The notes beneath the pieces were generated by a model. It was not told the DNA's origin. It did not search any database and was given only the letters and a program-made list of their open reading frames with translations. From Tridacna crocea (lineage: Eukaryota > Mollusca > Bivalvia > Cardiida > Cardiidae): DNA of 64,000 bases. Shown piece after piece: positions 1 to 64,000 of the stretch. The DNA is taken from the NCBI GenBank assembly GCA_943736015.1, contig OX031062.1, positions 30,539,462 to 30,603,461 of the forward strand. Reading direction: 5' to 3'. A program made the translations under genes and the position numbers. Positions within the stretch are counted from its first letter, which is position 1. Every line of letters starts with the position of its first letter.

Positions 1-71
1 TTGAAATTGGGCGATTTTATCCTCGGCCGAAACAACAACCGCCATTTTGAAGCCGAAAGATACAGATGCAG
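1..71 (+). other. Possible first exon of a plus-strand transcript
   Basis: The segment has higher GC than what follows, holds CCGCCATTTTGAAG (a YY1-like CAAAATGGCGG core on the other strand) and ends at a strong donor, GATGCAG|GTAAGTTT. An ATG lies 6 nt before the donor. Together with the candidate exons at 744, 2020 and 3654 it could form a small spliced gene. The window edge cuts any upstream part. Coding status is unknown. Confidence 0.3.
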
Positions 72-743
72 GTAAGTTTAAAAAAAAAAAAGTCTTTTAG
101 ATCTACTTAACTATGCATAGGGTCTACACAAGGAACACGGTGTAAAGACATTGTCAACAAAATAGATCTAGTAGATCTATTGTTTAAAAAGTGAATGCAG
201 ATCCACTAAATGAAAAGTGCAATTTCTTTTAGGCGCCTTTCTTCAGTGCGTGAGCATAATAAAGCACAGTGCTGTAGATCTACGCAACGTCAGAGTCAGA
301 TCTAGATTTAACTATTTGAAAAAAATTAATGTCTTGCAATTTTTGTTTATTTCATTGTTATCTGTCTCCCTTCATCACGGAAGAAAGCGTTTCGTAGTAA
401 AATCTAAGTTTACTGCAAATAGATTTGTCTATGCCTATAATGTTGATGACGTCAAATGGTGTCATGTTTGACGTCATCTAAAATATGTCTGCCAGAGGTC
501 ATAATTTGACACATGAAAATAAACAATCATAAATCTGTGTGAAAAATATTAAAGTTATCTGGCAAAAGCTTTTAATTTAGATCTAGTACTGTTAGGATTG
601 TTCCCATCAAAGTTTTTTTTTTTAATTTTTCTGTATTGCAGTAGATTTATAGCGTCTTTGGAACAAAATAACTCTCTGTTTAGTTGTGAGATTCAAAGTT
701 TTTATTGGCCGCATGAAATGCTGATTCTCATCAAATTTTACAG

Positions 744-841
744 ATTATGGCTGAATTACAATGCTTGCTCATACTGAAAATGGATACAATCCAGTAACCT
801 ACTACCAGTTATGAAGAGGTTTGAGACCCTATTTGAAGCAG
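744..841 (+). other. Possible internal exon of the plus-strand transcript
   Basis: It is flanked by tcaaattttacag| and GAAGCAG|GTACAA. From the ATG of the first exon the frame would run ATTATGGCTGAATTAC... for 17 codons before a stop, so if it is real it is either untranslated or an alternative exon. Confidence 0.2.
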
Positions 842-1419
842 GTACAATATTGAGTAACACGGTAAATGTGAGTACACTAAATTTTGTTTGGTTTCTGTAA
901 AATGCATAAGGGTTTTTCTTTGACTTTCTAAAACAGGGGTCATTTGATCCTATTCACATGACTGAAGGAAGGAAAATGATTAAATTTTTGGGGATAGATC
1001 TATATAGACTATTAAAGAAAATTTGGGGGTACCAAATAAACAAAAAGAGTAGGGGAAAACCCTGATACATGTAGATTGTGTGGGTTTGACACTCTGTTTT
1101 AAAATGTTTTCAAGTAATAGGATATGGCAGAAGCAACTTTCACCACAGAAGCTTTCTTTTATACTTTGCATGCTCCATTTAATTGGACCATTGTTTGGAA
1201 GTGTAAACAAGAAATTGAATTGGATTGTTCAAGAATATGAATTTGATTTTTTTTTTTTTCAGATTGTTTAGTCTCATTGCTGTCTAGTTTTGTTTTGAGT
1301 ATAAAGGTTGAGCATAGAAAAAGATACATGTAGCTGAAGATTACATTGCTGTTTACCATTAGATTTAAATTTCTTTTGAAATCCACATTTTTTTTTTCTA
1401 GGTAAGATTCTAAATTGCA

Positions 1420-1611
1420 ATCACAGGTTTCAACAGCCCTGCATAAGAAACCTTTTAAAACATTGTTGGAAAAGGGAAAAAATGCTGGTAACAGAATTTC
1501 TTCTTTTCCCACAGTGTATTCTATCCTCACAAAGACAAAATCATCATTGAGCTACTTTCAATTTGTGGCCTGCAAATGCTTTAAATTCAGGCCAGTTTGG
1601 TAATGAGTTAA
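1420..1611. mobile_element. TTAA MITE (family P), worn copy
   Basis: It keeps AAACCTTTTAAAACATTG, a worn hairpin core and the right end GTTTGGTAATGAGTTAA. The TTAA at 1608-1611 is shared with the next copy. Confidence 0.6.
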
Positions 1612-1811
1612 CTCTTTACCAAACGACAAAAATTTAGACTGGTCCAAATTAAAAGTATTTGCAGACAACATGAAAGTGACTGAAAATTTGAAATTTGCTT
1701 TGTGAAGGGTAGAAAACATTGTGCAAAAAGGAGAAAATTCTGGTTACCTGCCACAATGTTTTCAAAAGGCTTCTTCATGGTCGTTAAAATTTGTCATTGT
1801 GTGATAAAATG
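1608..1811. mobile_element. TTAA MITE (family P), core partly deleted
   Basis: The left end TTAACTCTTTACCAAACGAC is well preserved and the core reads AAAAGGAGAAAATTCTGG. The right arm of the core is largely lost, and the right end has decayed to GTGTGATAAAATG. Confidence 0.65.
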
Positions 1812-2019
1812 TAGGATTTCCCATAATGTAAAGCATTTGCACAGGACAAATTACATGAATTTCAAATGATGGGGCTAAAAAGATAGATGAATTGGTTACA
1901 AAAGACTGTGGGAAAAGTGGTAGCCAACATTTCTCCTTTTCCCATATTTTTTGTGGTTTTCCTTCCTAGGTGAAAACAATAGGTTATTTGACATATGCAT
2001 AACAATGTACCTTTTATAG

Positions 2020-2122
2020 GATAACAGAGACTGTTTGGCTGTGCTGATCAAGCAATTGGGTCTGAAGTTGTCTATAAACAAGGAAATTGTCAGAAGACAA
2101 AGCCTTTTGCTAAAGTAGCGAG
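2020..2122 (+). other. Possible coding exon of the plus-strand transcript
   Basis: The acceptor is taccttttatag|GATAAC and the donor TAGCGAG|GTATGT. One frame is open for 32 codons (DNRDCLAVLIKQLGLKL then SINKEIVRRQSLLLK) and stops 4 nt before the donor. Spliced directly to the ATG-CAG of the first exon it stays in phase and would give a 34-residue peptide. I do not recognise the sequence. It is short enough to be chance. Confidence 0.28.
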
Positions 2123-2161
2123 GTATGTGCTGTATTTTTATCAAACCATTTTACAGTCAGG

Positions 2162-2581
2162 CATCTTGGCAAGCCAAGGCTGACAATTCACTACGCTACA
2201 CTACCCTTGGCGGATCGAGGTTGATTTTTACATTCCCCCGATACGCTTTTTCATTGGATGCAGCCAGCCCTAACTGCAATGAATGAAATTGCCCGTAGCA
2301 TTTCATCTTTGATAAAAAATATAATAAGGTCGTGGGACCTTTCGAATAGAAGGTAAACATGTAAACCCACGTGGATGTCTGCTTATATAAATCGCTTCAT
2401 GTTGAATAATTGTATTCGTAAGCGATTTGTTAAACGATAGTTCATTGGCTTTCAGAAATATGATGTAAAGGGGGGTAATAACCAGCATCCAATAGAGAGC
2501 GCATCGCAGGAAACTCGAAATCGGGCTCAATCAGCCAAGGTAAAATCCACGTAGTGATCGTAACCTTGGCTCGAGAAGATG
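2162..2581. mobile_element. Non-autonomous DNA transposon, Mutator-like (420 bp, 9-bp TSD)
   Basis: The ends read CATCTTGGCAAGCCAAGG and the complement CATCTTCTCGAGCCAAGG, with similarity continuing to TCACTACG for ~30 bp. The element is flanked by a perfect 9-bp direct repeat, ACAGTCAGG, at 2153-2161 and 2582-2590. A 9-bp duplication with longer inverted ends is typical of Mutator-like MITEs. No transposase frame is present. Confidence 0.7.
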
Positions 2582-2744
2582 ACAGTCAGGCTGCATAAAG
2601 TTTAAGCATTGTTAATTTGTAATACACATTCCTGTATTGGTATAGCACTTTATGATCTACATCCAAACTTTTGAAGCACATAGTAATTGTTCATTTACCA
2701 TTAAAATTTAAAGAAAAATGTTGTGCAAAATTTGTGGTAGCTGA

Positions 2745-3020
2745 ACTTTTCAACTCAAAGCTCAGAGTTTTTGTTGACCTTTATGGAGAAAGCTTTTGAA
2801 AACATTGTGGGAAAAGGATAAAATGCTGGTATCAGAGGTTTCTTGATTTTGAAAATCAGATGTAATTCTTTGAGGCCAAATGATTATTTTTCTTAGACTT
2901 TCATAGCTTTCAATTTCGACCAGAGTACAATTTAGTAAAGAGTTAGGAATCATCTGTTTTCTGTTATTTAAGGTCCTCCTCAAACTATAATTGCTATAGA
3001 GCCTGGAATTCATTTAAGCA
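2745..3020. mobile_element. TTAA MITE (family P), very worn
   Basis: It is recognised by GAAAACATTGTGGGAAAAGG followed by ATAAAATGCTGGTATCAG. The right half of the hairpin is replaced by unrelated sequence and the ends are not clear. Confidence 0.4.
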
Positions 3021-3113
3021 GAGTGTTCAAATATGCTTGATCTTTGTCATATTGCTTGAATTGTTGAGTTCCTTTAAATGGTATAGCCACCAGAGCTAAT
3101 TACAGAAATCTTA

Positions 3114-3394
3114 ACCCTTTACTACAAATCTAAACTTTTAACCGCCATGAGATAGAAGCCTTTCCATAAATAGTGGATGAAGAAGAAAATACTGGTAACT
3201 AGCATTTTGTCCTTTTTCTATGATGCTTTCTCTCCCTCAAAATCAATTTTCAATCCTCAAAACCAATTTTCAACTTTTTAATCTCACTCATTATTTTATT
3301 TTATTTTTTTGTGGTGGGGGGGGAGGAGGTCTGTGAATGCTTTTAATTTGGACATGTCTAGAATTTTGTTAAACTGGTAAAGGGTAAACTATTT
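3114..3394. mobile_element. TTAA MITE (family P), worn, with an insertion
   Basis: The left end is TTAACCCTTTACTACAAATC, the core AGAAAATACTGGTAACTAGC, and the right end AACTGGTAAAGGGTAA. An AT- and G-rich tract (3285-3330) interrupts the right arm. Confidence 0.5.
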
Positions 3395-3653
3395 TCCAGC
3401 TAAAACAGTATGGAGATTTGAAATAATCTTACAAAAATGGTTTCTGAGTCTCCATTTACCAAAAAATGCAGGAGTTAACAAGATGGCCACTACAGCTGAA
3501 TATTGAAAACCCCATTAACAGATCTTCCTCTTGAAATAGATGGAGAGCTTTAAAATATTAGCAGACATGTTACTTGGGTGATCATACACCAAATTTGCAA
3601 AAGTAGTTCAGCTTTGTGTACAGTAACACAATGTTCTCTCTGGTTGTTTCAGA

Positions 3654-3970
3654 TTTAAGAAGTGAGAAAACTTGAGCAGATTTTGAAATCTTCACCTGTC
3701 CCCACTGTGGGCACCCAGATTGGTAGCTGAAGAGAAACAGGTGCAAATTGAGAACACAGCAGTTGCTTTTGACAGTCAGTATTGGCTGTGGCTATTTTGA
3801 TAGGGTTTTATTATTTAACTGGTGTAGAATACCCGAAGGATTTTTACAGTAGACAGTGGTTCAAAAACAATGTGATAACTAATGACAGTAATAGCAATGG
3901 TTTGATTTTGGTAAATTACTGATATTATGTGTTAGACATATCTTTAATAAATGGGGAAAATTTTTTAATC
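3654..3970 (+). other. Possible terminal exon of the plus-strand transcript
   Basis: A good acceptor (tctggttgtttcag|) is followed by sequence with no long frame and by AATAAA at 3946-3951. It would close a ~600-nt spliced RNA whose other exons are at 1-71, 744-841 and 2020-2122. The four signals are each weak evidence; their order and spacing are the main support. Confidence 0.2.
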
Positions 3971-4019
3971 ATTCTATGTTACTGGTTTCACCCTTTTATA
4001 TTCAGGCCAAAAACACAGC

Positions 4020-4455
4020 CCTGGAATTGAAACACACGAAGTGTTCATCTGCAGAGGACTAAGGGTGTTGTAAAACGGCACACCATTTGTTTGAAACATG
4101 TTACGTGTTTCAATTTTGAAACATGTGACATGTTTAAAACTGGAACACTAATGTTTTCCTGCCTGAATGCCATGTGTTTCAAAAGGGAACACGTGAAACG
4201 CCGGACGCGTTTACCCGAAGTGTTCATGTGTTTAAAAAGTGTAACAGGGCATGTGTTTCGCTTTTAAACGCGTCCCATGTTTCAGTTTTAAACATGTGAA
4301 GTGTTTAAAAATGGAACACTAATGTTTTCCCGTTTGAACGCCATGTGTTTCAGAAGTGAACATGTGACACGTACTATATCAATGTGTTTAAAAAGTGTAA
4401 CAGAAAAAGTGTTTCAATATGTGTGCAAAGGTGAAACATCTGTTTTTACAGTGTA
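4020..4455. repeat. Word-repeat cluster AAACATGTG/CACATGTTT, internally duplicated
   Basis: The word (A)AACA(C/T)(G)TG and its complement recur about 20 times in ~430 bp. A ~70-bp block with GGAACACTAATGTTTTCC occurs at 4142 and again at 4312, so the unit is duplicated with a ~170-bp spacing. No gene is seen. The other loci of this style are at 20169 and 62960. Confidence 0.6.
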
Positions 4456-4677
4456 GACACATGCACGCACAGGCTGATGTACATGGACACGTGGCTACGA
4501 CATAAGCTCGTTTGCCTACAGACAACAGAGCTAAAATTAAAAAAAGAGTTATAGAGATATTATTTTTATTATTTTACACAAACGAGGTATATTTACAATA
4601 TAATTGTATAAAATGTAAAATCAAGTGGAAACCATTCTCAATAAGTAATTTTTACAAAGTTGCGCGGACAGTGTTTT

Positions 4678-4904
4678 GTTTACCCATCACCATACAATTC
4701 CGTCTTCTATGGACCCCGAGTAGGAGTCTTTCGCAAAACACTGTCGGAAAGATGATGTGCTTGTAACCAGCACTTTATCCTTTTCCAACAATTTGTTTTA
4801 CCCTTTCCAAAAATTTCCGGTAATTTCAGGCGTATTGAATCCGTCATCTGCAAATGCTTGAAGCTTGGACAAGTCCAGAATTTTACTGTCTGGTAAAGAG
4901 TTAA
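4678..4904. mobile_element. TTAA MITE (family P), worn copy
   Basis: It runs from TTTACCCATCACCATACAAT to CTGGTAAAGAGTTAA; the core is decayed (GTGCTTGTAACCAGCACTTT). It shares the TTAA at 4901-4904 with the next copy. Confidence 0.6.
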
Positions 4905-5129
4905 CCCTTTCCCAAACAATCCCTGTTTTTTACGGGTCTGGAATAGTAGCCTTTTGAAAACATCATGGGAAAAGGAGAAAATGCTGGTAACCAGCATTTT
5001 CTCCTTTTCCCACAATGTTTTCTACCCTATCATAGACAGAAATCAACTTTTCAGCAATACTTGAATTGTCGTCTGCAAATGCTTTCAATATGGTCTAGTC
5101 CAAAAGTTTGTCGTCTGGGAAAGGGTTAA
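4901..5129. mobile_element. TTAA MITE (family P), near-intact copy (229 bp)
   Basis: This is a reference copy: left TTAACCCTTTCCCAAACAAT, right GTCTGGGAAAGGGTTAA, and an uninterrupted central hairpin with arms GGAAAAGGAGAAAATGCTGG and complement plus flanking ACATCATGGG/CCCACAATG. The CCC start and TTAA on both sides are the hallmarks of piggyBac target sites and ends. There is no coding capacity. Confidence 0.82.
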
Positions 5130-5191
5130 GCTTCTTCCTTTAGCACATCTGATGTCTGCTGAGCATTCCCTAACAGGCTATTTTTTTTTTA

Positions 5192-5454
5192 ATTGTGATC
5201 CATCACGCAAGAAGGGACCTTCTGGGAACTGCGAAAAGTGTCAACTCTGGTCAGACTGCGCAAATTGCGCAGGCTGACCAGGATTGACACTTTTCGCTTT
5301 AATGACATTTTCTGTATGAAAAGTCGTCATTGTACCTTGCTATAGAATCATTTTTGAATTATCAACTTAAACTGACCTGCACTATTGTTGATCTGATCAT
5401 CTAATTGATGTACAGAATTCCCAGTTGGTCCCTTTTTGTGTGATGGGTCACAAT
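5192..5454. mobile_element. Tc1/mariner-like MITE (263 bp, TA site)
   Basis: Inverted ends of ~37 bp read ATTGTGATCCATCACGCAAG and complement ATTGTGACCCATCACACAAA, each bounded by TA (5190-5191, 5455-5456). Inside is a GC-rich hairpin, TGCGCAAATTGCGCA, with arms GAAAAGTGTCAA and TTGACACTTTTC. It is related in style to the hairpin elements at 8081 and 18401. Confidence 0.62.
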
Positions 5455-5956
5455 TACACAAGTTTTCACTCAAAAGAAATATTGCAGTAAAAGTTGGTGT
5501 ATATCTTTTGTATTAAACTGACAACAAAGTTGGAAAAGAGCGACTGTCTGCGACAACCGGTTGAAAAAGCAAAATTCTTCTTTTTCGACGATGGTTTGAA
5601 GAACTGTCCGCTGCAGTTAAGTAAAGTAATCAATGTGTGTACTGTAATGGGCTGCAGCCAATTGTTATACTCCAATTCACGATATTACTGTTTAATCGAG
5701 ACTCCATTTCTAACCTATCAAATAGCCAGCATTAAAGTTTAGAGTACAAAAATATAATGCGAGACTGATGAATATAAAACATGAAATATTATCACAGATT
5801 TTTCGTAACTAAACAAAGTTCTGGTTAAATTACTGTTCAAAGGCACAAGTAGATGATTAGCATGATGAATATTTCCGAATATATAACAATGTCTCATTCA
5901 TTCAGTTATACATACCCTTTACACATTCAAATGTCCTTGCATAGAATCATTTCACA

Positions 5957-6168
5957 TTAACCCTTCGACTGCTTATCGCGACTCCCAGACGTTTTGCGGA
6001 CAACGTAGATCAAGATCAGACTGCACAGAACGTGCAGTCTGATCTTGAATCTACGCTGTCCGATCTGGAGATTTTATTCCCTAAAACATACCTTTAAAAT
6101 AACAATTTATGGATTTTTACTATCGAATTGAAAATTTCATTTTCGTTATTTAGCGGGATAAGAGTTAA
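5957..6168. mobile_element. TTAA-flanked MITE with a perfect short hairpin, in the 3' flank of the giant gene
   Basis: It starts TTAACCCTTCGACTG and ends GCGGGATAAGAGTTAA. In the middle, a near-perfect hairpin (6005-6054) has arms built on GATCAAGATCAGACTGCAC and its complement. Related fragments occur near 19280-19370, 46650-46765, 51595-51701 and 57225-57300. TTAA at both ends suggests a piggyBac-type target site. Confidence 0.55.
6073..6078 (-). promoter_or_regulatory. Candidate polyadenylation signal AATAAA
   Basis: On the minus strand AATAAA occurs about 190 nt after the stop codon and is the first such hexamer downstream. It lies inside the TTAA-flanked element at 5957-6168, so the 3' end of the transcript may be set by a transposon remnant. 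No cDNA evidence is available. Confidence 0.4.
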
Positions 6169-6269
6169 TCGAAGACACTGAATGAATCATGATTTGTGAA
6201 TGTTACATCGTACAATTCATTTTTAAACAAAACCTCAAATCGGGTGTGATTTGACATTTCAAGGTAAAC

Positions 6270-7774
6270 TCAGTATTTTTTCTTGGATTTACGCTTACTG
6301 GACTTAAGCTTTTTTCTGGCTCCTTCATCTACAGTTTCTGGCATGGCGGCAAAGTTGCTGTCATCAAGCCACGGGCTTTGGGTATCTTTCTTGGATTTCT
6401 TTACGCTTTTTGGAGCATCTGGAAATATTGAAGGCCCGCTGTCAGTAGGAAGTAATAGACGTCCTCTAGGGGTGTCAAATGTGTCTTCGGATGAAGGCTG
6501 GAAGGCCATATTCTCGAAGCTTTGTTCAGTAGATTTACTTCCGTCAATCCGACCTTTTTTCTTTTTCTTACCAACTTTCCTATCACCACTGTCTGTAACT
6601 GGAACGACAGCCGAATGCAAAGGCTTGAAAGATTTTGGAATCTGCTGCAACTGTCTCTGGTTTGTGGGCGATTGGCCCTGTTCGTCATCGCTATAATCTG
6701 GGGAGACATCATAATCTGCCGGTGGCTCACTGTGTATCATTTCAATAGGTGTAGAGTCAGTATTGACGGTAAAATGACTCAAGTCATGTTTCGCTTGATG
6801 ATGTGTATTCCCCTCAGACCAGGCTAGACTGAGAGAAGCCGATTCTGGTCGTTTTGTCGCTGTCGATGGTCTAGAAGCAAGCACTATTTCATCTTCAGCC
6901 AGGCCTCTGTGATGACCAGATTCGTTGTGATCTCCATCATCAGTACTGTAAAGGTTTAACAGACCTGATTGTTGTGGATTACCAGAAAATTTTCCAAACG
7001 TTGTCCCAGTATACTTGTTAAAACCAGTCTCGTCTGAGAAGACAGTTGTTTGATTGTCTTGTGATTTCCTACTTTTGAATTTCGTTACTAGATGCTGCTG
7101 TGTCAGAGCCTCCGGTTCAGTTCTTTCGTCCAAATCTGTAGGCCATGGTGAAGGTCTTGAATCAACACCAAAATAAGAATCCAAAACGTTGAAAGAAGTT
7201 TCAGTTTCGTCTCTTGCATACCGTCCTGTAAACTCCGTCCTATGTCCTAGTCGGGAACTACTCTGTAAATACTCATCTTCATGAAGTCTTCCATGGAGAT
7301 TCTTTTTCTTCTTCTTCTTACAGTAACAGAAAATGACTACAAAGCAACATGTACCACTGACCAGAGCTGTCCCGAAACAAATAATCAGTATAACCCACCA
7401 AGTCAGAATGGTGTCTGGCTCGTTTACAGATTCGATGCAGAAATCTAGATAACCTTTAAATTGGCATTCTGGTACTTCCATTTCCCCTTCACAATAAAAC
7501 ATGATAGATTCCAGCATAACTGATGTAGCACCGAGTTGTCCGACCCTTGGGTGATCTCGAATACACGTTTCAAGCATGTGGTCAGTGAATCCACTGGACA
7601 AATCCGGACAGTCTTCGGTAATAAGAGGGTTATTAAGAACTTCAAGACAATCACTAACCGCCTGTTTCACACTACTATCCGCAGATCTAACAGAAGTCTC
7701 AGTCAGCCTATCAGGGATGTAAATATCGGGTATCGGAATAGTGGATGGAGCCCAAGTGTAATTGGTCAAGGTAC
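6270..7774 (-). CDS. Exon 23 (last): membrane-proximal linker, transmembrane helix, cytoplasmic tail
   Basis: The acceptor is gtctttatag|GTACCTTG; the exon ends at a TGA at 6270-6272 and has 501 codons after the shared one. A final Cys linker (seven Cys, e.g. CIRDHPRVGQ and CQFKGYLDFC) is followed by a helix TWWVILIICFGTALVSGTCC, then a stop-transfer run of six Lys. The tail is ~349 residues, Ser/Thr/Asp-rich and has no recognised domain. It holds three further basic clusters: GKKKKKGR, KSVKKSKKD and the C-terminal KKLKSSKRKSKKKY. Cys residues within and next to the helix could be palmitoylated. The topology is type I. Confidence 0.92.
7323..7403 (-). other. Transmembrane helix of the giant protein
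   Basis: About 27 hydrophobic residues begin with TWWVILIICFG and end with FVVIFCY, flanked outside by acidic NEPDT and inside by KKKKKK. No other hydrophobic stretch this long appears in the traced exons, so a single-pass protein is predicted. Confidence 0.88.
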
Positions 7775-7829
7775 CTATAAAGACAGAGAAAAGATAACAA
7801 TTGAGTGTCTTGCTGTGGCTTAAGAGAGC

Positions 7830-8058
7830 TTAACTCATTACCAAACGGCAAAAGTTTAGGTTCGTCCAAATCGAAAGCATTTGCAGATGACATAATAAAA
7901 ATGACTGAAAATTTGAAATTTGTTCTAGAAAGGGTAGAAAACATTGTGGGAAAAGGAGAAAATGCTGGTTACCAGCATTTTCTCCTTTTCCCACAATGTT
8001 TTCCAAAGGTTTCTTTCTTAGGGTCGTCAAAAGTAGGGATTGTGTGGTAATGGGTTAA
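7830..8058. mobile_element. TTAA MITE (family P), near-intact copy in the last intron
   Basis: It lies 55 nt upstream of the last exon's acceptor: left TTAACTCATTACCAAACGGC, perfect core, right GGTAATGGGTTAA. Open frames over it are translations of the hairpin. Confidence 0.82.
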
Positions 8059-8080
8059 TTCATCTCCATGATAATTGGCC

Positions 8081-8326
8081 TGTAACATCCGAAAAGGGGC
8101 ATTTCGGACATTTGGGTAAAGTGTTGTCTCGGATCAGCCTGCGCAGGCTAATCTGAAACGACACTTTCTGTTTTTACGTAATTTTCTGTTTTGCGCGTGT
8201 CAACTATTGCACAAAATCTAATGTAGCCGTAAAGTGTCGTCTCGGATTAGCCTGCGCGGACTGCGCAGGCTAATCCGTGACGACACTTTACGCAAATATC
8301 CGAATGTCCCTTTTCCCGTGTTGCAA
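8081..8326. mobile_element. GC-hairpin MITE (family G)
   Basis: The two halves are inverted: TAACATCCGAAAAGGGGCAT at the left and its near-complement CCCTTTTCCCGTGTTGCA at the right. Each half holds an AGTGT(C/T)GTCTCGGAT-AGCCTGCGCAGGCT palindrome. The second copy is at 18401. Confidence 0.68.
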
Positions 8327-8438
8327 CCCAATCTTCTCAGACAGACAGTGTAGATGAAGGGTAGAAATCTAATCTAGCATCTGCACTGTCCTCTAGGCCT
8401 TGATTCCTCCATAAAACTATATGAAATTCATTAATACT

Positions 8439-8657
8439 TTAACCTTTTACCACGCACGTCCAAGCTTTAACGGCTCTAAAGAATGTTTTTGAAAACATCG
8501 TGAGAAAAGGAGACAATGCTGTTTATCAGCATTTTTTCCTTTTCTAACTTCTTCTTTCTACCCGATCAAAAACAGGAAATCATGATTTCAGCTACACTGT
8601 CTGAAAATGCTTTCAACTTCGTTTTGTCCAAAGTTATGCCGGTAGGTAAACAGTTGA
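8439..8657. mobile_element. TTAA MITE (family P), worn copy
   Basis: Left TTAACCTTTTACCACGCACG; right end decayed to GTAGGTAAACAGTTGA. Core AGACAATGCTGTTTATCAGC. It ends 64 nt from the exon-22 donor. Confidence 0.55.
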
Positions 8658-8720
8658 CAGATTTCAAGCTGGATCTATGTAAGGTGTCAAAACGATAAAT
8701 CGACTGATTTAGATATTTAC

Positions 8721-10901
8721 CAGTTATATGTCCTTGTAATGTGCCTGTTAATCTGCCTCCTTCGTATGTAGATAAAGCCACATTTGGTCCTGCACCATCA
8801 TCCATGTCTGCAGCTACCAATAACGACAGGTCGACACTGTCACCTCCACAGTATGTCTGGCTGACTTCAACAACACGGTCGAGAGCATGTTGAGTGGACC
8901 AAACACGTGCACAATCCAAGTCAAGACTTACGTAAGCTGATGCAGTAAAAGAAAACCCCGATAGTGTGGTAGTCGTCGTCTTCCGCACATCATATACAGT
9001 GTATTGTTGTATGTCTTCCATAGTTATAAGGATAATAGTAATGCTGTTCTCTTGGGAAAATGACAGTGAAACATAGCACCACGTGTTCATTTTGATTGTG
9101 AGGGTGGTTTTATATGTATTGTGCCAATCAAATAATACCAATCCATCATTAACAGTAAGTTTGATATCACCATCATCAGTCTGTATTACGAGGATTGTAA
9201 ACACTTTTACGTGGATGAACGATACCCTGCTCCAGAAACCGAGGCTAAATTCTGTAAGGTTCCCGTGTATCAATCCGACAAAGCGCAGCTCTTGGTTGTA
9301 CAGATGAATGGAATAACCACCTGATGTCAGGTCTAAATGGGAATCAGCGTTATGTATCAGTGATCCTTCTTTATCGACGACAGCATACTTGTCTTTCAAA
9401 CATCTCCCAATGATGTTTCCTGTTAATCGATTATTTTCCACTCCGTTGAGAAAATGACACCCCAGTTCAGTAGACCATTCACCCTGCGTGCTACCTAACA
9501 AACCTTGTGATGTTTTACCATCATCAGAATCTATCCTTGACAGTAGAATAAGTCCGCCTGTCGAATTGTAGACAAGTATCGAGGAAGAATCAAATGTCAA
9601 ACGAACAAACCGTCCTTCAGTTATTTTCATTGTTACTTTGCCTATAGTCTTGCTGTTTTCATTTATCAGCGGCTTTCCATTTGAGTAAATAGCAAATTCG
9701 GTATTTGATATAAAACGAATACTGAGAACCGAATCTTCACTTTGGATGGCAAACTCTTTGATATATCTGCACATATGATTTCCCTCACAAGGCAGATATA
9801 ACACCTGTGATGATATTTTCTCCGTTCTGAAGTAGATATATGTACCAGGTGTAACAATACTGAAGGAGATTCCTCTGAGGATTACCATGTTAGATCCGAA
9901 TGCAATTCCAACTCTTAATTTTGTGGACTTCCCCTTGGATAAGGCGAAATGACAATCTTCACCAAACCAATTCTCTGTACAGATATTGCAGAGCTGATTT
10001 ACTTTCTGGATAACAATCTCAGTGGAGACAAAGCTTGTCCAGTATTCTTGTACTGTTGCGTTCAAGCCCAGTACTTGTGGAGGACACTTGCAGATACCCT
10101 TTTCACTATCACAAACACCTATAGAGTTGCAAGCCCCGTATGTACTTAGAGGACATATTGATGAGCAACTATTGCCCCAATGTGTATCAAAGCAAAAACA
10201 TTGTCCATTGAATACGTTTCCAAACACGCATGGAGTACAATCTTGTCCACTTGCTCCAATATAATCAGTTATATACGGAAATTGGTTGCAAAGTCCCCTT
10301 AATGGGCTGATACTTGTGTTTAAATTCGAAGCTCTTGCACTTGCGACTACAATATCGCTCGAACCAGCTACTATTGCATCTACCTGTTTTTCTTGATCTG
10401 AGGCAATTAATTCCCTTGTACATATCTCCTCATATGCACCCGCCATGTGTACCTGTGAACTATTTGTGATTTTCTGTGCATAATCGTTTATAAGGTCTAC
10501 ACATTTCTCACGTGCAGCTTTGGTAATATCATCAGAAACCTCTTGTTCTGTGGTAAATTTCCTTGCATTTAAATGTGCACTTGAGGACAGCCTTAAGTCA
10601 GACTTAACCCAGACCGGCGGATGCGTGATAGAATCCATAAGCATGTTTTTAGCGCCATTTCGGTCACCAGCTGCATATCCCGTGCCTTCGTTAAATGTCC
10701 AGAAATTAACTAGGCCACTTGTACTTGCAGTCACTACGATTCTAAAGTTATCTCTGATGATAGAAGGATTATGCGGTCTTGACCAGATACGTATTTCATC
10801 TATTTCTCCTAAATATATACCATAGGCTGATATATTTGCAAGGCCTGGCGATGCATGGCCAATCGTGAGAACTCCTTTCGTTGTAAACATCTGTCTATGA
10901 A
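8721..10901 (-). CDS. Exon 22: end of LamG-8 and module 9
   Basis: The acceptor is agccttttcag|TTCATAG and the donor ATAACTG|GTAAAT (2 nt in, 1 nt out). The first residues complete LamG-8 (SFMK-VHRQMFTTKGVLTIG), followed by EIDEIRIWSRP and FWTFNEGTGY. Then come a Cys linker (~10560-10260), EGF pair 9 (10260-9960, with an insertion QEYWTSFVSTEIVIQKVNQL inside), vWD-9 (9950-9440, signature reduced to QGLLGSTQGEW) and LamG-9 (9390-8721). The open frame continuing to 8566 is intron and overlaps a worn TTAA MITE. Confidence 0.92.
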
Positions 10902-10959
10902 CTGAAAAGGCTTGAACTTCTGTATGACCTATAATGCCATAAAGTTCTTTATTAGCTAT

Positions 10960-11342
10960 GTAAACTTTTTACGAGACGACAAAACTGTAGATATATTGAA
11001 GAATCATCTGCAGCCAAACAATGAAAACTTGCTCACGTAATGGAATATGTGAAAGAGAAGAAAGAAAAGCAGAAATATTCGGTTACAAATATTTCCTCCT
11101 TTTCAACATTGTTTTCAAAAGCTTCGTTATCCCTTTATCAAACGATAAAACTTCAGACTTGTCCAAATAGAAAACATTTGTAGACGACGAAATGAAAGTG
11201 ACTCAAAAATTGAAATTTGACTAAGAGGAGTAGAAAACATTGTTGGAAATGGAGGAAATGTTGGTTACCGACAGTTTCTCCTTTTCCTGTAATGTTTTCA
11301 GAAGGCCTCTTCCCCGGAGTCGATTATTTGGTAAAGGGTTAA
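10960..11342. mobile_element. Two adjacent TTAA MITEs (family P) in the exon 21/22 intron
   Basis: A very worn copy (10960-11130, core TTCGGTTACAAATATTTCCT) abuts a better copy (11127-11342) with left TTATCCCTTTATCAAACGAT, a core around GTTGGTTACCGACAG and right GGTAAAGGGTTAA. Together they fill most of this ~500-bp intron. Confidence 0.62.
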
Positions 11343-11402
11343 ACTGCCTTATGCCAGGTCACATCGGACATCTTTGATACATATTAGAAAAAAAAATCAT
11401 AC

Positions 11403-14400
11403 CTTTCATAAAAGAGTTATACAACTCCAGCACTTCACTGTCCCATCCATAGGCAATACTGATCTGGTTCCATTCGCCTGTCTTCAACAAAATGCCTGAT
11501 GACATTGTCTCGCCATTGCAGATTATCCGCAGTCCAGTCTTGGTGTATACCAGTAGTATGAAAAATTCTCCTGTAGTGTACGACAACAAAATTCCAGCTT
11601 GAGGTCCCGAAGGTTTCACATGAAATTCTATCGTAAAATCTCCATAGGGTAGAAGCACATTTTTTACAGAAATACCAGTCCCTGAGAACGAGAGACAGTT
11701 GGATTCGTGTGGTGACAAGTATGATCCTTCAATGATGCTAATAAAACTTTCATTCTGGTATCTGTGGCCATCAAAGAACAACTTAAGTGATGCTTCTGTC
11801 TGTGGTAGTAAGCATGTCGAGTTTACAGGGGATGACTGTGGACAAGGTGTTGTATGTAAACTACAGTTTGCTGTTCTAATGGCAAGCTCTGTGTCACAAG
11901 AAGCCAAGATACCGAGAAGGTTTCCAGACAACCATTGGGTCTCAGATATCAAAACTGTTAACATGAGCCTCTGATTGACTGACGAAAGTCGTATGTGTAA
12001 ACTTAATGATAGAACTGTTAGCAGAATCGTGCTTTGACTTTCAACTTTTAGCTCAACATTTCCAAGGACAAGTTTGTTATACAGATGTAAAGATGTTGTG
12101 CTCGACAGTATGACTACACCATTGTCTAAAAAAGCATCGTGACTTAAGTAGTACTGATCAGAGGCAAGATCAAGTATAACCCCGGTCAAACAAGGATGTG
12201 TATATTTCTCTTGCAAGCATGGCGAGAATCTTCCAACAAGGCTAAAATGATAGGACGAATGTGCTACTGCTGTAAGAAACTCATTAATATTTACGTCAAT
12301 CATAATTCCATCAAAGGTAAGTATTTGTCCGAGTAAGTTAATCTGCGCCACAATAGTTTCCCCGTTTGTGTTATTATTCCAGTTTAGCAAAGTGCAATTT
12401 TCCCCAAACCAGCCTGTTTCACAGTCACTGCAATCATCGCCTGTCCATCTACCACTGCAATGGCATGTCCCATTTACATTACAAGTTCCGTGGTTGTTAC
12501 ATGGGCTATTTGCCCTGCCTGGACAGACACTGTCGCATTCGTTGCCATAGAAACCATACCGACATTTACAGTCAGCATCACTGTAGGTTCCAAAAGTACA
12601 ATTATGAATTCTGTCTAAGATCCAACTTGGAAGATAATTCTCAAATGTAAGTAACACATTGAACAAGGATGATTTTCCATTCCCATGCATTTCACAATAT
12701 GTCACAAACTCATATATAATGTTAACCTCAAGCGAAGTCGTCTTTGCTTTAGATAGTTCAGAGAAACACAACTGCTTGAACCATTCGTATCTGAGCGAAG
12801 AAACATTTTTACAGAGACTCAAGTTCGATACGCTCTCAAAGAAATCTGTGCACAAAGATTCATTCCCCGGTCTGCTCATCCCGTTATTTACCTGGTCGTG
12901 TCGTATTTCCTTAAGAATCAGGTCCGATGGAACCCAGACAGGTGACTGCCAAGGAAATTCAGGTAGTGTGAATGTGTTTCCTGCAACCGAATCTGAAATA
13001 AGTGTTCCGGCTCCTTCTATAAAGCTGTAAAATGAAGAAAGCTGTGAAATGAATCCAGAAACTCTAATGTTCAATTTTTTAGCCTGATATATAACTGTAG
13101 TCGGAATCGGTTCCTTCCATAGGGCAAACTCTGATATAAGACCATCAAAAGTGAAATTGCTTAGTATCTGTTTAGTTTGTGAAACTGATGGTGTATATTC
13201 ACCAAATGTAATCACTCCGTCTTCTGCAAATATTTCTGGGCAAGTCGCATTAAAGGTTTTCTGGTTAATATGTCCATCCTCTTCGAAGTGGTACAACATC
13301 ACGTTGTTATGACTTCTATCAAATGTTAAGATAATCTGGTTCCACGAATTCAACGTTCCCCCGAAATTAGCTGTAAAAACCTCATAACCACACTTTATTT
13401 GAATTGGGTTAGTATTCTGAATATTAAAAGTAGAATTTCCACCGTAACTAACGATAATACCGCCATACATGTATGGTTTGAAATATACTGATATGCTGAA
13501 GTCCTTGTTTCTTGTTGAGTATTCATCTTCAAAAACGATAGGTATTGTTGTAGTAGCTGCTCCTTTAAATGACAGTGCATAGCCATCGACACTCAAGTGT
13601 GTTGTTGATACATTCAGTACGTTCATAATTGGACTGTTCGGAACCGAGAAGTTCCTCGAGAAAATTTCTAGAATCATGTCCCCTGATAACCCTGAATAGT
13701 CCATTGCATTTATATCACAGGACCCTAGTATACCCAAAGCCCCAGAGCATTTCTTTGAATGGACGTTTTTGATAATACAGCTTAAAAATTGCCCGTTTCG
13801 AACTATAAGAATATTTACTGTTATACCATCAAGTATGTTTATCGAGATTTCAGAGGATGACAATAAGGTTATGGACATCTTATGGTCTATAGAGCTGGTG
13901 ATATTCCCTGGATGAAATATTTCTTCGTCTAGAAATATGTCAATTTCATTTTTCTGAATGGATGGTAATAAAATGATGTTTCTGTCTTTGTTTGATACAA
14001 AGATGGCAAACACACACATTCCAGCTGTGCAAGGGGCTTGATAAACATGGATATCGATATTACCAGCACTGAACAGCCTGAACACACCTGTCATAGTAGG
14101 AAATGAAATCTGTTGGCCATTGAACAAATGATAATATCCCACACTCAAAACAGCTGCAGAAAATGGCTCATTGGATATTGAAGTTGATGGCTGTATGATG
14201 CTACAGTCACTACCAGTCAAAGATCCATCTGCTGTTGTTGTGCACTTGGAACATTCAGAGTTCCCATTCCAGTTCCACAAACAAGTACAAGCGCCACTGG
14301 TCCCACAGTCACCATGGCTATTACACGGATTATCAGAGCCGCCTGGACATGTTTCATTGCAGTGCTGATTGAAGTAACCATGGTAACATATACATGTACC

Positions 14401-16582
14401 TGTCTCTTCTGACAGGAAACCAAATTTGCATGGGTTATTACAATTGGCTAAATTTCTGGTTTCTATATCAAGACTTAAACAGAACGCATCTACTGCATCA
14501 TATTTTAAGTTACCTGATTTGTAACATATCTTAAGAAGATCTATTATGGCATTAACAGCCAAGTAGTTTGACGATGTGACAGCCTTTAAGTGTAAACAGT
14601 GGTCATAGAAATATTGCTTTGTTGCATTGTCAGTTGTATTACAACTCGACTCAATTACATCTGAATTAAAAATTATGCTACACCAATCTTTTGCAAGGCT
14701 TTCTAACGTTTCGTTTCTAAAGTGGAACTGTACTGTACTTTCTACGATAGCTGAACTGTACTGCACATCTGAGGATTGCCATATTGGTGATATCCACGGA
14801 TATTCTGGAAGCACCAATTTCTCGTTCTTGTTGTGGGTAACAGTTTCTGGACCATCCCCTTCGTTAAAATGGTATGCAAGTATCTGAGCACTTCTCGTTA
14901 TCTTGGGATTCATCTTGTACAATTCTAGAACTTGATTTGCTTCCAGTGCTTTATTCCAAACAATAAAGTCATCTATATTTGATTTCAGACCATTAAAGTG
15001 TTGATACCGTTTCACATCAGACGAAGGAAATGTTTGCCCGATTGACAAAGTTCCAGAGCCAGAGAAAAGGTTGAGAGGGAGGTCTATGCTGTATTTGGAT
15101 GCTACATTATCGTCAGAAATTACATACAGTGAAGTTGAACCTGTGGCAAAAACGTAGGACATAACGACCTTAGTCCAGGTGTTTGACGTCAATGACAAGT
15201 TCGTAAGCTGCCTTACTTCATCGTTGGGCAAGTATACATTTATTGAAAGCAAATTAAACTCGCAAAGCAGGGTGAAGGTCGATCCTGCAGCAAAGGAAAA
15301 CAGTGTTTCTTTTTCTGTATCAATGTGATGCTTCACCATAAGTTCGAATGTAATGCCGAGCAAATTGCCATCTCTCAACGTTACTGTTTGTGCAATACTT
15401 GAACCATTGAAAAAAAGATTGAAGCCAGCTAGTGACTGTGCTTTCTCATTCAAACTGGGATATAAAATGAAGCTATCACACTCGTCTATGTAACCATCTG
15501 TTGTTGACAATTCATAGCTAAAATTTCCAATAGGTATAGTATACGCACTGAAAGATGTAAGTTTCTGCAATACAGGAATTGTCCTATTACAAATCCCGAA
15601 TAGCGGTGTTCGATGAATATCTGGAAGACCCATGTTGTTGTAACTAGTTGAGAGGTTATAACCTAAAAGTCCTGCAGTAAATGGTTTAAGGATATTTGGG
15701 ATGGTAAGCTCAGCGTGAAGGTACTGTGACTCAACAGAAATTTCTATTGAAAAGTGGCTGGTTACATCCAGAACAATGCGACGATAGCTGTCTCTGTACA
15801 CGCTGAATCCTTCGAAGTAAACTGCATGGTCTAATGGGCTCTGTACATCGTTTATAAACACTATTGGCTTCGAATCTTTCTCTTTTCTTGACTTCACTGT
15901 GACAACAGCAGCTCCCTTATCACCATCTTGTATTCTTACGGCTATGAATGATAGACAAGAATAATTTTCGTGACAAATAATGAACTTTCCCTCGACAACG
16001 ATGTTGTCAGCAACACTCAGTAAGAGTAGCTCGCCATGAGTTTTCACAGAATGGATCACTTCGTCAAGAGTATAGGAAATTCCGAGCCGTCCAATGAATG
16101 CAAGGGAGTCATTTCCGTGTTGGATATTAGTTTTTACTGCTGTACAATTATCATTTAGCCATCCATCTGAACATCGACTGCAATCTATGCTTCCTTGCCA
16201 ATTCACGGGACAATTACAGCTACCAACACTATTACAAGTTCCAAAGCCATTACATGGATTTCCTGCCCCACCTGGACAGACATTTGTACAGTTTATTCCC
16301 CAGTATCCATCCTCACAAATACATTCCGATACTGATGATGAACGTTGCCCAAAAGGACAGTCAGGGGAACACAATTCAGCCATGAATGGATAAAGGTTGA
16401 ATTCGTTTTCAAACTCTGCACAAGTTCCTTTAGCAGGCCAAATAGTGAGATTCTGGGCAATCCGGCAATCGTCTGCAAATGATATGATGGTATTTGCGAT
16501 ATCTTCACCATTTCTCTTTGCATCTGTACACTCAAACATTGCTAGGCTCAGCTTTGTTGCCATGGCTTCTACTGAACAGATT
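11403..16582 (-). CDS. Exon 21: 5,180-nt exon encoding modules 6 and 7 and most of 8
   Basis: The acceptor is atttcgttgcag|AATCTG; a competing AG lies 11 nt further in, but only this one fits the 2-nt remainder of exon 20 (SSLA-K-ICSVEA). The donor is ATGAAAG|GTATGA (1 nt left). Approximate layout: linker and EGF pair 6 (16500-16140), vWD-6 (16110-15640), LamG-6 (15440-14780), linker, EGF pair 7 (14430-14200), vWD-7 with LGILGSCDINAMD (14170-13690), LamG-7 (13590-12960), linker, EGF pair 8 (12600-12390), vWD-8 (12340-11820) and the first half of LamG-8 (11740-11403). CPGGAGNPCNGFGTC, CPGGSDNPCNSHGDC and CPGRANSPCNNHGTC mark the three EGF pairs. Confidence 0.93.
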
Positions 16583-17103
16583 CTGCAACGAAATACATAG
16601 TTATCACTGAAACAATAATAACTGAGGTAATAACTGTGGCAGGCTGCCTGACTACCCCCATTGGCTTTCTGTCACTTGATCAAGTAAAATATTACAAAGG
16701 TTCATAACTCATGTAATTGTCAACCATAGACAATGAAAATAGAAAATTCGAGAGGTAGAAAGGTCCCATTATGATTTAAAGAAAAATTATTGAAATGTGA
16801 AGGAGGATTGGAGGACACGAAGAAAGAAGAAAGATGTTTTGCAATTACGTTCTCATCAAAATAGACATACGATAGTGAAGAACTTTTCATCCCACTCATA
16901 AGTAGTCTTTAGATTTGAACTCAGCTATGTGTAGACACCAAAACGAACGGACACAAATATTTTCATCTGCGATATTTTTTATTTTAATTTCAATTATATT
17001 TCTGTCATCGAAAATGGCGCTATAAAATTATTGCCTGCTTTTTAAATACATTACATCATCACTCTCACGGTGAATTTACATAGCTCAAGAGGTTTTACAC
17101 CAA
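16583..17103. other. Intron sequence, nothing recognised
   Basis: AT-rich sequence just upstream of the giant exon 21. I see no exon, tRNA or clear repeat in it. Confidence 0.5.
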
Positions 17104-17299
17104 GGCCCGTATTCACCAACCATTCTTGAGAATATTCTTAGTCTTATTTTCCAAGAATTTCTAAATTTGTAAGTAACACAACTTCTGATTGGCTAAACCG
17201 AATGGTTTGGCCAATCAGAAGTTGTGTTACTTACAAATGTAGAAAATTCTGGAGAATACGATAAAGAACTTTCTTAAGAATGCTTGGTGAATACGGGCC
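17104..17299. mobile_element. Long-hairpin MITE (family H), intact copy (196 bp)
   Basis: The whole element is one inverted repeat: left GGCCCGTATTCACCAACCAT, right the complement of GGCCCGTATTCACCAAGCAT. The centre holds TTACTTACAAAT/ATTTGTAAGTAA arms around TTCTGATTGGC. A worn copy lies at 26591 and another at 40105. Confidence 0.75.
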
Positions 17300-18400
17300 C
17301 TGATCTTGACCCAAAATTGTTTCGGGGTAGCGATTTGATATCTTCAAAGAAAACATATCACGAGGATGTGACTGTTTACTCCCAGATGGGTAAAAACAGC
17401 GTTTGCTTAAAAAAAAATAAACAGCTGGGTCTTGACTGCACAATCTTCAAAAACAGAGACGGCCACTCCATCACTGCGCTTTCGAGGCAACTAATATTTG
17501 AATGTGTTGAAAATGTACGTATCCCTAGTTTTGTTATAACAGCTTCACTGTTACTTACGGTTTAGAAACAAAACAAAAATCAGTGCAAATAATTGAAAAA
17601 AAATAATTAGAACTTCTTTTTGTTTTCTATACGTGTATCCATTCATGTTTAATTTCAAAGTAATTCTCGTAAAAGAATGAATGTCAAGCGTCTTTGTAAA
17701 AAAAGACTTGCGAAATGCAATCTAGACTAAAGCTTCCCCCTTCCTTTCAAGAATAGGAAGTCCCTTTATATTTTTTTCAGAATTCATGTTTTATGGAGTC
17801 ATTTTAATTTTTGACGGATGAGCAACTCGTATTAGGACTCAAGTTGACCTGCCTCTCTTTCTCTATGTACAAGATGTCAAAAAACTATGTTTACAATCAG
17901 TGCATACAAGGCCATCCTAGATATCCAAGGACGCAATATTTTTACGATTTTAACCAATGTAGACAATTACATAGTGATACACAAACCATTTATATGAAAC
18001 TATAGAAATTGTAGGTCAGAGACACACCGTAGGCAGTTTCTAATTGTAAGTCTCCGTTATACATATAATCATAAGGACAGGGCCATGACAGGGCCATGTT
18101 GTCCCTCCAAAAGGACCAAATTCAAAGTCTGCTGAAGAGCTGCTACTTGATAAAACTTTCAGTTTTGAAGTACTAGTTCCATAGGTTTTGGTTTCAGACA
18201 CAGCGATTTTGGCCTTGTTTTATGCAACACATATATAAGATATAAGACCCATTGTTTACCACTAGGACACAATTTGGACATCTTTGATAAAATACTGTAA
18301 GATGATGCCACATATCAAACAAAGACTAACAAGGCCTTTTAGTTTGTCATCAGTCTTCCATATGCAATACCATATAAAATACTTTACTTTGTATATGGCT
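17300..18400. other. Intron sequence, no gene seen
   Basis: Short open frames on both strands have no splice context or recognisable protein pattern. The sequence is AT-rich and apparently unique in this window. Confidence 0.45.
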
Positions 18401-18653
18401 TGCAACACATGAAAAGGGGCATTCGGACATTTGCGTAAAGTGTCGTCTCGGATCAGCCTGCGCAGTCCGCGCAGGCTAATCCGAGACAACACTTTCCGTT
18501 TTGATGCAATTTTCTGTTTTGCACATGTCTACTGAAGGACAAAATCTAATGTAGTCGTAAAGTGCCGTCTCGGATTAGCCTGCGCGGACTGCGCAGGCTG
18601 ATCCGAGACGACACTTTATGCAGATGTCCGAATGCCCCTTTTCGTGTGTTGCA
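18401..18653. mobile_element. GC-hairpin MITE (family G), good copy
   Basis: TGCAACACATGAAAAGGGGC at the left is mirrored by GCCCCTTTTCGTGTGTTGCA at the right. Each half carries GTGTCGTCTCGGAT and a perfect palindrome GCCTGCGCAGTCCGCGCAGG. GC content is far above the surroundings. The mirrored 'protein' frames here are hairpin translations. Confidence 0.75.
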
Positions 18654-19392
18654 CTCCATATGGGCTATCTACCATAAATTTTGCCAGCCAGTTGTTTTCT
18701 TACCCGCAAACATAGATTTTGCCCGCCAGTTGTTTTGTTACCCGCATAATATTATATTAAAATTCAGTAACAAAATTATGAGGAGTATTTGTAAGGAAAT
18801 CCTTGAATTTTGACGCGACGCTTATGAAGTGGCAGTGATGGAGTTCAGATACTATGAAAAGTTTTTTTCGGTTTGCAAAGTTTTCGGAAGACAGGCCAAC
18901 TAATCCAAATCGATTCCGAGACACAGTGACTCTTTGCCATTCACAATTGTCTTTCCGCTCACAATCATGTTTCGATTAAGTTTAGGCTGGTCCTCCGTGG
19001 GGTGTGATCTTTGCCATCTGTTCTCAGACTATCTATAACAATTAAAGTTTTACCTTCTCCCTATTCCACCTAAGAGTACATTGTAAAGGATGGTTAATTC
19101 CGCTGATTATTTTACAACGACAGGAGAAATCTTTACTATTGAACTGGTCCAGAAACGAAATGAGAATTTCTAGCCAATTGTAAAAACCTAAGTATTGTTA
19201 TATATCAAACCCATCATAAAAGCCTAAGTATTGCTATATAACACATCCTTTAGTTTAATAATTAATTCCAGGTTGGAAACGCTAGGTCCAAGACTAGACT
19301 GCACATTCTGTGTATGCCTGATCTTGATCTACACTTTCCAACATGCACGGTGAGTCGCTCTAAGCGCGAAGGATTTACATGTAATTTCTTAC

Positions 19393-19684
19393 TTAGCAAG
19401 TGACGAAGACATGTCCTTAAATATACTTGTGCACAGTGGGTCATCTGCGGAATACAAAGTATCCCTCTTTCTCCTCATTGGGTAACTCAGCTCGGGGCCA
19501 AATTTTGCAAGATATTTTGTTGAACGTTTGCGTCTGGCAGGCAAGGTTGATGTTGTGTCATACTGGGGGCTATCTGACGTTCTCTGATAACACGATCTTA
19601 GCGGTTCATTATCTATCTGTAGTGCAGAGTATGGATTTTCCAAGTCTGATGGGCTCTCATGGTTATGATTCAGCATTCCATTGT
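19393..19684 (-). CDS. Exon 20: linker of module 5 with two furin-type RRKR sites
   Basis: The acceptor is tgctctatttcag|ACAATGG and the donor TTGCTAA|GTAAGA (2 nt in, 2 nt out). The exon encodes NGMLNHNHESPSDLENPY, then TLPARRKRSTKY and SYPMRRKRDTLY, and ends in the Cys-rich linker (DDPLCTSIFKDM). Both RRKR motifs fit the furin consensus R-X-K/R-R and lie 16 residues apart in a polar, probably exposed segment. None of the other eight linkers shows such a site. Cleavage would split the ectodomain between modules 5 and 6. Confidence 0.84.
19464..19475 (-). other. Furin-type cleavage motif RRKR (downstream site)
   Basis: This is a second Arg-Arg-Lys-Arg, followed by Asp-Thr, 16 residues after the first. 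Two sites so close suggest removal of a short peptide between them, which is an inference. Confidence 0.6.
19524..19535 (-). other. Furin-type cleavage motif RRKR (upstream site)
   Basis: The codons read Arg-Arg-Lys-Arg, followed by Ser-Thr. The motif meets the R-X-K/R-R consensus for proprotein convertases. It is seen in the sequence; use in the cell is an inference. Confidence 0.6.
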
Positions 19685-19760
19685 CTGAAATAGAGCAGAT
19701 TATTTTCTACAACCTGTAGTAGCCACAAAACCAACACAATGGGACTTGAAAAGTCTTGAT

Positions 19761-19990
19761 TTAACTCTTTACCACACGACAAAATTTTAGACTGGTTCAA
19801 ATTGAAAGCATTTGCAGACGACAAAATAAAGGTGACTGAAAAATTGAATTTTGATCTGGGAAGGGTAGAAAACACTGTGGGAAAAGGAGAAAATGCTGGT
19901 TACCAGCATTTTCTCCTTTTCCTACAGTGTTTTCAAAAGGCTTCCTTCTCAAGGGCGTCAAAAGTAGGGATTGTGTGGTAATGGGTTTAA
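19761..19990. mobile_element. TTAA MITE (family P), near-intact copy
   Basis: Left TTAACTCTTTACCACACGAC, complete core, right GGTAATGGGTTTAA. It sits 77 nt upstream of the exon-20 acceptor. Confidence 0.8.
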
Positions 19991-20168
19991 TTAAAAAATT
20001 CTCTCATTTTGTCTCCCTCTTATTTTGGCTTCAGTTGCTCAGTGTGAATAAAAAAAGAAAATGATAATAAGCAGGAAAAAACGTTGTTGAATCGAAAAGT
20101 CTTAGATCGATACCCGTGGATGCGCTGGTGACTTTAGCATGTATTTGGATAAGGCACTGTAGTGCCCA

Positions 20169-20339
20169 TGCATTGCAGAGAAATGACCCTCCTCTACAAA
20201 ATGACCCGGGTCATTATTCTACGTAGAGAAATTACCCCAGAAGTCATTTCACTATGTAGACGAATGACCCGGGTCATTCCTCTATGTAGAGAAATGACCC
20301 ATGGGTCATTTTGTAGGAAAGGGTAATTTCTTTGCATTA
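20169..20339. mobile_element. Palindrome-word element (AATGACCCGGGTCATT, CTATGTAG)
   Basis: Ends TGCATTGCAGAGAAATGACC and complement of AATGCAAAGAAATTACCC are inverted. Inside, the 16-bp palindrome AATGACCCGGGTCATT occurs twice and a CATG version once, separated by the palindrome CTA(C/T)GTAG. Each word reads the same on both strands. Confidence 0.6.
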
Positions 20340-20701
20340 CACCCAGTCTAGTATCGGGTGAAATCCAGGATGAGCTATTGTCGAGATCTAAATGAAATTT
20401 CGTAGAAAACGATCTAAAGGAAAATCCAAGTAAACAAAGTGTTTCTCACAAAAAAACGGTGTGGTTCCTCCAACTTCACTTTAATTTATGTAAAGATGTA
20501 TTTACCACAGACGGCCTTTGAACACATAGTCAAGGAAAATGTTGCTGTTGCACATATGCTAATGGTCTCGTTAATGTCATTACTGAATTAACGAGTGCAT
20601 AGACATGTCCTGGCTCAGGATAATTCGACTACATGTATATACAGTTCATAATTTACTTCAAAAATAGTTTCTTAGATGCTAAAATAATACATAGCACATA
20701 C

Positions 20702-20823
20702 TCAGAACTGCGTCTTCGTCGAAATCATAATAACACAGTTTAATATCGTATCTGTTGAGAAGTCTCTCAACCTCAGCCATTGGTTTTGTGAACATATCAA
20801 GGGCCATGTCAACATCAAGTGCT
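20702..20823 (-). CDS. Exon 19: C-terminal strand of LamG-5
   Basis: The acceptor is cttcgatttcag|AGCACTTG and the donor TTCTGA|GTATGT (start 1 nt, end 1 nt). It encodes ALDVDMALDMFTKPMAEVER and then IKLCYYDFDEDAVL. In the other modules LamG ends with W..A...V......L..Y.FNEG.G, so YYDFDEDAVL is the equivalent closing strand. Joining restores FASE-ALDVD upstream and AVLN-NGMLNH downstream. Confidence 0.8.
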
Positions 20824-21041
20824 CTGAAATCGAAGATAAATATTCGCATGAACAGACTGACAAAAATACTGCACACTATGCAAAGGTGGTTCAGTGCATC
20901 TTCGGAAGATGTTGCATTGTATGAAGTCATCTCCTATAAAGCCTTGCTAATTCATGCGGTAGAATTGTCCTTTGACAAGCATAAAATGTACAATTTTAGC
21001 AAAATGTGTCCATCAAGGTCAACCTGCATGAAGTATGCAGG

Positions 21042-21273
21042 TTAACCCTTTTCCACACAACAAAATGTTAGACCTCTCCAAATTGAAAGCATTTGCAGAC
21101 AATAATTTCAAAGTGGCTCAAATGGTGCAATTTTGCTTTGATACTAGGGTAGAAAAGATTGAGGAAAAAGGAGAAAATGCTGGTGACCAGCATTTTCTCC
21201 TTTTCCCTCAATATTTTCAAATGGCTTCTTCCTCAGGAGCGTTAAAAGTCGTCATTGTCTGGTAAAGGTTTAA
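21042..21273. mobile_element. TTAA MITE (family P)
   Basis: Left TTAACCCTTTTCCACACAAC; core GAAAATGCTGGTGACCAGCA intact; right CTGGTAAAGGTTTAA. Confidence 0.8.
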
Positions 21274-21304
21274 CATGGGTCAAATCTTTTTTTTGCAGAT
21301 ACAT

Positions 21305-21536
21305 TTAACCCATTACCAAACGACAAAATTTTAGGCTTGTCCAAATCAAAAACGTTTGCTGACGACATAATAAATTTGACTGTAAATTTGAAATTTGTTT
21401 TGGGAAGGGTAGAAAACATCGTGGGAAAAGAAGAAAATGCTTGTTACCAGCATTTCCTCCTTTTCCCCCGAATGTTTTTTTAATAGGCTTCTATCTCAGG
21501 GCCGTCAAAAGTAGGGATTGTTTGGTAAAGAATTAA
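21305..21536. mobile_element. TTAA MITE (family P)
   Basis: Left TTAACCCATTACCAAACGAC; core slightly worn (GCTTGTTACCAGCATTTCC); right TTTGGTAAAGAATTAA. It lies 31 bp from the previous copy. Confidence 0.78.
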
Positions 21537-21906
21537 CAACATTTATCAGAACATTACTGAAATGGAATTAACAAAAACGGCTCTTTTACCACCAGTAGAA
21601 TATATTCCTAGTTCAAAGTACTGAACGGCCTACACATCATCATCTATCTGCAGTATTTAACACATGTTATACGTATGCTGGTCAGCTGTACAATACAATA
21701 CTCACACACTTCGAAACAGTTGGTCTCATTTGCATATTACAAAGCTTTGCTTTCTGAGATAAGCATGCTATTGTTTCTTTTTACTTACGTTTAGTTTTCG
21801 AAAGGGAAACTTAAAAAAGACCTATGTAAGTACAATGTAGCATTGAAGAAACTGCCTTCAAGTATATTCCACTTCAAAAATTACCTAGCAACATATTCCA
21901 TGTACT

Positions 21907-22125
21907 TTAACCCTTTACTCCATAGATACTCATTTCTTGTAGGGACTTTTGGAAAACATTGTGGCAAAAGGTGAAATTGCTCGTGACGAGCAATTTCGCC
22001 TTTTGCCACAATGTTTTCTATGCTTTCAAAAGGTGTCATATACACATAAGAAACAGCTTCATCCTTGCTGTTATTAAGGGTCAATTTGAGATACCATAGA
22101 AATGCCCTATGTGGTACAGGGTTAA
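21907..22125. mobile_element. TTAA MITE, subfamily B (different core)
   Basis: Same ends (TTAACCCTTTACTCC ... GTGGTACAGGGTTAA) and the same ACATTGTGG shoulders, but the central hairpin is AAAAGGTGAAATTGCTCGTG and its complement. The second copy is at 52446. Confidence 0.75.
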
Positions 22126-22298
22126 AATTTGCACCGTGCTCCTTTTTGTTGTATCTGTTCTTTTCCAAGCTTGTTTACATGTGATAAATACAGCGGCCAC
22201 AGCAAGTATTTAAATTTGTTAATCCTTGTATAGCAAAGCTAATGAAGATCCTCTACTGACAGCCGAATATAGGACAATCTAAAGTTTAAGATTAAGAC

Positions 22299-24353
22299 AA
22301 ACAAGAGATGTTTGTAAAACATATATGCCCCCCCTAATGGCATCCAATCTTAAATATAACATGTGATTATAAACTGTTAAGTTCAAAGTGTAAAAACTAA
22401 CAAAGGGTAATTACTCAAAAATTATTAGTGATAAACTAACAATTCTTGGGCACTGCACTTCCCATTTATGTGAACTATCAACTTTTAAAGTTTCATGATT
22501 TTACCTCACATACTTTTTGAGTTATGCTCTGGAAAATAAATTAAATACGAAAATCAACAAAGAGAAATAACGGCAAAAATATAATGGGCAGAGTTACGGT
22601 TCTTGTGCAATGCACTTCTCCTGAATAAGATCTATCCCCATATAAAGTTTCAAGATAATACCTGAAATACATTTTGAGTTATGCTCCGGACAAAAATTAA
22701 GTATGAAAATCAACAAAGGGCAATAACTCCAAATATATGATGGGCAGAGTTATGGTTCTTGTGTACTGCAGTTTTCCTTAATAAGATTAATCTACCTTTG
22801 AGGTTTCAAGGTGATTCCTGAAATACTTTTTAGAGTTATGCTCTGGACAAAAATTAAGTATGAAAATCAACAAAGGGCAATTACTCCATAAATATGATGG
22901 GCAGAGTTATGATTCTTGTGCACTGCACTTCTCCTAATGAGATCTATCCACCTATGTAGTTTCAAGATGATACCTGAAATACATTTTGAGTTATGCTCCG
23001 GACAAAAATTAAGTATGAAAATCAACAAAGGGCAATAACTCCAAATATATGATGGGCAGAGTTATGGTTCTTGTGCACTGCACTTTTCCTTAATAAGATG
23101 AATCTACCTATGAGGTTTCAAGGTGATACATATAAAACTTTTTGAGTTATGCTCCGGACAAAAATTAAGTATGAAAATCAACAAAGGGCAATAACTCCAT
23201 AAAAATGATGGGCAGAGTTATGATTCTCGTGCACTGCACTTCTCCTTAATAAGATTAATCCACCTACGAGGTTTCAAGGTGATACCTGAAATACTTTTTG
23301 TGTTGTACACCGGACAAAAATTAAGTATGAAAATCAACAAAGGGCAATAACTCCATAAATATGATGGGCAGAGTTATGATTCTTGTGCACTGCACTTTTC
23401 CTTAATGAGATCTTTGCACCTATGTAGTTTCAAGATGATACCTGAAATACATTTTGAGTTATGCTCTGGACAAAAATTAAGTATGAAAATCAACAATGGC
23501 AATAACTCCAAAAATATGATGGGCAGAGTTATGGTTCTTGTGCAATGCACTTCTTCTTCATAATTCACCTATGAGGTTTCAAGGTGATACCTTAAATACT
23601 TTTTGAGCAGTATATTGAGCATAAATATGATAGGCAGAGTTATTATTCTTGTGCACTGCACTTTTCCTTAATGAGATCTTTGCACCCATGTAGTTTCAAG
23701 ACGATACCTGAAATACTTTTTGAGTTATGCTCCGGACAAAAATTAAGTATGAAAATCAACAAAGGGCAATAACTCCAAAAATATGATGGGCAGAGTTGTG
23801 GTACTTGTGTACTGTACTTCTCCTTAATGAGATCTATATACCTATAAGGTTTTAACCCATTACCAAACGACAATTTTTTAGAGTGGTCCAAATTGAAAGC
23901 ATTTGCAGACGACAAAATAAAAGTGACTGAAAATTTGAAATTTGTTTTGTGAAGGGTAGAAAACATTGTGGGAAAAGGAGAAAATGCTGGTTACCAGCAT
24001 TTTCTCCTTTTCCCACAATGTTTTCTAAAGGCTTCTTTCTCAGGGTCGTCAAAAGTAGGGATTGTGTGGTAATGGGTTAAGATGATACCTGAAATACTTT
24101 TAGAGTTATGCTCCGGACAAAAATTAAGTATGAAAATCAACAAAGGGCAATAACTCCATAAAAATGATGGGCAGAGTTATGATTCTCGTGCACTGCATTT
24201 CTCCTTAATAAGATTAATCCACCTATGAAGTTTCAAGATGATACCTGAAATACTATTTGAGTTATGCTCCGGACAAAAATGTGGTCTACGGACCGACCGA
24301 CCGACAAGTGCAAAGCAATATACCCCCACTTCTTCGAAGGGGGGGCATAATCA
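22299..24353. repeat. Pearl-like element: ~10 tandem units of ~156 bp plus (GACC)n tract
   Basis: The element opens with ACAAGAGATGTTTGTAAAAC followed by ATGCCCCCC and closes with GAAGGGGGGGCATAAT. Between them about ten units of ~156 bp repeat; each has TTGAGTTATGCTC(C/T)GGACA, AAAATCAACAAAGGGCAATA and GATGGGCAGAGTTATG. The last unit runs into CGGACCGACCGACCGACAAG. A tandem core followed by a short ACGG/ACCG-type microsatellite is how I know bivalve pearl elements, which are regarded as non-autonomous Helitron relatives. A TTAA MITE at 23852 interrupts it. Confidence 0.7.
23852..24080. mobile_element. TTAA MITE (family P) inserted in the tandem array
   Basis: An intact 229-bp copy interrupts a unit of the array at AAGGTT|TTAA...TTAA|GATGATACC. 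Other units read TTTCAAGATGATACC here, so the pre-insertion site is visible and only TTAA was duplicated. Confidence 0.85.
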
Positions 24354-24404
24354 TGAAGTAAGTGTTTTTATCAGATCTTTAATTCATACATTAAATACAC
24401 TTAC

Positions 24405-24952
24405 TCTGAGGCAAAAGCTAAGGAATCAAAGCAACCAACGAAGTTGTCCTCCGTTTTCCATCCAGATTCATCCTCAATTATTTGAAACTTGCCAAGAGAC
24501 AGGCTGCCGCCGTTCCTAAATGGGTTGGTATCATGCGGAAAATCTCGGATTCTATATAGCTCTAGACCGCTTTTGTTTTCTTCATTTAGCAGGTAAATGT
24601 TTAATTTTTGAAATCTGGCAGACCATGAAAGAAGGATTTGGTACCATGTGTTATCTTCGAGATCCAGGTTAGTGACCCATTCATGTTTTCTGCCATAGTT
24701 CACAATGAGAGAACCATTGTACCTCAATATAAAAGCATTGTTGATAGAATACGATAATAGGACACCATAACAGCTTGAACAAATTTTCACATAAAATGAT
24801 ATGGTCGCCTCTCTAGTGCTTTCATCAAACAGGTTAACCGATCTAATTGAAGCTCCAGCCTTATTACAACACAAGGCTTTTCCGCCAACTTTTCCGGTGA
24901 CATTAGTAGTATCAAATGTTGATGTACTACTAAAATCGACATCTGCTGAACA
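24405..24952 (-). CDS. Exon 18: LamG-like domain, module 5
   Basis: The acceptor is atttattttcag|TGTTCAGC (phase 0) and the donor CCTCAGA|GTAAGT (2 nt left). After CSADVDFSSTSTFD come the LamG strands TISFYVKICSSCYGVLLSYS, AFILRYNGSLIV and the core LEDNTWYQILLSWS, with RNGGSLSLGKFQ and FVGCFDSLAF at the end. W-x-x-I-x-L-S-W-S and G-x-L-x-L-G are standard positions in laminin-G/pentraxin-like folds. The pearl-like array lies immediately downstream in the next intron. Confidence 0.87.
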
Positions 24953-25492
24953 CTGAAAATAAATTAAGAAATAACATCTACTTAGATATGGGTGATCAAG
25001 AGCTTATACTTTAGTTAAATTTACTATGCGCGCCAATTTATCTGTCTTTTACCTATGGTTTTAGGGCATTGCATGGTGTCACTGGCAGAGGCATGTGTTT
25101 ATATTATATATACGAGAGTCGTGTGCTTTCTAACGCTGGCTTCCAGCAACGGACCTATGAAAAACCCTAGAGAAGACCGCATAGTTTGAATAATTCCGAA
25201 AGAAAACTGTTGGAGGTAGCCGCACAAGTTAAGATCTAATTCAAAAGTGATAGGATCTACACCATTTCACGGCATGGATGCAGTCCGATTTTAGTCGAGC
25301 AATTCATGAACACCTTAGGGAGCCCGTGTGCAAAAAAAAAATGCAAATTGACGAACGGACATACATATGGACAGGGAATCAGTTAGTCTTGCTCCCATTT
25401 GATAGAGAAGAAATGAATGAAAAAAAAAGATAAAATAAATAACCAATTGAAACTGAGGAAAATGAAAACAAACAGGAAAGCGCTGTACTCAC
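24953..25492. other. Intron 17/18, nothing recognised
   Basis: AT-rich sequence without visible repeats or exon signals other than the flanking splice sites. Confidence 0.5.
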
Positions 25493-25633
25493 AAAATATT
25501 CTACGTGTTTCCACGTTAGACCACAAACTGACTTGTTTTCTTTTATGCAAAAGTTAAAAAATAAAGCCATTTTTTCTTCATTAACGTCAAATACAGCCAT
25601 TATGTTCTTTTCATTATCACATGATGACACACA
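25493..25633 (-). CDS. Exon 17: end of vWD-like domain, module 5
   Basis: The acceptor is taatctttag|TGTGTGTC and the donor ATATTTT|GTGAGT; it is 47 codons, phase 0 at both ends. CVSSCDNEKNIM sits where module 1 has GLLSSCDGNEKNDF, so it is the vWD-5 signature with the Gly lost. FNFCIKENKSVCGLTW follows and matches the short Cys-containing spacer before LamG in the other modules. Confidence 0.77.
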
Positions 25634-25727
25634 CTAAAGATTAAAAATGCTGTCTTCATGATGTGACTCTGTACTGTACGATTAAGTGCAAATAAGAGCA
25701 CCCTCCTGTATTTGTTAAGTATAAGAA

Positions 25728-25957
25728 TTAACTCTTTACCAAACGACAAAATTTTAGACTAGTCCAAATTGAAAGCACTTGCAAATGACAAAATAAATGT
25801 AACTCAAAAATTGAGATTTGTTTCAGAGCAGGGTAGGAAACATTGTGGGAAAAGGAGAAAATGCTGGTTACCAGCATTTTCTCCTTTTCGCACAATGTTT
25901 TCAAAAGGCTCCTATATCAGGGCCGTAAAAACCAGGGATTGTTTTGGAAAGGGTTAA
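25728..25957. mobile_element. TTAA MITE (family P), near-intact copy
   Basis: Left TTAACTCTTTACCAAACGAC, full core, right TTTTGGAAAGGGTTAA. The frame running off exon 16 ends inside it. Confidence 0.82.
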
Positions 25958-26084
25958 GAATTTCATTTCTGAAGCATGTTTTCATGATTTTATTTAGCTG
26001 CCATGTTTTGTTTATGCACTCCAGCTCGAAATTAACGTAGATAACCATAAAATTGTGTAAACAAAGTGTGATTTTCCAACTTAC

Positions 26085-26519
26085 ATAAGTCCTAGATTGT
26101 CCTTGAATAACAGAGGAGCTGCTATAAGTCTCGTAGTTTCCCACGGGCAGAGACAACAGGTCTTCAGGAATGTGTCTGCAAAGACCACCGGTTATGTTAG
26201 TGTCCTTTGGTAGATAGGCATCAATTTTGAAAAACGTTTTCGCTCTTTTTACATCTAGAACTAAACCAATAGATTCTAGAGAGAGGCTGACAGTCTTTGA
26301 ATTCCGGTTGGCCAAATACATCTCACCAAGTGAACTGTCAATAAGCTTACTTTTCTTCCATTTGCGTCCATTGATCAGAGCGACCATCTTCTGCTTTGCA
26401 CCATCAGACATCTGTTTGTTGACCAGTTCAAAGTCAATGTAATAGTCTTTATGGGTAACAAAGACTCTATCTACATTTACAGTATCAGCATTTCCCACTT
26501 TCGAAACAGTTTGTCGTAC
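26085..26519 (-). CDS. Exon 16: middle of vWD-like domain, module 5
   Basis: The acceptor is ttcttttgtag|GTACGAC and the donor ACTTAT|GTAAGT; it is 145 codons, phase 0 at both ends. It includes VRQTVSKVGNADTVNVD, FVTHKDYYIDFEL and AFDRV-like strands continuing from exon 15, then an LCRHIPEDLLSLPVGNYETY stretch. The open frame beyond the donor to 25917 runs into a TTAA MITE and is intronic. The sequence is more diverged than other vWD copies, so the domain call leans on its position. Confidence 0.78.
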
Positions 26520-26590
26520 CTACAAAAGAAAATGACATGTAAGAATACAATTCAACAAGAGCACTGCATGCAGAAGCAAACACACTCCTG

Positions 26591-26776
26591 GGCCCGTATT
26601 CACCAATTATTCTTGAGAATATTCTTAGTCATATTCATTCTTCAAGGTTTCGATATTTGTAAGTAACACAACTTCTGATTGGCTAAAGCGAATGGTTTTG
26701 CCAATCAGAAGTTGTGTTACTTACAAATGTAGAAAATTCTGCAGAATAAGACAAAGAACATTCTTAAGAATGGTTG
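26591..26776. mobile_element. Long-hairpin MITE (family H), right end lost
   Basis: It matches the 17104 element over most of its length, including the TTACTTACAAATGTAG arm. The right end breaks at AAGAATGGTTG, where the minisatellite starts. Confidence 0.7.
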
Positions 26777-26784
26777 CTGTATTT

Positions 26785-26990
26785 TTTTGTTATTGCCTAC
26801 CCTGTATCTTTTTTGTTATTGCCTGCCCCCCCTTTTTTTTTTAATTGCCTGCCCTGTATTTTTTTGTTATTGCCTGCTCTGCATTTTTTTGTTATTGCCT
26901 GCCCTGTATTTTTTTGTTATTGCCTGCCCTGTATTATATTTTTTTATATTGCCTGCCCTGTATTTTTTTTTGTTTTGTTATTGCCTAGCT
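26785..26990. repeat. Minisatellite, ~25-bp unit TTATTGCCTGCCCTGTATTTTTTTG
   Basis: About eight imperfect units differ in T-run length and a few bases. The Phe/Leu-rich frames over it are artefacts of the repeat. Confidence 0.8.
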
Positions 26991-27195
26991 GAATGCTCTT
27001 GATTATGACCTTCTCCTTAGTATTGCTCTATTACTATGAATAAAGAGTGACCTGCAATTGATAAAATATGTGAATATATTGATTCTGAGGGCTCCTATTG
27101 ATAAATTGTATTAACTGTTCGGTGTTAAACGCCCTTTACAGCAAAATTTTAATTCTATCGCAGCCACCATGATGATGCATCTATCCATGCTTTGC

Positions 27196-27425
27196 TGAAA
27201 TTATTTTAGAAGTACTCCGCACAATATACTTTCCAAGCACCTTGCTGTTTCCCACAGAACCCACAGAAACAACCGCCGAAACAACAGCGGTGAAAGTGGA
27301 ATAAAACCTATCGCACTAACTATCATCAATCCTAAACAAAAACTGGCTAAGTTTTTTATCGAACCCGCGACCTCCCGTTCTGAAGTCTCGAGTGATACCG
27401 ACTGAGCTCCTGAGGCTCGGTACCG
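27196..27425 (-). repeat. tRNA-derived SINE (minus strand)
   Basis: On the minus strand an A-box-like AGCTCAGTCGG is followed ~35 nt later by GGGTTCGA, the first half of a pol III B box, and then a non-tRNA body. The body matches 42205-42345 over GGAATAAA(A/C)CC...GCACTAACTAT. The head is degenerate. Confidence 0.5.
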
Positions 27426-27514
27426 CTTTTCAAGCAATTACTGGCATGATTATCTTTTTGAATTATATTTCTTCGTAACTCAAAATACTGTAAATATTTC
27501 TATCTTTGTTTCGT

Positions 27515-27748
27515 TTAACCCTTCACCAAACAATTCTTTGTATTAACGACCATGGAAATGAAGCCTTTGAAAATATTATGGGAAAAAAGGAAAAATGCTA
27601 GCAACTAAAACTTTGTTTCCTTGTACCATAATTATTTCTATCTTATTTAAAAAATCAAGCTCATTCGTATGCGATTTGAATTTGTTGTTGGCAAATGTTT
27701 TAGACTTGGGAGAGGGTAAAATTTGTCACGTGGGGAAGGGTCAATTAA
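27515..27748. mobile_element. TTAA MITE (family P), worn copy
   Basis: Left TTAACCCTTCACCAAACAAT; core decayed (AAATGCTAGCAACTAAAAC); right GGGGAAGGGTCAATTAA. A further left-end fragment starts at 27827. Confidence 0.55.
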
Positions 27749-28319
27749 GAGAAATTTGTAGTTTTCAGTGAACAAATTATCGAATAAGAGGGCCATGATG
27801 GACCTGAATCGCTCCACTGGCTTTTTAACCCTTTACCACACAAACGGAAGTGTAAATGACCCTGCAAGAGAAGGCTTTCAAAAACATAGTGAGAAAAAGG
27901 ACATTAACATTAAAAGAAAATTAACGTGTGGTGCGCTTAAAGGTGGCCCTTCAGATTCTGGGAGGAAAATTTTACAAAAGTACAAAAAATCATCTTTATA
28001 CTCCAAAAGCACTATAATTTTCTTTCATAAAACCCCAGTAGTCCAAAACCATCCAATAACAAGAGAAATTAGAGATTCACTACAGCTCACGTCGACAACA
28101 ATGGGAAACACAATCTATTTTTACATGAGCAACTCGTTCATTTATATACCGGAAATGCACAAAAAAAGCTTCAAACATATCATCCGAAGAAGACATAATG
28201 GAAAATAATGACAATTTTTGTTGTGTAATGGAATTGAAGCATCATTAGTCTTGTGTCAGTCAATTAACATTCCCACAATGCTTTTTTTATTTTTGGCGCG
28301 AAATCTAAAAATAGCTTAA

Positions 28320-28562
28320 GAGGCTACGTACCCTTTTACGAGGGACACTTTTTAAGTTCGTAGAGTAGGGCGGTCTTTTTTTTAAACTGCTTGAAATATC
28401 AAAATTTTATTTATCTAAGACCTTTGAAATATGTGACATCGTTCGAGAGAGGAATGATTACGCAAGTTCTGTGTAAAAAATCGTGCAACTTCATACTCGC
28501 GTTAAAAAGTTATAGGCTTACTCTACGAACTTAAAAAGTGTCCCTCGTAAGGGAATACCCTC
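28320..28562. mobile_element. TIR element, ~243 bp
   Basis: The two ends carry ~45-bp inverted repeats centred on GAGGGACACTTTTTAAGTTC and its complement. The interior is AT-rich with no frame. Target duplication is not clear. Confidence 0.6.
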
Positions 28563-29043
28563 AAAAAAAAATTTTTTTTTTGTTATTTTATCATTTTTAA
28601 CTATTGGTGATTTGTATTGTTTTTTCAAATAAATTTCAAATAATATATTGTTTAATTTGGTATGATGTGAAAAATCCAAATACCCACCTTTAATTGGCAT
28701 TGACAGAGACATGCAGCATAAAAAGCCTACATGGTAATGAACTTTGAAAATATAACCTCTTTCCCGTCCGCCAAACAAAAACAGTCATATCATTTTAAAT
28801 GCAAAGATTATGTCAGTGAATACAAGCAGTTTTATTTATTAGCATGAAAGGTAACGTTCAGAACATTCTGAAAAATTTGAGACCTTTGATACAGAAACCT
28901 TACTTTAAATTAAACATTCCATTCATGTACGCATAACTATTAGCATCAAAATAAATCGTTCTCCCTTAAAATAGAACATTTCCTCTCCAAAAAAACACTG
29001 AACACTAAATTCCAATAATGTAAGTGCTGTTTGATAATCGAGC

Positions 29044-29065
29044 GGGGGGGGGGGGGGGGGGGGGG
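29044..29065 (+). repeat. Poly-G tract (22 G)
   Basis: An uninterrupted run of 22 G in an AT-rich intron. Length is likely to vary between alleles or be affected by sequencing. Confidence 0.85.
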
Positions 29066-29149
29066 CTGGTAAATAATAACAAACTTTGTCTTGTATAACT
29101 GGAGTTATTTCCCTTGATTGCGATTTTTAAATTACAGTTACTATATAAG

Positions 29150-29455
29150 CTCATTTAAAAATTTGTGATCTCCGGGACAAAGCCAATTTTGACCCCTATA
29201 ATATGAAGGAAGTTGATAGAGGTCCATTAGATAAAGCTACATTCTAAATTTGGTAAGATTTGGTAAGATTTTCGAAGATATTCAATATTTTGCTGTTTTG
29301 TTGCCATGGCCTCAAGAGTTTTTTAAGGAATCAAATTCTATCAAGAAATTCTGGAGGACCATGGCAGGATCATTTCTGTGAAGTTTCATCAAATTTGGAC
29401 GGATACCAGGCTATGACATAAGCCCGCTGGCTTTCGGCCAGTGGAGCTAAAAAGA
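29150..29455. repeat. Dispersed repeat fragment related to the 45.2- and 60.1-kb elements
   Basis: It shares GTTGCCATGGC, a 'caagttt/aagtttcatc' target-style segment and AGCTAAAAA near its end with those elements. It is diverged and the boundaries are approximate. Confidence 0.4.
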
Positions 29456-29842
29456 CTGAAACTGTGAAAAAACTATTTTCATTATTATCTGCCTGTCTGC
29501 TGTTGACTTTTACAGTAGCAAATTAGCGATATCTCCAAATGTCGAAGTTTTCACACGACGACCCAAAGTCAACATAAAACTTGCTAACTGAATGATATAA
29601 TTCTTTCGACAAATAGTAGCTGTTTTCGAACAAAAATAAACCAAAATATGTAGCCGAAAAAGAGCAGTGCCAAATGAAAGTACCGAAGATTCAAGCTATT
29701 TAAGACAATTTGATAATCGGTCTAATTACGCTTTATCAAATAGAATAGATTTGATGTGCTTTGTTGATTATATTAATTTGCTCTGTCATGATTCAAGACA
29801 ACTTATTCTAAACTTGACATTTATGTCTTTTTATTGACTCAC

Positions 29843-32800
29843 CAGTATTCTTAAGTTATCAGCCTCAAGAAAGATAACTCGATCAAAGGCAAATGGCAAC
29901 TTCTTCCTTACTGCATTATAGCTAGTGAAGGCTCCTTTTCGATAGGCTTTACAGTGCATCAGGTCTGAATCTTTACCAGCAGTTGGGTCTGATTTAAATT
30001 CAGAACAGTCAATTCCCGAAAAGAAAGCCGAACAAGAGCCACAAGCTTCATCGCCATTCCAGTTTTCATCACACTGACACTCCCCTGTTTCAATATTACA
30101 TGTTCCATGATGATTGCAGGGACTGCTTGCACCACCTGGGCACTGCGACTGGCATTCTTTTCCAAAATATCCTGGTAGGCAGACACACGTTTCATTAAAT
30201 ACTCTGCCGAAGTAACACTTCTCCCCACAGTTCTTTCCTATTGTAATGGGATAAACCCTCGACCCAAAAGAATTGCATTCCTCATCTGAAGGCCATGACT
30301 CATAGTGGTTCTTTATCTTACATTCCCAAGCTGCATTTAAAAAAGAGTCAATACTGTTGTCCAAGCTTCCAGTTATTTTTATATCATTTTGACACCGTAG
30401 GTACATAAACTGTAACATATTTGGTAAATCTTTGCATTTCATTTCTAATGTCGTTGCCAAATATTCACACTTTTCTTTGACTGTTGAATTCGTAAAAGAT
30501 GCGGCAGGTAGTTCATCCAATGGAGACAAAGCAATAGTTAGTGGGCTGTCAATTTCCCAAGAGAAGACCGCTGTTGACGAAACAAAAGCCCTTCTTCCAT
30601 GGATGTAATCAAGCATTGTGTATCCAGATCCTTCCATAAAGTTAAACAAAAGTGAGGGGCGTCCTAGCAAAATTCCATGACTACTATTAGCAATATTTAT
30701 TTCAAAATGAACTGAGAATTCATCTACAGTAACTAGTCTGTTAAACATGAGAAACCTGTTGATTGACAAGATTGGAGCTTTGAGCCCAATCATGACAGTA
30801 GATATGTGACTAGTGCCTGCAGTGTGCCATTTACCGATAAAAAACATGGAATCCTCTCTGAATGGAGATCTAAATTTTATCAGCTGTTCCATAATGTTAA
30901 TTTTTGCGTATCTGTAACCTTTTTCATGTATAATGTGAACCAACATATTGCCTGACACTTCATTCAAAGCAATTCCAATATTTGTCCAAAAGTTTTCAAG
31001 AACATGTATACCTAACTCAAACGTGTAATTACCAAATGCAATTACAAATCTATGATTGATTATTACAATTCCAAAAGTTGTTAAATGATTTGATATGCTA
31101 AATACTGGTCCATCAGACACACTGAAAAACTTGATCCTGATCTCGATGGTACGTGAATTGCTTTCTTGTGATAGAATGGCCCTGTTAAGCTCAGGGAGTA
31201 TGATGTAGCCGTGTGTTAATCTTAGAGAGAACCCTGGCGTTCCAAAAGCCATGTCTGTGTCATAGAAAATTGTCTTCTTTTGTTCCAAAGAGACGTATGT
31301 GTAATACTGATTCAGCATAACAGACCCTATTTCATATTGTTTTAAGGTTTCAGCAAGACCAATTGAGTCTATCAAGCATGTTAAATTGTTAGAGGCACAA
31401 GACATGGTTGACAAGTAAGTGCATTTACCGAATACTCCAGTTGGTGAAAGGCAGTCAGATGTGTCTATCTTCATATTCAAATCAAAACCGTTTCCATGTC
31501 TTAATATGAGAATGGCCAAGTTATTTGGGCCTGTTATTTCAAATAAAGTTGGGCTTTTCTTGACAACTCTGTATCCAGACTGTAGGTCAAAAGAATACGT
31601 ATGCACAAGTGTTCCATTTAAAAAGATGACTCCTTCTCTAATTGGAGAAATAATCAGAACAGTATTCTGTATATTAACTGCTATACTAATTATTCCATAC
31701 TGATAGTAAATTGTTGCCCCAAGCTGTACTTCTATCTGAAGGCCACTGGTAGAGAAAAGTTGAAAGGCTCGATTAGCATTTTTCACCTGCAGTATGACAC
31801 CATCAAATGTCTTTAAATAGCCATTTCCAGAAAAGGATGCTGTATGAACTGTTTCGTGCAAGTAAATACTTCCTGATATAACAGCTTGACAATCTGTGCC
31901 ATAAAACCCATTAGTACAAGACGAGCAATCCTTACCCTGGTAACTTTCCTTACAATTACATAGACCTGTTGCAGAATCACAATGACCTCTGTGTTTACAT
32001 GGGTTTGCAGCACCACCAGGGCATTCCTTGGCACAGGTAGCTCCCCAATAACCATCGGCACAAACACAAGTTAATCCATTACCTTCTGTCATTGGATTGA
32101 CGCATGGTATATCACAGTTCTCTCCAACATAACCAGCAATGGTGAAGTCTTCACTGCAAAGGTATTTCGTTGGGTCAGTGGCTGTTCCATTCGGGTTGAT
32201 ATCAGCAAAATTGCTGTAACATAACGTGGTAAAAGATTGAAGAACAATAACTCCTGCCTTTTCATCGTTTTCTCTAGCGATTTCTTCAATACAGGTAAGT
32301 CTATAAAGGTCAACTGTGTTTGAACTCACATTAAAACAGTTGTTTAGAATATCCGGTTGACTAAAGTATCGCTGACATATCCGTCTCGCTAGCTGGTAAG
32401 CCTCTTCACTTTGGTAAGTCACATACGGCTCAATTGGTAAATGGTCCTCTGGTAACGAGGAGGGTCCGATATTAGCATTTTGATAACCAAATGGGTTGTA
32501 TATGGTCATATTACTGAATCCAGATTGATCAAAAATGGTGTTTCCATTTGAAAGATCGAAATTAAAATTCATTGTAGGATATCTTTCTTCATTCAAAAAC
32601 ACTTTCACATTGTCTATTTCCCCAATAAAGGATCGGTCAACCACATTTGTGATGCCAAAATCAAATGATGGTATGGGTCTTCCAAATATAAGTCTGCCAC
32701 CATTTGGAAAGATATTGCTGTTGCTTGCAAAGACACTTTCTTGAGGTTGAAATTTAGAATTCGGGAAAGTGGCATATATCTTCACAGTGTCTGTCAACGA

Positions 32801-35800
32801 ATCCGTGGTAATGTCAATATGACACCACGTCCCGGGTGGAATAAGTATTCTTGTATCGATAACAATTCCACCTATCTGAACTTTCAGGTTTTTGCCATCT
32901 AGGTATAACAAAAATGTTGATTCTTTTACGTATTGCATAATTACCCCAGTCTGCTCAACCATAGGCTTAAAGTTTATTTGTAGTTTTAGATCAATTTCAG
33001 TGATCGAAAGATCTGTGAATAACAGTATGGAAGATCCAATAACTGATGTCATATTTGTATCATTTCCAAAATGTAAACTATTTCCTGCTACAGTGTTGGG
33101 CTCAATTGGGTCAGGATTGAGGAGACTTTCATTCTTAGGAACTAGCATTGCTTGGAAAGTCGAGGAGTTCTGTGGGCTATAGTATTTCAGGAAGTCTGTG
33201 CTTGTTTTGCATATTGTATCCCAAGTACAATAAAGGCAATTTGTTTTTAAAAGTATTGATATATAGCCCTTCTTGTCAAACGTTACATACAGCCTCATTT
33301 TTAAATAAAAAAGATTGTTTGTTGAAAGAGCAAATGAGTTTAAGGATCTTGATCGGTAAACAAAGTATTTCAAAGTATTGATATTTGTGCTGTTGTTGAT
33401 TTTCATTCTACTATTGACTGGAGCAGACCCGTCTATCTGGATTGTTTCATTACGATAAACAACAGCAACCGCCTTCGTACAAACTTGCCTTTTACATTGA
33501 ATAGTTCGAATCTTAATTGAAGGTATTTCCTCACAGACTGCATTTATCAAGTACCATTCGGCTGGATAAAGAATTTGATAAACATCCCCTAAAAAACTTC
33601 TTATCTTCAATTTTCCAAACAATTGACACGTCCTCATAGTTTGGTTTGATGGTGTGTCTGGGTCTATGATATCAACTACAGTTCTTTCACAGTTTTCTCC
33701 AGTATATCCGTTTAAGCACTGTGAGCAGTTCTGGGTGGAATTAAAGCCCTGGAAACACAAACATGATCCCGTTGTAACATCACATGTGCCATGTCCATAG
33801 CATGGAGTTCCATCAGGTCCAATTCTGTATGGACATTCCTTTATGCAGTTCCAAGACCAAAAACCTGTATCGCAGCGACATCCTTGAACAGTTGGTGTTC
33901 CATGTACACAGTAGTCAGCACAAAGTGTTTGATAGTGCTTACTTCTGAAGTCAACACACAGATCCTTGGCAGGATCTATCACAGGCTCAACAATATTCCT
34001 ACAAAAGCCTACGTATGCATATACAGAATACAGGTACGAACTGTCAGATATACAAGCATCCCTAAAAAAGCTTGCAAACCTTTCACCCAAACCACTGCAA
34101 GAATCCAATAAAGACTTTGCTGAAAACACAGAGTTGCATGCTATTGTCTGTGCTTCATCCTTGAAAACCTTGATTTTGAAGTTGTATGAAGTAATTAAAG
34201 CACCGGGTTTATCCGTAATTAACCATCCAACTTTTCTTGTTGAAGGTAGTGAAAAACCTAGGCCATAAATGGTATCTACTGATATGTAGCCGTAACCCTC
34301 AGCGAATTGAAAATACAAACCTATATATTCCACGTTGAGGACAGGGTTAATAAAAACCTGTGCTACCCTTTGTCTGTCCAGAAATGTATTCCATACACGA
34401 ATCTCTCCATATATTCCTATAAACTGACCGAAGTTAAATGGTGGGTCCACTTCTAGATTGCCAATTACAATGTGACCTGAATGAGGAATTGAAAATGCTT
34501 TGATAGATAAACTTATTGTATGAAGTAGATTGTATTCGGAATTTATGTAAATGACAATATTGTAATGTCTCACGTCAATTGCCATCATTATATGATACCA
34601 TTTATTAAAGTCAAGAGTAAATCCAACGTTGTAGGAAGTTCCTCCCATATGCATCCATAGACTTGAAGAATTTAGATAAAGGCTTAGTTTGTTTGTATCT
34701 TCTGGTTTAAAATATCCAATTATAAATCCATCGCTTGACAGCACTTTGATTTTGAAGTCTAACGATAAATTGAATGTTCCATTTTTAAAGAAGAGATCAG
34801 CTGGAACTTTGCCAGACATTGCTGAAGTGCCATTACAAAATAACCCATATCCTTGCAAGAGATCTTGTGTTTCATTTATTTGAAGTTCATGATATTTGTA
34901 TACAAATCTGTTGGTTACAGAGCTGCTTATGCTATAAAACTGTACAAAAGGACCATCAATAATCTCTGAACTTATCTGGCTGTATGGAATATAGGTTCCT
35001 TGTCCAGTAATGAAATCGTCATCAACATCACCGTTACAATTTCCAAGTAGTCCGCTTATTTTGTGAATGTCACAGGGGGTTTCAAGTATTGCTGATAGGA
35101 AATTTGTTTCAAGCAGGTGTGTAATTTTTACCGATACAGAGCCATGTACAAACTTTAGAGTTGCTACATCAAGCCAAGCTACTGTAGCCTGAGAATTTAT
35201 GGTGTAAGTCGAAAGGCGATCAACCTCAAAGTATGCATCATTGTGCAACAGAATCAGTGGGCCACCAGCAAAAAGTGGTGTTTTGAATATCACATAATCT
35301 TTTGCAATGTTGATCCAGATCTGCTGTAAGCAAACATGGCCTCTTCCACATGGAACCATTCTCAAATAGACAGACAGGGAGATTGACTCTTTCCTAAATA
35401 ACATGTATTCCCCTGGGAAATGAACATCATACGCCTGGCCATCAAACATGACAAAATGACCCTGTCCATAACATAGGCCTGTTACATTTGTACTTCCAAC
35501 AGGAATAGATGCTTGAATTGAAGAACAATCAGAACCTTTCCAGCCATCAGAACATGATTTGCATCCATCTGTTGCATTGAATCTTTCTGATAAGCATCTG
35601 CATGATCCATCTAAGGTGCTGCATATTCCACCACCACATGGTTTCCCATTTGAAAACATACACTGGCGGTTACATGATTCACCCCAATAACCATGCACAC
35701 ACTGACATTTGAGTATATTTCTATTGTAGAGTCCTGCATCTCTTATGCAATAAGTATTACAGTCATTACCCCACCAGTCTGAGAAGCCTGGATATATATT

Positions 35801-37219
35801 ACACAAAAGTCTAAGAGGATACGATAAAGATGTTCGAACTGGTTCAATAGTATCACTGAGCGCAATCAACACATTATATGCTGCATCTTTGTTGCCAGAT
35901 AGCACAACCTGTCTGATGCATTCTTCTTTGAAGATGGTCACTGCTGATTTTCCAAGTGCATCTATACTTGTAAATGAATTGATGACACTGTCACATCTGG
36001 AGGCAAAATCTTGTTCAGATGAAAAGAGTGCAATTGCTGCTGTATTTACTTCTCTGAATGACAAGTATTCAGTTTTGTAACTTGCATATGACCACTCTAT
36101 ATTGGCCCAGTTGCCAAGACTCCATGCAATATGGATGTTCAACTGAGATGCATCTTTTGAGATAGAACCTTTACCTTCATTAAATCTCCATATGTTCACT
36201 AAATTTTTATCTCTTGACATCAATGTATATTTAAATGCATGTTGTAATACTATTTGCTCACTCTGTGCCTTTTTCCATATTTTCAGATCATCTACATATC
36301 CGACAAAAGTATGTGAATAATGATGGTTCATTCCCAGCATAAATGTACCTCCAGGTTTAAAAAGCCCTACACGTACAGCAAAAGTGTGTGTATATGTCTT
36401 AAATGATAAATTCTCATCAATCAGATATATAAAGAGACTGTGCTGAGCATAAGACCACGCTGCAGAAATCTGATACCATTTATTCAATTGCACAGGTAAA
36501 GACCTGAATTCTTCAATAGCCTCAATGTCAGTATACTGGGATATGGATACATAACCATTGCAGACCAGTAAAGTTACAACTTCCAGGGTTTTACTGTATG
36601 ACCACAATGTTGAACAGTTTGTCTTTCTGTATTTCAGGTAGAATTTTATATCAACTGTGAATTCTCCTTCAGATAGTGACAATATCGGTCCTGTTTGAAG
36701 AGAGCTGGCTTCTATGTGCAAGCATGTTTCACCATAGTCTGAATTGTATGGCTGAAAAACATCTGAGAATATTGAGAATTTATCCCTCCAGGAATAACAA
36801 AATTCGTCTTGAATGGATGTCTGTGTCAAGGGATGCACTGTACTTCCTTCTAATAGTACAATACCACTCGAGGTTACAAAATCATTTTTTTCGTTACCGT
36901 CACATGAGCTCAACAAGCCTTTGGAACTTCCACAAATAGAGGCTTTTGACTTAACATACACATTCATGTAGTTAACCATCATTTCAATAATAACATAGAA
37001 ATTCATAGTAGCTTCTATTTTGTAACGTGTTGGAGAGATCCTGTACACATGTACATTTTGAGCAATTTCTAGTCCATGACCAACATTTATTTCTTTACCA
37101 TTGTAAAGGGTCAAACCACTTCTTGTATTCCCTTTTGTCGCCAAAACGAACCTTTTGCTGGAAACTAATAGGCCCATTCCTATTGTATGTACAGTTGGAA
37201 GGATATTTGAAGAACTTAC
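29843..37219 (-). CDS. Exon 15: 7,377-nt exon encoding vWD-1 to the start of vWD-5
   Basis: The acceptor is ctatactttcag|GTAAGTTC and the donor ATACTG|GTGAGT; both ends are in phase 0, giving exactly 2,459 codons. Approximate layout on the window: rest of vWD-1 with GLLSSCDGNEKNDF (to ~36800), LamG-1 (36750-36150), Cys linker, EGF pair 2 (35760-35520), vWD-2 with GLLGNCNGDVDDDF (near 35050), LamG-2 (34870-34210), EGF pair 3 (33930-33690), a worn vWD-3 (33640-33190), LamG-3 (33100-32480), EGF pair 4 (32130-31880), vWD-4 (31840-31410), LamG-4 (31260-30560), EGF pair 5 (30240-29990) and the start of vWD-5. The LamG domains carry the IGEIDNVKVF and F-NEG-G endings of ConA-like folds. N-glycosylation sites are frequent. 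An exon of this size is rare in animals. Confidence 0.93.
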
Positions 37220-37270
37220 CTGAAAGTATAGAAGAAAGAGCTCAACTTTTAATGAAACAAAAATCTGGAT

Positions 37271-37497
37271 TTAACCCATTACCATGTGGCAAAATCTTAG
37301 ACACATTCAAATTAAAACCATTTCCAGACAACAATTTCCTAGTGACTAAAATGACACAATTTTTTTTGATCGGGTAGAAACTTTGTGGGAAAAGGAGAAA
37401 ATGCTGGTTACCAGCATTTTCTTTTTTCCCCACAATGTTTTCAAAAGGCTTCTTCCTCAGGGTTGTTCAAAGTTGTCATTGTGTGGTAAAGGGTTAA
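37271..37497. mobile_element. TTAA MITE (family P), near-intact copy
   Basis: Left TTAACCCATTACCATGTGGC, full core, right GGTAAAGGGTTAA; 52 nt upstream of the acceptor of exon 15. Confidence 0.8.
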
Positions 37498-37564
37498 GGT
37501 AAAATATGAGAAATGCTATTAGTTTTTTGAGAAAAAAATATGTGGTGCTCTGGCAAAAGCCAAT

Positions 37565-37750
37565 TTAACTCTTTACCAGACCACAAATTTTTGGACTGGC
37601 CCATATCCAAAGCATCTGCAGACAAAAAAATTAAATCTTGTTAATATGATGATTTCTGACTGATTCGTTACCAGCATTTTCTCCTTTTCCCACCATGTTT
37701 CCTTCAGGCCTCTTTCTCAGAATCATTTAAGGTTGAGATTGTAAAGTTAA
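37565..37750. mobile_element. TTAA MITE (family P), left half of core deleted
   Basis: Left TTAACTCTTTACCAGACCAC; only the right half of the hairpin (TTACCAGCATTTTCTCC) remains; right GTAAAGTTAA. Confidence 0.65.
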
Positions 37751-37826
37751 GAGTTCATGCATCTGCCTTTTCCCAGCATATTTTCTTAAGGTCTCTTTCT
37801 CAGGGTCAGGATTGTGTGGTAAACAG

Positions 37827-38055
37827 TCAACTCATTACCAAACGACAACATTTTAAGTTTATCCAAATCGAAAGAATTTGCTGAAGACAAAATAAAAGTG
37901 ACTGAAAATTTGAAATTTGTTTTGTGAAGGGCAGAAAACCTTGTGGGAAAAGGAGGAAATGCTGGTTCCCAGCATTTTCTCCTTTTTCCACAATGTTTTC
38001 CAAAGGCTTCTTTCTCTGGGCCGTCAAAAGTAGGGATTGTGTGGTTAAGAGTTAA
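37827..38055. mobile_element. TTAA MITE (family P)
   Basis: Left end changed to TCAACTCATTACC; core GAAATGCTGGTTCCCAGCAT; right GTGGTTAAGAGTTAA. Confidence 0.75.
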
Positions 38056-38256
38056 TGCATCTGCATGATGCATAGTACCGTGCAAGTCATCATATAAGTA
38101 AGGATCTACAAAATCTACCTGGTAAAACAACAGACTGATTCATGGAGAAGTATGGTACTTTGAAATGCAGAAAACTGACTGACTGGTAAAGATTCTGACA
38201 AAAGTTAGCCTGCAGGGAATGCACAGATAGACCTGGACAAATTTTCTGCAGATGTT

Positions 38257-38484
38257 TTAACCCTTTCCCAAATGACAAATTTTAGACTGTCCCAAACTCA
38301 AAGTGTTTGCAGGTGACAATTTTGAATTTGATGAGAATGGCAGAAAGTTTTCCGATAGGCTAGAAAACACAGTGGGAAAAGGAGAAATTGCTCGTCACGA
38401 GCAATTTCTCCTTTTCCCACAGTATTTTCTAAAGTCTTGTGCTGCAGATACGTAAAAACCAGGGCTTGTTTGGGAAAGAATTAA
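38257..38484. mobile_element. TTAA MITE, hybrid of families P and B
   Basis: The arms and the GGGAAAAGGAG shoulders are family P, but the hairpin tip is GAAATTGCTCGTCACGAGCA, the subfamily B tip. Ends TTAACCCTTTCCCAAATGAC and TTTGGGAAAGAATTAA. Confidence 0.72.
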
Positions 38485-38739
38485 ACCCCCTTTTTACAGT
38501 GTAAGGCTTATATTCTGTTGAATAAATGATCAGAAATATGGCTCTTATACTTTTGATTATCTCAATCCACTAATTTTTCAAAATGTAGTTTTCAGTACAG
38601 ATTTTTTTTTTCTTTTTGCCTTTGTAAATTTTCACAAAAAAGGCAGTAAATCCCTCTTACCTCTGTATTCAAAGTTTTTTCAATCTAGATATTGACTTCT
38701 ACACAATAACTCAAAGAAAGTTAAATTGAAGTTGTCCCA

Positions 38740-38945
38740 TTACAACTCAATCCTAAGTTTTAATGACCTTGAGAAAGAAGACACTTAAAAAAAAGTGAGA
38801 AAAGGAGAAAATGTGGCAATAATTTTGTCCTTTTTCCACAATATTTTCCACTCTTTCAAGTACAATTTCCTCATAATGAACCATATTGTGAGTGTAAATG
38901 CTTTTGACTTGGAAGAGTCTAAAGCTTTTACATTTAGTGAAGAGT
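38740..38945. mobile_element. TTAA MITE (family P), worn copy
   Basis: AATGACCTTGAGAAAGAAG, AAAAGGAGAAAATGTGGC and the right-arm TAAATGCTTTTGACTTGG are recognisable. Ends are lost. Confidence 0.45.
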
Positions 38946-39314
38946 AGATGCAATTATTTTGTATCAATCTATCTATCAAAGGGAAAAAAAGTGACATCTG
39001 TCTAAACTGAAGTATAAGTTGCTGAAATTAAGAAACTGTCATTGAAAAGGTAGAAACTTTACGGGCAAAGCAGAAAATGTTAATTACCAGCATTTTCTTC
39101 TTTTTCACAATGTTGTCAAGTCTAAGTCAGTTTGATTGGGACAAGTCAAAAATTTTAACACCTAGTAAAAAGTTGAGATCTTTGTATTTACCTGCAGAGA
39201 ACATTACAGAAAAAGGAGACAATACTGTTACTCCCCCTTTCTCTCGATGTTTTTAAATTTATTTTTAAGTTATCCAAACTTAAGATTGTGTGGTAAAAGG
39301 TTAAGTTTACTTAC

Positions 39315-39469
39315 CAATAACACTTGAATTTGAAGATTAATTCCACTAGGAAGAGAAACATCAGTTAGGATAAATTGGCCTGGCATGTAACTAACATATT
39401 TTGTCCCATCATATGTTTGAAACTGTCCATCATTGTATAACATTGCACTGTACCAGCTGATGCTCCTAT
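39315..39469 (-). CDS. Exon 14: start of vWD-like domain, module 1
   Basis: The acceptor is caatctatcacag|ATAGGAG and the donor TTATTG|GTAAGT (start 2 nt, phase 0 end). It reads SAMLYNDGQFQTYDGTKYVS, then a strand ending in INLQIQVLL. F-x-T-Y/F-D-G is the first strand of von Willebrand type D domains. The phase-0 intron after INLQIQVLL falls at the same domain position as the intron that ends exon 15 in module 5. Confidence 0.8.
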
Positions 39470-39589
39470 CTGTGATAGATTGAAAGCAAGGCTAAAGAAA
39501 ACTATGAATTATCCGCTTGCAAAATATGAATATCAATGAAAATGTCTAATAACATGTAAGATGCAAACCATAACCTAAAATCCCTTTTT

Positions 39590-40000
39590 CAATCTTTCCC
39601 AAAGTACAAATTTTGGACTCATCTAAATCTAAGCCATTTGCAGGAAACCATGAAAATGTGGACCATGTGGAAGGATTTGTCTTTGAAAGGGTAGAAGACA
39701 TGTGTGAAAAGGACAAAATGCTACTTTCTGGCATTTTCTCCTTTCCTCACAATTGTTTTAGAAGGCTTTAACTGTCTACCAAATGACAATTTTTTTTTTA
39801 ATTCATCCAAATTGAGAACATCTGGAGATGACAAAAATTAATGTGACTCAAAAATTGAAATTTGTTCAGGGAAGATTGAAAACATTGTGGGAGAAGGACA
39901 AAATGCTGGTTACTAGCATTTTCTACTTGTCTCAAAATATTTTCAATAGGCTTCTTTTTCAGGGCCATGAAAACCAGGAATCGTTTGGGAAACAAATAAT
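39590..40000. mobile_element. Two adjacent worn TTAA MITEs (family P)
   Basis: Cores GACAAAATGCTACTTTCTGG (near 39715) and GACAAAATGCTGGTTACTAG (near 39900) mark two copies. Flanking TIRs are decayed (TCTTTCCCAAAGTAC; AACTGTCTACCAAATGAC). Confidence 0.5.
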
Positions 40001-40104
40001 CTAGGGTTGTTAATACAAGGTACCTTTTTGTAAAGAGTTAAGACAACATTGATCAGTACCAGACTTCTAGGATCAATTGATACGAATTTGAATCCAAGCT
40101 GCCT

Positions 40105-40508
40105 GGGTCCATATCCACCAATAATTCTCAAGAACATTCTAAGTCTTATTCTCCAAATTTTTCCAAGTATGGCACAGCCAATCAGAAGGTGTTTTACTCT
40201 CTAACTTGGGTAGTCTTGAAGAATAAGACAAAGAGCATTCTTAACCCTATCCCAAACAATCCCTGGTTTTTACGGGTCTGAAATAGAAGCCTTTTGAAAA
40301 CATTGTGGGAAAAGGAGAAAATGCTGGTAATCAGCATTTTCTCCTTTTCCCACAATGTTTTCTACCCTATCATAGACAGAAATCATCTTTTCAGCAAGCG
40401 ATGAATTGTCGTCTGCAAATGCTTTGAATTTGGTCTAGTCCAAAAGTTTGTCGTTTGGGAAGTTTGTCATTTGGGAAAGGGTAAAGGATGGTTAGTGAAT
40501 GCAGACCC
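40105..40508. mobile_element. Long-hairpin MITE (family H), worn, split by a TTAA MITE
   Basis: The left part GGGTCCATATCCACCAATAA and the right part GGTTAGTGAATGCAGACCC are the two ends of one family H copy. They are separated by the element at 40241-40485. Confidence 0.6.
40241..40485. mobile_element. TTAA MITE (family P) nested in a family H copy
   Basis: Left TTAACCCTATCCCAAACAAT, complete core, right GTCATTTGGGAAAGGGTAAA with a small duplication (GTCGTTTGGGAAGTTTGTC). It is closely similar to the 4901 copy. Confidence 0.8.
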
Positions 40509-40735
40509 TTATTTCTTAAGAATAAATAACAAAATAATTCCCAAGATTTCTGTATAAAATGTTGTTCTTTGATGTGGAAATGGTTCAAAAAAGATATATT
40601 CTACATGAAAATTTAAGAAAAGACAAACTATCTGCTTCTATAGCTCATCATCAAATATTTTGTTGTGTTGTGTTGATAAATATCCTAATAGATCTGTTCA
40701 GGAGCCATCTTTAAGTTTCAATACTTTGACACAAT

Positions 40736-40964
40736 TTAACCCATTACCACACAATCCCTACTTTTGACACCCTTCAAAAAGAGGCCTTTAGAAAATATTG
40801 TGGAAAAAGGAGAAAATGCTGGCAACCAGCATTTTCTCCTTTTCCCACAATCTTTTCTACCCTTCACAAAATAAATTTTAAATTTTCAGTCACTTTTATT
40901 TTGCCATCAGCAACTCCTTTCAATTTGGACAAACCTAAGATTTTGTTGTTTGGTAATGGGTTAA
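40736..40964. mobile_element. TTAA MITE (family P), near-intact copy
   Basis: Left TTAACCCATTACCACACAAT, core GCTGGCAACCAGC, right TTTGGTAATGGGTTAA. Confidence 0.82.
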
Positions 40965-40967
40965 AAA

Positions 40968-41610
40968 AGCGCACTGTATGCAGTGCAAACACTCAGCTGC
41001 AGGTATTTCAGTGAAAATTGTAAGTTTAAAGAGGGACATAATTGTGTCAAAAACATTTTGATGGTTACATGCCTATGTTGTATGAGTTCTCCTTTTGACA
41101 CCTAAGAGCTAATCAAAGCTGGAGGTAAATATTTTCTATAATTGAAGAGATATTTTGAAATGTCAAAGTTTTTTTTGAAAATTTTTCAGTCAAAAAGGGG
41201 GCATAATTGTCACAATAGTTTGATGATTACCTGCCCCAGATGTATCAATGTTTTCTCAAAAACAGCTGAAGTAAAATGTGTCCCTTTTTCTACAATAACT
41301 TTTTCATTCATCCATTAAACCATTACCACACAATTAATACTTTTGACGACCCTGAGAAACAAGCCTCTAGAAAACAGTGGGAAAAGGAGAAAATGCTGGT
41401 AACCTGCATTTTCTCCTTTTCCCACAATGTTTTCTACCCTTCACAAAACATATGTCAAATTTTCAGTCACTTTTTTTATTTCGTCTGTAAAAGCTTTCCC
41501 TTTGGACAAACCTAAAATTTGTCATATCTAATCAAAGCTGGAAGTAAATATTTTCTATAATTGAAGAGATATTTTGAAATGTCAAAGTTTTTTTGAAAAT
41601 GAGTTAATCA
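40968..41610. repeat. AT-rich repeat with duplicated block, split by a TTAA MITE
   Basis: A ~75-bp block with AAATATTTTCTATAATTGAA and GATATTTTGAAATGTCAAAG occurs at ~41122 and ~41546. A family P copy (41315-41527, right end truncated) lies between them. Similar sequence is seen at 44380-44760. Confidence 0.5.
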
Positions 41611-41769
41611 ACTGACATATTCTATACATAATTTGTCACTTATTTCAATCACAACTTTCCATTTCATCAGAGGAGTTATGATATAGAACTCCTTGTATCT
41701 AGCTTGAAAAACATAATCCTCATAAAACTACATGTACTTCAATCCTTTTTCTATTTATCAAAAACTTAC

Positions 41770-42004
41770 TGGCTCTATTGGTCCCAGTCAGTGAGCAATC
41801 ATCACCAAACCACCCATCTTTACATGTTTTACATTGTGATGTTAATTCTGCTCCTTCATTACACGAACATGTTCCATTGACAGGATCACAGGTTCCTTTT
41901 CCAAAACAAGGGTTACTTCCACCCCCAGGGCATTCATTGGCACATGCTGGTCCCCAGTAACCATGGATACATTTGCAAATGCCTTGAACAGGTTCAAGTA
42001 CAGT
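41770..42004 (-). CDS. Exon 13: EGF pair opening module 1
   Basis: This exon has no start codon in frame. The acceptor is gtttaatcacag|ACTGTAC (phase 0) and the donor GAGCCA|GTAAGT (1 nt left). It encodes CKCIHGYWGPACANECPGGG, then NPCFGKGTCDPVNGTCSC and CKTCKDGWFGDDC. This is the same EGF pair that opens every later module: C.C..GYWG..C...CPGG...PC...GTC, then C..C..GW.G.DC. Confidence 0.84.
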
Positions 42005-42204
42005 CTGTGATTAAACAAAAAGGAAAAAAACACATAAATGGTCTATCCAGTTGAGATTTATGAACTAAGTTGCCCATTGATAAAAAAAGAACAAAAATTT
42101 CAGTTTGTTTTTGTCTGTTTGATTTTATTCTGTTAAACACTATTTTCAACATTATTTCTGGAACATTGCAGTGACCAGGGCACATATCCATTTCCTTGAG
42201 TTTC

Positions 42205-42345
42205 TTTTTATCATCACTCCCCTAATATTATTTCCAAACCCCTGCTGCTTTCCCACACAAACTATCTCAAGCAGTTAGAGAGGAATAAACCCTGCTGCAC
42301 TGACTATAATTGATGCCCTGAAGGACACTGGCCATACAGTTCATT
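42205..42345. repeat. SINE-body fragment
   Basis: It resembles the body of the 27196 SINE (AGGAATAAACCCTGCTGCAC... ACTGGCC). No tRNA head is seen. Confidence 0.4.
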
Positions 42346-42440
42346 TGAACTAGAAGAAAATTTATATTGATGTAAGTTCAATTGTGAAGATAAAAGGTTA
42401 ACTGAAATATAGTCAGAGTTTCTCTCAAGTGACAACATAC

Positions 42441-42558
42441 CAGGTCTGGTTTGGTGTGACAAAGAGCTGATATATTCACTTTGGCTTCAACCTCCTTGCC
42501 AACAGCCAATGAATGTACATACCATCTTAATCTTGTTAACTCACTCATTGAATATGGG
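42441..42558 (-). CDS. Exon 12: second half of the FGYENPN domain
   Basis: The acceptor is gtttttcag|CCCATATT and the donor GACCTG|GTATGT (start 1 nt, phase 0 end). It encodes PYSMSELTRLRWYVHSLAVG, then KEVEAKVNISALCHTKPDL. A final strand containing RWYVHSLAVGK matches the W-x-V/L-x-G ending expected for the domain begun in exon 11. The open frame on either side is intronic. Confidence 0.78.
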
Positions 42559-42867
42559 CTGAAAAACACATTCAATGCTTTAAGCACTAAGTAAAACTTA
42601 AGCATCTTTTAGGGACAGTGCAGATCAAGACCAAACTAGTCCTTAGACCTTCACTAACAATCAATTTATAGGCTACTCTGGAAAACAGAAATATTTCAAA
42701 TCCCAATTATATGGTATGTTTTGTCATACAAATTTTCCATTTCATTTTCTCAACACTCACAAGGATGGTATGGTAGCTTCTATGTTCTGATCCACAAAAA
42801 ATGGTACACAAGTTCAAAAACAGTTACAGGTACATGAAATTATATGGAATTGTTACCTTCTTAACAC

Positions 42868-43060
42868 TTAACCCATTACCATACAATCCAGACTTGACAA
42901 CCCTGAAAAAGAAGCCTTTAAAAAACATTGTGGGAAAAGATGAAAATGCTGGTCACCAGCATTTTCTCCTTTTCTCACCATGTTTTCTACCCTTCACAAA
43001 ATAAATTTCAATTTTTTCAGTCACTTTTATCTTTGCCAAAAAATTCATTGTGTGGTATTT
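42868..43060. mobile_element. TTAA MITE (family P), right end truncated
   Basis: Left TTAACCCATTACCATACAAT, core GAAAATGCTGGTCACCAGCA. The right end stops at ATTGTGTGGTATTTG. Confidence 0.68.
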
Positions 43061-43375
43061 GTAATTGTCTGTAAACAAACTATACATCATCTAGTTCTTT
43101 TGGAAATCAAAAGTTTTTAAATTAGCTAACATCTTTAGCTGATAGCTTTATCAAAGCATTTCTTTAATGTTTTAAGCACTCAGAGGAGGAAAGTGGGGGT
43201 TCTCTAACCATAAACCATGTTTCTCATTCAAATTTAAGCTTAGCTGTCTCCAAGAAATACCACATGAAAAAAAAAACTATTAAAATGGCCTAGTTGAAAT
43301 AATACCCAAAATGAAATTAAATATATTATTAAAATCTCAAAATTTCTCAAAGGTTTTGACTAAATAGCATTACCA

Positions 43376-43586
43376 CTTTACCCAATAATCTCCTGTTTTA
43401 TCAACCCTGAGATAAAAATATTCTGCAGAAAAGAAAATATGCTGATAACCATCATCTGTCACAATGCTTTTTTCCAGAATTCTTTTCTAAGAAAAATCCC
43501 ATTGATTAAATCACAGTAGTTTTGTGGTTTGCAAATGCATTCAATCTGGATAAGTCTAAAATTTTGCTGTCTGGTAAAGAGTAAAA
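43376..43586. mobile_element. TTAA MITE (family P), worn copy
   Basis: Left CACTTTACCCAATAATCTCC; core lost to AAATATGCTGATAACCATCA; right CTGGTAAAGAGTAAAA. It is close upstream of the exon-12/11 splice region. Confidence 0.5.
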
Positions 43587-43705
43587 CCTGAAATAACTAT
43601 GCTGAAATATTCCCTTTATTTCACAGTAGTCTAAGATTTACTAGAAGATATTTTCAGATTATATGGCTTACAGTACACAAAATTATTATACTGTAAAAGC
43701 CTCAC

Positions 43706-44000
43706 CCAACTTCAACAGCATATTGTACAACTCCTGGGATAAATTTAGCTGGTGGACTAGTGTCATTGAGTAACTCTGTCCCATTATAGAAGCCATTGTC
43801 ATATGGTGATGATATGTATATGTTGTTAGGATTTGGGTTTTCATATCCAAACCATGCTGCAAATGTTTGCCCACCATCAGCAGTATGTATACACTGGAAT
43901 ATTGGTACAATCTCTGCATTGTCTACTATACCATCATCAGGATCAGCATAATGTCCATGATTATCTATACAACTTATGTTACAGTGTGGTCCTACCCAGT
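43706..44000 (-). CDS. Exon 11: end of EGF array and FGYENPN beta-sandwich-like domain (first part)
   Basis: The acceptor is catgctttcag|ACTGGG-type (start 2 nt) and the donor GTTGG|GTGAGG (2 nt left). After WVGPHCNISC the sequence leaves EGF style and reads FQCIHTADGG, AAWFGYENPNPNN, DNGFYNG and PPAKFIPGVVQY. The pattern F-G-Y-x-N-x-N, then N-x-F-x-x-G, then P-x-x-F-x-P-G is one I know from a beta-sandwich domain of secreted bacterial and some eukaryotic proteins; I recall no accepted function. It separates the EGF array from the nine-module part. Confidence 0.82.
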
Positions 44001-44379
44001 CTGAAAGCATATATATTTCACAAATCATTATATAGCTGAAAATGTCATTACAATCTTTGATCAAGTATAATTGTTAACAAATTACTTTTATGAGGGTAGA
44101 AGGTGTGTCAAAGATGCTTTTTTATACACAAGGGCTATCTGCAACACATTCCATGCTCAACTTGGCTTTTTAATGCATAGCACAATAAAACAAGTTTCAG
44201 GCCACTCTAATTCTATAGCATTCTGAGAAAAATAAATCATGTAACAACACATGAAATTTGGAAATTGAAAGCCATGAAAATACTGTGACACATGCAAATG
44301 GCAATAAATAATAATTTCACTTTATTGCTTTGAATATCTAACACTATAAGTTATTAAGATGCATCTCTGTCAGGGAAAC

Positions 44380-44760
44380 AAGAGCACCACATGCAGGTGC
44401 TTATGCTTGGCTGCAGTAGCTTTTCTTGAAAATTCAAGGTAAAAAAGGGCATAACTGTATCAAAAATAATTTGACAGTTGCCTTCCCTTGTCATATGGTT
44501 TCCTTTTTTGATAGCTGACAATTAGTCCCAGTTTGAAGTAAATATCTTCAGTAATGACCAAGATATTATTAAATGTCAAAGTTTTAAAAATTCTAAATAA
44601 TGAAAGGGGCAAAACTGTCAAAAAAAATATTTCAATGATTACTTGCCCCTGTTTCATGGGCTACCCTTTTGACAGTTAACAACTAGTCTGAGTTTGAGGT
44701 ATATCTTTAGTATTTGAGATGTAAAGTGTCAGTTTTGCACAATGTCACTGATACTGATAC
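44380..44760. repeat. Two diverged units of a ~180-bp intronic repeat
   Basis: Units share GGGC(A/T)(A/T)AACTGT, TTGCC(C/T)...TCAT.GG...CCTTTTTGA and GTTTGA(A/G)GTA. They are similar in type to the 40968 block. Confidence 0.45.
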
Positions 44761-45093
44761 CTGTGCTATGACAATACCTGAATGTTTTCTATGAATTAAT
44801 GATTGACAAGAGCTTTGTAGAGCGGCACACATACGTCCAAAGGGGCTTGTCAGTGAAATGGGTTAAAATCTAGAACACATAAAGATATCCAAATTTTAAG
44901 AGTTACATGCACAACTACACATCAAACAGATTCATTGTGGCACTTTTGAACTTATCCCAATAGTAGGATATACGCACACAAGAAATTGCAAACAGATGAA
45001 TGGACATACAAATGTAGCAACAAACAGACAGACAGACCACCAGGACCATAAAATAATACGAACCTTCAGACATATAGAAATGGATGTACTTAC

Positions 45094-45213
45094 TAGATGC
45101 ACATTCTGTACAGTGTGGCTTCTTCCATCCCTGAAGACATTCAACACAGCCTGTTTCTGGTTTAATCCAATGGCCATTAACTTCATCATCATAGCACTCA
45201 CATATATTGCCTC
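45094..45213 (-). CDS. Exon 10: EGF-like unit
   Basis: No start codon lies in the correct frame, so this exon is invisible to ORF calling. The donor is CATCTA|GTAAGT. The acceptor is either ctaataaag|GAGGC (used here) or three bases further in, at aaaggag|GCAAT; both keep phase (start 2 nt, end 1 nt). It reads NICECYDDEVNGHWIKPETG, then CVECLQGWKKPHCTECAS, continuing the CxxC style of exon 9. The last codon is completed to Asn by exon 11. Confidence 0.78.
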
Positions 45214-45234
45214 CTTTATTAGCAAAAAAAGGAG

Positions 45235-46300
45235 TAAAAATAAGAGGACCGTGATGGTCCTATATTGCTCTCCTGAGTTCTAAGCAGTAAAGGTTTACAT
45301 ACCAAATATCAAAGCTCTATTCCTTCTTGTTTTAGAGAAGAAGATTTTTACTGTTTCCTTCTTTGTTCCTATGTTTCAAACTTGTGACCCCCAAGGCGGG
45401 GTCAGTTTTGACCCCAGGGACATCATATGAACAATCTTGGTAGAATCCACTAGGAGATAATACATACCAAATATAAAAGCTTTGCACCATCTAGTTTCAG
45501 AGAAGAAGATTTTTAAAGTTCTCCTTCTTTGTTCCTATGTTTCAAACTTGTGACCCCAAGGGCAGGGCCAGTTTTGAGCCCAGGGGCATCATAGGAACAT
45601 TCTTGGTAGAGGTCCACTAGGAGATGATACAAAACCAAATATCAAAGCTCTGCACCTTCTAGTTTCAGAGAAGAAGAATTTTAAAGTTTTCCTTCTTTTT
45701 TCCTATGTTTCAAACTTGTGACCCCCGGGGTAGGACCAGTTTAGACCCCAGGGCCATCATATGAACAATCTTAGTAGAGGTCCAGTAGGAGATGCTGCAT
45801 ACTAAATATCAAAGCTCTACGCCTTCTAGTTTCAGAGAAGAAGATTTTCAAATATTTTGCTATTTTTTTTCCTGTTGGTTGCCATGGCAACTAGAGTTAT
45901 GGATGGAACTCAATCTCTTGAACAACTTTCCCAAGTTTCATCAAGATTGGCCCAGTGGTTTGGGAGGAGTAGATGTTTAACTCTTTACAACACGAGAAAA
46001 CTTTAGACTGGTCCAAAATGATATCATTTGCAGACGACAAAATAAATGTTACTGAAAATTTGAATTTGTTTTGTGAAGGGTAGAAAACATTGTGGGAAAA
46101 GGAGAAAATGCTGGTTTCCAGCATTTTCTCCTTTTCCCACAGTGTTTTCAAAAGGCTTCTTTCTCAGGGTCGTTAAAAGTCGGGATTGTGTGGTAAAGAG
46201 TTAAAGAAATTGTGGATGATGGACGTCGGACGATGCATGACGGATGACGGACATTGGGCCATCACAAAAGCTCACCATGAGCACTTCGTGCTCAGGTGAG
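45235..46300. repeat. Element with three ~190-bp internal units, ends in GTGAGC hairpin
   Basis: Units repeat TTCAGAGAAGAAGATTTT, GTTCCTATGTTTCAAACTTG and GTCAGTTTTGACCCCAGGG. The right end holds a hairpin, GAGCACTTCGTGCTC, within GCTCACCA...GGTGAGCT. A TTAA MITE (45977-46204) interrupts the right part. A related element is at 60147. Confidence 0.62.
45977..46204. mobile_element. TTAA MITE (family P) inside the 45.2-kb element
   Basis: Left TTAACTCTTTACAACACGAG, full core, right GGTAAAGAGTTAA. The related element at 61005-61040 shows the empty site (GATGTTTTAAGAATTG). Confidence 0.85.
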
Positions 46301-46379
46301 CTATTAAAAGGGAGAGAAAAAGAGATTTAATCAGAGAGCATAATAAAAGTTTGGCAGAATCTGCACTGATCAATAATTT

Positions 46380-46602
46380 GTCAATCATTTGATTAACTAA
46401 GCTTTGAAGGCACAACCCTGAGTTCAAAGAAATTGACAATACAGGCTTTTGAAAACAATAAGGATAAAAAATTTTAAAAAATGATAGTGATATTTTTCTT
46501 CTCTGTTAACAACTTCCAACATTTGAACCACATCTATTTTGTCTGCAGGTGCTTTAGATTTGGATGATTCCAATGTTTTGTCATTTGGTAATGAGTTAAG
46601 TA
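46380..46602. mobile_element. TTAA MITE (family P), worn copy
   Basis: Core essentially lost; the right arm CTGCAGGTGCTTTAGATTTG and end TTTGGTAATGAGTTAA remain. Confidence 0.45.
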
Positions 46603-47014
46603 AGTAACTGTGGCATTAAGCTGTCCATCACACATAAAAAAAAAAAAAATGTAATCAGGCAGTGTAGATTAAATATCAGACTGCATTTTGTATGCAGTTT
46701 GATCTTGTCCTACACTGTCTGCAAATGGTGCACATGTCACGCTTAGCAGCCTAAGGATTAACATGTATTTTTAAAGAGTTTCAACTCCTTTCCAGTTGAC
46801 AAACTTTTAAAGATGTGTATATTCAAACAATTTGAAGACGGGAGATAATAGGAGAAATATTACTTTCCAACATTTTCCCTATTTTCCATTGCGCTTTTAT
46901 AAGCCTTCATATATGACAAAAAAATTGGACATAGTAAAACAATAAGATTGAAACTATATTAAATAATATAAATATATAGCTCCAGAAAATGAAAAAATGG
47001 CATTTTGAGTCCTT

Positions 47015-47243
47015 TTAACCAATTACCACACAATCCCTACTTTTGATGCCCCTGAGAAAGAAGCCTTTAGAAAACATTGTTGGAAAAGGAGAAAATGCTG
47101 GTAACAAGCATTTTCTCCTTTTCCCACAATGTTTTCTACCCTTCACAAAACAAATTTCAAATTTTCAGTCATTTTTATTTTGTCGTCTGCAAATGCTTTT
47201 GATTTGGACAAGCCTAAAATATTGTCAATGGGTAACGAGTTAA
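47015..47243. mobile_element. TTAA MITE (family P), near-intact copy
   Basis: Left TTAACCAATTACCACACAAT, core GCTGGTAACAAGC, right GGTAACGAGTTAA. Confidence 0.8.
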
Positions 47244-47676
47244 CACAAAACTGCCTCGTTTCGTTTTTTAGCCATCCACCTTTTGAAATCATTTAGGCAA
47301 AAGGAGAAAATAGCTAAAGTGAGCTTTTCATACTTGCACCATAATATTTTTGTGTGTATTGATGTATTTCATGTACCTCTTTATTTCAAATGTACTTTCC
47401 AAAGTCACCTGCTCCTTTGTTTCAGGAAGTACTGAATTAATTTATATCTTTTACAACTCACAGAAAGCCAATAAAGCAAAACAGCATTTCCAGTCTGAGA
47501 AAAATAACAAAAAAATTAGTACCTAGACTACTCTTTGGCAGAGCATCTCAACAGAGCAAGCAATATGAATCCAGTATCAGAATTCATGTATAGCACAACC
47601 TGATCTTGGTCAAAACAGTCCATTGAAGCAACTTGAGAAGTACTTGGCTTTCTAAAAATCAAAATTAATATCTTAC

Positions 47677-47865
47677 CTAATTCTGTGGCAAACCCATGAT
47701 CACAGAAAGTGTCACATGTTGTATTATAACCAATGTAGCTTGCCAGACAACTGTCGCAATTTTCTCCAACAAAGTTTTGAACACAAGAATCACAAGACAG
47801 TCCTTGGAAACCATGGTTGCAAACACATTGTGGTATGTCTGTACCATCAAGCAACAAGCAATCAC
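47677..47865 (-). CDS. Exon 9: EGF-like/laminin-type EGF unit
   Basis: The acceptor is ttttatgtag|GTGATTG and the donor AATTAG|GTAAGA (start 2 nt, end 1 nt). It encodes CNHGFQGLSCDSC, FVGENCDSC and YIGYNTTCDTFCDHGF. The C-x-x-C pairs (CDSC twice) after a GY/GF motif resemble laminin-type EGF units, which differ from the plain EGFs before. The open frame continuing past the donor to 47528 is intronic. Confidence 0.83.
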   Translation of the reverse strand: MIACCLMVQTYHNVFATMVSKDCLVILVFKTLLEKIATVVWQATLVIIQHVTLSVIMGLPQN

Positions 47866-49387
47866 CTACATAAAAGTAGACATACAAAAATCAGTCTAAC
47901 AGGTTTCTGAATTGGTCAATCAATAATAAAAAAAAAAAATGAAAATAAAGACAGTGTATGTAACAATGATATGAAAAAGAGGAATTACAAATACTCACTG
48001 AATCGCTTTGGATAAAGTACAATTTAGTGGAAACATCAGAAAGATATCTACCTATTGAAGTTGCACTTAACAAGTAGACAGTAGCAGACAGTATATATTC
48101 AACATCAGATAGCACAATTCAACATCAGATAGCACATTTCTGTGCAGACTGATCTTGATCCATCCCATTCACAAGACATACTGTTTACTTAAATTAGTCC
48201 GGTCTGTTAGCTCAAAAATGTTTACCAGCCGGACGAAAGTGTGAAAATTTTATATGATGTAAACAATATTTTTCTAAGACGAAAAAAAGGGGTGTGCCCG
48301 ATTTTAAGGCCCTAGATCAATTTTTATTGCGACTTGAAATTCGGATAACTGTACCGTCCGAATACCCTTCCTTTGTAGAATAGTACTTTTGTTTCCCGTT
48401 TAGTCAAAGTGTATGATCGACAAAAAAATGGTGTTTCAGAAGTATTTTGCCATTTTAAAGGCACTGCTGGATTTAGGGATTGATTTTATGAATATTCTAT
48501 ATGTCTTTCGTATCTGTCTGTTTGTCTGTCCGTCCATTTGCGTATCATTTGCTTACACTTTACATTCTTAAAAAGAACTGACCGAATTTCGCGTACAGGA
48601 TTGCTTTGCATTAGGTCGCTCGGCAGGACAAATCAAATTGCCTTCAGATTTTCCGCATACAATGCATTTAACGAATTGCCTATTACATTTGATATAACGA
48701 ATATTTCCTTTATATCCAAAGCATTTTTCAATGACAAATGCTGTATGTCCCGTTTGCAAATCCTTCAAATTTGGAATACCGGGATCAAAGGAACACAGAG
48801 TTAACCACCCATTTTTTTAAAACTTCATTAGACATATATCTTTAAATATTCAAAATGAAGCTTGAATGAATATTCTGTGAAGAAGTTATGGAAGGTTTAA
48901 AATTTGATCTGAGACCACGTTTCTTTTGTTCATGATCTATAACAAAGTTATAGGAATAGTTATCGTCAATAGGAAAGTGCAACAAAGGCGGTTTGATAAT
49001 AGTGCTGTAATATCAGTAAATGGACCGTCCCTGTCTTTCTGAAGACACTGAACAGCTTTTTAACCTTTTACCAAAGTATTTCCAGTTTTGGCGACCGCGG
49101 GAAAAATGAGAGCCGACGCTCTGATTTGTCCCACTTTCTGCTTTTTGTCTCACTTCCTCAACTTTAGCACCCCCCCCCCATAAGAAAACGAAAACAAAAA
49201 GTAATCAATATATAGTTCAGAAACATCTGTGAAAAATAAATTTTCAAACTGTGAGAGAAAATATTGGGGAAAAAAGGAATGAGATTGCAACAAGGATTTT
49301 CTCCTGTTTAAACATGTTTTACTTTTTCAAGGACAATTACCAACATCTGACCCACCTTCATTCTATCGCCTCCATATGCTGGGTATA

Positions 49388-49886
49388 GGACAAAAGCCCA
49401 CTAGGACAAAAGCCCACTGGACAAAAACCCACTAGGACAAAAGCCGCTTTTTAGTTTTAATCGTGTATTCAATCAAAAAGTTTCATATATATGATGTTAC
49501 TTGTCTATAGAAGAGTAGAAAACATTATGTGAAAAACAGAAAATGCCGGTAAGCACCATTTTCTTATTCTCTCGCATTTTTTTCAAAAGTCCAGCATTTT
49601 CTCCTTTTCTCACATTCTTTTCAAGTCTTCTTTCACATGGTTGTTATAAGTATGGGAAATGTTGCAAAGAAGTGAAAACTGAGAAGAAAAAAAAAAAGCA
49701 ATTCGATCATTCTGATCATTAAATCTGTAATGTGTTTTTTCTACAAAAATGATTAGAAAAATGATTTTCTAACTCTTTTTATAAGCTGTTGGCTTTTGCC
49801 CTCCTTGCCAAAAGTAGCAGTGGCCTTTAGTCCAGTGGGCTTTTGTCCTATTGGGTTTTTTCCCAATGGGCTTTTGTCCGTTTCCC
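49388..49886. mobile_element. Inverted element with AAAAGCCCACT sub-repeats, 16-bp flanking repeats
   Basis: The left end has four tandem copies of (G)GACAAAAGCCCACTA and the right end the complements (GGGCTTTTGTCC). It is flanked by CCATATGCTGGGTATA and CCATATGCTAGGTATA. It is nested in the 4.16-kb element. Its superfamily is unknown to me. Confidence 0.5.
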
Positions 49887-49951
49887 CCATATGCTAGGTA
49901 TATAGACGAGTCCAAGGTTGTCGTCGGGTGAAAACGTTCATGGAACCTATT

Positions 49952-50184
49952 CAAAACCCTATACCAAATAACCCAAGCTTTTTACGACCTTGAGAAATAT
50001 AGTTTTTAAAAATGTTGTTGAAAAGGGATAAAGTTCTGGTAACCACTATTTTCTCCGTTTTCCATTTGCTATCCTGCCTACAGAAAACTTCGTTTTTTTG
50101 TTTTTTTTTTAATTCACATTCAAATTGTTGTCTTCGAAGGCTTGTAATTTGGGCAAGTCTCAAATTTTTGTTTGGTAGAGTTAA
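49952..50184. mobile_element. TTAA MITE (family P), worn copy
   Basis: Left CAAAACCCTATACCAAATAA, core AAAGTTCTGGTAACCACTAT, right TTTGGTAGAGTTAA. Confidence 0.55.
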
Positions 50185-50765
50185 TGAAGATTCAGTGTTG
50201 TATAAATAGGGGGAAAGGGGGAAAAATAACATTAATATAACTGCAATAGACCTTTCCTATTTTTATGTCTGATTGGTCAACTAATATTTGCCGAATTCCG
50301 TAGCTCTAAGTTTGTAATGTACATGCTCGAAATCCAGGAATCGTAGGTTTTATTTATTTAAACGTTTAAAGTGATAATTTTTGTATAGAAAAAATCCTTC
50401 CGGTATCTGCAAATAGACAGAAACAGTCTATTTACTAATAAACTGGGACATTATATACATTTTTAATTTACAGCGAAAATCCTGACTTTGAAATAACATT
50501 TAAATCTCTATAGTTGCATTTTTGTCATGCTCCTATTTTAAGTACCTTATCGTAATAACAAAGTTCAATTCAAATTTCAAACCTCCTATTCCTTCTAGAA
50601 AAACAGAAATTGGAGATTCATTTTCAGTAGGCAAACACGTGCTATACTTGTTTTCATTGAAAAGCTAGTAAAGACGAGCTGGGCGTTCTTTTGATCTCGG
50701 TATTTCACCGTCAAAGCGGGTGATCCATATGAAATCAGAACCGTAGGAAGCAATTTTGGATTGGT

Positions 50766-50782
50766 GGGGGGGGGGGGGGGGG
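50766..50782 (+). repeat. Poly-G tract (17 G)
   Basis: An uninterrupted run of 17 G, inside the 4.16-kb element. Confidence 0.8.
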
Positions 50783-52445
50783 CAAAATTTTAAGAATCGG
50801 CTTGTCTTCCCGATTTGATATATACTGCGTTTTGTTATGCAGTGAAAAATAATCCACCTGCTAATACTAGGGACCGAAATAGATGTAAATTTGTTCAACA
50901 TTGTGGTGAATGATGAGATTTGGAGAAAAAATAAAGCAAAAAATCACACTGAATTAAATGTGACCTCAGAAATTGTTTGGTGTCTATCACATAACAAAAG
51001 TAGATGAAAAATTCCAGGGCTAGCCGCCATTTGTTTAGAACTATTTTAATTTGTTTGAAATTTTCTATCAGCGTATCATCAGTAAGCTACTCTGAAATAT
51101 TATTTCATCCTCTTAATATACCTCTATTTTCTAGCAATATTCGGCCAAACGCTGACAATCATTTTATTGGTGATCAAATTATTGTGGAGGGCGGCCCCTC
51201 TGGCCCCTCCTGTTCCTACGGCCCTGCTGAAAACCTGTAATGTACTTTTTAGGCACTGACTAGCACACGCTTGTCATGATTGTAAAGGTTTGGAATTGTT
51301 AAAATCTGTTACAGAGGATAAGTATGTTCTAATTACTTGCCCTAAAAGATGCATTTTTCTGCCCGAACATTTTTTTTTTTGTTTGTTTTCAAATGCATTA
51401 TTATGTAACCTGGTTTAACCGGTCCCAGTTTAATTTTATATTTGCACTTATTTCTTAAGTCGGAAGTGGGGGAATTTATTTTTCAAGTTATTAAACCCTA
51501 TCCTACTAAATAGATTAAATGACGCTTATAAAGCCGATAGTAAAAACCCAAATGTTATTTCAAAGGAATATCTCGAAGAAAAATATCTCCGTATCGGACA
51601 GTTTAGATCTAGGATCAGACTTCACGTTCTTCGTAATCTGATCTTAGTCTATATTGTCTGCAAAAGATCAATGAGTCGCGCTTGGCAGCCTAAGGGTTAA
51701 TGCAGTCTGCATACAAAAAGTTCCATCAACACGCCCGATAGGAGACAGCGCTTATGAAACCGCTTTACTCTCTGAAGTCTACCGAAAGATTGATAAAACG
51801 ACAGTTTGTTTTTTGTATGTGTCTTCTATACAAAGACAATTAATGATAAAACTACCAACACGGCCGTTTTAGGTTTTTTGGGCATTTCAAAAATTTCTAA
51901 ACATAATATAAAAGTGAAAAAAAATTACTAAAAATGCCCATTCTTGGTATGACTTCGGATTTATTTCTATAATATTTCATTTATATATTACTAAAAGTAA
52001 ATCAAAATCCACCTACAAAGTAAATCAAAATAAAAAAAATTCGATAAAAAAAGGAAATGAAGTTCTAATAAATATAAAAACGTTTTGATGTACCTTCAGT
52101 GATCAAATCAATGTGAGATACGAATACATGTACACGTGTTCTGATAAAACGAAAGTACAAAGGAAGAGTATTCGGACACTACATCTATCCGAATATACAA
52201 TAGGCAGTAATTAATGAACTAGGCCACTGAAATCGGGCACACCAGGCGCAAATGACTCGGAATGATGTCTAGTAACTCTGTGCAAAATTTGTTGCTTTCG
52301 TCCGGAGTGTAAACATTTTGCTAAAAAATAGAGTTAACAGACCGGACTAAATTGCTTTCAAAAGCTTTCAAATATAAAGATGAGTGAAAGCTGTACATCT
52401 ATTGCTGTGAGTCAAATCTTAGGCTGCTTTATAAATAAAAGTGTG

Positions 52446-52674
52446 TTAACCCTTTACTCCATAGATACTCATTTCTACACATTGCTTGTAGGAGCCTTTG
52501 GAAAACATTGTGGCAAAAGGTGAAATTGCTCGTGACGAGCAATTTCACCTTTTGCAACAATGTTTTCTACACTATCAAAAGGTGTCATATACACATAAGA
52601 AACGGCTTCATCCTTGGTGTTATTTAGGGTCATTTAGAGATACCATAGAAATGCCTTATGGGGTAAAAGGTTAA
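52446..52674. mobile_element. TTAA MITE, subfamily B
   Basis: Second copy of the 21907 type: TTAACCCTTTACTCCATAGA, core GTGAAATTGCTCGTGACGAG, right GGGTAAAAGGTTAA. The arms are also closely alike (GTGTCATATACACATAAGAA). Confidence 0.8.
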
Positions 52675-53084
52675 ATAGATTGACAAGACATAAAATCATG
52701 CCAATAAAAGCTTTCATTGACCATTTTCCTTTACAAAATCAACAGTCAGGTCCATCTGAAAAGTATGTAGATAAAATATAGCTCTAAGGATGGCCTTTGT
52801 CTTTGCCAGAGTAGAAAACACTGTGGGAAAAGGACAAAAATTCTGTGTAAAATGTCTTCTTCCTCAGGGTCAGTAAAATACCGGATTGTTTAGTATAGGG
52901 TCAAGTCAAGTATTCTGAAGAAATATTAAATAGTGAGTGGTCAGTGAGAGCAACTGAAATTGTATAAAGCATACTGCTGTTATCTCTTATGTAAATGGCC
53001 AGACAGATGGACATGCTAATTCAACCTCCTTGTACCATCAAAAAGATTTGTTTTTGCAATGATTTAATAAATATATAGACTTAC

Positions 53085-53225
53085 CATTGCCATTACAAGG
53101 ATTCTCTAGGGGTCCAGGACACACATACTCAGAGCAGTTGTCTCCCTTGTATCCAGGGTTACATAAACAGATAGACTTGCCTCCCTTTCTTATACATTGG
53201 CCATTATCAGAACAGTCAGGATCCC
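53085..53225 (-). CDS. Exon 8: EGF-like repeats
   Basis: The acceptor is tgtcttcag|GGGATCC and the donor GGCAATG|GTAAGT (start 2 nt, end 1 nt). It encodes GDPDCSDNGQC, a CLCNPGYKGDNC end and VCPGPLENPCNGNG. It starts a fresh EGF after exon 7 and is completed by exon 9 (NGNG-DCLLLDG). The downstream intron, about 5.2 kb, holds the large element with long terminal inverted repeats. Confidence 0.85.
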
Positions 53226-53397
53226 CTGAAGACAAAAGATACATTTGTTATGTTGGAGTAAGGTCACATTTTAAGGATTGGAATATCAAGTCATTATTGT
53301 CAGGGTTTTCTTTTCTAAAATATCAGTAGTTTCAGTGAAGACAAAACCAGTATAACAGTTTAGAGATTGCATATATATTCATTTTCTTTCAAATCAC

Positions 53398-53626
53398 CTA
53401 ACTTTTTACCACACAAGAAAATTTTAGACCTGTCCAAATTGAAAGTATTTGCAGACGACAAAATATTTGTGTCTGAAAAATTGAAATTTTGTTTGGAAAG
53501 GGTAGAAAACATCATGGAAAAAGGAGAAAATGCTGGTTACCAGCATTTTCTCCTTTTCCCACGGTGTTTTCAAAAGGTTTCTTTCTCGGAGTCATTAACA
53601 GTTGGGATTGTATGGTAAAGAGTTAA
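53398..53626. mobile_element. TTAA MITE (family P)
   Basis: Left end CTAACTTTTTACCACACAAG, full core, right GGTAAAGAGTTAA. A second, right-truncated copy starts at the same TTAA (53623) and runs to ~53760. Confidence 0.78.
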
Positions 53627-53940
53627 CTCTTTACCACACAATCCCAAGTTTTAACAACCCTAACAAAACAGGCTTTTGAGAACATTGTGGGAAAAGAAGA
53701 AAATGCTGGTAACATGTATTTCCTCCTTTTCTACTCTTTCAGACACAAATACCTGGAAAAATATCAGGAAAAATACTGGTAAAAGAAACTCCAAGAAGGC
53801 TTTGACAGTCACACTGGACACTATGTAACGACTGAAATGATGTTGAAAATGTCAATTAATATAAAAAAGTATACAAATGAATGAATCAAAGAAAAGTTTT
53901 ACAAAAAGTCATTAAAGGTAAGTTAAAAACTAATACATAC

Positions 53941-53998
53941 CAGAACAATCTAAATGCTCACAAAAAGCACCTGTATATCCAGTATTACAGTCACATTT
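53941..53998 (-). CDS. Exon 7: 58-nt exon completing one EGF-like unit
   Basis: The acceptor is tttttctgcag|AAATGTG and the donor GTTCTG|GTATGT (phase 0 in, 1 nt out). It encodes KCDCNTGYTGAFCEHLDCSG with the last codon shared. It supplies the second half of the EGF whose first half (GTCQSITNGTE) ends exon 6. It is short enough that only splice signals and phase reveal it. Confidence 0.78.
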
Positions 53999-54330
53999 CT
54001 GCAGAAAAAAAAGTTTCAAATAGGACCACTGTAGCCCAGCCTTATTTCAGCTAGAAAGATCAAAGTTTGCTTTTCCAATACAGGTCATAAATATTTTCTC
54101 ATTTTATCTTTTTAACAAACAATCTTTTTTAAATGAGTTTTAATGACTTTGAGGAAGGATGCTTTTGAAACAGTTTGGGAAAAGAATAAAATGCTGGTAA
54201 CTTGCATTGTCTCCTTCCCAAATGGTTTTCTACCCTAAAAAAAAATATCAATCATTTGATTAACACTGAACTTGATTGTCTGCAAATGCTTTATAAATTG
54301 GATTAGCCTAAAAAAGTCTCCTTTGCAGAT

Positions 54331-54559
54331 TTAACTCTTTACCACACAATCCTGACTTTTCATGACCCTGAGAAAGAAGCCTTTTGAAAACATTGTAGAA
54401 AAAGGAGACAATGCTGGTAACCAGCATTTTCTCCTTTTCCTGCAATGTTTTCCACCCTTCCCTAAACAAATTTCAATTTTTGACCCATGTTTATTTTGTC
54501 CTCTGCAAATGCTTTCAATTAGGGCATGCATACAATTTTGTCGTTTGGTAAAGAGTTAA
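54331..54559. mobile_element. TTAA MITE (family P), near-intact copy
   Basis: Left TTAACTCTTTACCACACAAT, full core, right TTTGGTAAAGAGTTAA. A worn copy precedes it (54120-54330). Confidence 0.82.
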
Positions 54560-54599
54560 GTACAAGCATGACTAGAGGTAGCCTGGCTCCAGGGCCATA

Positions 54600-54769
54600 A
54601 ACACGATACATTCTAAACTTGGATCTCATTGCAGAAAAGATAGAGTAGAAAACATTACGGGAAAAGGAGAAAATGCTGGTTACCAGTATTTTCTCCTTTT
54701 CCCACAGTGTTTTCTAAAGGCTTCTTTCTCAGGGTTATCAAAAGTAGGGATTGTGTGGTAATGAGTTAA
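54600..54769. mobile_element. TTAA MITE (family P), left end truncated
   Basis: It begins within the left arm; core GGTTACCAGTATTTTCTCC; right GGTAATGAGTTAA. Confidence 0.7.
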
Positions 54770-55055
54770 GTAAGATATTAATGTAATTATGCTCGAAATT
54801 TTCTAAAAAATAACTATATCTTAATCAAACATAGTTATTACACTTTTTTCAAAGAACTTCGTTCAAAGTATCCTTTAAATACAGTGATTATTTTCCTTTT
54901 CGCAAAATGTTATATATGTGTATTGAAAATGTCTTGATAAAAGTTTAAATTGATCTTAAGTCAAATATGTGCCCAACACTGTTACGGGAGACCACTCCTT
55001 CCTGCATGGCTTCATCCCGATTTATATACAATACCTAACAACTGCATTTGGGCGA

Positions 55056-55127
55056 TATCTCTTTGGCTCAGAGGTTAAGGTATTGGCTTCGTCCAAGAGT
55101 TATGGGGTTTGAATCCTGCCCGGTCTC
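55056..55127 (+). repeat. tRNA-like sequence (SINE head or tRNA pseudogene)
   Basis: TGGCTCAGAGG fits the pol III A box, and GGTTTGAATCC, 32 nt later, fits the B box with one change. The anticodon stem (TTGG/CCAA) closes a loop of 6 nt rather than 7 and the acceptor ends do not pair, so it is not a working tRNA. Confidence 0.5.
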
Positions 55128-55208
55128 TTATCTTTGCCATGCATTTGTTCATTTGTTTTTTTGTTATGGACATTGTTTGTACAAACATAATTACGGAAAC
55201 TGTCATAC

Positions 55209-55417
55209 CTCTGTTCCATTAGTTATTGACTGACATGTCCCAACATTGTTGCACTGTATCTTACAATTGAAATCATCATAGCAGGGATCACATTTACAGA
55301 AAGTGCTGAATGGTGGGTCCTCAGTTCCATGTATGCAGTCATATTGACATTGTGGTCCCATGGAATTAATACAGTTTACACATCGTGGTGGCCAATGATC
55401 CTTACCATCACATACGC
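55209..55417 (-). CDS. Exon 6: EGF-like repeats
   Basis: This exon has no in-frame start codon in a long open frame, so simple ORF calling misses it. The acceptor is gtatttaag|GCGTATG and the donor ACAGAG|GTATGA (start 2 nt, end in phase 0). It reads VCDGKDHWPPRCVNC, then CQYDCIHGTEDPPFSTFC, CDPCYDDFNC and CNNVGTC. CIHGTEDPP is the same cassette position as CVHGT in exons 2 and 4. The phase-0 end matches the phase-0 start of exon 7 exactly. Confidence 0.83.
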
Positions 55418-55932
55418 CTTAAATACATGTGAATTGTTATGAAGTCATTTGTCTGTTAACTCACTATCTTAAAATATAACTCTTCAATTCTAATTGACAA
55501 ATGATTTTTTATAATACAAAGACAAAAACAACCTTGAAATTGCAATGTCCAACTTTAAATTTGCTGTGTCAAAAATATTCTTGGATGAGTTCCCCTTTCA
55601 GTCGTAAACAACTAGCCACATCCTGAAGTAAATAGGTATATCAGCAAATGTCAAGTTTTTCATACAATAACAACGACACACATGGCAAGACTCCTATTTT
55701 TGATGTTTTTGTAAGGAAAAAAAGCCAATTAAGCTTAAAATGTATTGAGAGTTACCTGCCCCTATGGTAATGGTTCCTTTAAGTGGAAGTTGATGTATCT
55801 TAATAGATATGAAAAAATGTCCAAGTTGTTTGCAAAATGACAGTACAAACAATTAGCATACTATAACATTATGTCATACTTTTTTTTAAAAAAAGCCAAG
55901 CTATAAAGTGAACTGATAAAAAAATTCTTTAC

Positions 55933-56094
55933 CTCTTGAATTGCATTCTGGTTCCCCTTGACACTTCCACTGATTGCAGCCTTCCCCTTTATAGTAGGTA
56001 TCACACTGACATATTTGTGTTGCTATATTACAAGTTCCATGACCAGAACAGCTGACGTTCTCACCAGGGCAACCACGAACCTCACATCTTTCAC
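55933..56094 (-). CDS. Exon 5: EGF-like repeats
   Basis: The acceptor is ttttttcacag|GTGAAAG and the donor CAAGAG|GTAAAG (start 2 nt, end 1 nt). It encodes ERCEVRGCPGENVSC, CSGHGTCNIATQIC and a KCQGEPECNSRG ending. The first codon completes SGFWG-ERC from exon 4. The adjacent intron carries a (GAGT)n microsatellite just upstream of the acceptor, at 56172-56212. Confidence 0.86.
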
Positions 56095-56171
56095 CTGTGA
56101 AAAAACAAAGACAAGAATAGTTAAGTCCAGAAAAAAAAAGACAAAGAAATGACACACACCCATAAATAAAA

Positions 56172-56212
56172 AGTGAGTGAGTGAGTGAGTGAGTGAGTGA
56201 GTGAGTGAGTGA
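56172..56212. repeat. (GAGT)10 microsatellite
   Basis: About ten perfect AGTG/GAGT units, in the intron between exons 4 and 5. Confidence 0.9.
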
Positions 56213-56299
56213 CGAAATAAGAAGTGATCCTGCAAAACTTATAGTCAGTATAAGTACACTATTCAGAATCAAATACAGGCCATATCAAACAACATAGTA

Positions 56300-56500
56300 T
56301 AAATGACTGGGAGAAAGAGACCTTTTGTAAACATTATGGAAAAAAGGAGAAAATGCTGGTATCAAGCATTTTTTTTCCTTTTACCACAATTTCTTCCTAC
56401 TGTTTGATAAACAGAGTTTATGTTTCAGGTATCACTAAATTTGCTATCAGAAAATAATTTCAAAGCAAGCAAGGCTAAAGTTTTGCCCCCAGGTAAAGTC
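56300..56500. mobile_element. TTAA MITE (family P), worn copy
   Basis: AGAGACCTTTTGTAAACATT, core GAAAATGCTGGTATCAAGCA and right-arm GCAAGGCTAAAGTTTTG remain; the right end reads CCCCAGGTAAAG. Confidence 0.5.
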
Positions 56501-56520
56501 CTAAACTATAATGACCTTAC

Positions 56521-57027
56521 CCCAGAATCCAGAATCACACTGACATGTCTGATTTACACAGGCACCTTTACTATTACAGATCTGGTCACAAGCTGGCCCA
56601 GTATAGCAATCATCACAATGACATGTACCATCTGAGTGTGGTGTACCATGAACACATGGATACTGACAAGCATTTCCCATCCAACCAGAATTACATGTAC
56701 ATTTAGGCTGGTCTCCTTCTGACCCGCAAACACCATTATTATTACAGTCTGGACTTCCTGGACAGTCTGGGATATGACATGATACAGGATCCACTGTCCA
56801 GCCTGGATCACAAGTGCAACGTCCTTGAATACATCTTCCATGTCCACTACAGGAGCTTCCATGCCCTGGACAGGCTTTGTCTGAACATTGTGGACCCCAG
56901 TAACCCTCTGGGTTGTGCCCTGACCCGTCCCCACAAATACATGTATCATTTTGACAAACACCATGGTTGTTGCAGGTAAGCTCACAACTGTCTCCACTTT
57001 GACAGCTGTTGTCACACACACAAGTTC
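56521..57027 (-). CDS. Exon 4: six or so EGF-like repeats
   Basis: The acceptor is atctttcag|GAACTTG and the donor TTCTGGG|GTAAGG (start 2 nt, end 1 nt). Visible units include CDNSCQSGDSC, CNNHGVC, ACPGHGSSCSGHGRC, CHIPDCPGSPDC, CVHGTPHSDGTC and CNSKGAC. The GCPG/HIPDC/CVHGT order repeats the cassette of exon 2. The region just upstream (57028-57130) stays open but is intronic, because the acceptor before GAACTTG restores EGF spacing. Confidence 0.88.
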
Positions 57028-57414
57028 CTGAAAGATTAAATAATTGTGGCTGTCTTCCCAGGAGAGTATGGACTTGTCCAAAGCATGAAAGTTGAAAACA
57101 AGCATCTGAGCCATCACTTAATGACACAAATTTGCAGCAAATAACTCAGAAATCTATGCTTATAGAATACATGTATGAGTAATAAACTTTTAAAGCAGCA
57201 GTTACAACTATTGCTGCATTTGTAGATACTGTAGATCAAGTTCAGACTGTACAGTATGTGCAGTTTAATCTTTGATTTACAATGTCTGCTTTGTTAAAAG
57301 CTTTGTGGCTACTGATAAAAACAACCAATTTGCAAATATTTGGATCTTATTTCTTAGACTGAAAATGTCACATTTATCTGGCACTTTAATGGCTAATAAA
57401 AATTTACTTAGCTG

Positions 57415-57845
57415 ATTACCAAACAATACTAAGTTTTACTGATCCTCAGAGAGAAGGCTTTTGAGAACAATGTGGAAAACTTTTGGTGTTTGATAAACAG
57501 TCAATTGAAAACAGCTATAGGTGACATATAAAATGCAGCATAAATGATGGCATTTGTCTATGAAAGGGTAGAAATTATAATAAAGAAGGGAGAACATTTT
57601 CTTCTTTTTCAGCAATGTTTGTTCAAAAAACCCTCTTCTGCAGAGACAAAGAGACTGACAAACAGCCCTGGGTTTTAACAACTCTGTGACAGAAACCATT
57701 TGGTAATCAACATTTTCTCCTTTTCCCAAAGAAAATTCAATTTTTGAGCCACATTTATCTTTTCATCTGCAAATGAATTCACTTTAGACCAGTGTAAGAA
57801 TTTTGGACCTGTCTAAAATTTTGTCCTTTGGTAAAGATTTAATCT
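57415..57845. mobile_element. Two worn TTAA MITEs (family P)
   Basis: Left ends or arms at 57415 (TTACCAAACAATACTAAG) and right-end fragments at 57720-57840 (ATTTTGTCCTTTGGTAAAG) are visible. The cores are largely lost. Confidence 0.4.
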
Positions 57846-57873
57846 GAAAGAAAATTATAGACAGAAAACATAC

Positions 57874-58062
57874 CACTATCCATTGGTATCTGCTTTCCAT
57901 GACAAGGTGTGTTACAGTCTATTCCCATCCATCCTTCAATACACTGAGTACAGAATGGCACTTCTACACTGTCATTACAGATACCACGTCCAGAACAATT
58001 CAAAGGACATTCAGCAGTCCAACAACCATCCCCAATCCAGTGCTTGTTACATGTGCAAACAC
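57874..58062 (-). CDS. Exon 3: EGF-like repeats
   Basis: The acceptor is attgtag|GTGTTTGC and the donor ATAGTG|GTATGT (start 2 nt, end 1 nt). It encodes VCTCNKHWIGDGC, then ECPLNCSGRGIC and CIEGWMGIDC. It completes the EGF begun by exon 2 (GSCIVSQAGKI-G-VCTC) and hands on to exon 4 through a shared Gly codon (MDSG-TCVCD). The spacing of cysteines is kept across both junctions, which supports the splice choice. Confidence 0.85.
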
Positions 58063-59057
58063 CTACAACATTATACATAATACTTAGGATAGATATATTC
58101 CTGATCATATACTGGCATGTGCAATTTGATGAAACACTACAAAAAAAGTTTTTATAAAAGTTTCTTCCTCACAGATTTTCAAAACAACCAGGATAATGAA
58201 ACACATTATCTTTTTTCCCATGCTTGTGTGGCAAAAGGTGAGGATGCAGATCATCAGCTTTTACTTCTTTTCAAACAGTATTTTACAATATTATTTCTCC
58301 AGCATTGTTAAAGTATGTGATTGTTTGGCAAATGTCAATCACTGAAACTTGCAAGGTACTTTAGCTACTTATGAAGTGAAATTATTTTATGACACTATGA
58401 AAATCAACAATCTAATGTTCAATATTTTGACTACTGCCTTTTTCAAGAGTTAGAAACAATATGAAAAACAACATGGCTAAAACAATATGGCTGTATGATA
58501 CATGCTTAAAAAATGTTCTAGAGGGTTAAAGTGTTTCTGACTCTTGAAAAAGGCAATAGCCGAAATATTGAACAATAGTGTTAGTTTTCAAAGTGTTTTA
58601 TTAATTCCTTATGGAATTCAAAGTGTCAAAATTATTCTAATCATAATAGTTCTGGAAATGAATTTCTTGCAATGCACAGTTTTACGTTTTGCAAGAGTAT
58701 TTTCATCTTTCAATCTAGTCTCATATTTCAAATTATGTTATCTTTCCCCTAGCCCACATCACATATTTTAAACTCTTCTAAATCTAAAACAGCTCCAGAC
58801 AATAAAGTTTAGTTTGTATATATGAACATTAGTTCTCAGATATGTTAGAAACACTTTGGCAAAAGGAAAAATGCAGAAAAACAGCATATTCTCCTTTTAC
58901 CAAAATATTTCCACTGATTCTAAGAACTAATATTCATCTATATGAATGAAAATTTATTTCCCACAGCATATTCACATCCTTTTCCTCAAGGTTACCAAAA
59001 TATCATATTGTTAGGTAAATTTATGTTTCCATAGATACAAAGTAAACATGTTCAAAC

Positions 59058-59686
59058 CTATTTTTCCAGCCTGTGACACAATACAACTTCCATGTCCAGT
59101 GCAGTCCAAACCATTTTGACCTGGGCAACCAGCTTTCTCACAGACATCCCCTCTCCAGCCTTGGTATCCACAGTCACATGACCCATTAACACACTGACCA
59201 TGTCCTCCACACAGTAAATCGCACTCAGGTCCAGTGTAACACGGGTCACACGCACAGAATTGTGTGGAAAGATCATCTGCATCTGGAGTTATCACTGTCC
59301 CATGAACACATTGCCGAACACATGTTAGCCCAAAATACAGTCCAGTACAGTTACAAACAGGCTGGTCCAATGGTAAACATGTTCCATGGAGATTACAGTC
59401 ATTCTGACACTTTGCAATATGACATCCTACACCAGACCATCCTGGGTCACAGGTGCAAGCTCCAGTGGTGGGATTGCACATTCCATGACCTGTACAGGAG
59501 ATATCAATTCCAGGGCACCCTCTCCTATCACATGTCTCTCCTCTCCAACCACTAAATCCACAGTCACATTTCCCTTCATTAGTACATGTACCTTGACCAT
59601 TGCACAGGACATCACAAGTTGTTCCAGAGTAACACTGTTCACACATACACTCAAAAGTTGTAGCATTTTCTTGCCCATGGACACAC
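59058..59686 (-). CDS. Exon 2: EGF-like repeats, about one and a half cassettes
   Basis: The acceptor is gatttcag|GTGTGTCC and the donor AAATAG|GTTTGA (start 1 nt, end 1 nt). It contains CVHGQ..., CNGQGTC, GCPGIDISCTGHGMC, CHIAKC, CVHGTVITPD, CGGHGQC and GCPGQNGLDCTGHGSC. The order CVHGT / CN.QG / GCPG / CHI..C repeats, so the array is built from a cassette of about four EGF units and ~160 residues. WRG-type sequences (GWRGETCD, GWRGDVCE) mark equivalent positions in consecutive cassettes. The ~2.1-kb intron between this exon and exon 1 holds two TTAA MITEs and an element with internal tandem units. Confidence 0.87.
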
Positions 59687-59956
59687 CTGAAATCACCAAA
59701 AGATAATCCCTTTACCACACAACCTCTCTGGAAAATGGCTTTTGAAAACATTTTGGGAAAGGCAGATGGTGGTGGTAAACAGCCTTCACACCATTTGCAA
59801 GAAAGTTTTCTACCATTTCATGGACAAATCCAATCATCTGACCAACATTTTGTCATCTGCAAATCCTTTCAAGTGGAACAAGTCTAAATTTTGTCTTCCA
59901 GATAAGAGTTCAAGCTGATACAAGTCACCAATCCTTTAATTTAAGTTCTCTACTCC

Positions 59957-60146
59957 TTAACCCTTTACCAAACGACAAAATTTTAGACCTGTTGGAATTG
60001 AAAGCATTGGCTGATTACAGTTTCAGTGTGGCTCATGTAAAATGAGTTTTCCTTGATCGGGTAGAAAACATTCTTGGAAAAGGAGAAAATGCTGGTTATC
60101 TGCATTTTCTCCTTTTCCCACAATGTTTTCAAATGGCTTCTTATAA
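59957..60146. mobile_element. TTAA MITE (family P), right end replaced by another element
   Basis: Left TTAACCCTTTACCAAACGAC and a full core (CTGGTTATCTGCATTTTCTC). It breaks at TGGCTTCTTATAAG, where the 60147 element begins. Confidence 0.72.
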
Positions 60147-61116
60147 GATGGCCAAGATGGCCTTGGATGGCTCACCTGAATTTTTGAGATGACCACAGCC
60201 TATTATTTTTTTTTTTTTTTTTGAGGTATTGAAACATTGGAACCAAAATCATAATTTTGCCAAGCAATTTTTAAAAGGTCACCTGTAAAAGTCATTTTGA
60301 AATCTGAAGAATCAGTTTGAAAAAGAAGAATTTTTAAGAATTCTTCATTTCTGTATAAAAGCAAATAGCCCCATCCACAAATTTTCAAGAATTTCATCAT
60401 GTCCGTATAGTGCAAGTAGCCCCCATTCACAAGAGCCATGTTTCTTGACCAATCAAAATTATATGAACAATTTTTGAAAAGGGTCAGCCCACGAACATCT
60501 CTGTGAAATAATTTCAAAATCTGTCCAGCCGTTTCAGAGAAGAAAAATTTCCATATAGTGCAAGTAGCCCCAATTCACCAGAGCCATGTTTCTTGACAGA
60601 TCAAAATTTCGTGAACAATTTTTGAAAAGGGTTAGCCAAAGAACATCCCTGAGAAATTATTTCAAAATCTGACCAGGGGTTTCAGAAAAGAAGAATTTTT
60701 ATGAATTACTTCATTTTTGTATAGTGCAAGTAGCCCCCATCCACCAGAGCCGTGTTTCTTGACGGATCAAAATTTCAAGAACACTTTTTGAAAAGGGTCA
60801 CCCAAGGAACATCTCTGTGAAATCATTTTAAAATTTTGCCAGCGGTTTCAGAGAAGAAGATTTTTAAAGAATTTCTTTGAAAATTCCATTTGGTTACCAT
60901 GGCAACCATAGTTTTTGACGGAATCAAATTCTGTAAATAATTTTTAAAGAAGACCTCCCAAGGAACATTCCTGCCAAGTTTGGTCTGAATTGGCCCAGCA
61001 GTTTAGGAGGAATTGATGTTTTAAGAATTGTTGATGAAGCATGACGGACAATGGACAACGGACACCGGGTGATCCTAAAACCTCCCCTTGAGCACATTGT
61101 GCTCAGGTGAGCCAAG
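60147..61116. repeat. Element with ~180-bp internal units, ends in GTGAGC hairpin
   Basis: About three units repeat TTTCAGAGAAGAAGATTT, GTATAGTGCAAGTAGCCCCC, CCATGTTTCTTGAC and GAACATC(T/C)CTG. The left end GGCTCACCTGAA and right hairpin GAGCACATTGTGCTC-AGGTGAGCC mirror the 45.2-kb element. Near the right end GATGTTTTAAGAATTG is an unoccupied TTAA site. Confidence 0.62.
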
Positions 61117-61507
61117 AAACATTGTGGGAATGTCAAGTGACTGGCATGTGACTAATGATGCCTAAATTCCATAACATCCTCGGATGCTTTGTTTGAAGCT
61201 TCGTCTGCATATTTCTTGTATCTAAATGAGCGTGTTGCTCATGTAAAAAAGACCATGTTTCCTGTTGGTGTCGACCTGGGCCAATGTAAATCCCTGATTT
61301 CTCTTGTTGTTGGATGGTTTTCAAATACTGGGGTTTTATGAATTTAAATCAAAAGGCTTCTGGAGAATAAGGATTATTTTTTGTATTTTTGTAAAATATT
61401 CGTCCCAAAATCTGTAGGGCCACCTTTAAATATATTATACTTAAAAGGTACAGAGAGGCACCTCCATCTGTAGAGGTAGTTGATTGCAGTAAAATCAGAA
61501 AGTACCT

Positions 61508-61737
61508 TTAACCCTTTACCAAACAATCCCTGGTTTTTACAACCTTTAGATAGAAGCTTTTTGAAAACATTGTGGTAAAAGGAGAAAATGCCGGTAACCA
61601 GCATTTTCTTCCTTTCCCACTATGTTTTCAACCCTGCTGGAAACAAATTTCAAACTGTTCAACTATGTTTAATTTGTCGTCTGCAAGTGCTTTCACTTGG
61701 GACTGGTCTACAATTTTGTCGTTTGGTAAAAAGTTAA
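61508..61737. mobile_element. TTAA MITE (family P), near-intact copy
   Basis: Left TTAACCCTTTACCAAACAAT, core GAAAATGCCGGTAACCAGCA, right TTTGGTAAAAAGTTAA; 43 nt from the exon-1 donor. Confidence 0.82.
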
Positions 61738-61779
61738 CAAAATCTTGAAGTGTTTACACACTAACAGGAAAAGGCTTAC

Positions 61780-62110
61780 CTGTACTGACACTTGTCTCCA
61801 ATAAATGGTTTGTCACAATCATAACATCTAGGTTTCGAGTCTCCTTGTCTTTGTTCACATGTTGCTTTCACCCCATTACAGTCACAGTCTGGGATATGAC
61901 AACCATTTCCTCTCCACCCTTGTTCACAGTCACACTGACCTGTGGCTTTATTACATGTACCATGTTCTGTTCCCATACAGTTTTCTGGCCATCCTGGACA
62001 ACCTATCTCATCACACTGTTTTCCCTTGTAGCCGAGGTCAAAGTCACAGATACACTGACCCTGATCATCACAATCACCATGACCATTACATACAGTATGA
62101 CAGGATATCC
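61780..62110 (-). CDS. Exon 1 in window: EGF-like repeats, start of the N-terminal EGF array
   Basis: The acceptor is ttttcaag before GGATATCC and the donor is ACAG|GTAAGC; start phase takes 2 nt and the end leaves 2 nt. The exon encodes Cys-rich repeats of the type VCNGHGDC, GCPGWPENC and HGTCNKATGQCDC, then a CHIPDC unit. This is the style of tenascin/teneurin EGF arrays: short repeats with Gly-Cys-Pro-Gly starters and no clear calcium-binding motif. The reading frame enters from an upstream exon outside the window. Joining to the next exon completes an Arg codon and gives CQYR-CVHGQ, a natural EGF boundary. Confidence 0.85.
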
Positions 62111-62197
62111 CTTGAAAATAGACAGAAATGCCAATAACCATTACAAGCATAAAGAAACTGGACTATTATATTCTGCAAAAAGATACAATTTTAGCAT

Positions 62198-62424
62198 TTA
62201 ATCCTTACCACACGGCAAAATTTAAGACCCATCCAAATTGAAAGCATTTGCAGACGACAATTTCAAAGTGGCTCAAATGTCCTAACTTTTCTTTGATAGG
62301 GTAGAAAACTTTGTGGGAAGAGGAGAAAATGCTGTTACCATCATTTTCTCCTTTTCTCACAATGTTTTCCAAAGGCCTCTCATACAGGGTCGTTATAAGG
62401 TGTCATTGTGTGGCAAAGGATTAA
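62198..62424. mobile_element. TTAA MITE (family P)
   Basis: Left TTAATCCTTACCACACGGCA, core GAAAATGCTGTTACCATCAT (tip shortened), right GTGGCAAAGGATTAA. It lies 88 nt upstream of the exon-1 acceptor. Confidence 0.78.
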
Positions 62425-62955
62425 ACATCAAAATGGTCCTTTTGTAAGTGGCAACTCTGTTCTTCGACACCCAGATATATATTACACTGATAGTTACCAC
62501 TATTGCACATAGTCAACAAATGCTATTAACCGGGTGAAGTTCCCGCAAGCCCCTGTAAAATTTTTGTGCAAAGTCCAGAACTAAATTCACAAACCATTAC
62601 AGAAATGCCTTTATAATCTTTTTTTTTTTTTTATGCTTTTCCTTCTTTATATGTAGCCTTTATGTCAGCTTCTGCCTTACTAAAATCAGTGATAAAATGG
62701 GTTGAGATTCTGTGTAAAAAGTAAATCTGAAGAGCACATTTTAACCCCCACAGAGCATTGAGCATGACTTTTGAAGCTTTCATTGAAAGTACGTTATTGA
62801 TCTAAATCATACTCTGTACAGAAGTGCAATCTGACCTTGCACACAGATTACCTCTAGAATTTTTCTTTTGCAGCATGACAACTTTGAGAACATATTGTTT
62901 AAACATATTTATTTTAGATAGAATGAGAAACAAGTTCTTACAACTTGTACTAACA
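62425..62955. other. Flanking/intron sequence, nothing recognised
   Basis: AT-rich, no EGF-type exon on the minus strand and no clear repeat. The next upstream exon of the giant gene was not found here. Confidence 0.5.
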
Positions 62956-62959
62956 CTAC

Positions 62960-63410
62960 TGCAGAAGGTAACAATTAAAATGCCATTAAAACCCTATAAA
63001 TTGCCAATTAATAATAACAAAACCATTAAAGGTACCAATTAATATTTTTCCTTTTTTTTTTAATGGCGTTAGCTTATACCCATTATTTTCATCATTAATG
63101 GCCAATTTGCCCATGAAACTGTCTAATACCCTTAATGTGATGGCATACATATATTAATGGGGTCATTAATTCATAATCTTTACAAGTTTAATGCCAATTA
63201 ATTTCAAATTAATGGGGCCATTCATGCAGGTAAATAAAAACTGACTGCCATCACACATAGGAAACTGCGTTCACTGCCATTAAAAATTTTCCGCATATAG
63301 TTGATGACTATTATTTCGTAATTTAATGGGAATATACTTGAAAAGTTTTTGAATTTGACACTGAAAAAAATGCAAACCCCATTAATAAACCCATTAAAGG
63401 GCATCTTGAA
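62960..63410. repeat. Word-repeat cluster ATTAATGG/CCATTAAT
   Basis: CCATTAA or its complement occurs about 15 times in ~450 bp, in both orientations, in the manner of the 4020 cluster. No gene is seen. Confidence 0.6.
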
Positions 63411-64000
63411 GAAATAGCCATTGAATAAAACCAACACTAATGAACATTACACTACACATCATAAAACAAAACAGTTGATACATAGAGTGTACTTGTATGT
63501 ATGTGTTTATATGCTGCATACATAGCAGTACACCACAGATGTACATTATAAATATACTGCTTATGGTACATATGCTGCATACTAATTCACAAATTATGCA
63601 GTAAGTACACCACAGAACCCTATTACATTTAATGATCACAGCAAAAATTAATTTTTCTACTAGTGCACCTTTTCTACATGGCAAAAACTTCAGTATATTA
63701 AACAGTATGTGTCATATAATCTACATGGACTTACACAGTTTCTCTTGGTATCCTGATTTGTATCTCAACTCTGCAGTACACTTTACATGCACTAGACTGA
63801 CTTGAAAAAATATTCTTAGGCTTGTTCAACTTTACAGAAAACTTAATGTATAGTTTCACAGACCATGCATAAAGTGTATTTTGCACTAACTATACATGAA
63901 GTATATATGTACTACAGGGTCTGTGAATTAATTCTGATTGATAAGAAGTGCCCAAAGTAAGTTTGACATGGTCAGATAAACTTTAACCTAAATGTATTTC
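63411..64000. repeat. Possible word-repeat cluster TGTAC/GTACA; no gene seen
   Basis: GTACA, TGTAC and TGCATA recur in both orientations to the window edge. The pattern is weaker than the neighbouring cluster and may be chance in AT-rich DNA. Confidence 0.35.

Follow-up and report, generated by a model that had tools for sequence, protein, structure and literature searches.

Crumbs carries EGF and laminin-G (LamG) domains on a protein with one transmembrane (TM) segment and has a PDZ-binding C-terminal end, teneurins contain YD repeats and other domains beyond their EGFs, and VWDE is a secreted protein in which a von Willebrand D (VWD) domain is followed by EGFs. In the D assemblies of VWF and the mucins, CGxCG is the multimerisation motif. 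Published descriptions give the VWDE class as secreted, with a von Willebrand D domain plus EGFs (PMC9117669), and zonadhesin as a protein of the membrane in which numerous VWD repeats are joined by EGF, one TM segment and a C-terminal cytoplasmic domain (PMC1325057). In zebrafish zonadhesin the VWD domains number nine and a TM segment is present, and the pig precursor is processed (PMC1325057). The literature searched, at the level of abstracts and excerpts, names no protein with the layout of the locus described here, in which nine modules follow an array of EGFs and the FGYENPN domain. The locus appears to encode a membrane-anchored protein in which an unusual mucin-like unit occurs nine times.

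In the 64-kb window, the whole stretch of DNA that was analysed, open frames of 2,479, 1,770, 800 and 519 codons, along with Cys-rich frames, are found on the minus strand, and the plus strand is without any open frame above 150 codons. We assembled a 22-exon minus-strand model that runs from 62110 to 6273 and ends at a TGA stop (Table 1); all 21 junctions are in phase, and the 7,000 residues are read without a stop. Because splice sites were picked partly to keep the phase, in-phase joining is no independent evidence; relatives, whose support is independent of phase, span 12 of the 21 junctions. Relatives or the EGF/LamG pattern guided the choice of donor 8721 and acceptors 10928, 16582 and 44000. 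Comparison with relatives or the EGF pattern led us to replace the earlier sites, donor 8598 and acceptors 16606 and 43991, by 8721, 16582 and 44000, and the model thereby went from 7,046 to 7,000 residues. A simple codon-score exon model failed to find exons 12-14 and 16-19 or put them in the wrong place; we set them with the help of reading frames, splice scores and the order of the modules. An earlier note on this DNA had counted 23 exons and ~7,038 residues without a stop; the stop-free, in-phase joining stands, the numbers being 22 and 7,000 here, and since the 23-exon version came without exon coordinates, the two cannot be compared exon by exon. We agree with that note that the N-terminus is still missing; our model lacks it along with the signal peptide, and the true start is placed upstream, outside the window. 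An in-frame ATG at 62150 is a candidate alternative start.

Table 1. Features of the 22-exon model within the window (P0001 to P0010, related proteins; E values from Pfam families or from the module profile described in the text)
Feature	Position	Strand	Remarks
Exon 1, EGF array	61780..62110	-	AG before 62110; true start further upstream
Exon 2, EGF array	59058..59686	-	EGF_Teneurin E=2.1e-20; weak donor, score 1.6
Exon 3, EGF array	57874..58062	-	EGF_Teneurin 9.5e-6
Exon 4, EGF array	56521..57027	-	EGF_Teneurin E=1.8e-17
Exon 5, EGF array	55933..56094	-	EGF_2 6.9e-5; P0010 spans junction 5/6
Exon 6, EGF array	55209..55417	-	Cys pattern, P0010; no Pfam family when scanned singly
Exon 7, EGF array	53941..53998	-	P0010; too short for single Pfam scan
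Exon 8, EGF array	53085..53225	-	EGF_Teneurin 6.2e-9; P0010
Exon 9, EGF array	47677..47865	-	EGF_laminin 5.3e-6; P0010
Exon 10, EGF array	45094..45213	-	P0010; singly only DSL 0.03
Exon 11, FGYENPN domain	43706..44000	-	Aligned with P0010; alternative acceptor 43991
Exon 12, FGYENPN domain end	42441..42558	-	P0010; no Pfam family
Exon 13, module 1 EGF pair	41770..42004	-	EGF_Teneurin 3.3e-5; module profile E=4e-30 (module 1 in profile)
Exon 14, module 1 VWD start	39315..39469	-	Module profile E=5e-8 (module 1 in profile); no Pfam family singly
Exon 15 (7,377 nt), module 1 remainder, modules 2-4, module 5 EGF pair and VWD start	29843..37219	-	VWD 5e-20, Laminin_G_3 1.2e-12; relatives P0001 79%, P0002 29%
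Exon 16, module 5 VWD	26085..26519	-	Weak singly (E=0.14; no Pfam family); order and joint score
Exon 17, module 5 LamG	24405..24952	-	Module-5-free profile E=1e-24; Laminin_G_3 0.0019, under its cut-off
Exon 18, module 5 LamG end	20702..20823	-	Weak donor (1.7); no Pfam family; no relative across
Exon 19, module 5 linker, two RRKR and C8-like start	19393..19684	-	No Pfam family; no relative across
Exon 20 (5,180 nt), module 5 linker remainder, modules 6-7, most of 8	11403..16582	-	Laminin_G_3 8.4e-16; relatives P0004 77%, P0005-P0009 31-37%
Exon 21, module 8 end and module 9 to LamG	8721..10928	-	Donor 8721 score 4.7; both junctions spanned by P0008 and P0009
Exon 22, module 9 C8-like domain, TM helix, basic tail	6273..7774	-	Stop 6270-6272
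TM helix, residues 6626-6648	7329..7397	-	Mean hydropathy 2.59
Furin-type site 1, RRKR, residues 3990-3993	19524..19535	-	
Furin-type site 2, RRKR, residues 4010-4013	19464..19475	-	
Module 7, folded as example	12646..14493	-	

Pfam scans of single exons returned EGF_Teneurin (2.1e-20), VWD (5e-20) and Laminin_G_3 (8.4e-16), which bears out both the tenascin/teneurin-like EGF array and the EGF, VWD and LamG patterns read earlier from the letters. The FGYENPN domain is unclassified: Pfam gave no match for exon 11 (E≤1) or exon 12 (E≤0.1), and a piece of P0010 had none in plasmids at E≤1. The nine modules claimed previously were all recovered, with pairwise identities of 20-45% in best local alignments. 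We searched 1,547 six-frame ORFs (814 of them on the plus strand) with a profile of every module but module 5; it matched 15 at E≤1, every one of them on the minus strand and overlapping model exons, which supports the model independently of phase, although most of these 15 carry modules that went into the profile. Exon 17, which lies outside the profile, was nevertheless matched, and exon 16, likewise outside, only weakly (Table 1). Against PDB sequences, exon 15 produced weak EGF matches only (best E=0.0031).

Each module had been drawn as two EGFs, VWD, LamG and a Cys linker. This four-part layout holds, and it is the name of the last part that changes: for the linker, Pfam and structural alignments point to a divergent C8 domain as the probable identity. 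Of 25 linkers, 2 are matched by Pfam C8, and VWF/MUC2 chains make up all eight of the best structural alignments of the linker. Searched with Foldseek alone, the linker had no match at E≤0.001 (best 1.2, VWF), and a linker profile found nothing below E=0.22 in PDB. With the linker a probable C8 domain, the module would therefore be a VWD-C8 pair with LamG between the two; its VWD fold is common to FCGBP, the gel-forming mucins and the VWF D assemblies.

The TM helix of the earlier reading is borne out by the one strong hydrophobic stretch of the model (mean hydropathy 2.59 vs 1.50 for the next best), and such a stretch is also present in P0003, P0008 and P0009. The membrane topology that we deduce from sequence would leave a C-terminal basic tail of ~350 residues, predicted to be cytoplasmic. 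Four tails end in SKKKY (that of the model), SKKK, DLREV and EESGF, and their alignment has identical columns in scattered positions only. Both RRKR sites fall within the linker between modules 5 and 6, which suggests that the precursor is cut, possibly by furin.

Relatives were collected by protein searches with single exons, whose reach was limited to annotated proteins up to about 4,300 residues. Three of them (P0001, P0003 and P0004) lie on contigs of identical size (5,197,117 bases) and share 72-79% identity with three exons. More distant proteins (24-37%) are each collinear with one half of the model or the other. Among them is P0010, the hypothetical protein BSL78_07877 of the sea cucumber Apostichopus japonicus, which follows model residues 580-2886 at 27% through the EGF array, an FGYENPN-like domain and modules 1-3 into the beginning of module 4; its gene model begins inside the EGF array and stops inside a module, and the protein has no name. 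When 40 modules were placed in a tree, seven of the eight multi-row position groups came out, each by itself, as one side of a branch. Modules thus group by position, and the array is therefore old. The relatives reveal a conserved family, and the overall layout proposed before (EGF array, FGYENPN domain, nine modules, TM helix, basic tail) holds.

A single transcript probably comprises all exons, the weakest joint being exons 18-20, which no relative spans. Two adjacent genes, the first carrying the EGF array to module 5 and ending around exons 17-19, the second starting before exon 20 and carrying modules 6-9, the TM helix and the tail, seem improbable to us. Such a division would fit the one-half coverage of every distant relative, the lack of a relative across junctions 15-19 and of profile support for exons 18-19 taken singly, and intron lengths of 2.8-3.6 kb in three cases out of five between exons 15 and 20. 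However, the remaining two introns measure about 1 kb, and the gene has its longest, 5.2 kb, elsewhere; the joined frame is free of stops in exons 15-20, and the 72-79% relatives of both halves sit on contigs of equal size. The split would also fall midway through module 5, which after splicing reaches 231 bits as one stretch across exons 15-18 (profile positions 2-486), as compared to 112.5, 7.5 and 83.1 bits for its pieces from exons 15, 16 and 17 and at most 4.3 bits in 200 shuffles. That the locus is a decayed pseudogene or an annotation artefact is barely credible, given 0 stops in 7,000 codons, a palindromic repeat with 34 copies in the window and none in exons, and the gap-free alignment of P0003 at 72% identity over 451 residues.

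The anatomy of the protein is well supported, and we infer its function, calcium binding and adhesion included. On balance, we think it probable that the exons form one gene and that its product is a giant type I membrane protein, 7,000 residues long or more, which would serve as a tethered adhesive or glycocalyx rod and arise from an RRKR-cut precursor. The EGF array and FGYENPN domain would be outermost, followed by nine beads, each composed of two EGFs, VWD, LamG and a C8-like domain, and then by one helix and the basic cytoplasmic tail of ~350 residues. The VWD-C8 pairs may act as rigid, disulfide-rich beads and the EGFs as spacers; the LamG domains may bind ligands or glycans, and the precursor would be cut at the RRKR sites between modules 5 and 6. 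More tentatively, these proteins could be ancient bilaterian giant receptors with LamG between VWD and C8 in nine D-type assemblies, divided by furin at 5/6 into two large subunits, with a bead order that was fixed early and kept here and in echinoderms, and vertebrates may lack the family. If our reading is true, the VWD-C8 proteins, of which mucins, VWF and zonadhesin are the main known cases, would gain a membrane-anchored branch with inserted LamG, and a conserved surface protein of very large size has so far been annotated as 'hypothetical'. With the module order fixed, other genomes can be used to test how old the array is and how it grew.

Compared to described systems, we found no named family with the same layout, as the earlier note had supposed. 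The model could represent a zonadhesin/FCGBP family member whose repeats gained LamG and which serves gamete or mucosal binding, and this would fit the VWD plus C8-like repeats, the EGFs and the one predicted TM helix. Multiple VWD domains are shared with zonadhesin, which in zebrafish likewise combines nine of them with a TM segment (PMC1325057). We nevertheless regard such membership as unlikely. Zonadhesin contains MAM, TIL and mucin regions and its tail is short, whereas the tail of the model is not clearly short, LamG would sit inside each VWD-C8 pair and paired EGFs take the place of TIL. Pfam found neither MAM nor TIL in P0001-P0010 or in the 21 of 22 exons scanned singly; the N-terminus, where a MAM domain could still lie, is outside the model. 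FCGBP, the gel-forming mucins and VWF share the VWD fold and probably the C8-like fold, but the model is predicted to be membrane-anchored, has LamG inserted and is without GDPH, Pfam TIL or CGxCG, the last being absent from P0001-P0010 too. A teneurin, tenascin or VWDE relative is still harder to credit: EGF_Teneurin, EGF_TEN and EGF_Tenascin do match, yet the domain order speaks against it, and Pfam detected no teneurin or tenascin domain other than EGF-type ones in the scanned exons (21 of 22) or P0001-P0010. The combination of VWD and EGFs shared with VWDE is not specific, and the nine modules, LamG and TM helix of the model are absent from the excerpted VWDE description (PMC9117669). Crumbs resembles the model in joining EGF and LamG on a single-TM protein and differs from it in that the model has VWD and C8-like domains and ends in SKKKY; none of the four tails has the Crumbs PDZ-binding end. 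A membrane-tethered, zonadhesin-like adhesion or glycocalyx protein would be the best reading, and the Apostichopus protein BSL78_07877 has the EGF array, an FGYENPN-like domain and modules 1-3 in the same order.

The window comprises 64,000 bases without N, with a GC content of 34-40% in 4-kb blocks. Its long open frames (2,479, 1,770, 800 and 519 codons) all lie on the minus strand, and Cys-rich frames are also present upstream of them. Guided by open reading frames, splice-site scores and the order of the modules, we placed 22 exons encoding 7,000 residues with 0 stops and 21 of 21 joins in phase. The extent proposed in the earlier note was reproduced; its counts, 23 exons and ~7,038 residues, differ slightly from ours. 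Because splice sites were partly picked for phase, and four with the aid of relatives or the EGF/LamG pattern, phase agreement alone is little proof; the donors of exons 2 and 18 are weak (scores 1.6 and 1.7). The protein start is located beyond the window edge, leaving the model N-terminally incomplete. The protein carries 364 Cys and 86 N-glycosylation sequons on the N-terminal side of its predicted transmembrane helix.

Independent support came from a profile of the repeated module (two EGFs, VWD, laminin-G and C8-like linker), built from window and relatives' modules with module 5 left out. Against the 1,547 six-frame ORFs of the window, 814 of them on the plus strand, this profile matched 15 at E<=1. 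Every one of these lies on the minus strand and overlaps the model, and most are profile members by construction. Of the exons absent from the profile, exon 17 reached E=1e-24 and exon 16 only E=0.14. Spliced module 5 scored 231 bits over profile positions 2-486 of 620, exceeding the sum of its separate exon pieces (112.5, 7.5 and 83.1 bits), while the best of 200 shuffled controls reached 4.3 bits. For its last part (profile 540-619), the spliced form gave only 5.7 bits, and exons 18-20 alone 9.0 bits (E=0.0045).

Pfam scans of 21 of the 22 exons, each alone (exon 7 being too short), identified VWD (5e-20), Laminin_G_3 (1.2e-12 and 8.4e-16) and EGF families, for the most part teneurin-type. 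Scanned singly, exons 6, 12, 14, 16, 18 and 19 had no match at E<=0.1, exon 11 none at E<=1 and exon 22 none at E<=0.01.

Features of the window, and related proteins (residue ranges give the stretch of the model with which a protein is collinear)
Feature	Position	Observation
Gene model	62110 to 6273	minus strand
Stop codon	6270-6272	TGA
Predicted cytoplasmic tail	6273-7328	well conserved in close relative P0003 (72% across exon, gap-free); barely alignable with P0008 and P0009
FGYENPN domain	43998-42459	unclassified; without Pfam match, yet at same position in P0010
Tandem array	22443-23607	156-base unit, 7.5 copies, intron between exons 17 and 18
Tandem arrays	45296-45852; 60402-60877	units of 148-168 bases
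Palindrome	e.g. 4974, 7955, 19886	core GGAGAAAATGCTGGTAACCAGCATTTTCTCC
130-codon ORF	1162-1551	minus strand; weak 7TM chemoreceptor family match (E=0.013, below family cut-off)
P0001		79% identity; contig of 5,197,117 bases
P0004		77% identity; contig of 5,197,117 bases
P0003		72% identity; contig of 5,197,117 bases
P0005-P0007		36-37% identity
P0008	residues 4108-6708	33% identity
P0009	residues 4061-6654	31% identity
P0002	residues 1116-3524	29% identity
P0010	residues 580-2886	24% identity; 'hypothetical protein BSL78_07877', sea cucumber Apostichopus japonicus

The relatives were found by exon-level protein searches, full-length annotated relatives falling outside the length range searched; P0001, P0003 and P0004 presumably share one contig. 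P0010, a gene prediction itself, covers 10 junctions, 5|6 to 14|15, the last with only 2 of 25 columns identical. Junctions 20|21 and 21|22 are covered by P0008 and P0009, which may be of transcript or genomic origin, and 9 of the 21 junctions by no relative found. The near-perfect palindrome, perhaps a foldback or MITE-like element, occurs at 34 places in the window with up to 7 mismatches, and at none in the model exons, though these make up 21,002 of the gene's 55,841 bases.

In a tree of 40 modules, with module 5 as a single row and no sea-cucumber row for modules 4-9, modules 1, 2, 4, 6, 7, 8 and 9 were each set apart from all other modules by a single branch, with support from 90/92 to 100/100, and module 3 required two changes. 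The sea-cucumber modules 1 and 2 grouped with other modules 1 and 2 (97/92 and 90/92). This grouping by position suggests that the modules were probably already distinct before the sampled lineages split, in a tree with several long branches, an oddly composed P0010 module 2 and a tool warning of false joins.

We envisage the protein as a rod of nine beads that is tethered to the membrane, its outer end rich in EGF domains, and infer adhesion and glycocalyx roles for it. RRKR occurs twice within the module 5/6 linker, at residues 3990 and 4010; cleavage of a precursor there is therefore plausible from sequence and would yield subunits of ~4,000 and ~3,000 residues. No named family fitting the protein was found in Pfam, the exon-level protein searches or our literature searches; since Pfam revealed neither MAM nor TIL domains in the exons scanned, we do not class it as zonadhesin. 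Zonadhesin is nevertheless the nearest working parallel: the zebrafish protein combines nine VWDs with a transmembrane segment, and the pig precursor undergoes processing (PMC1325057).
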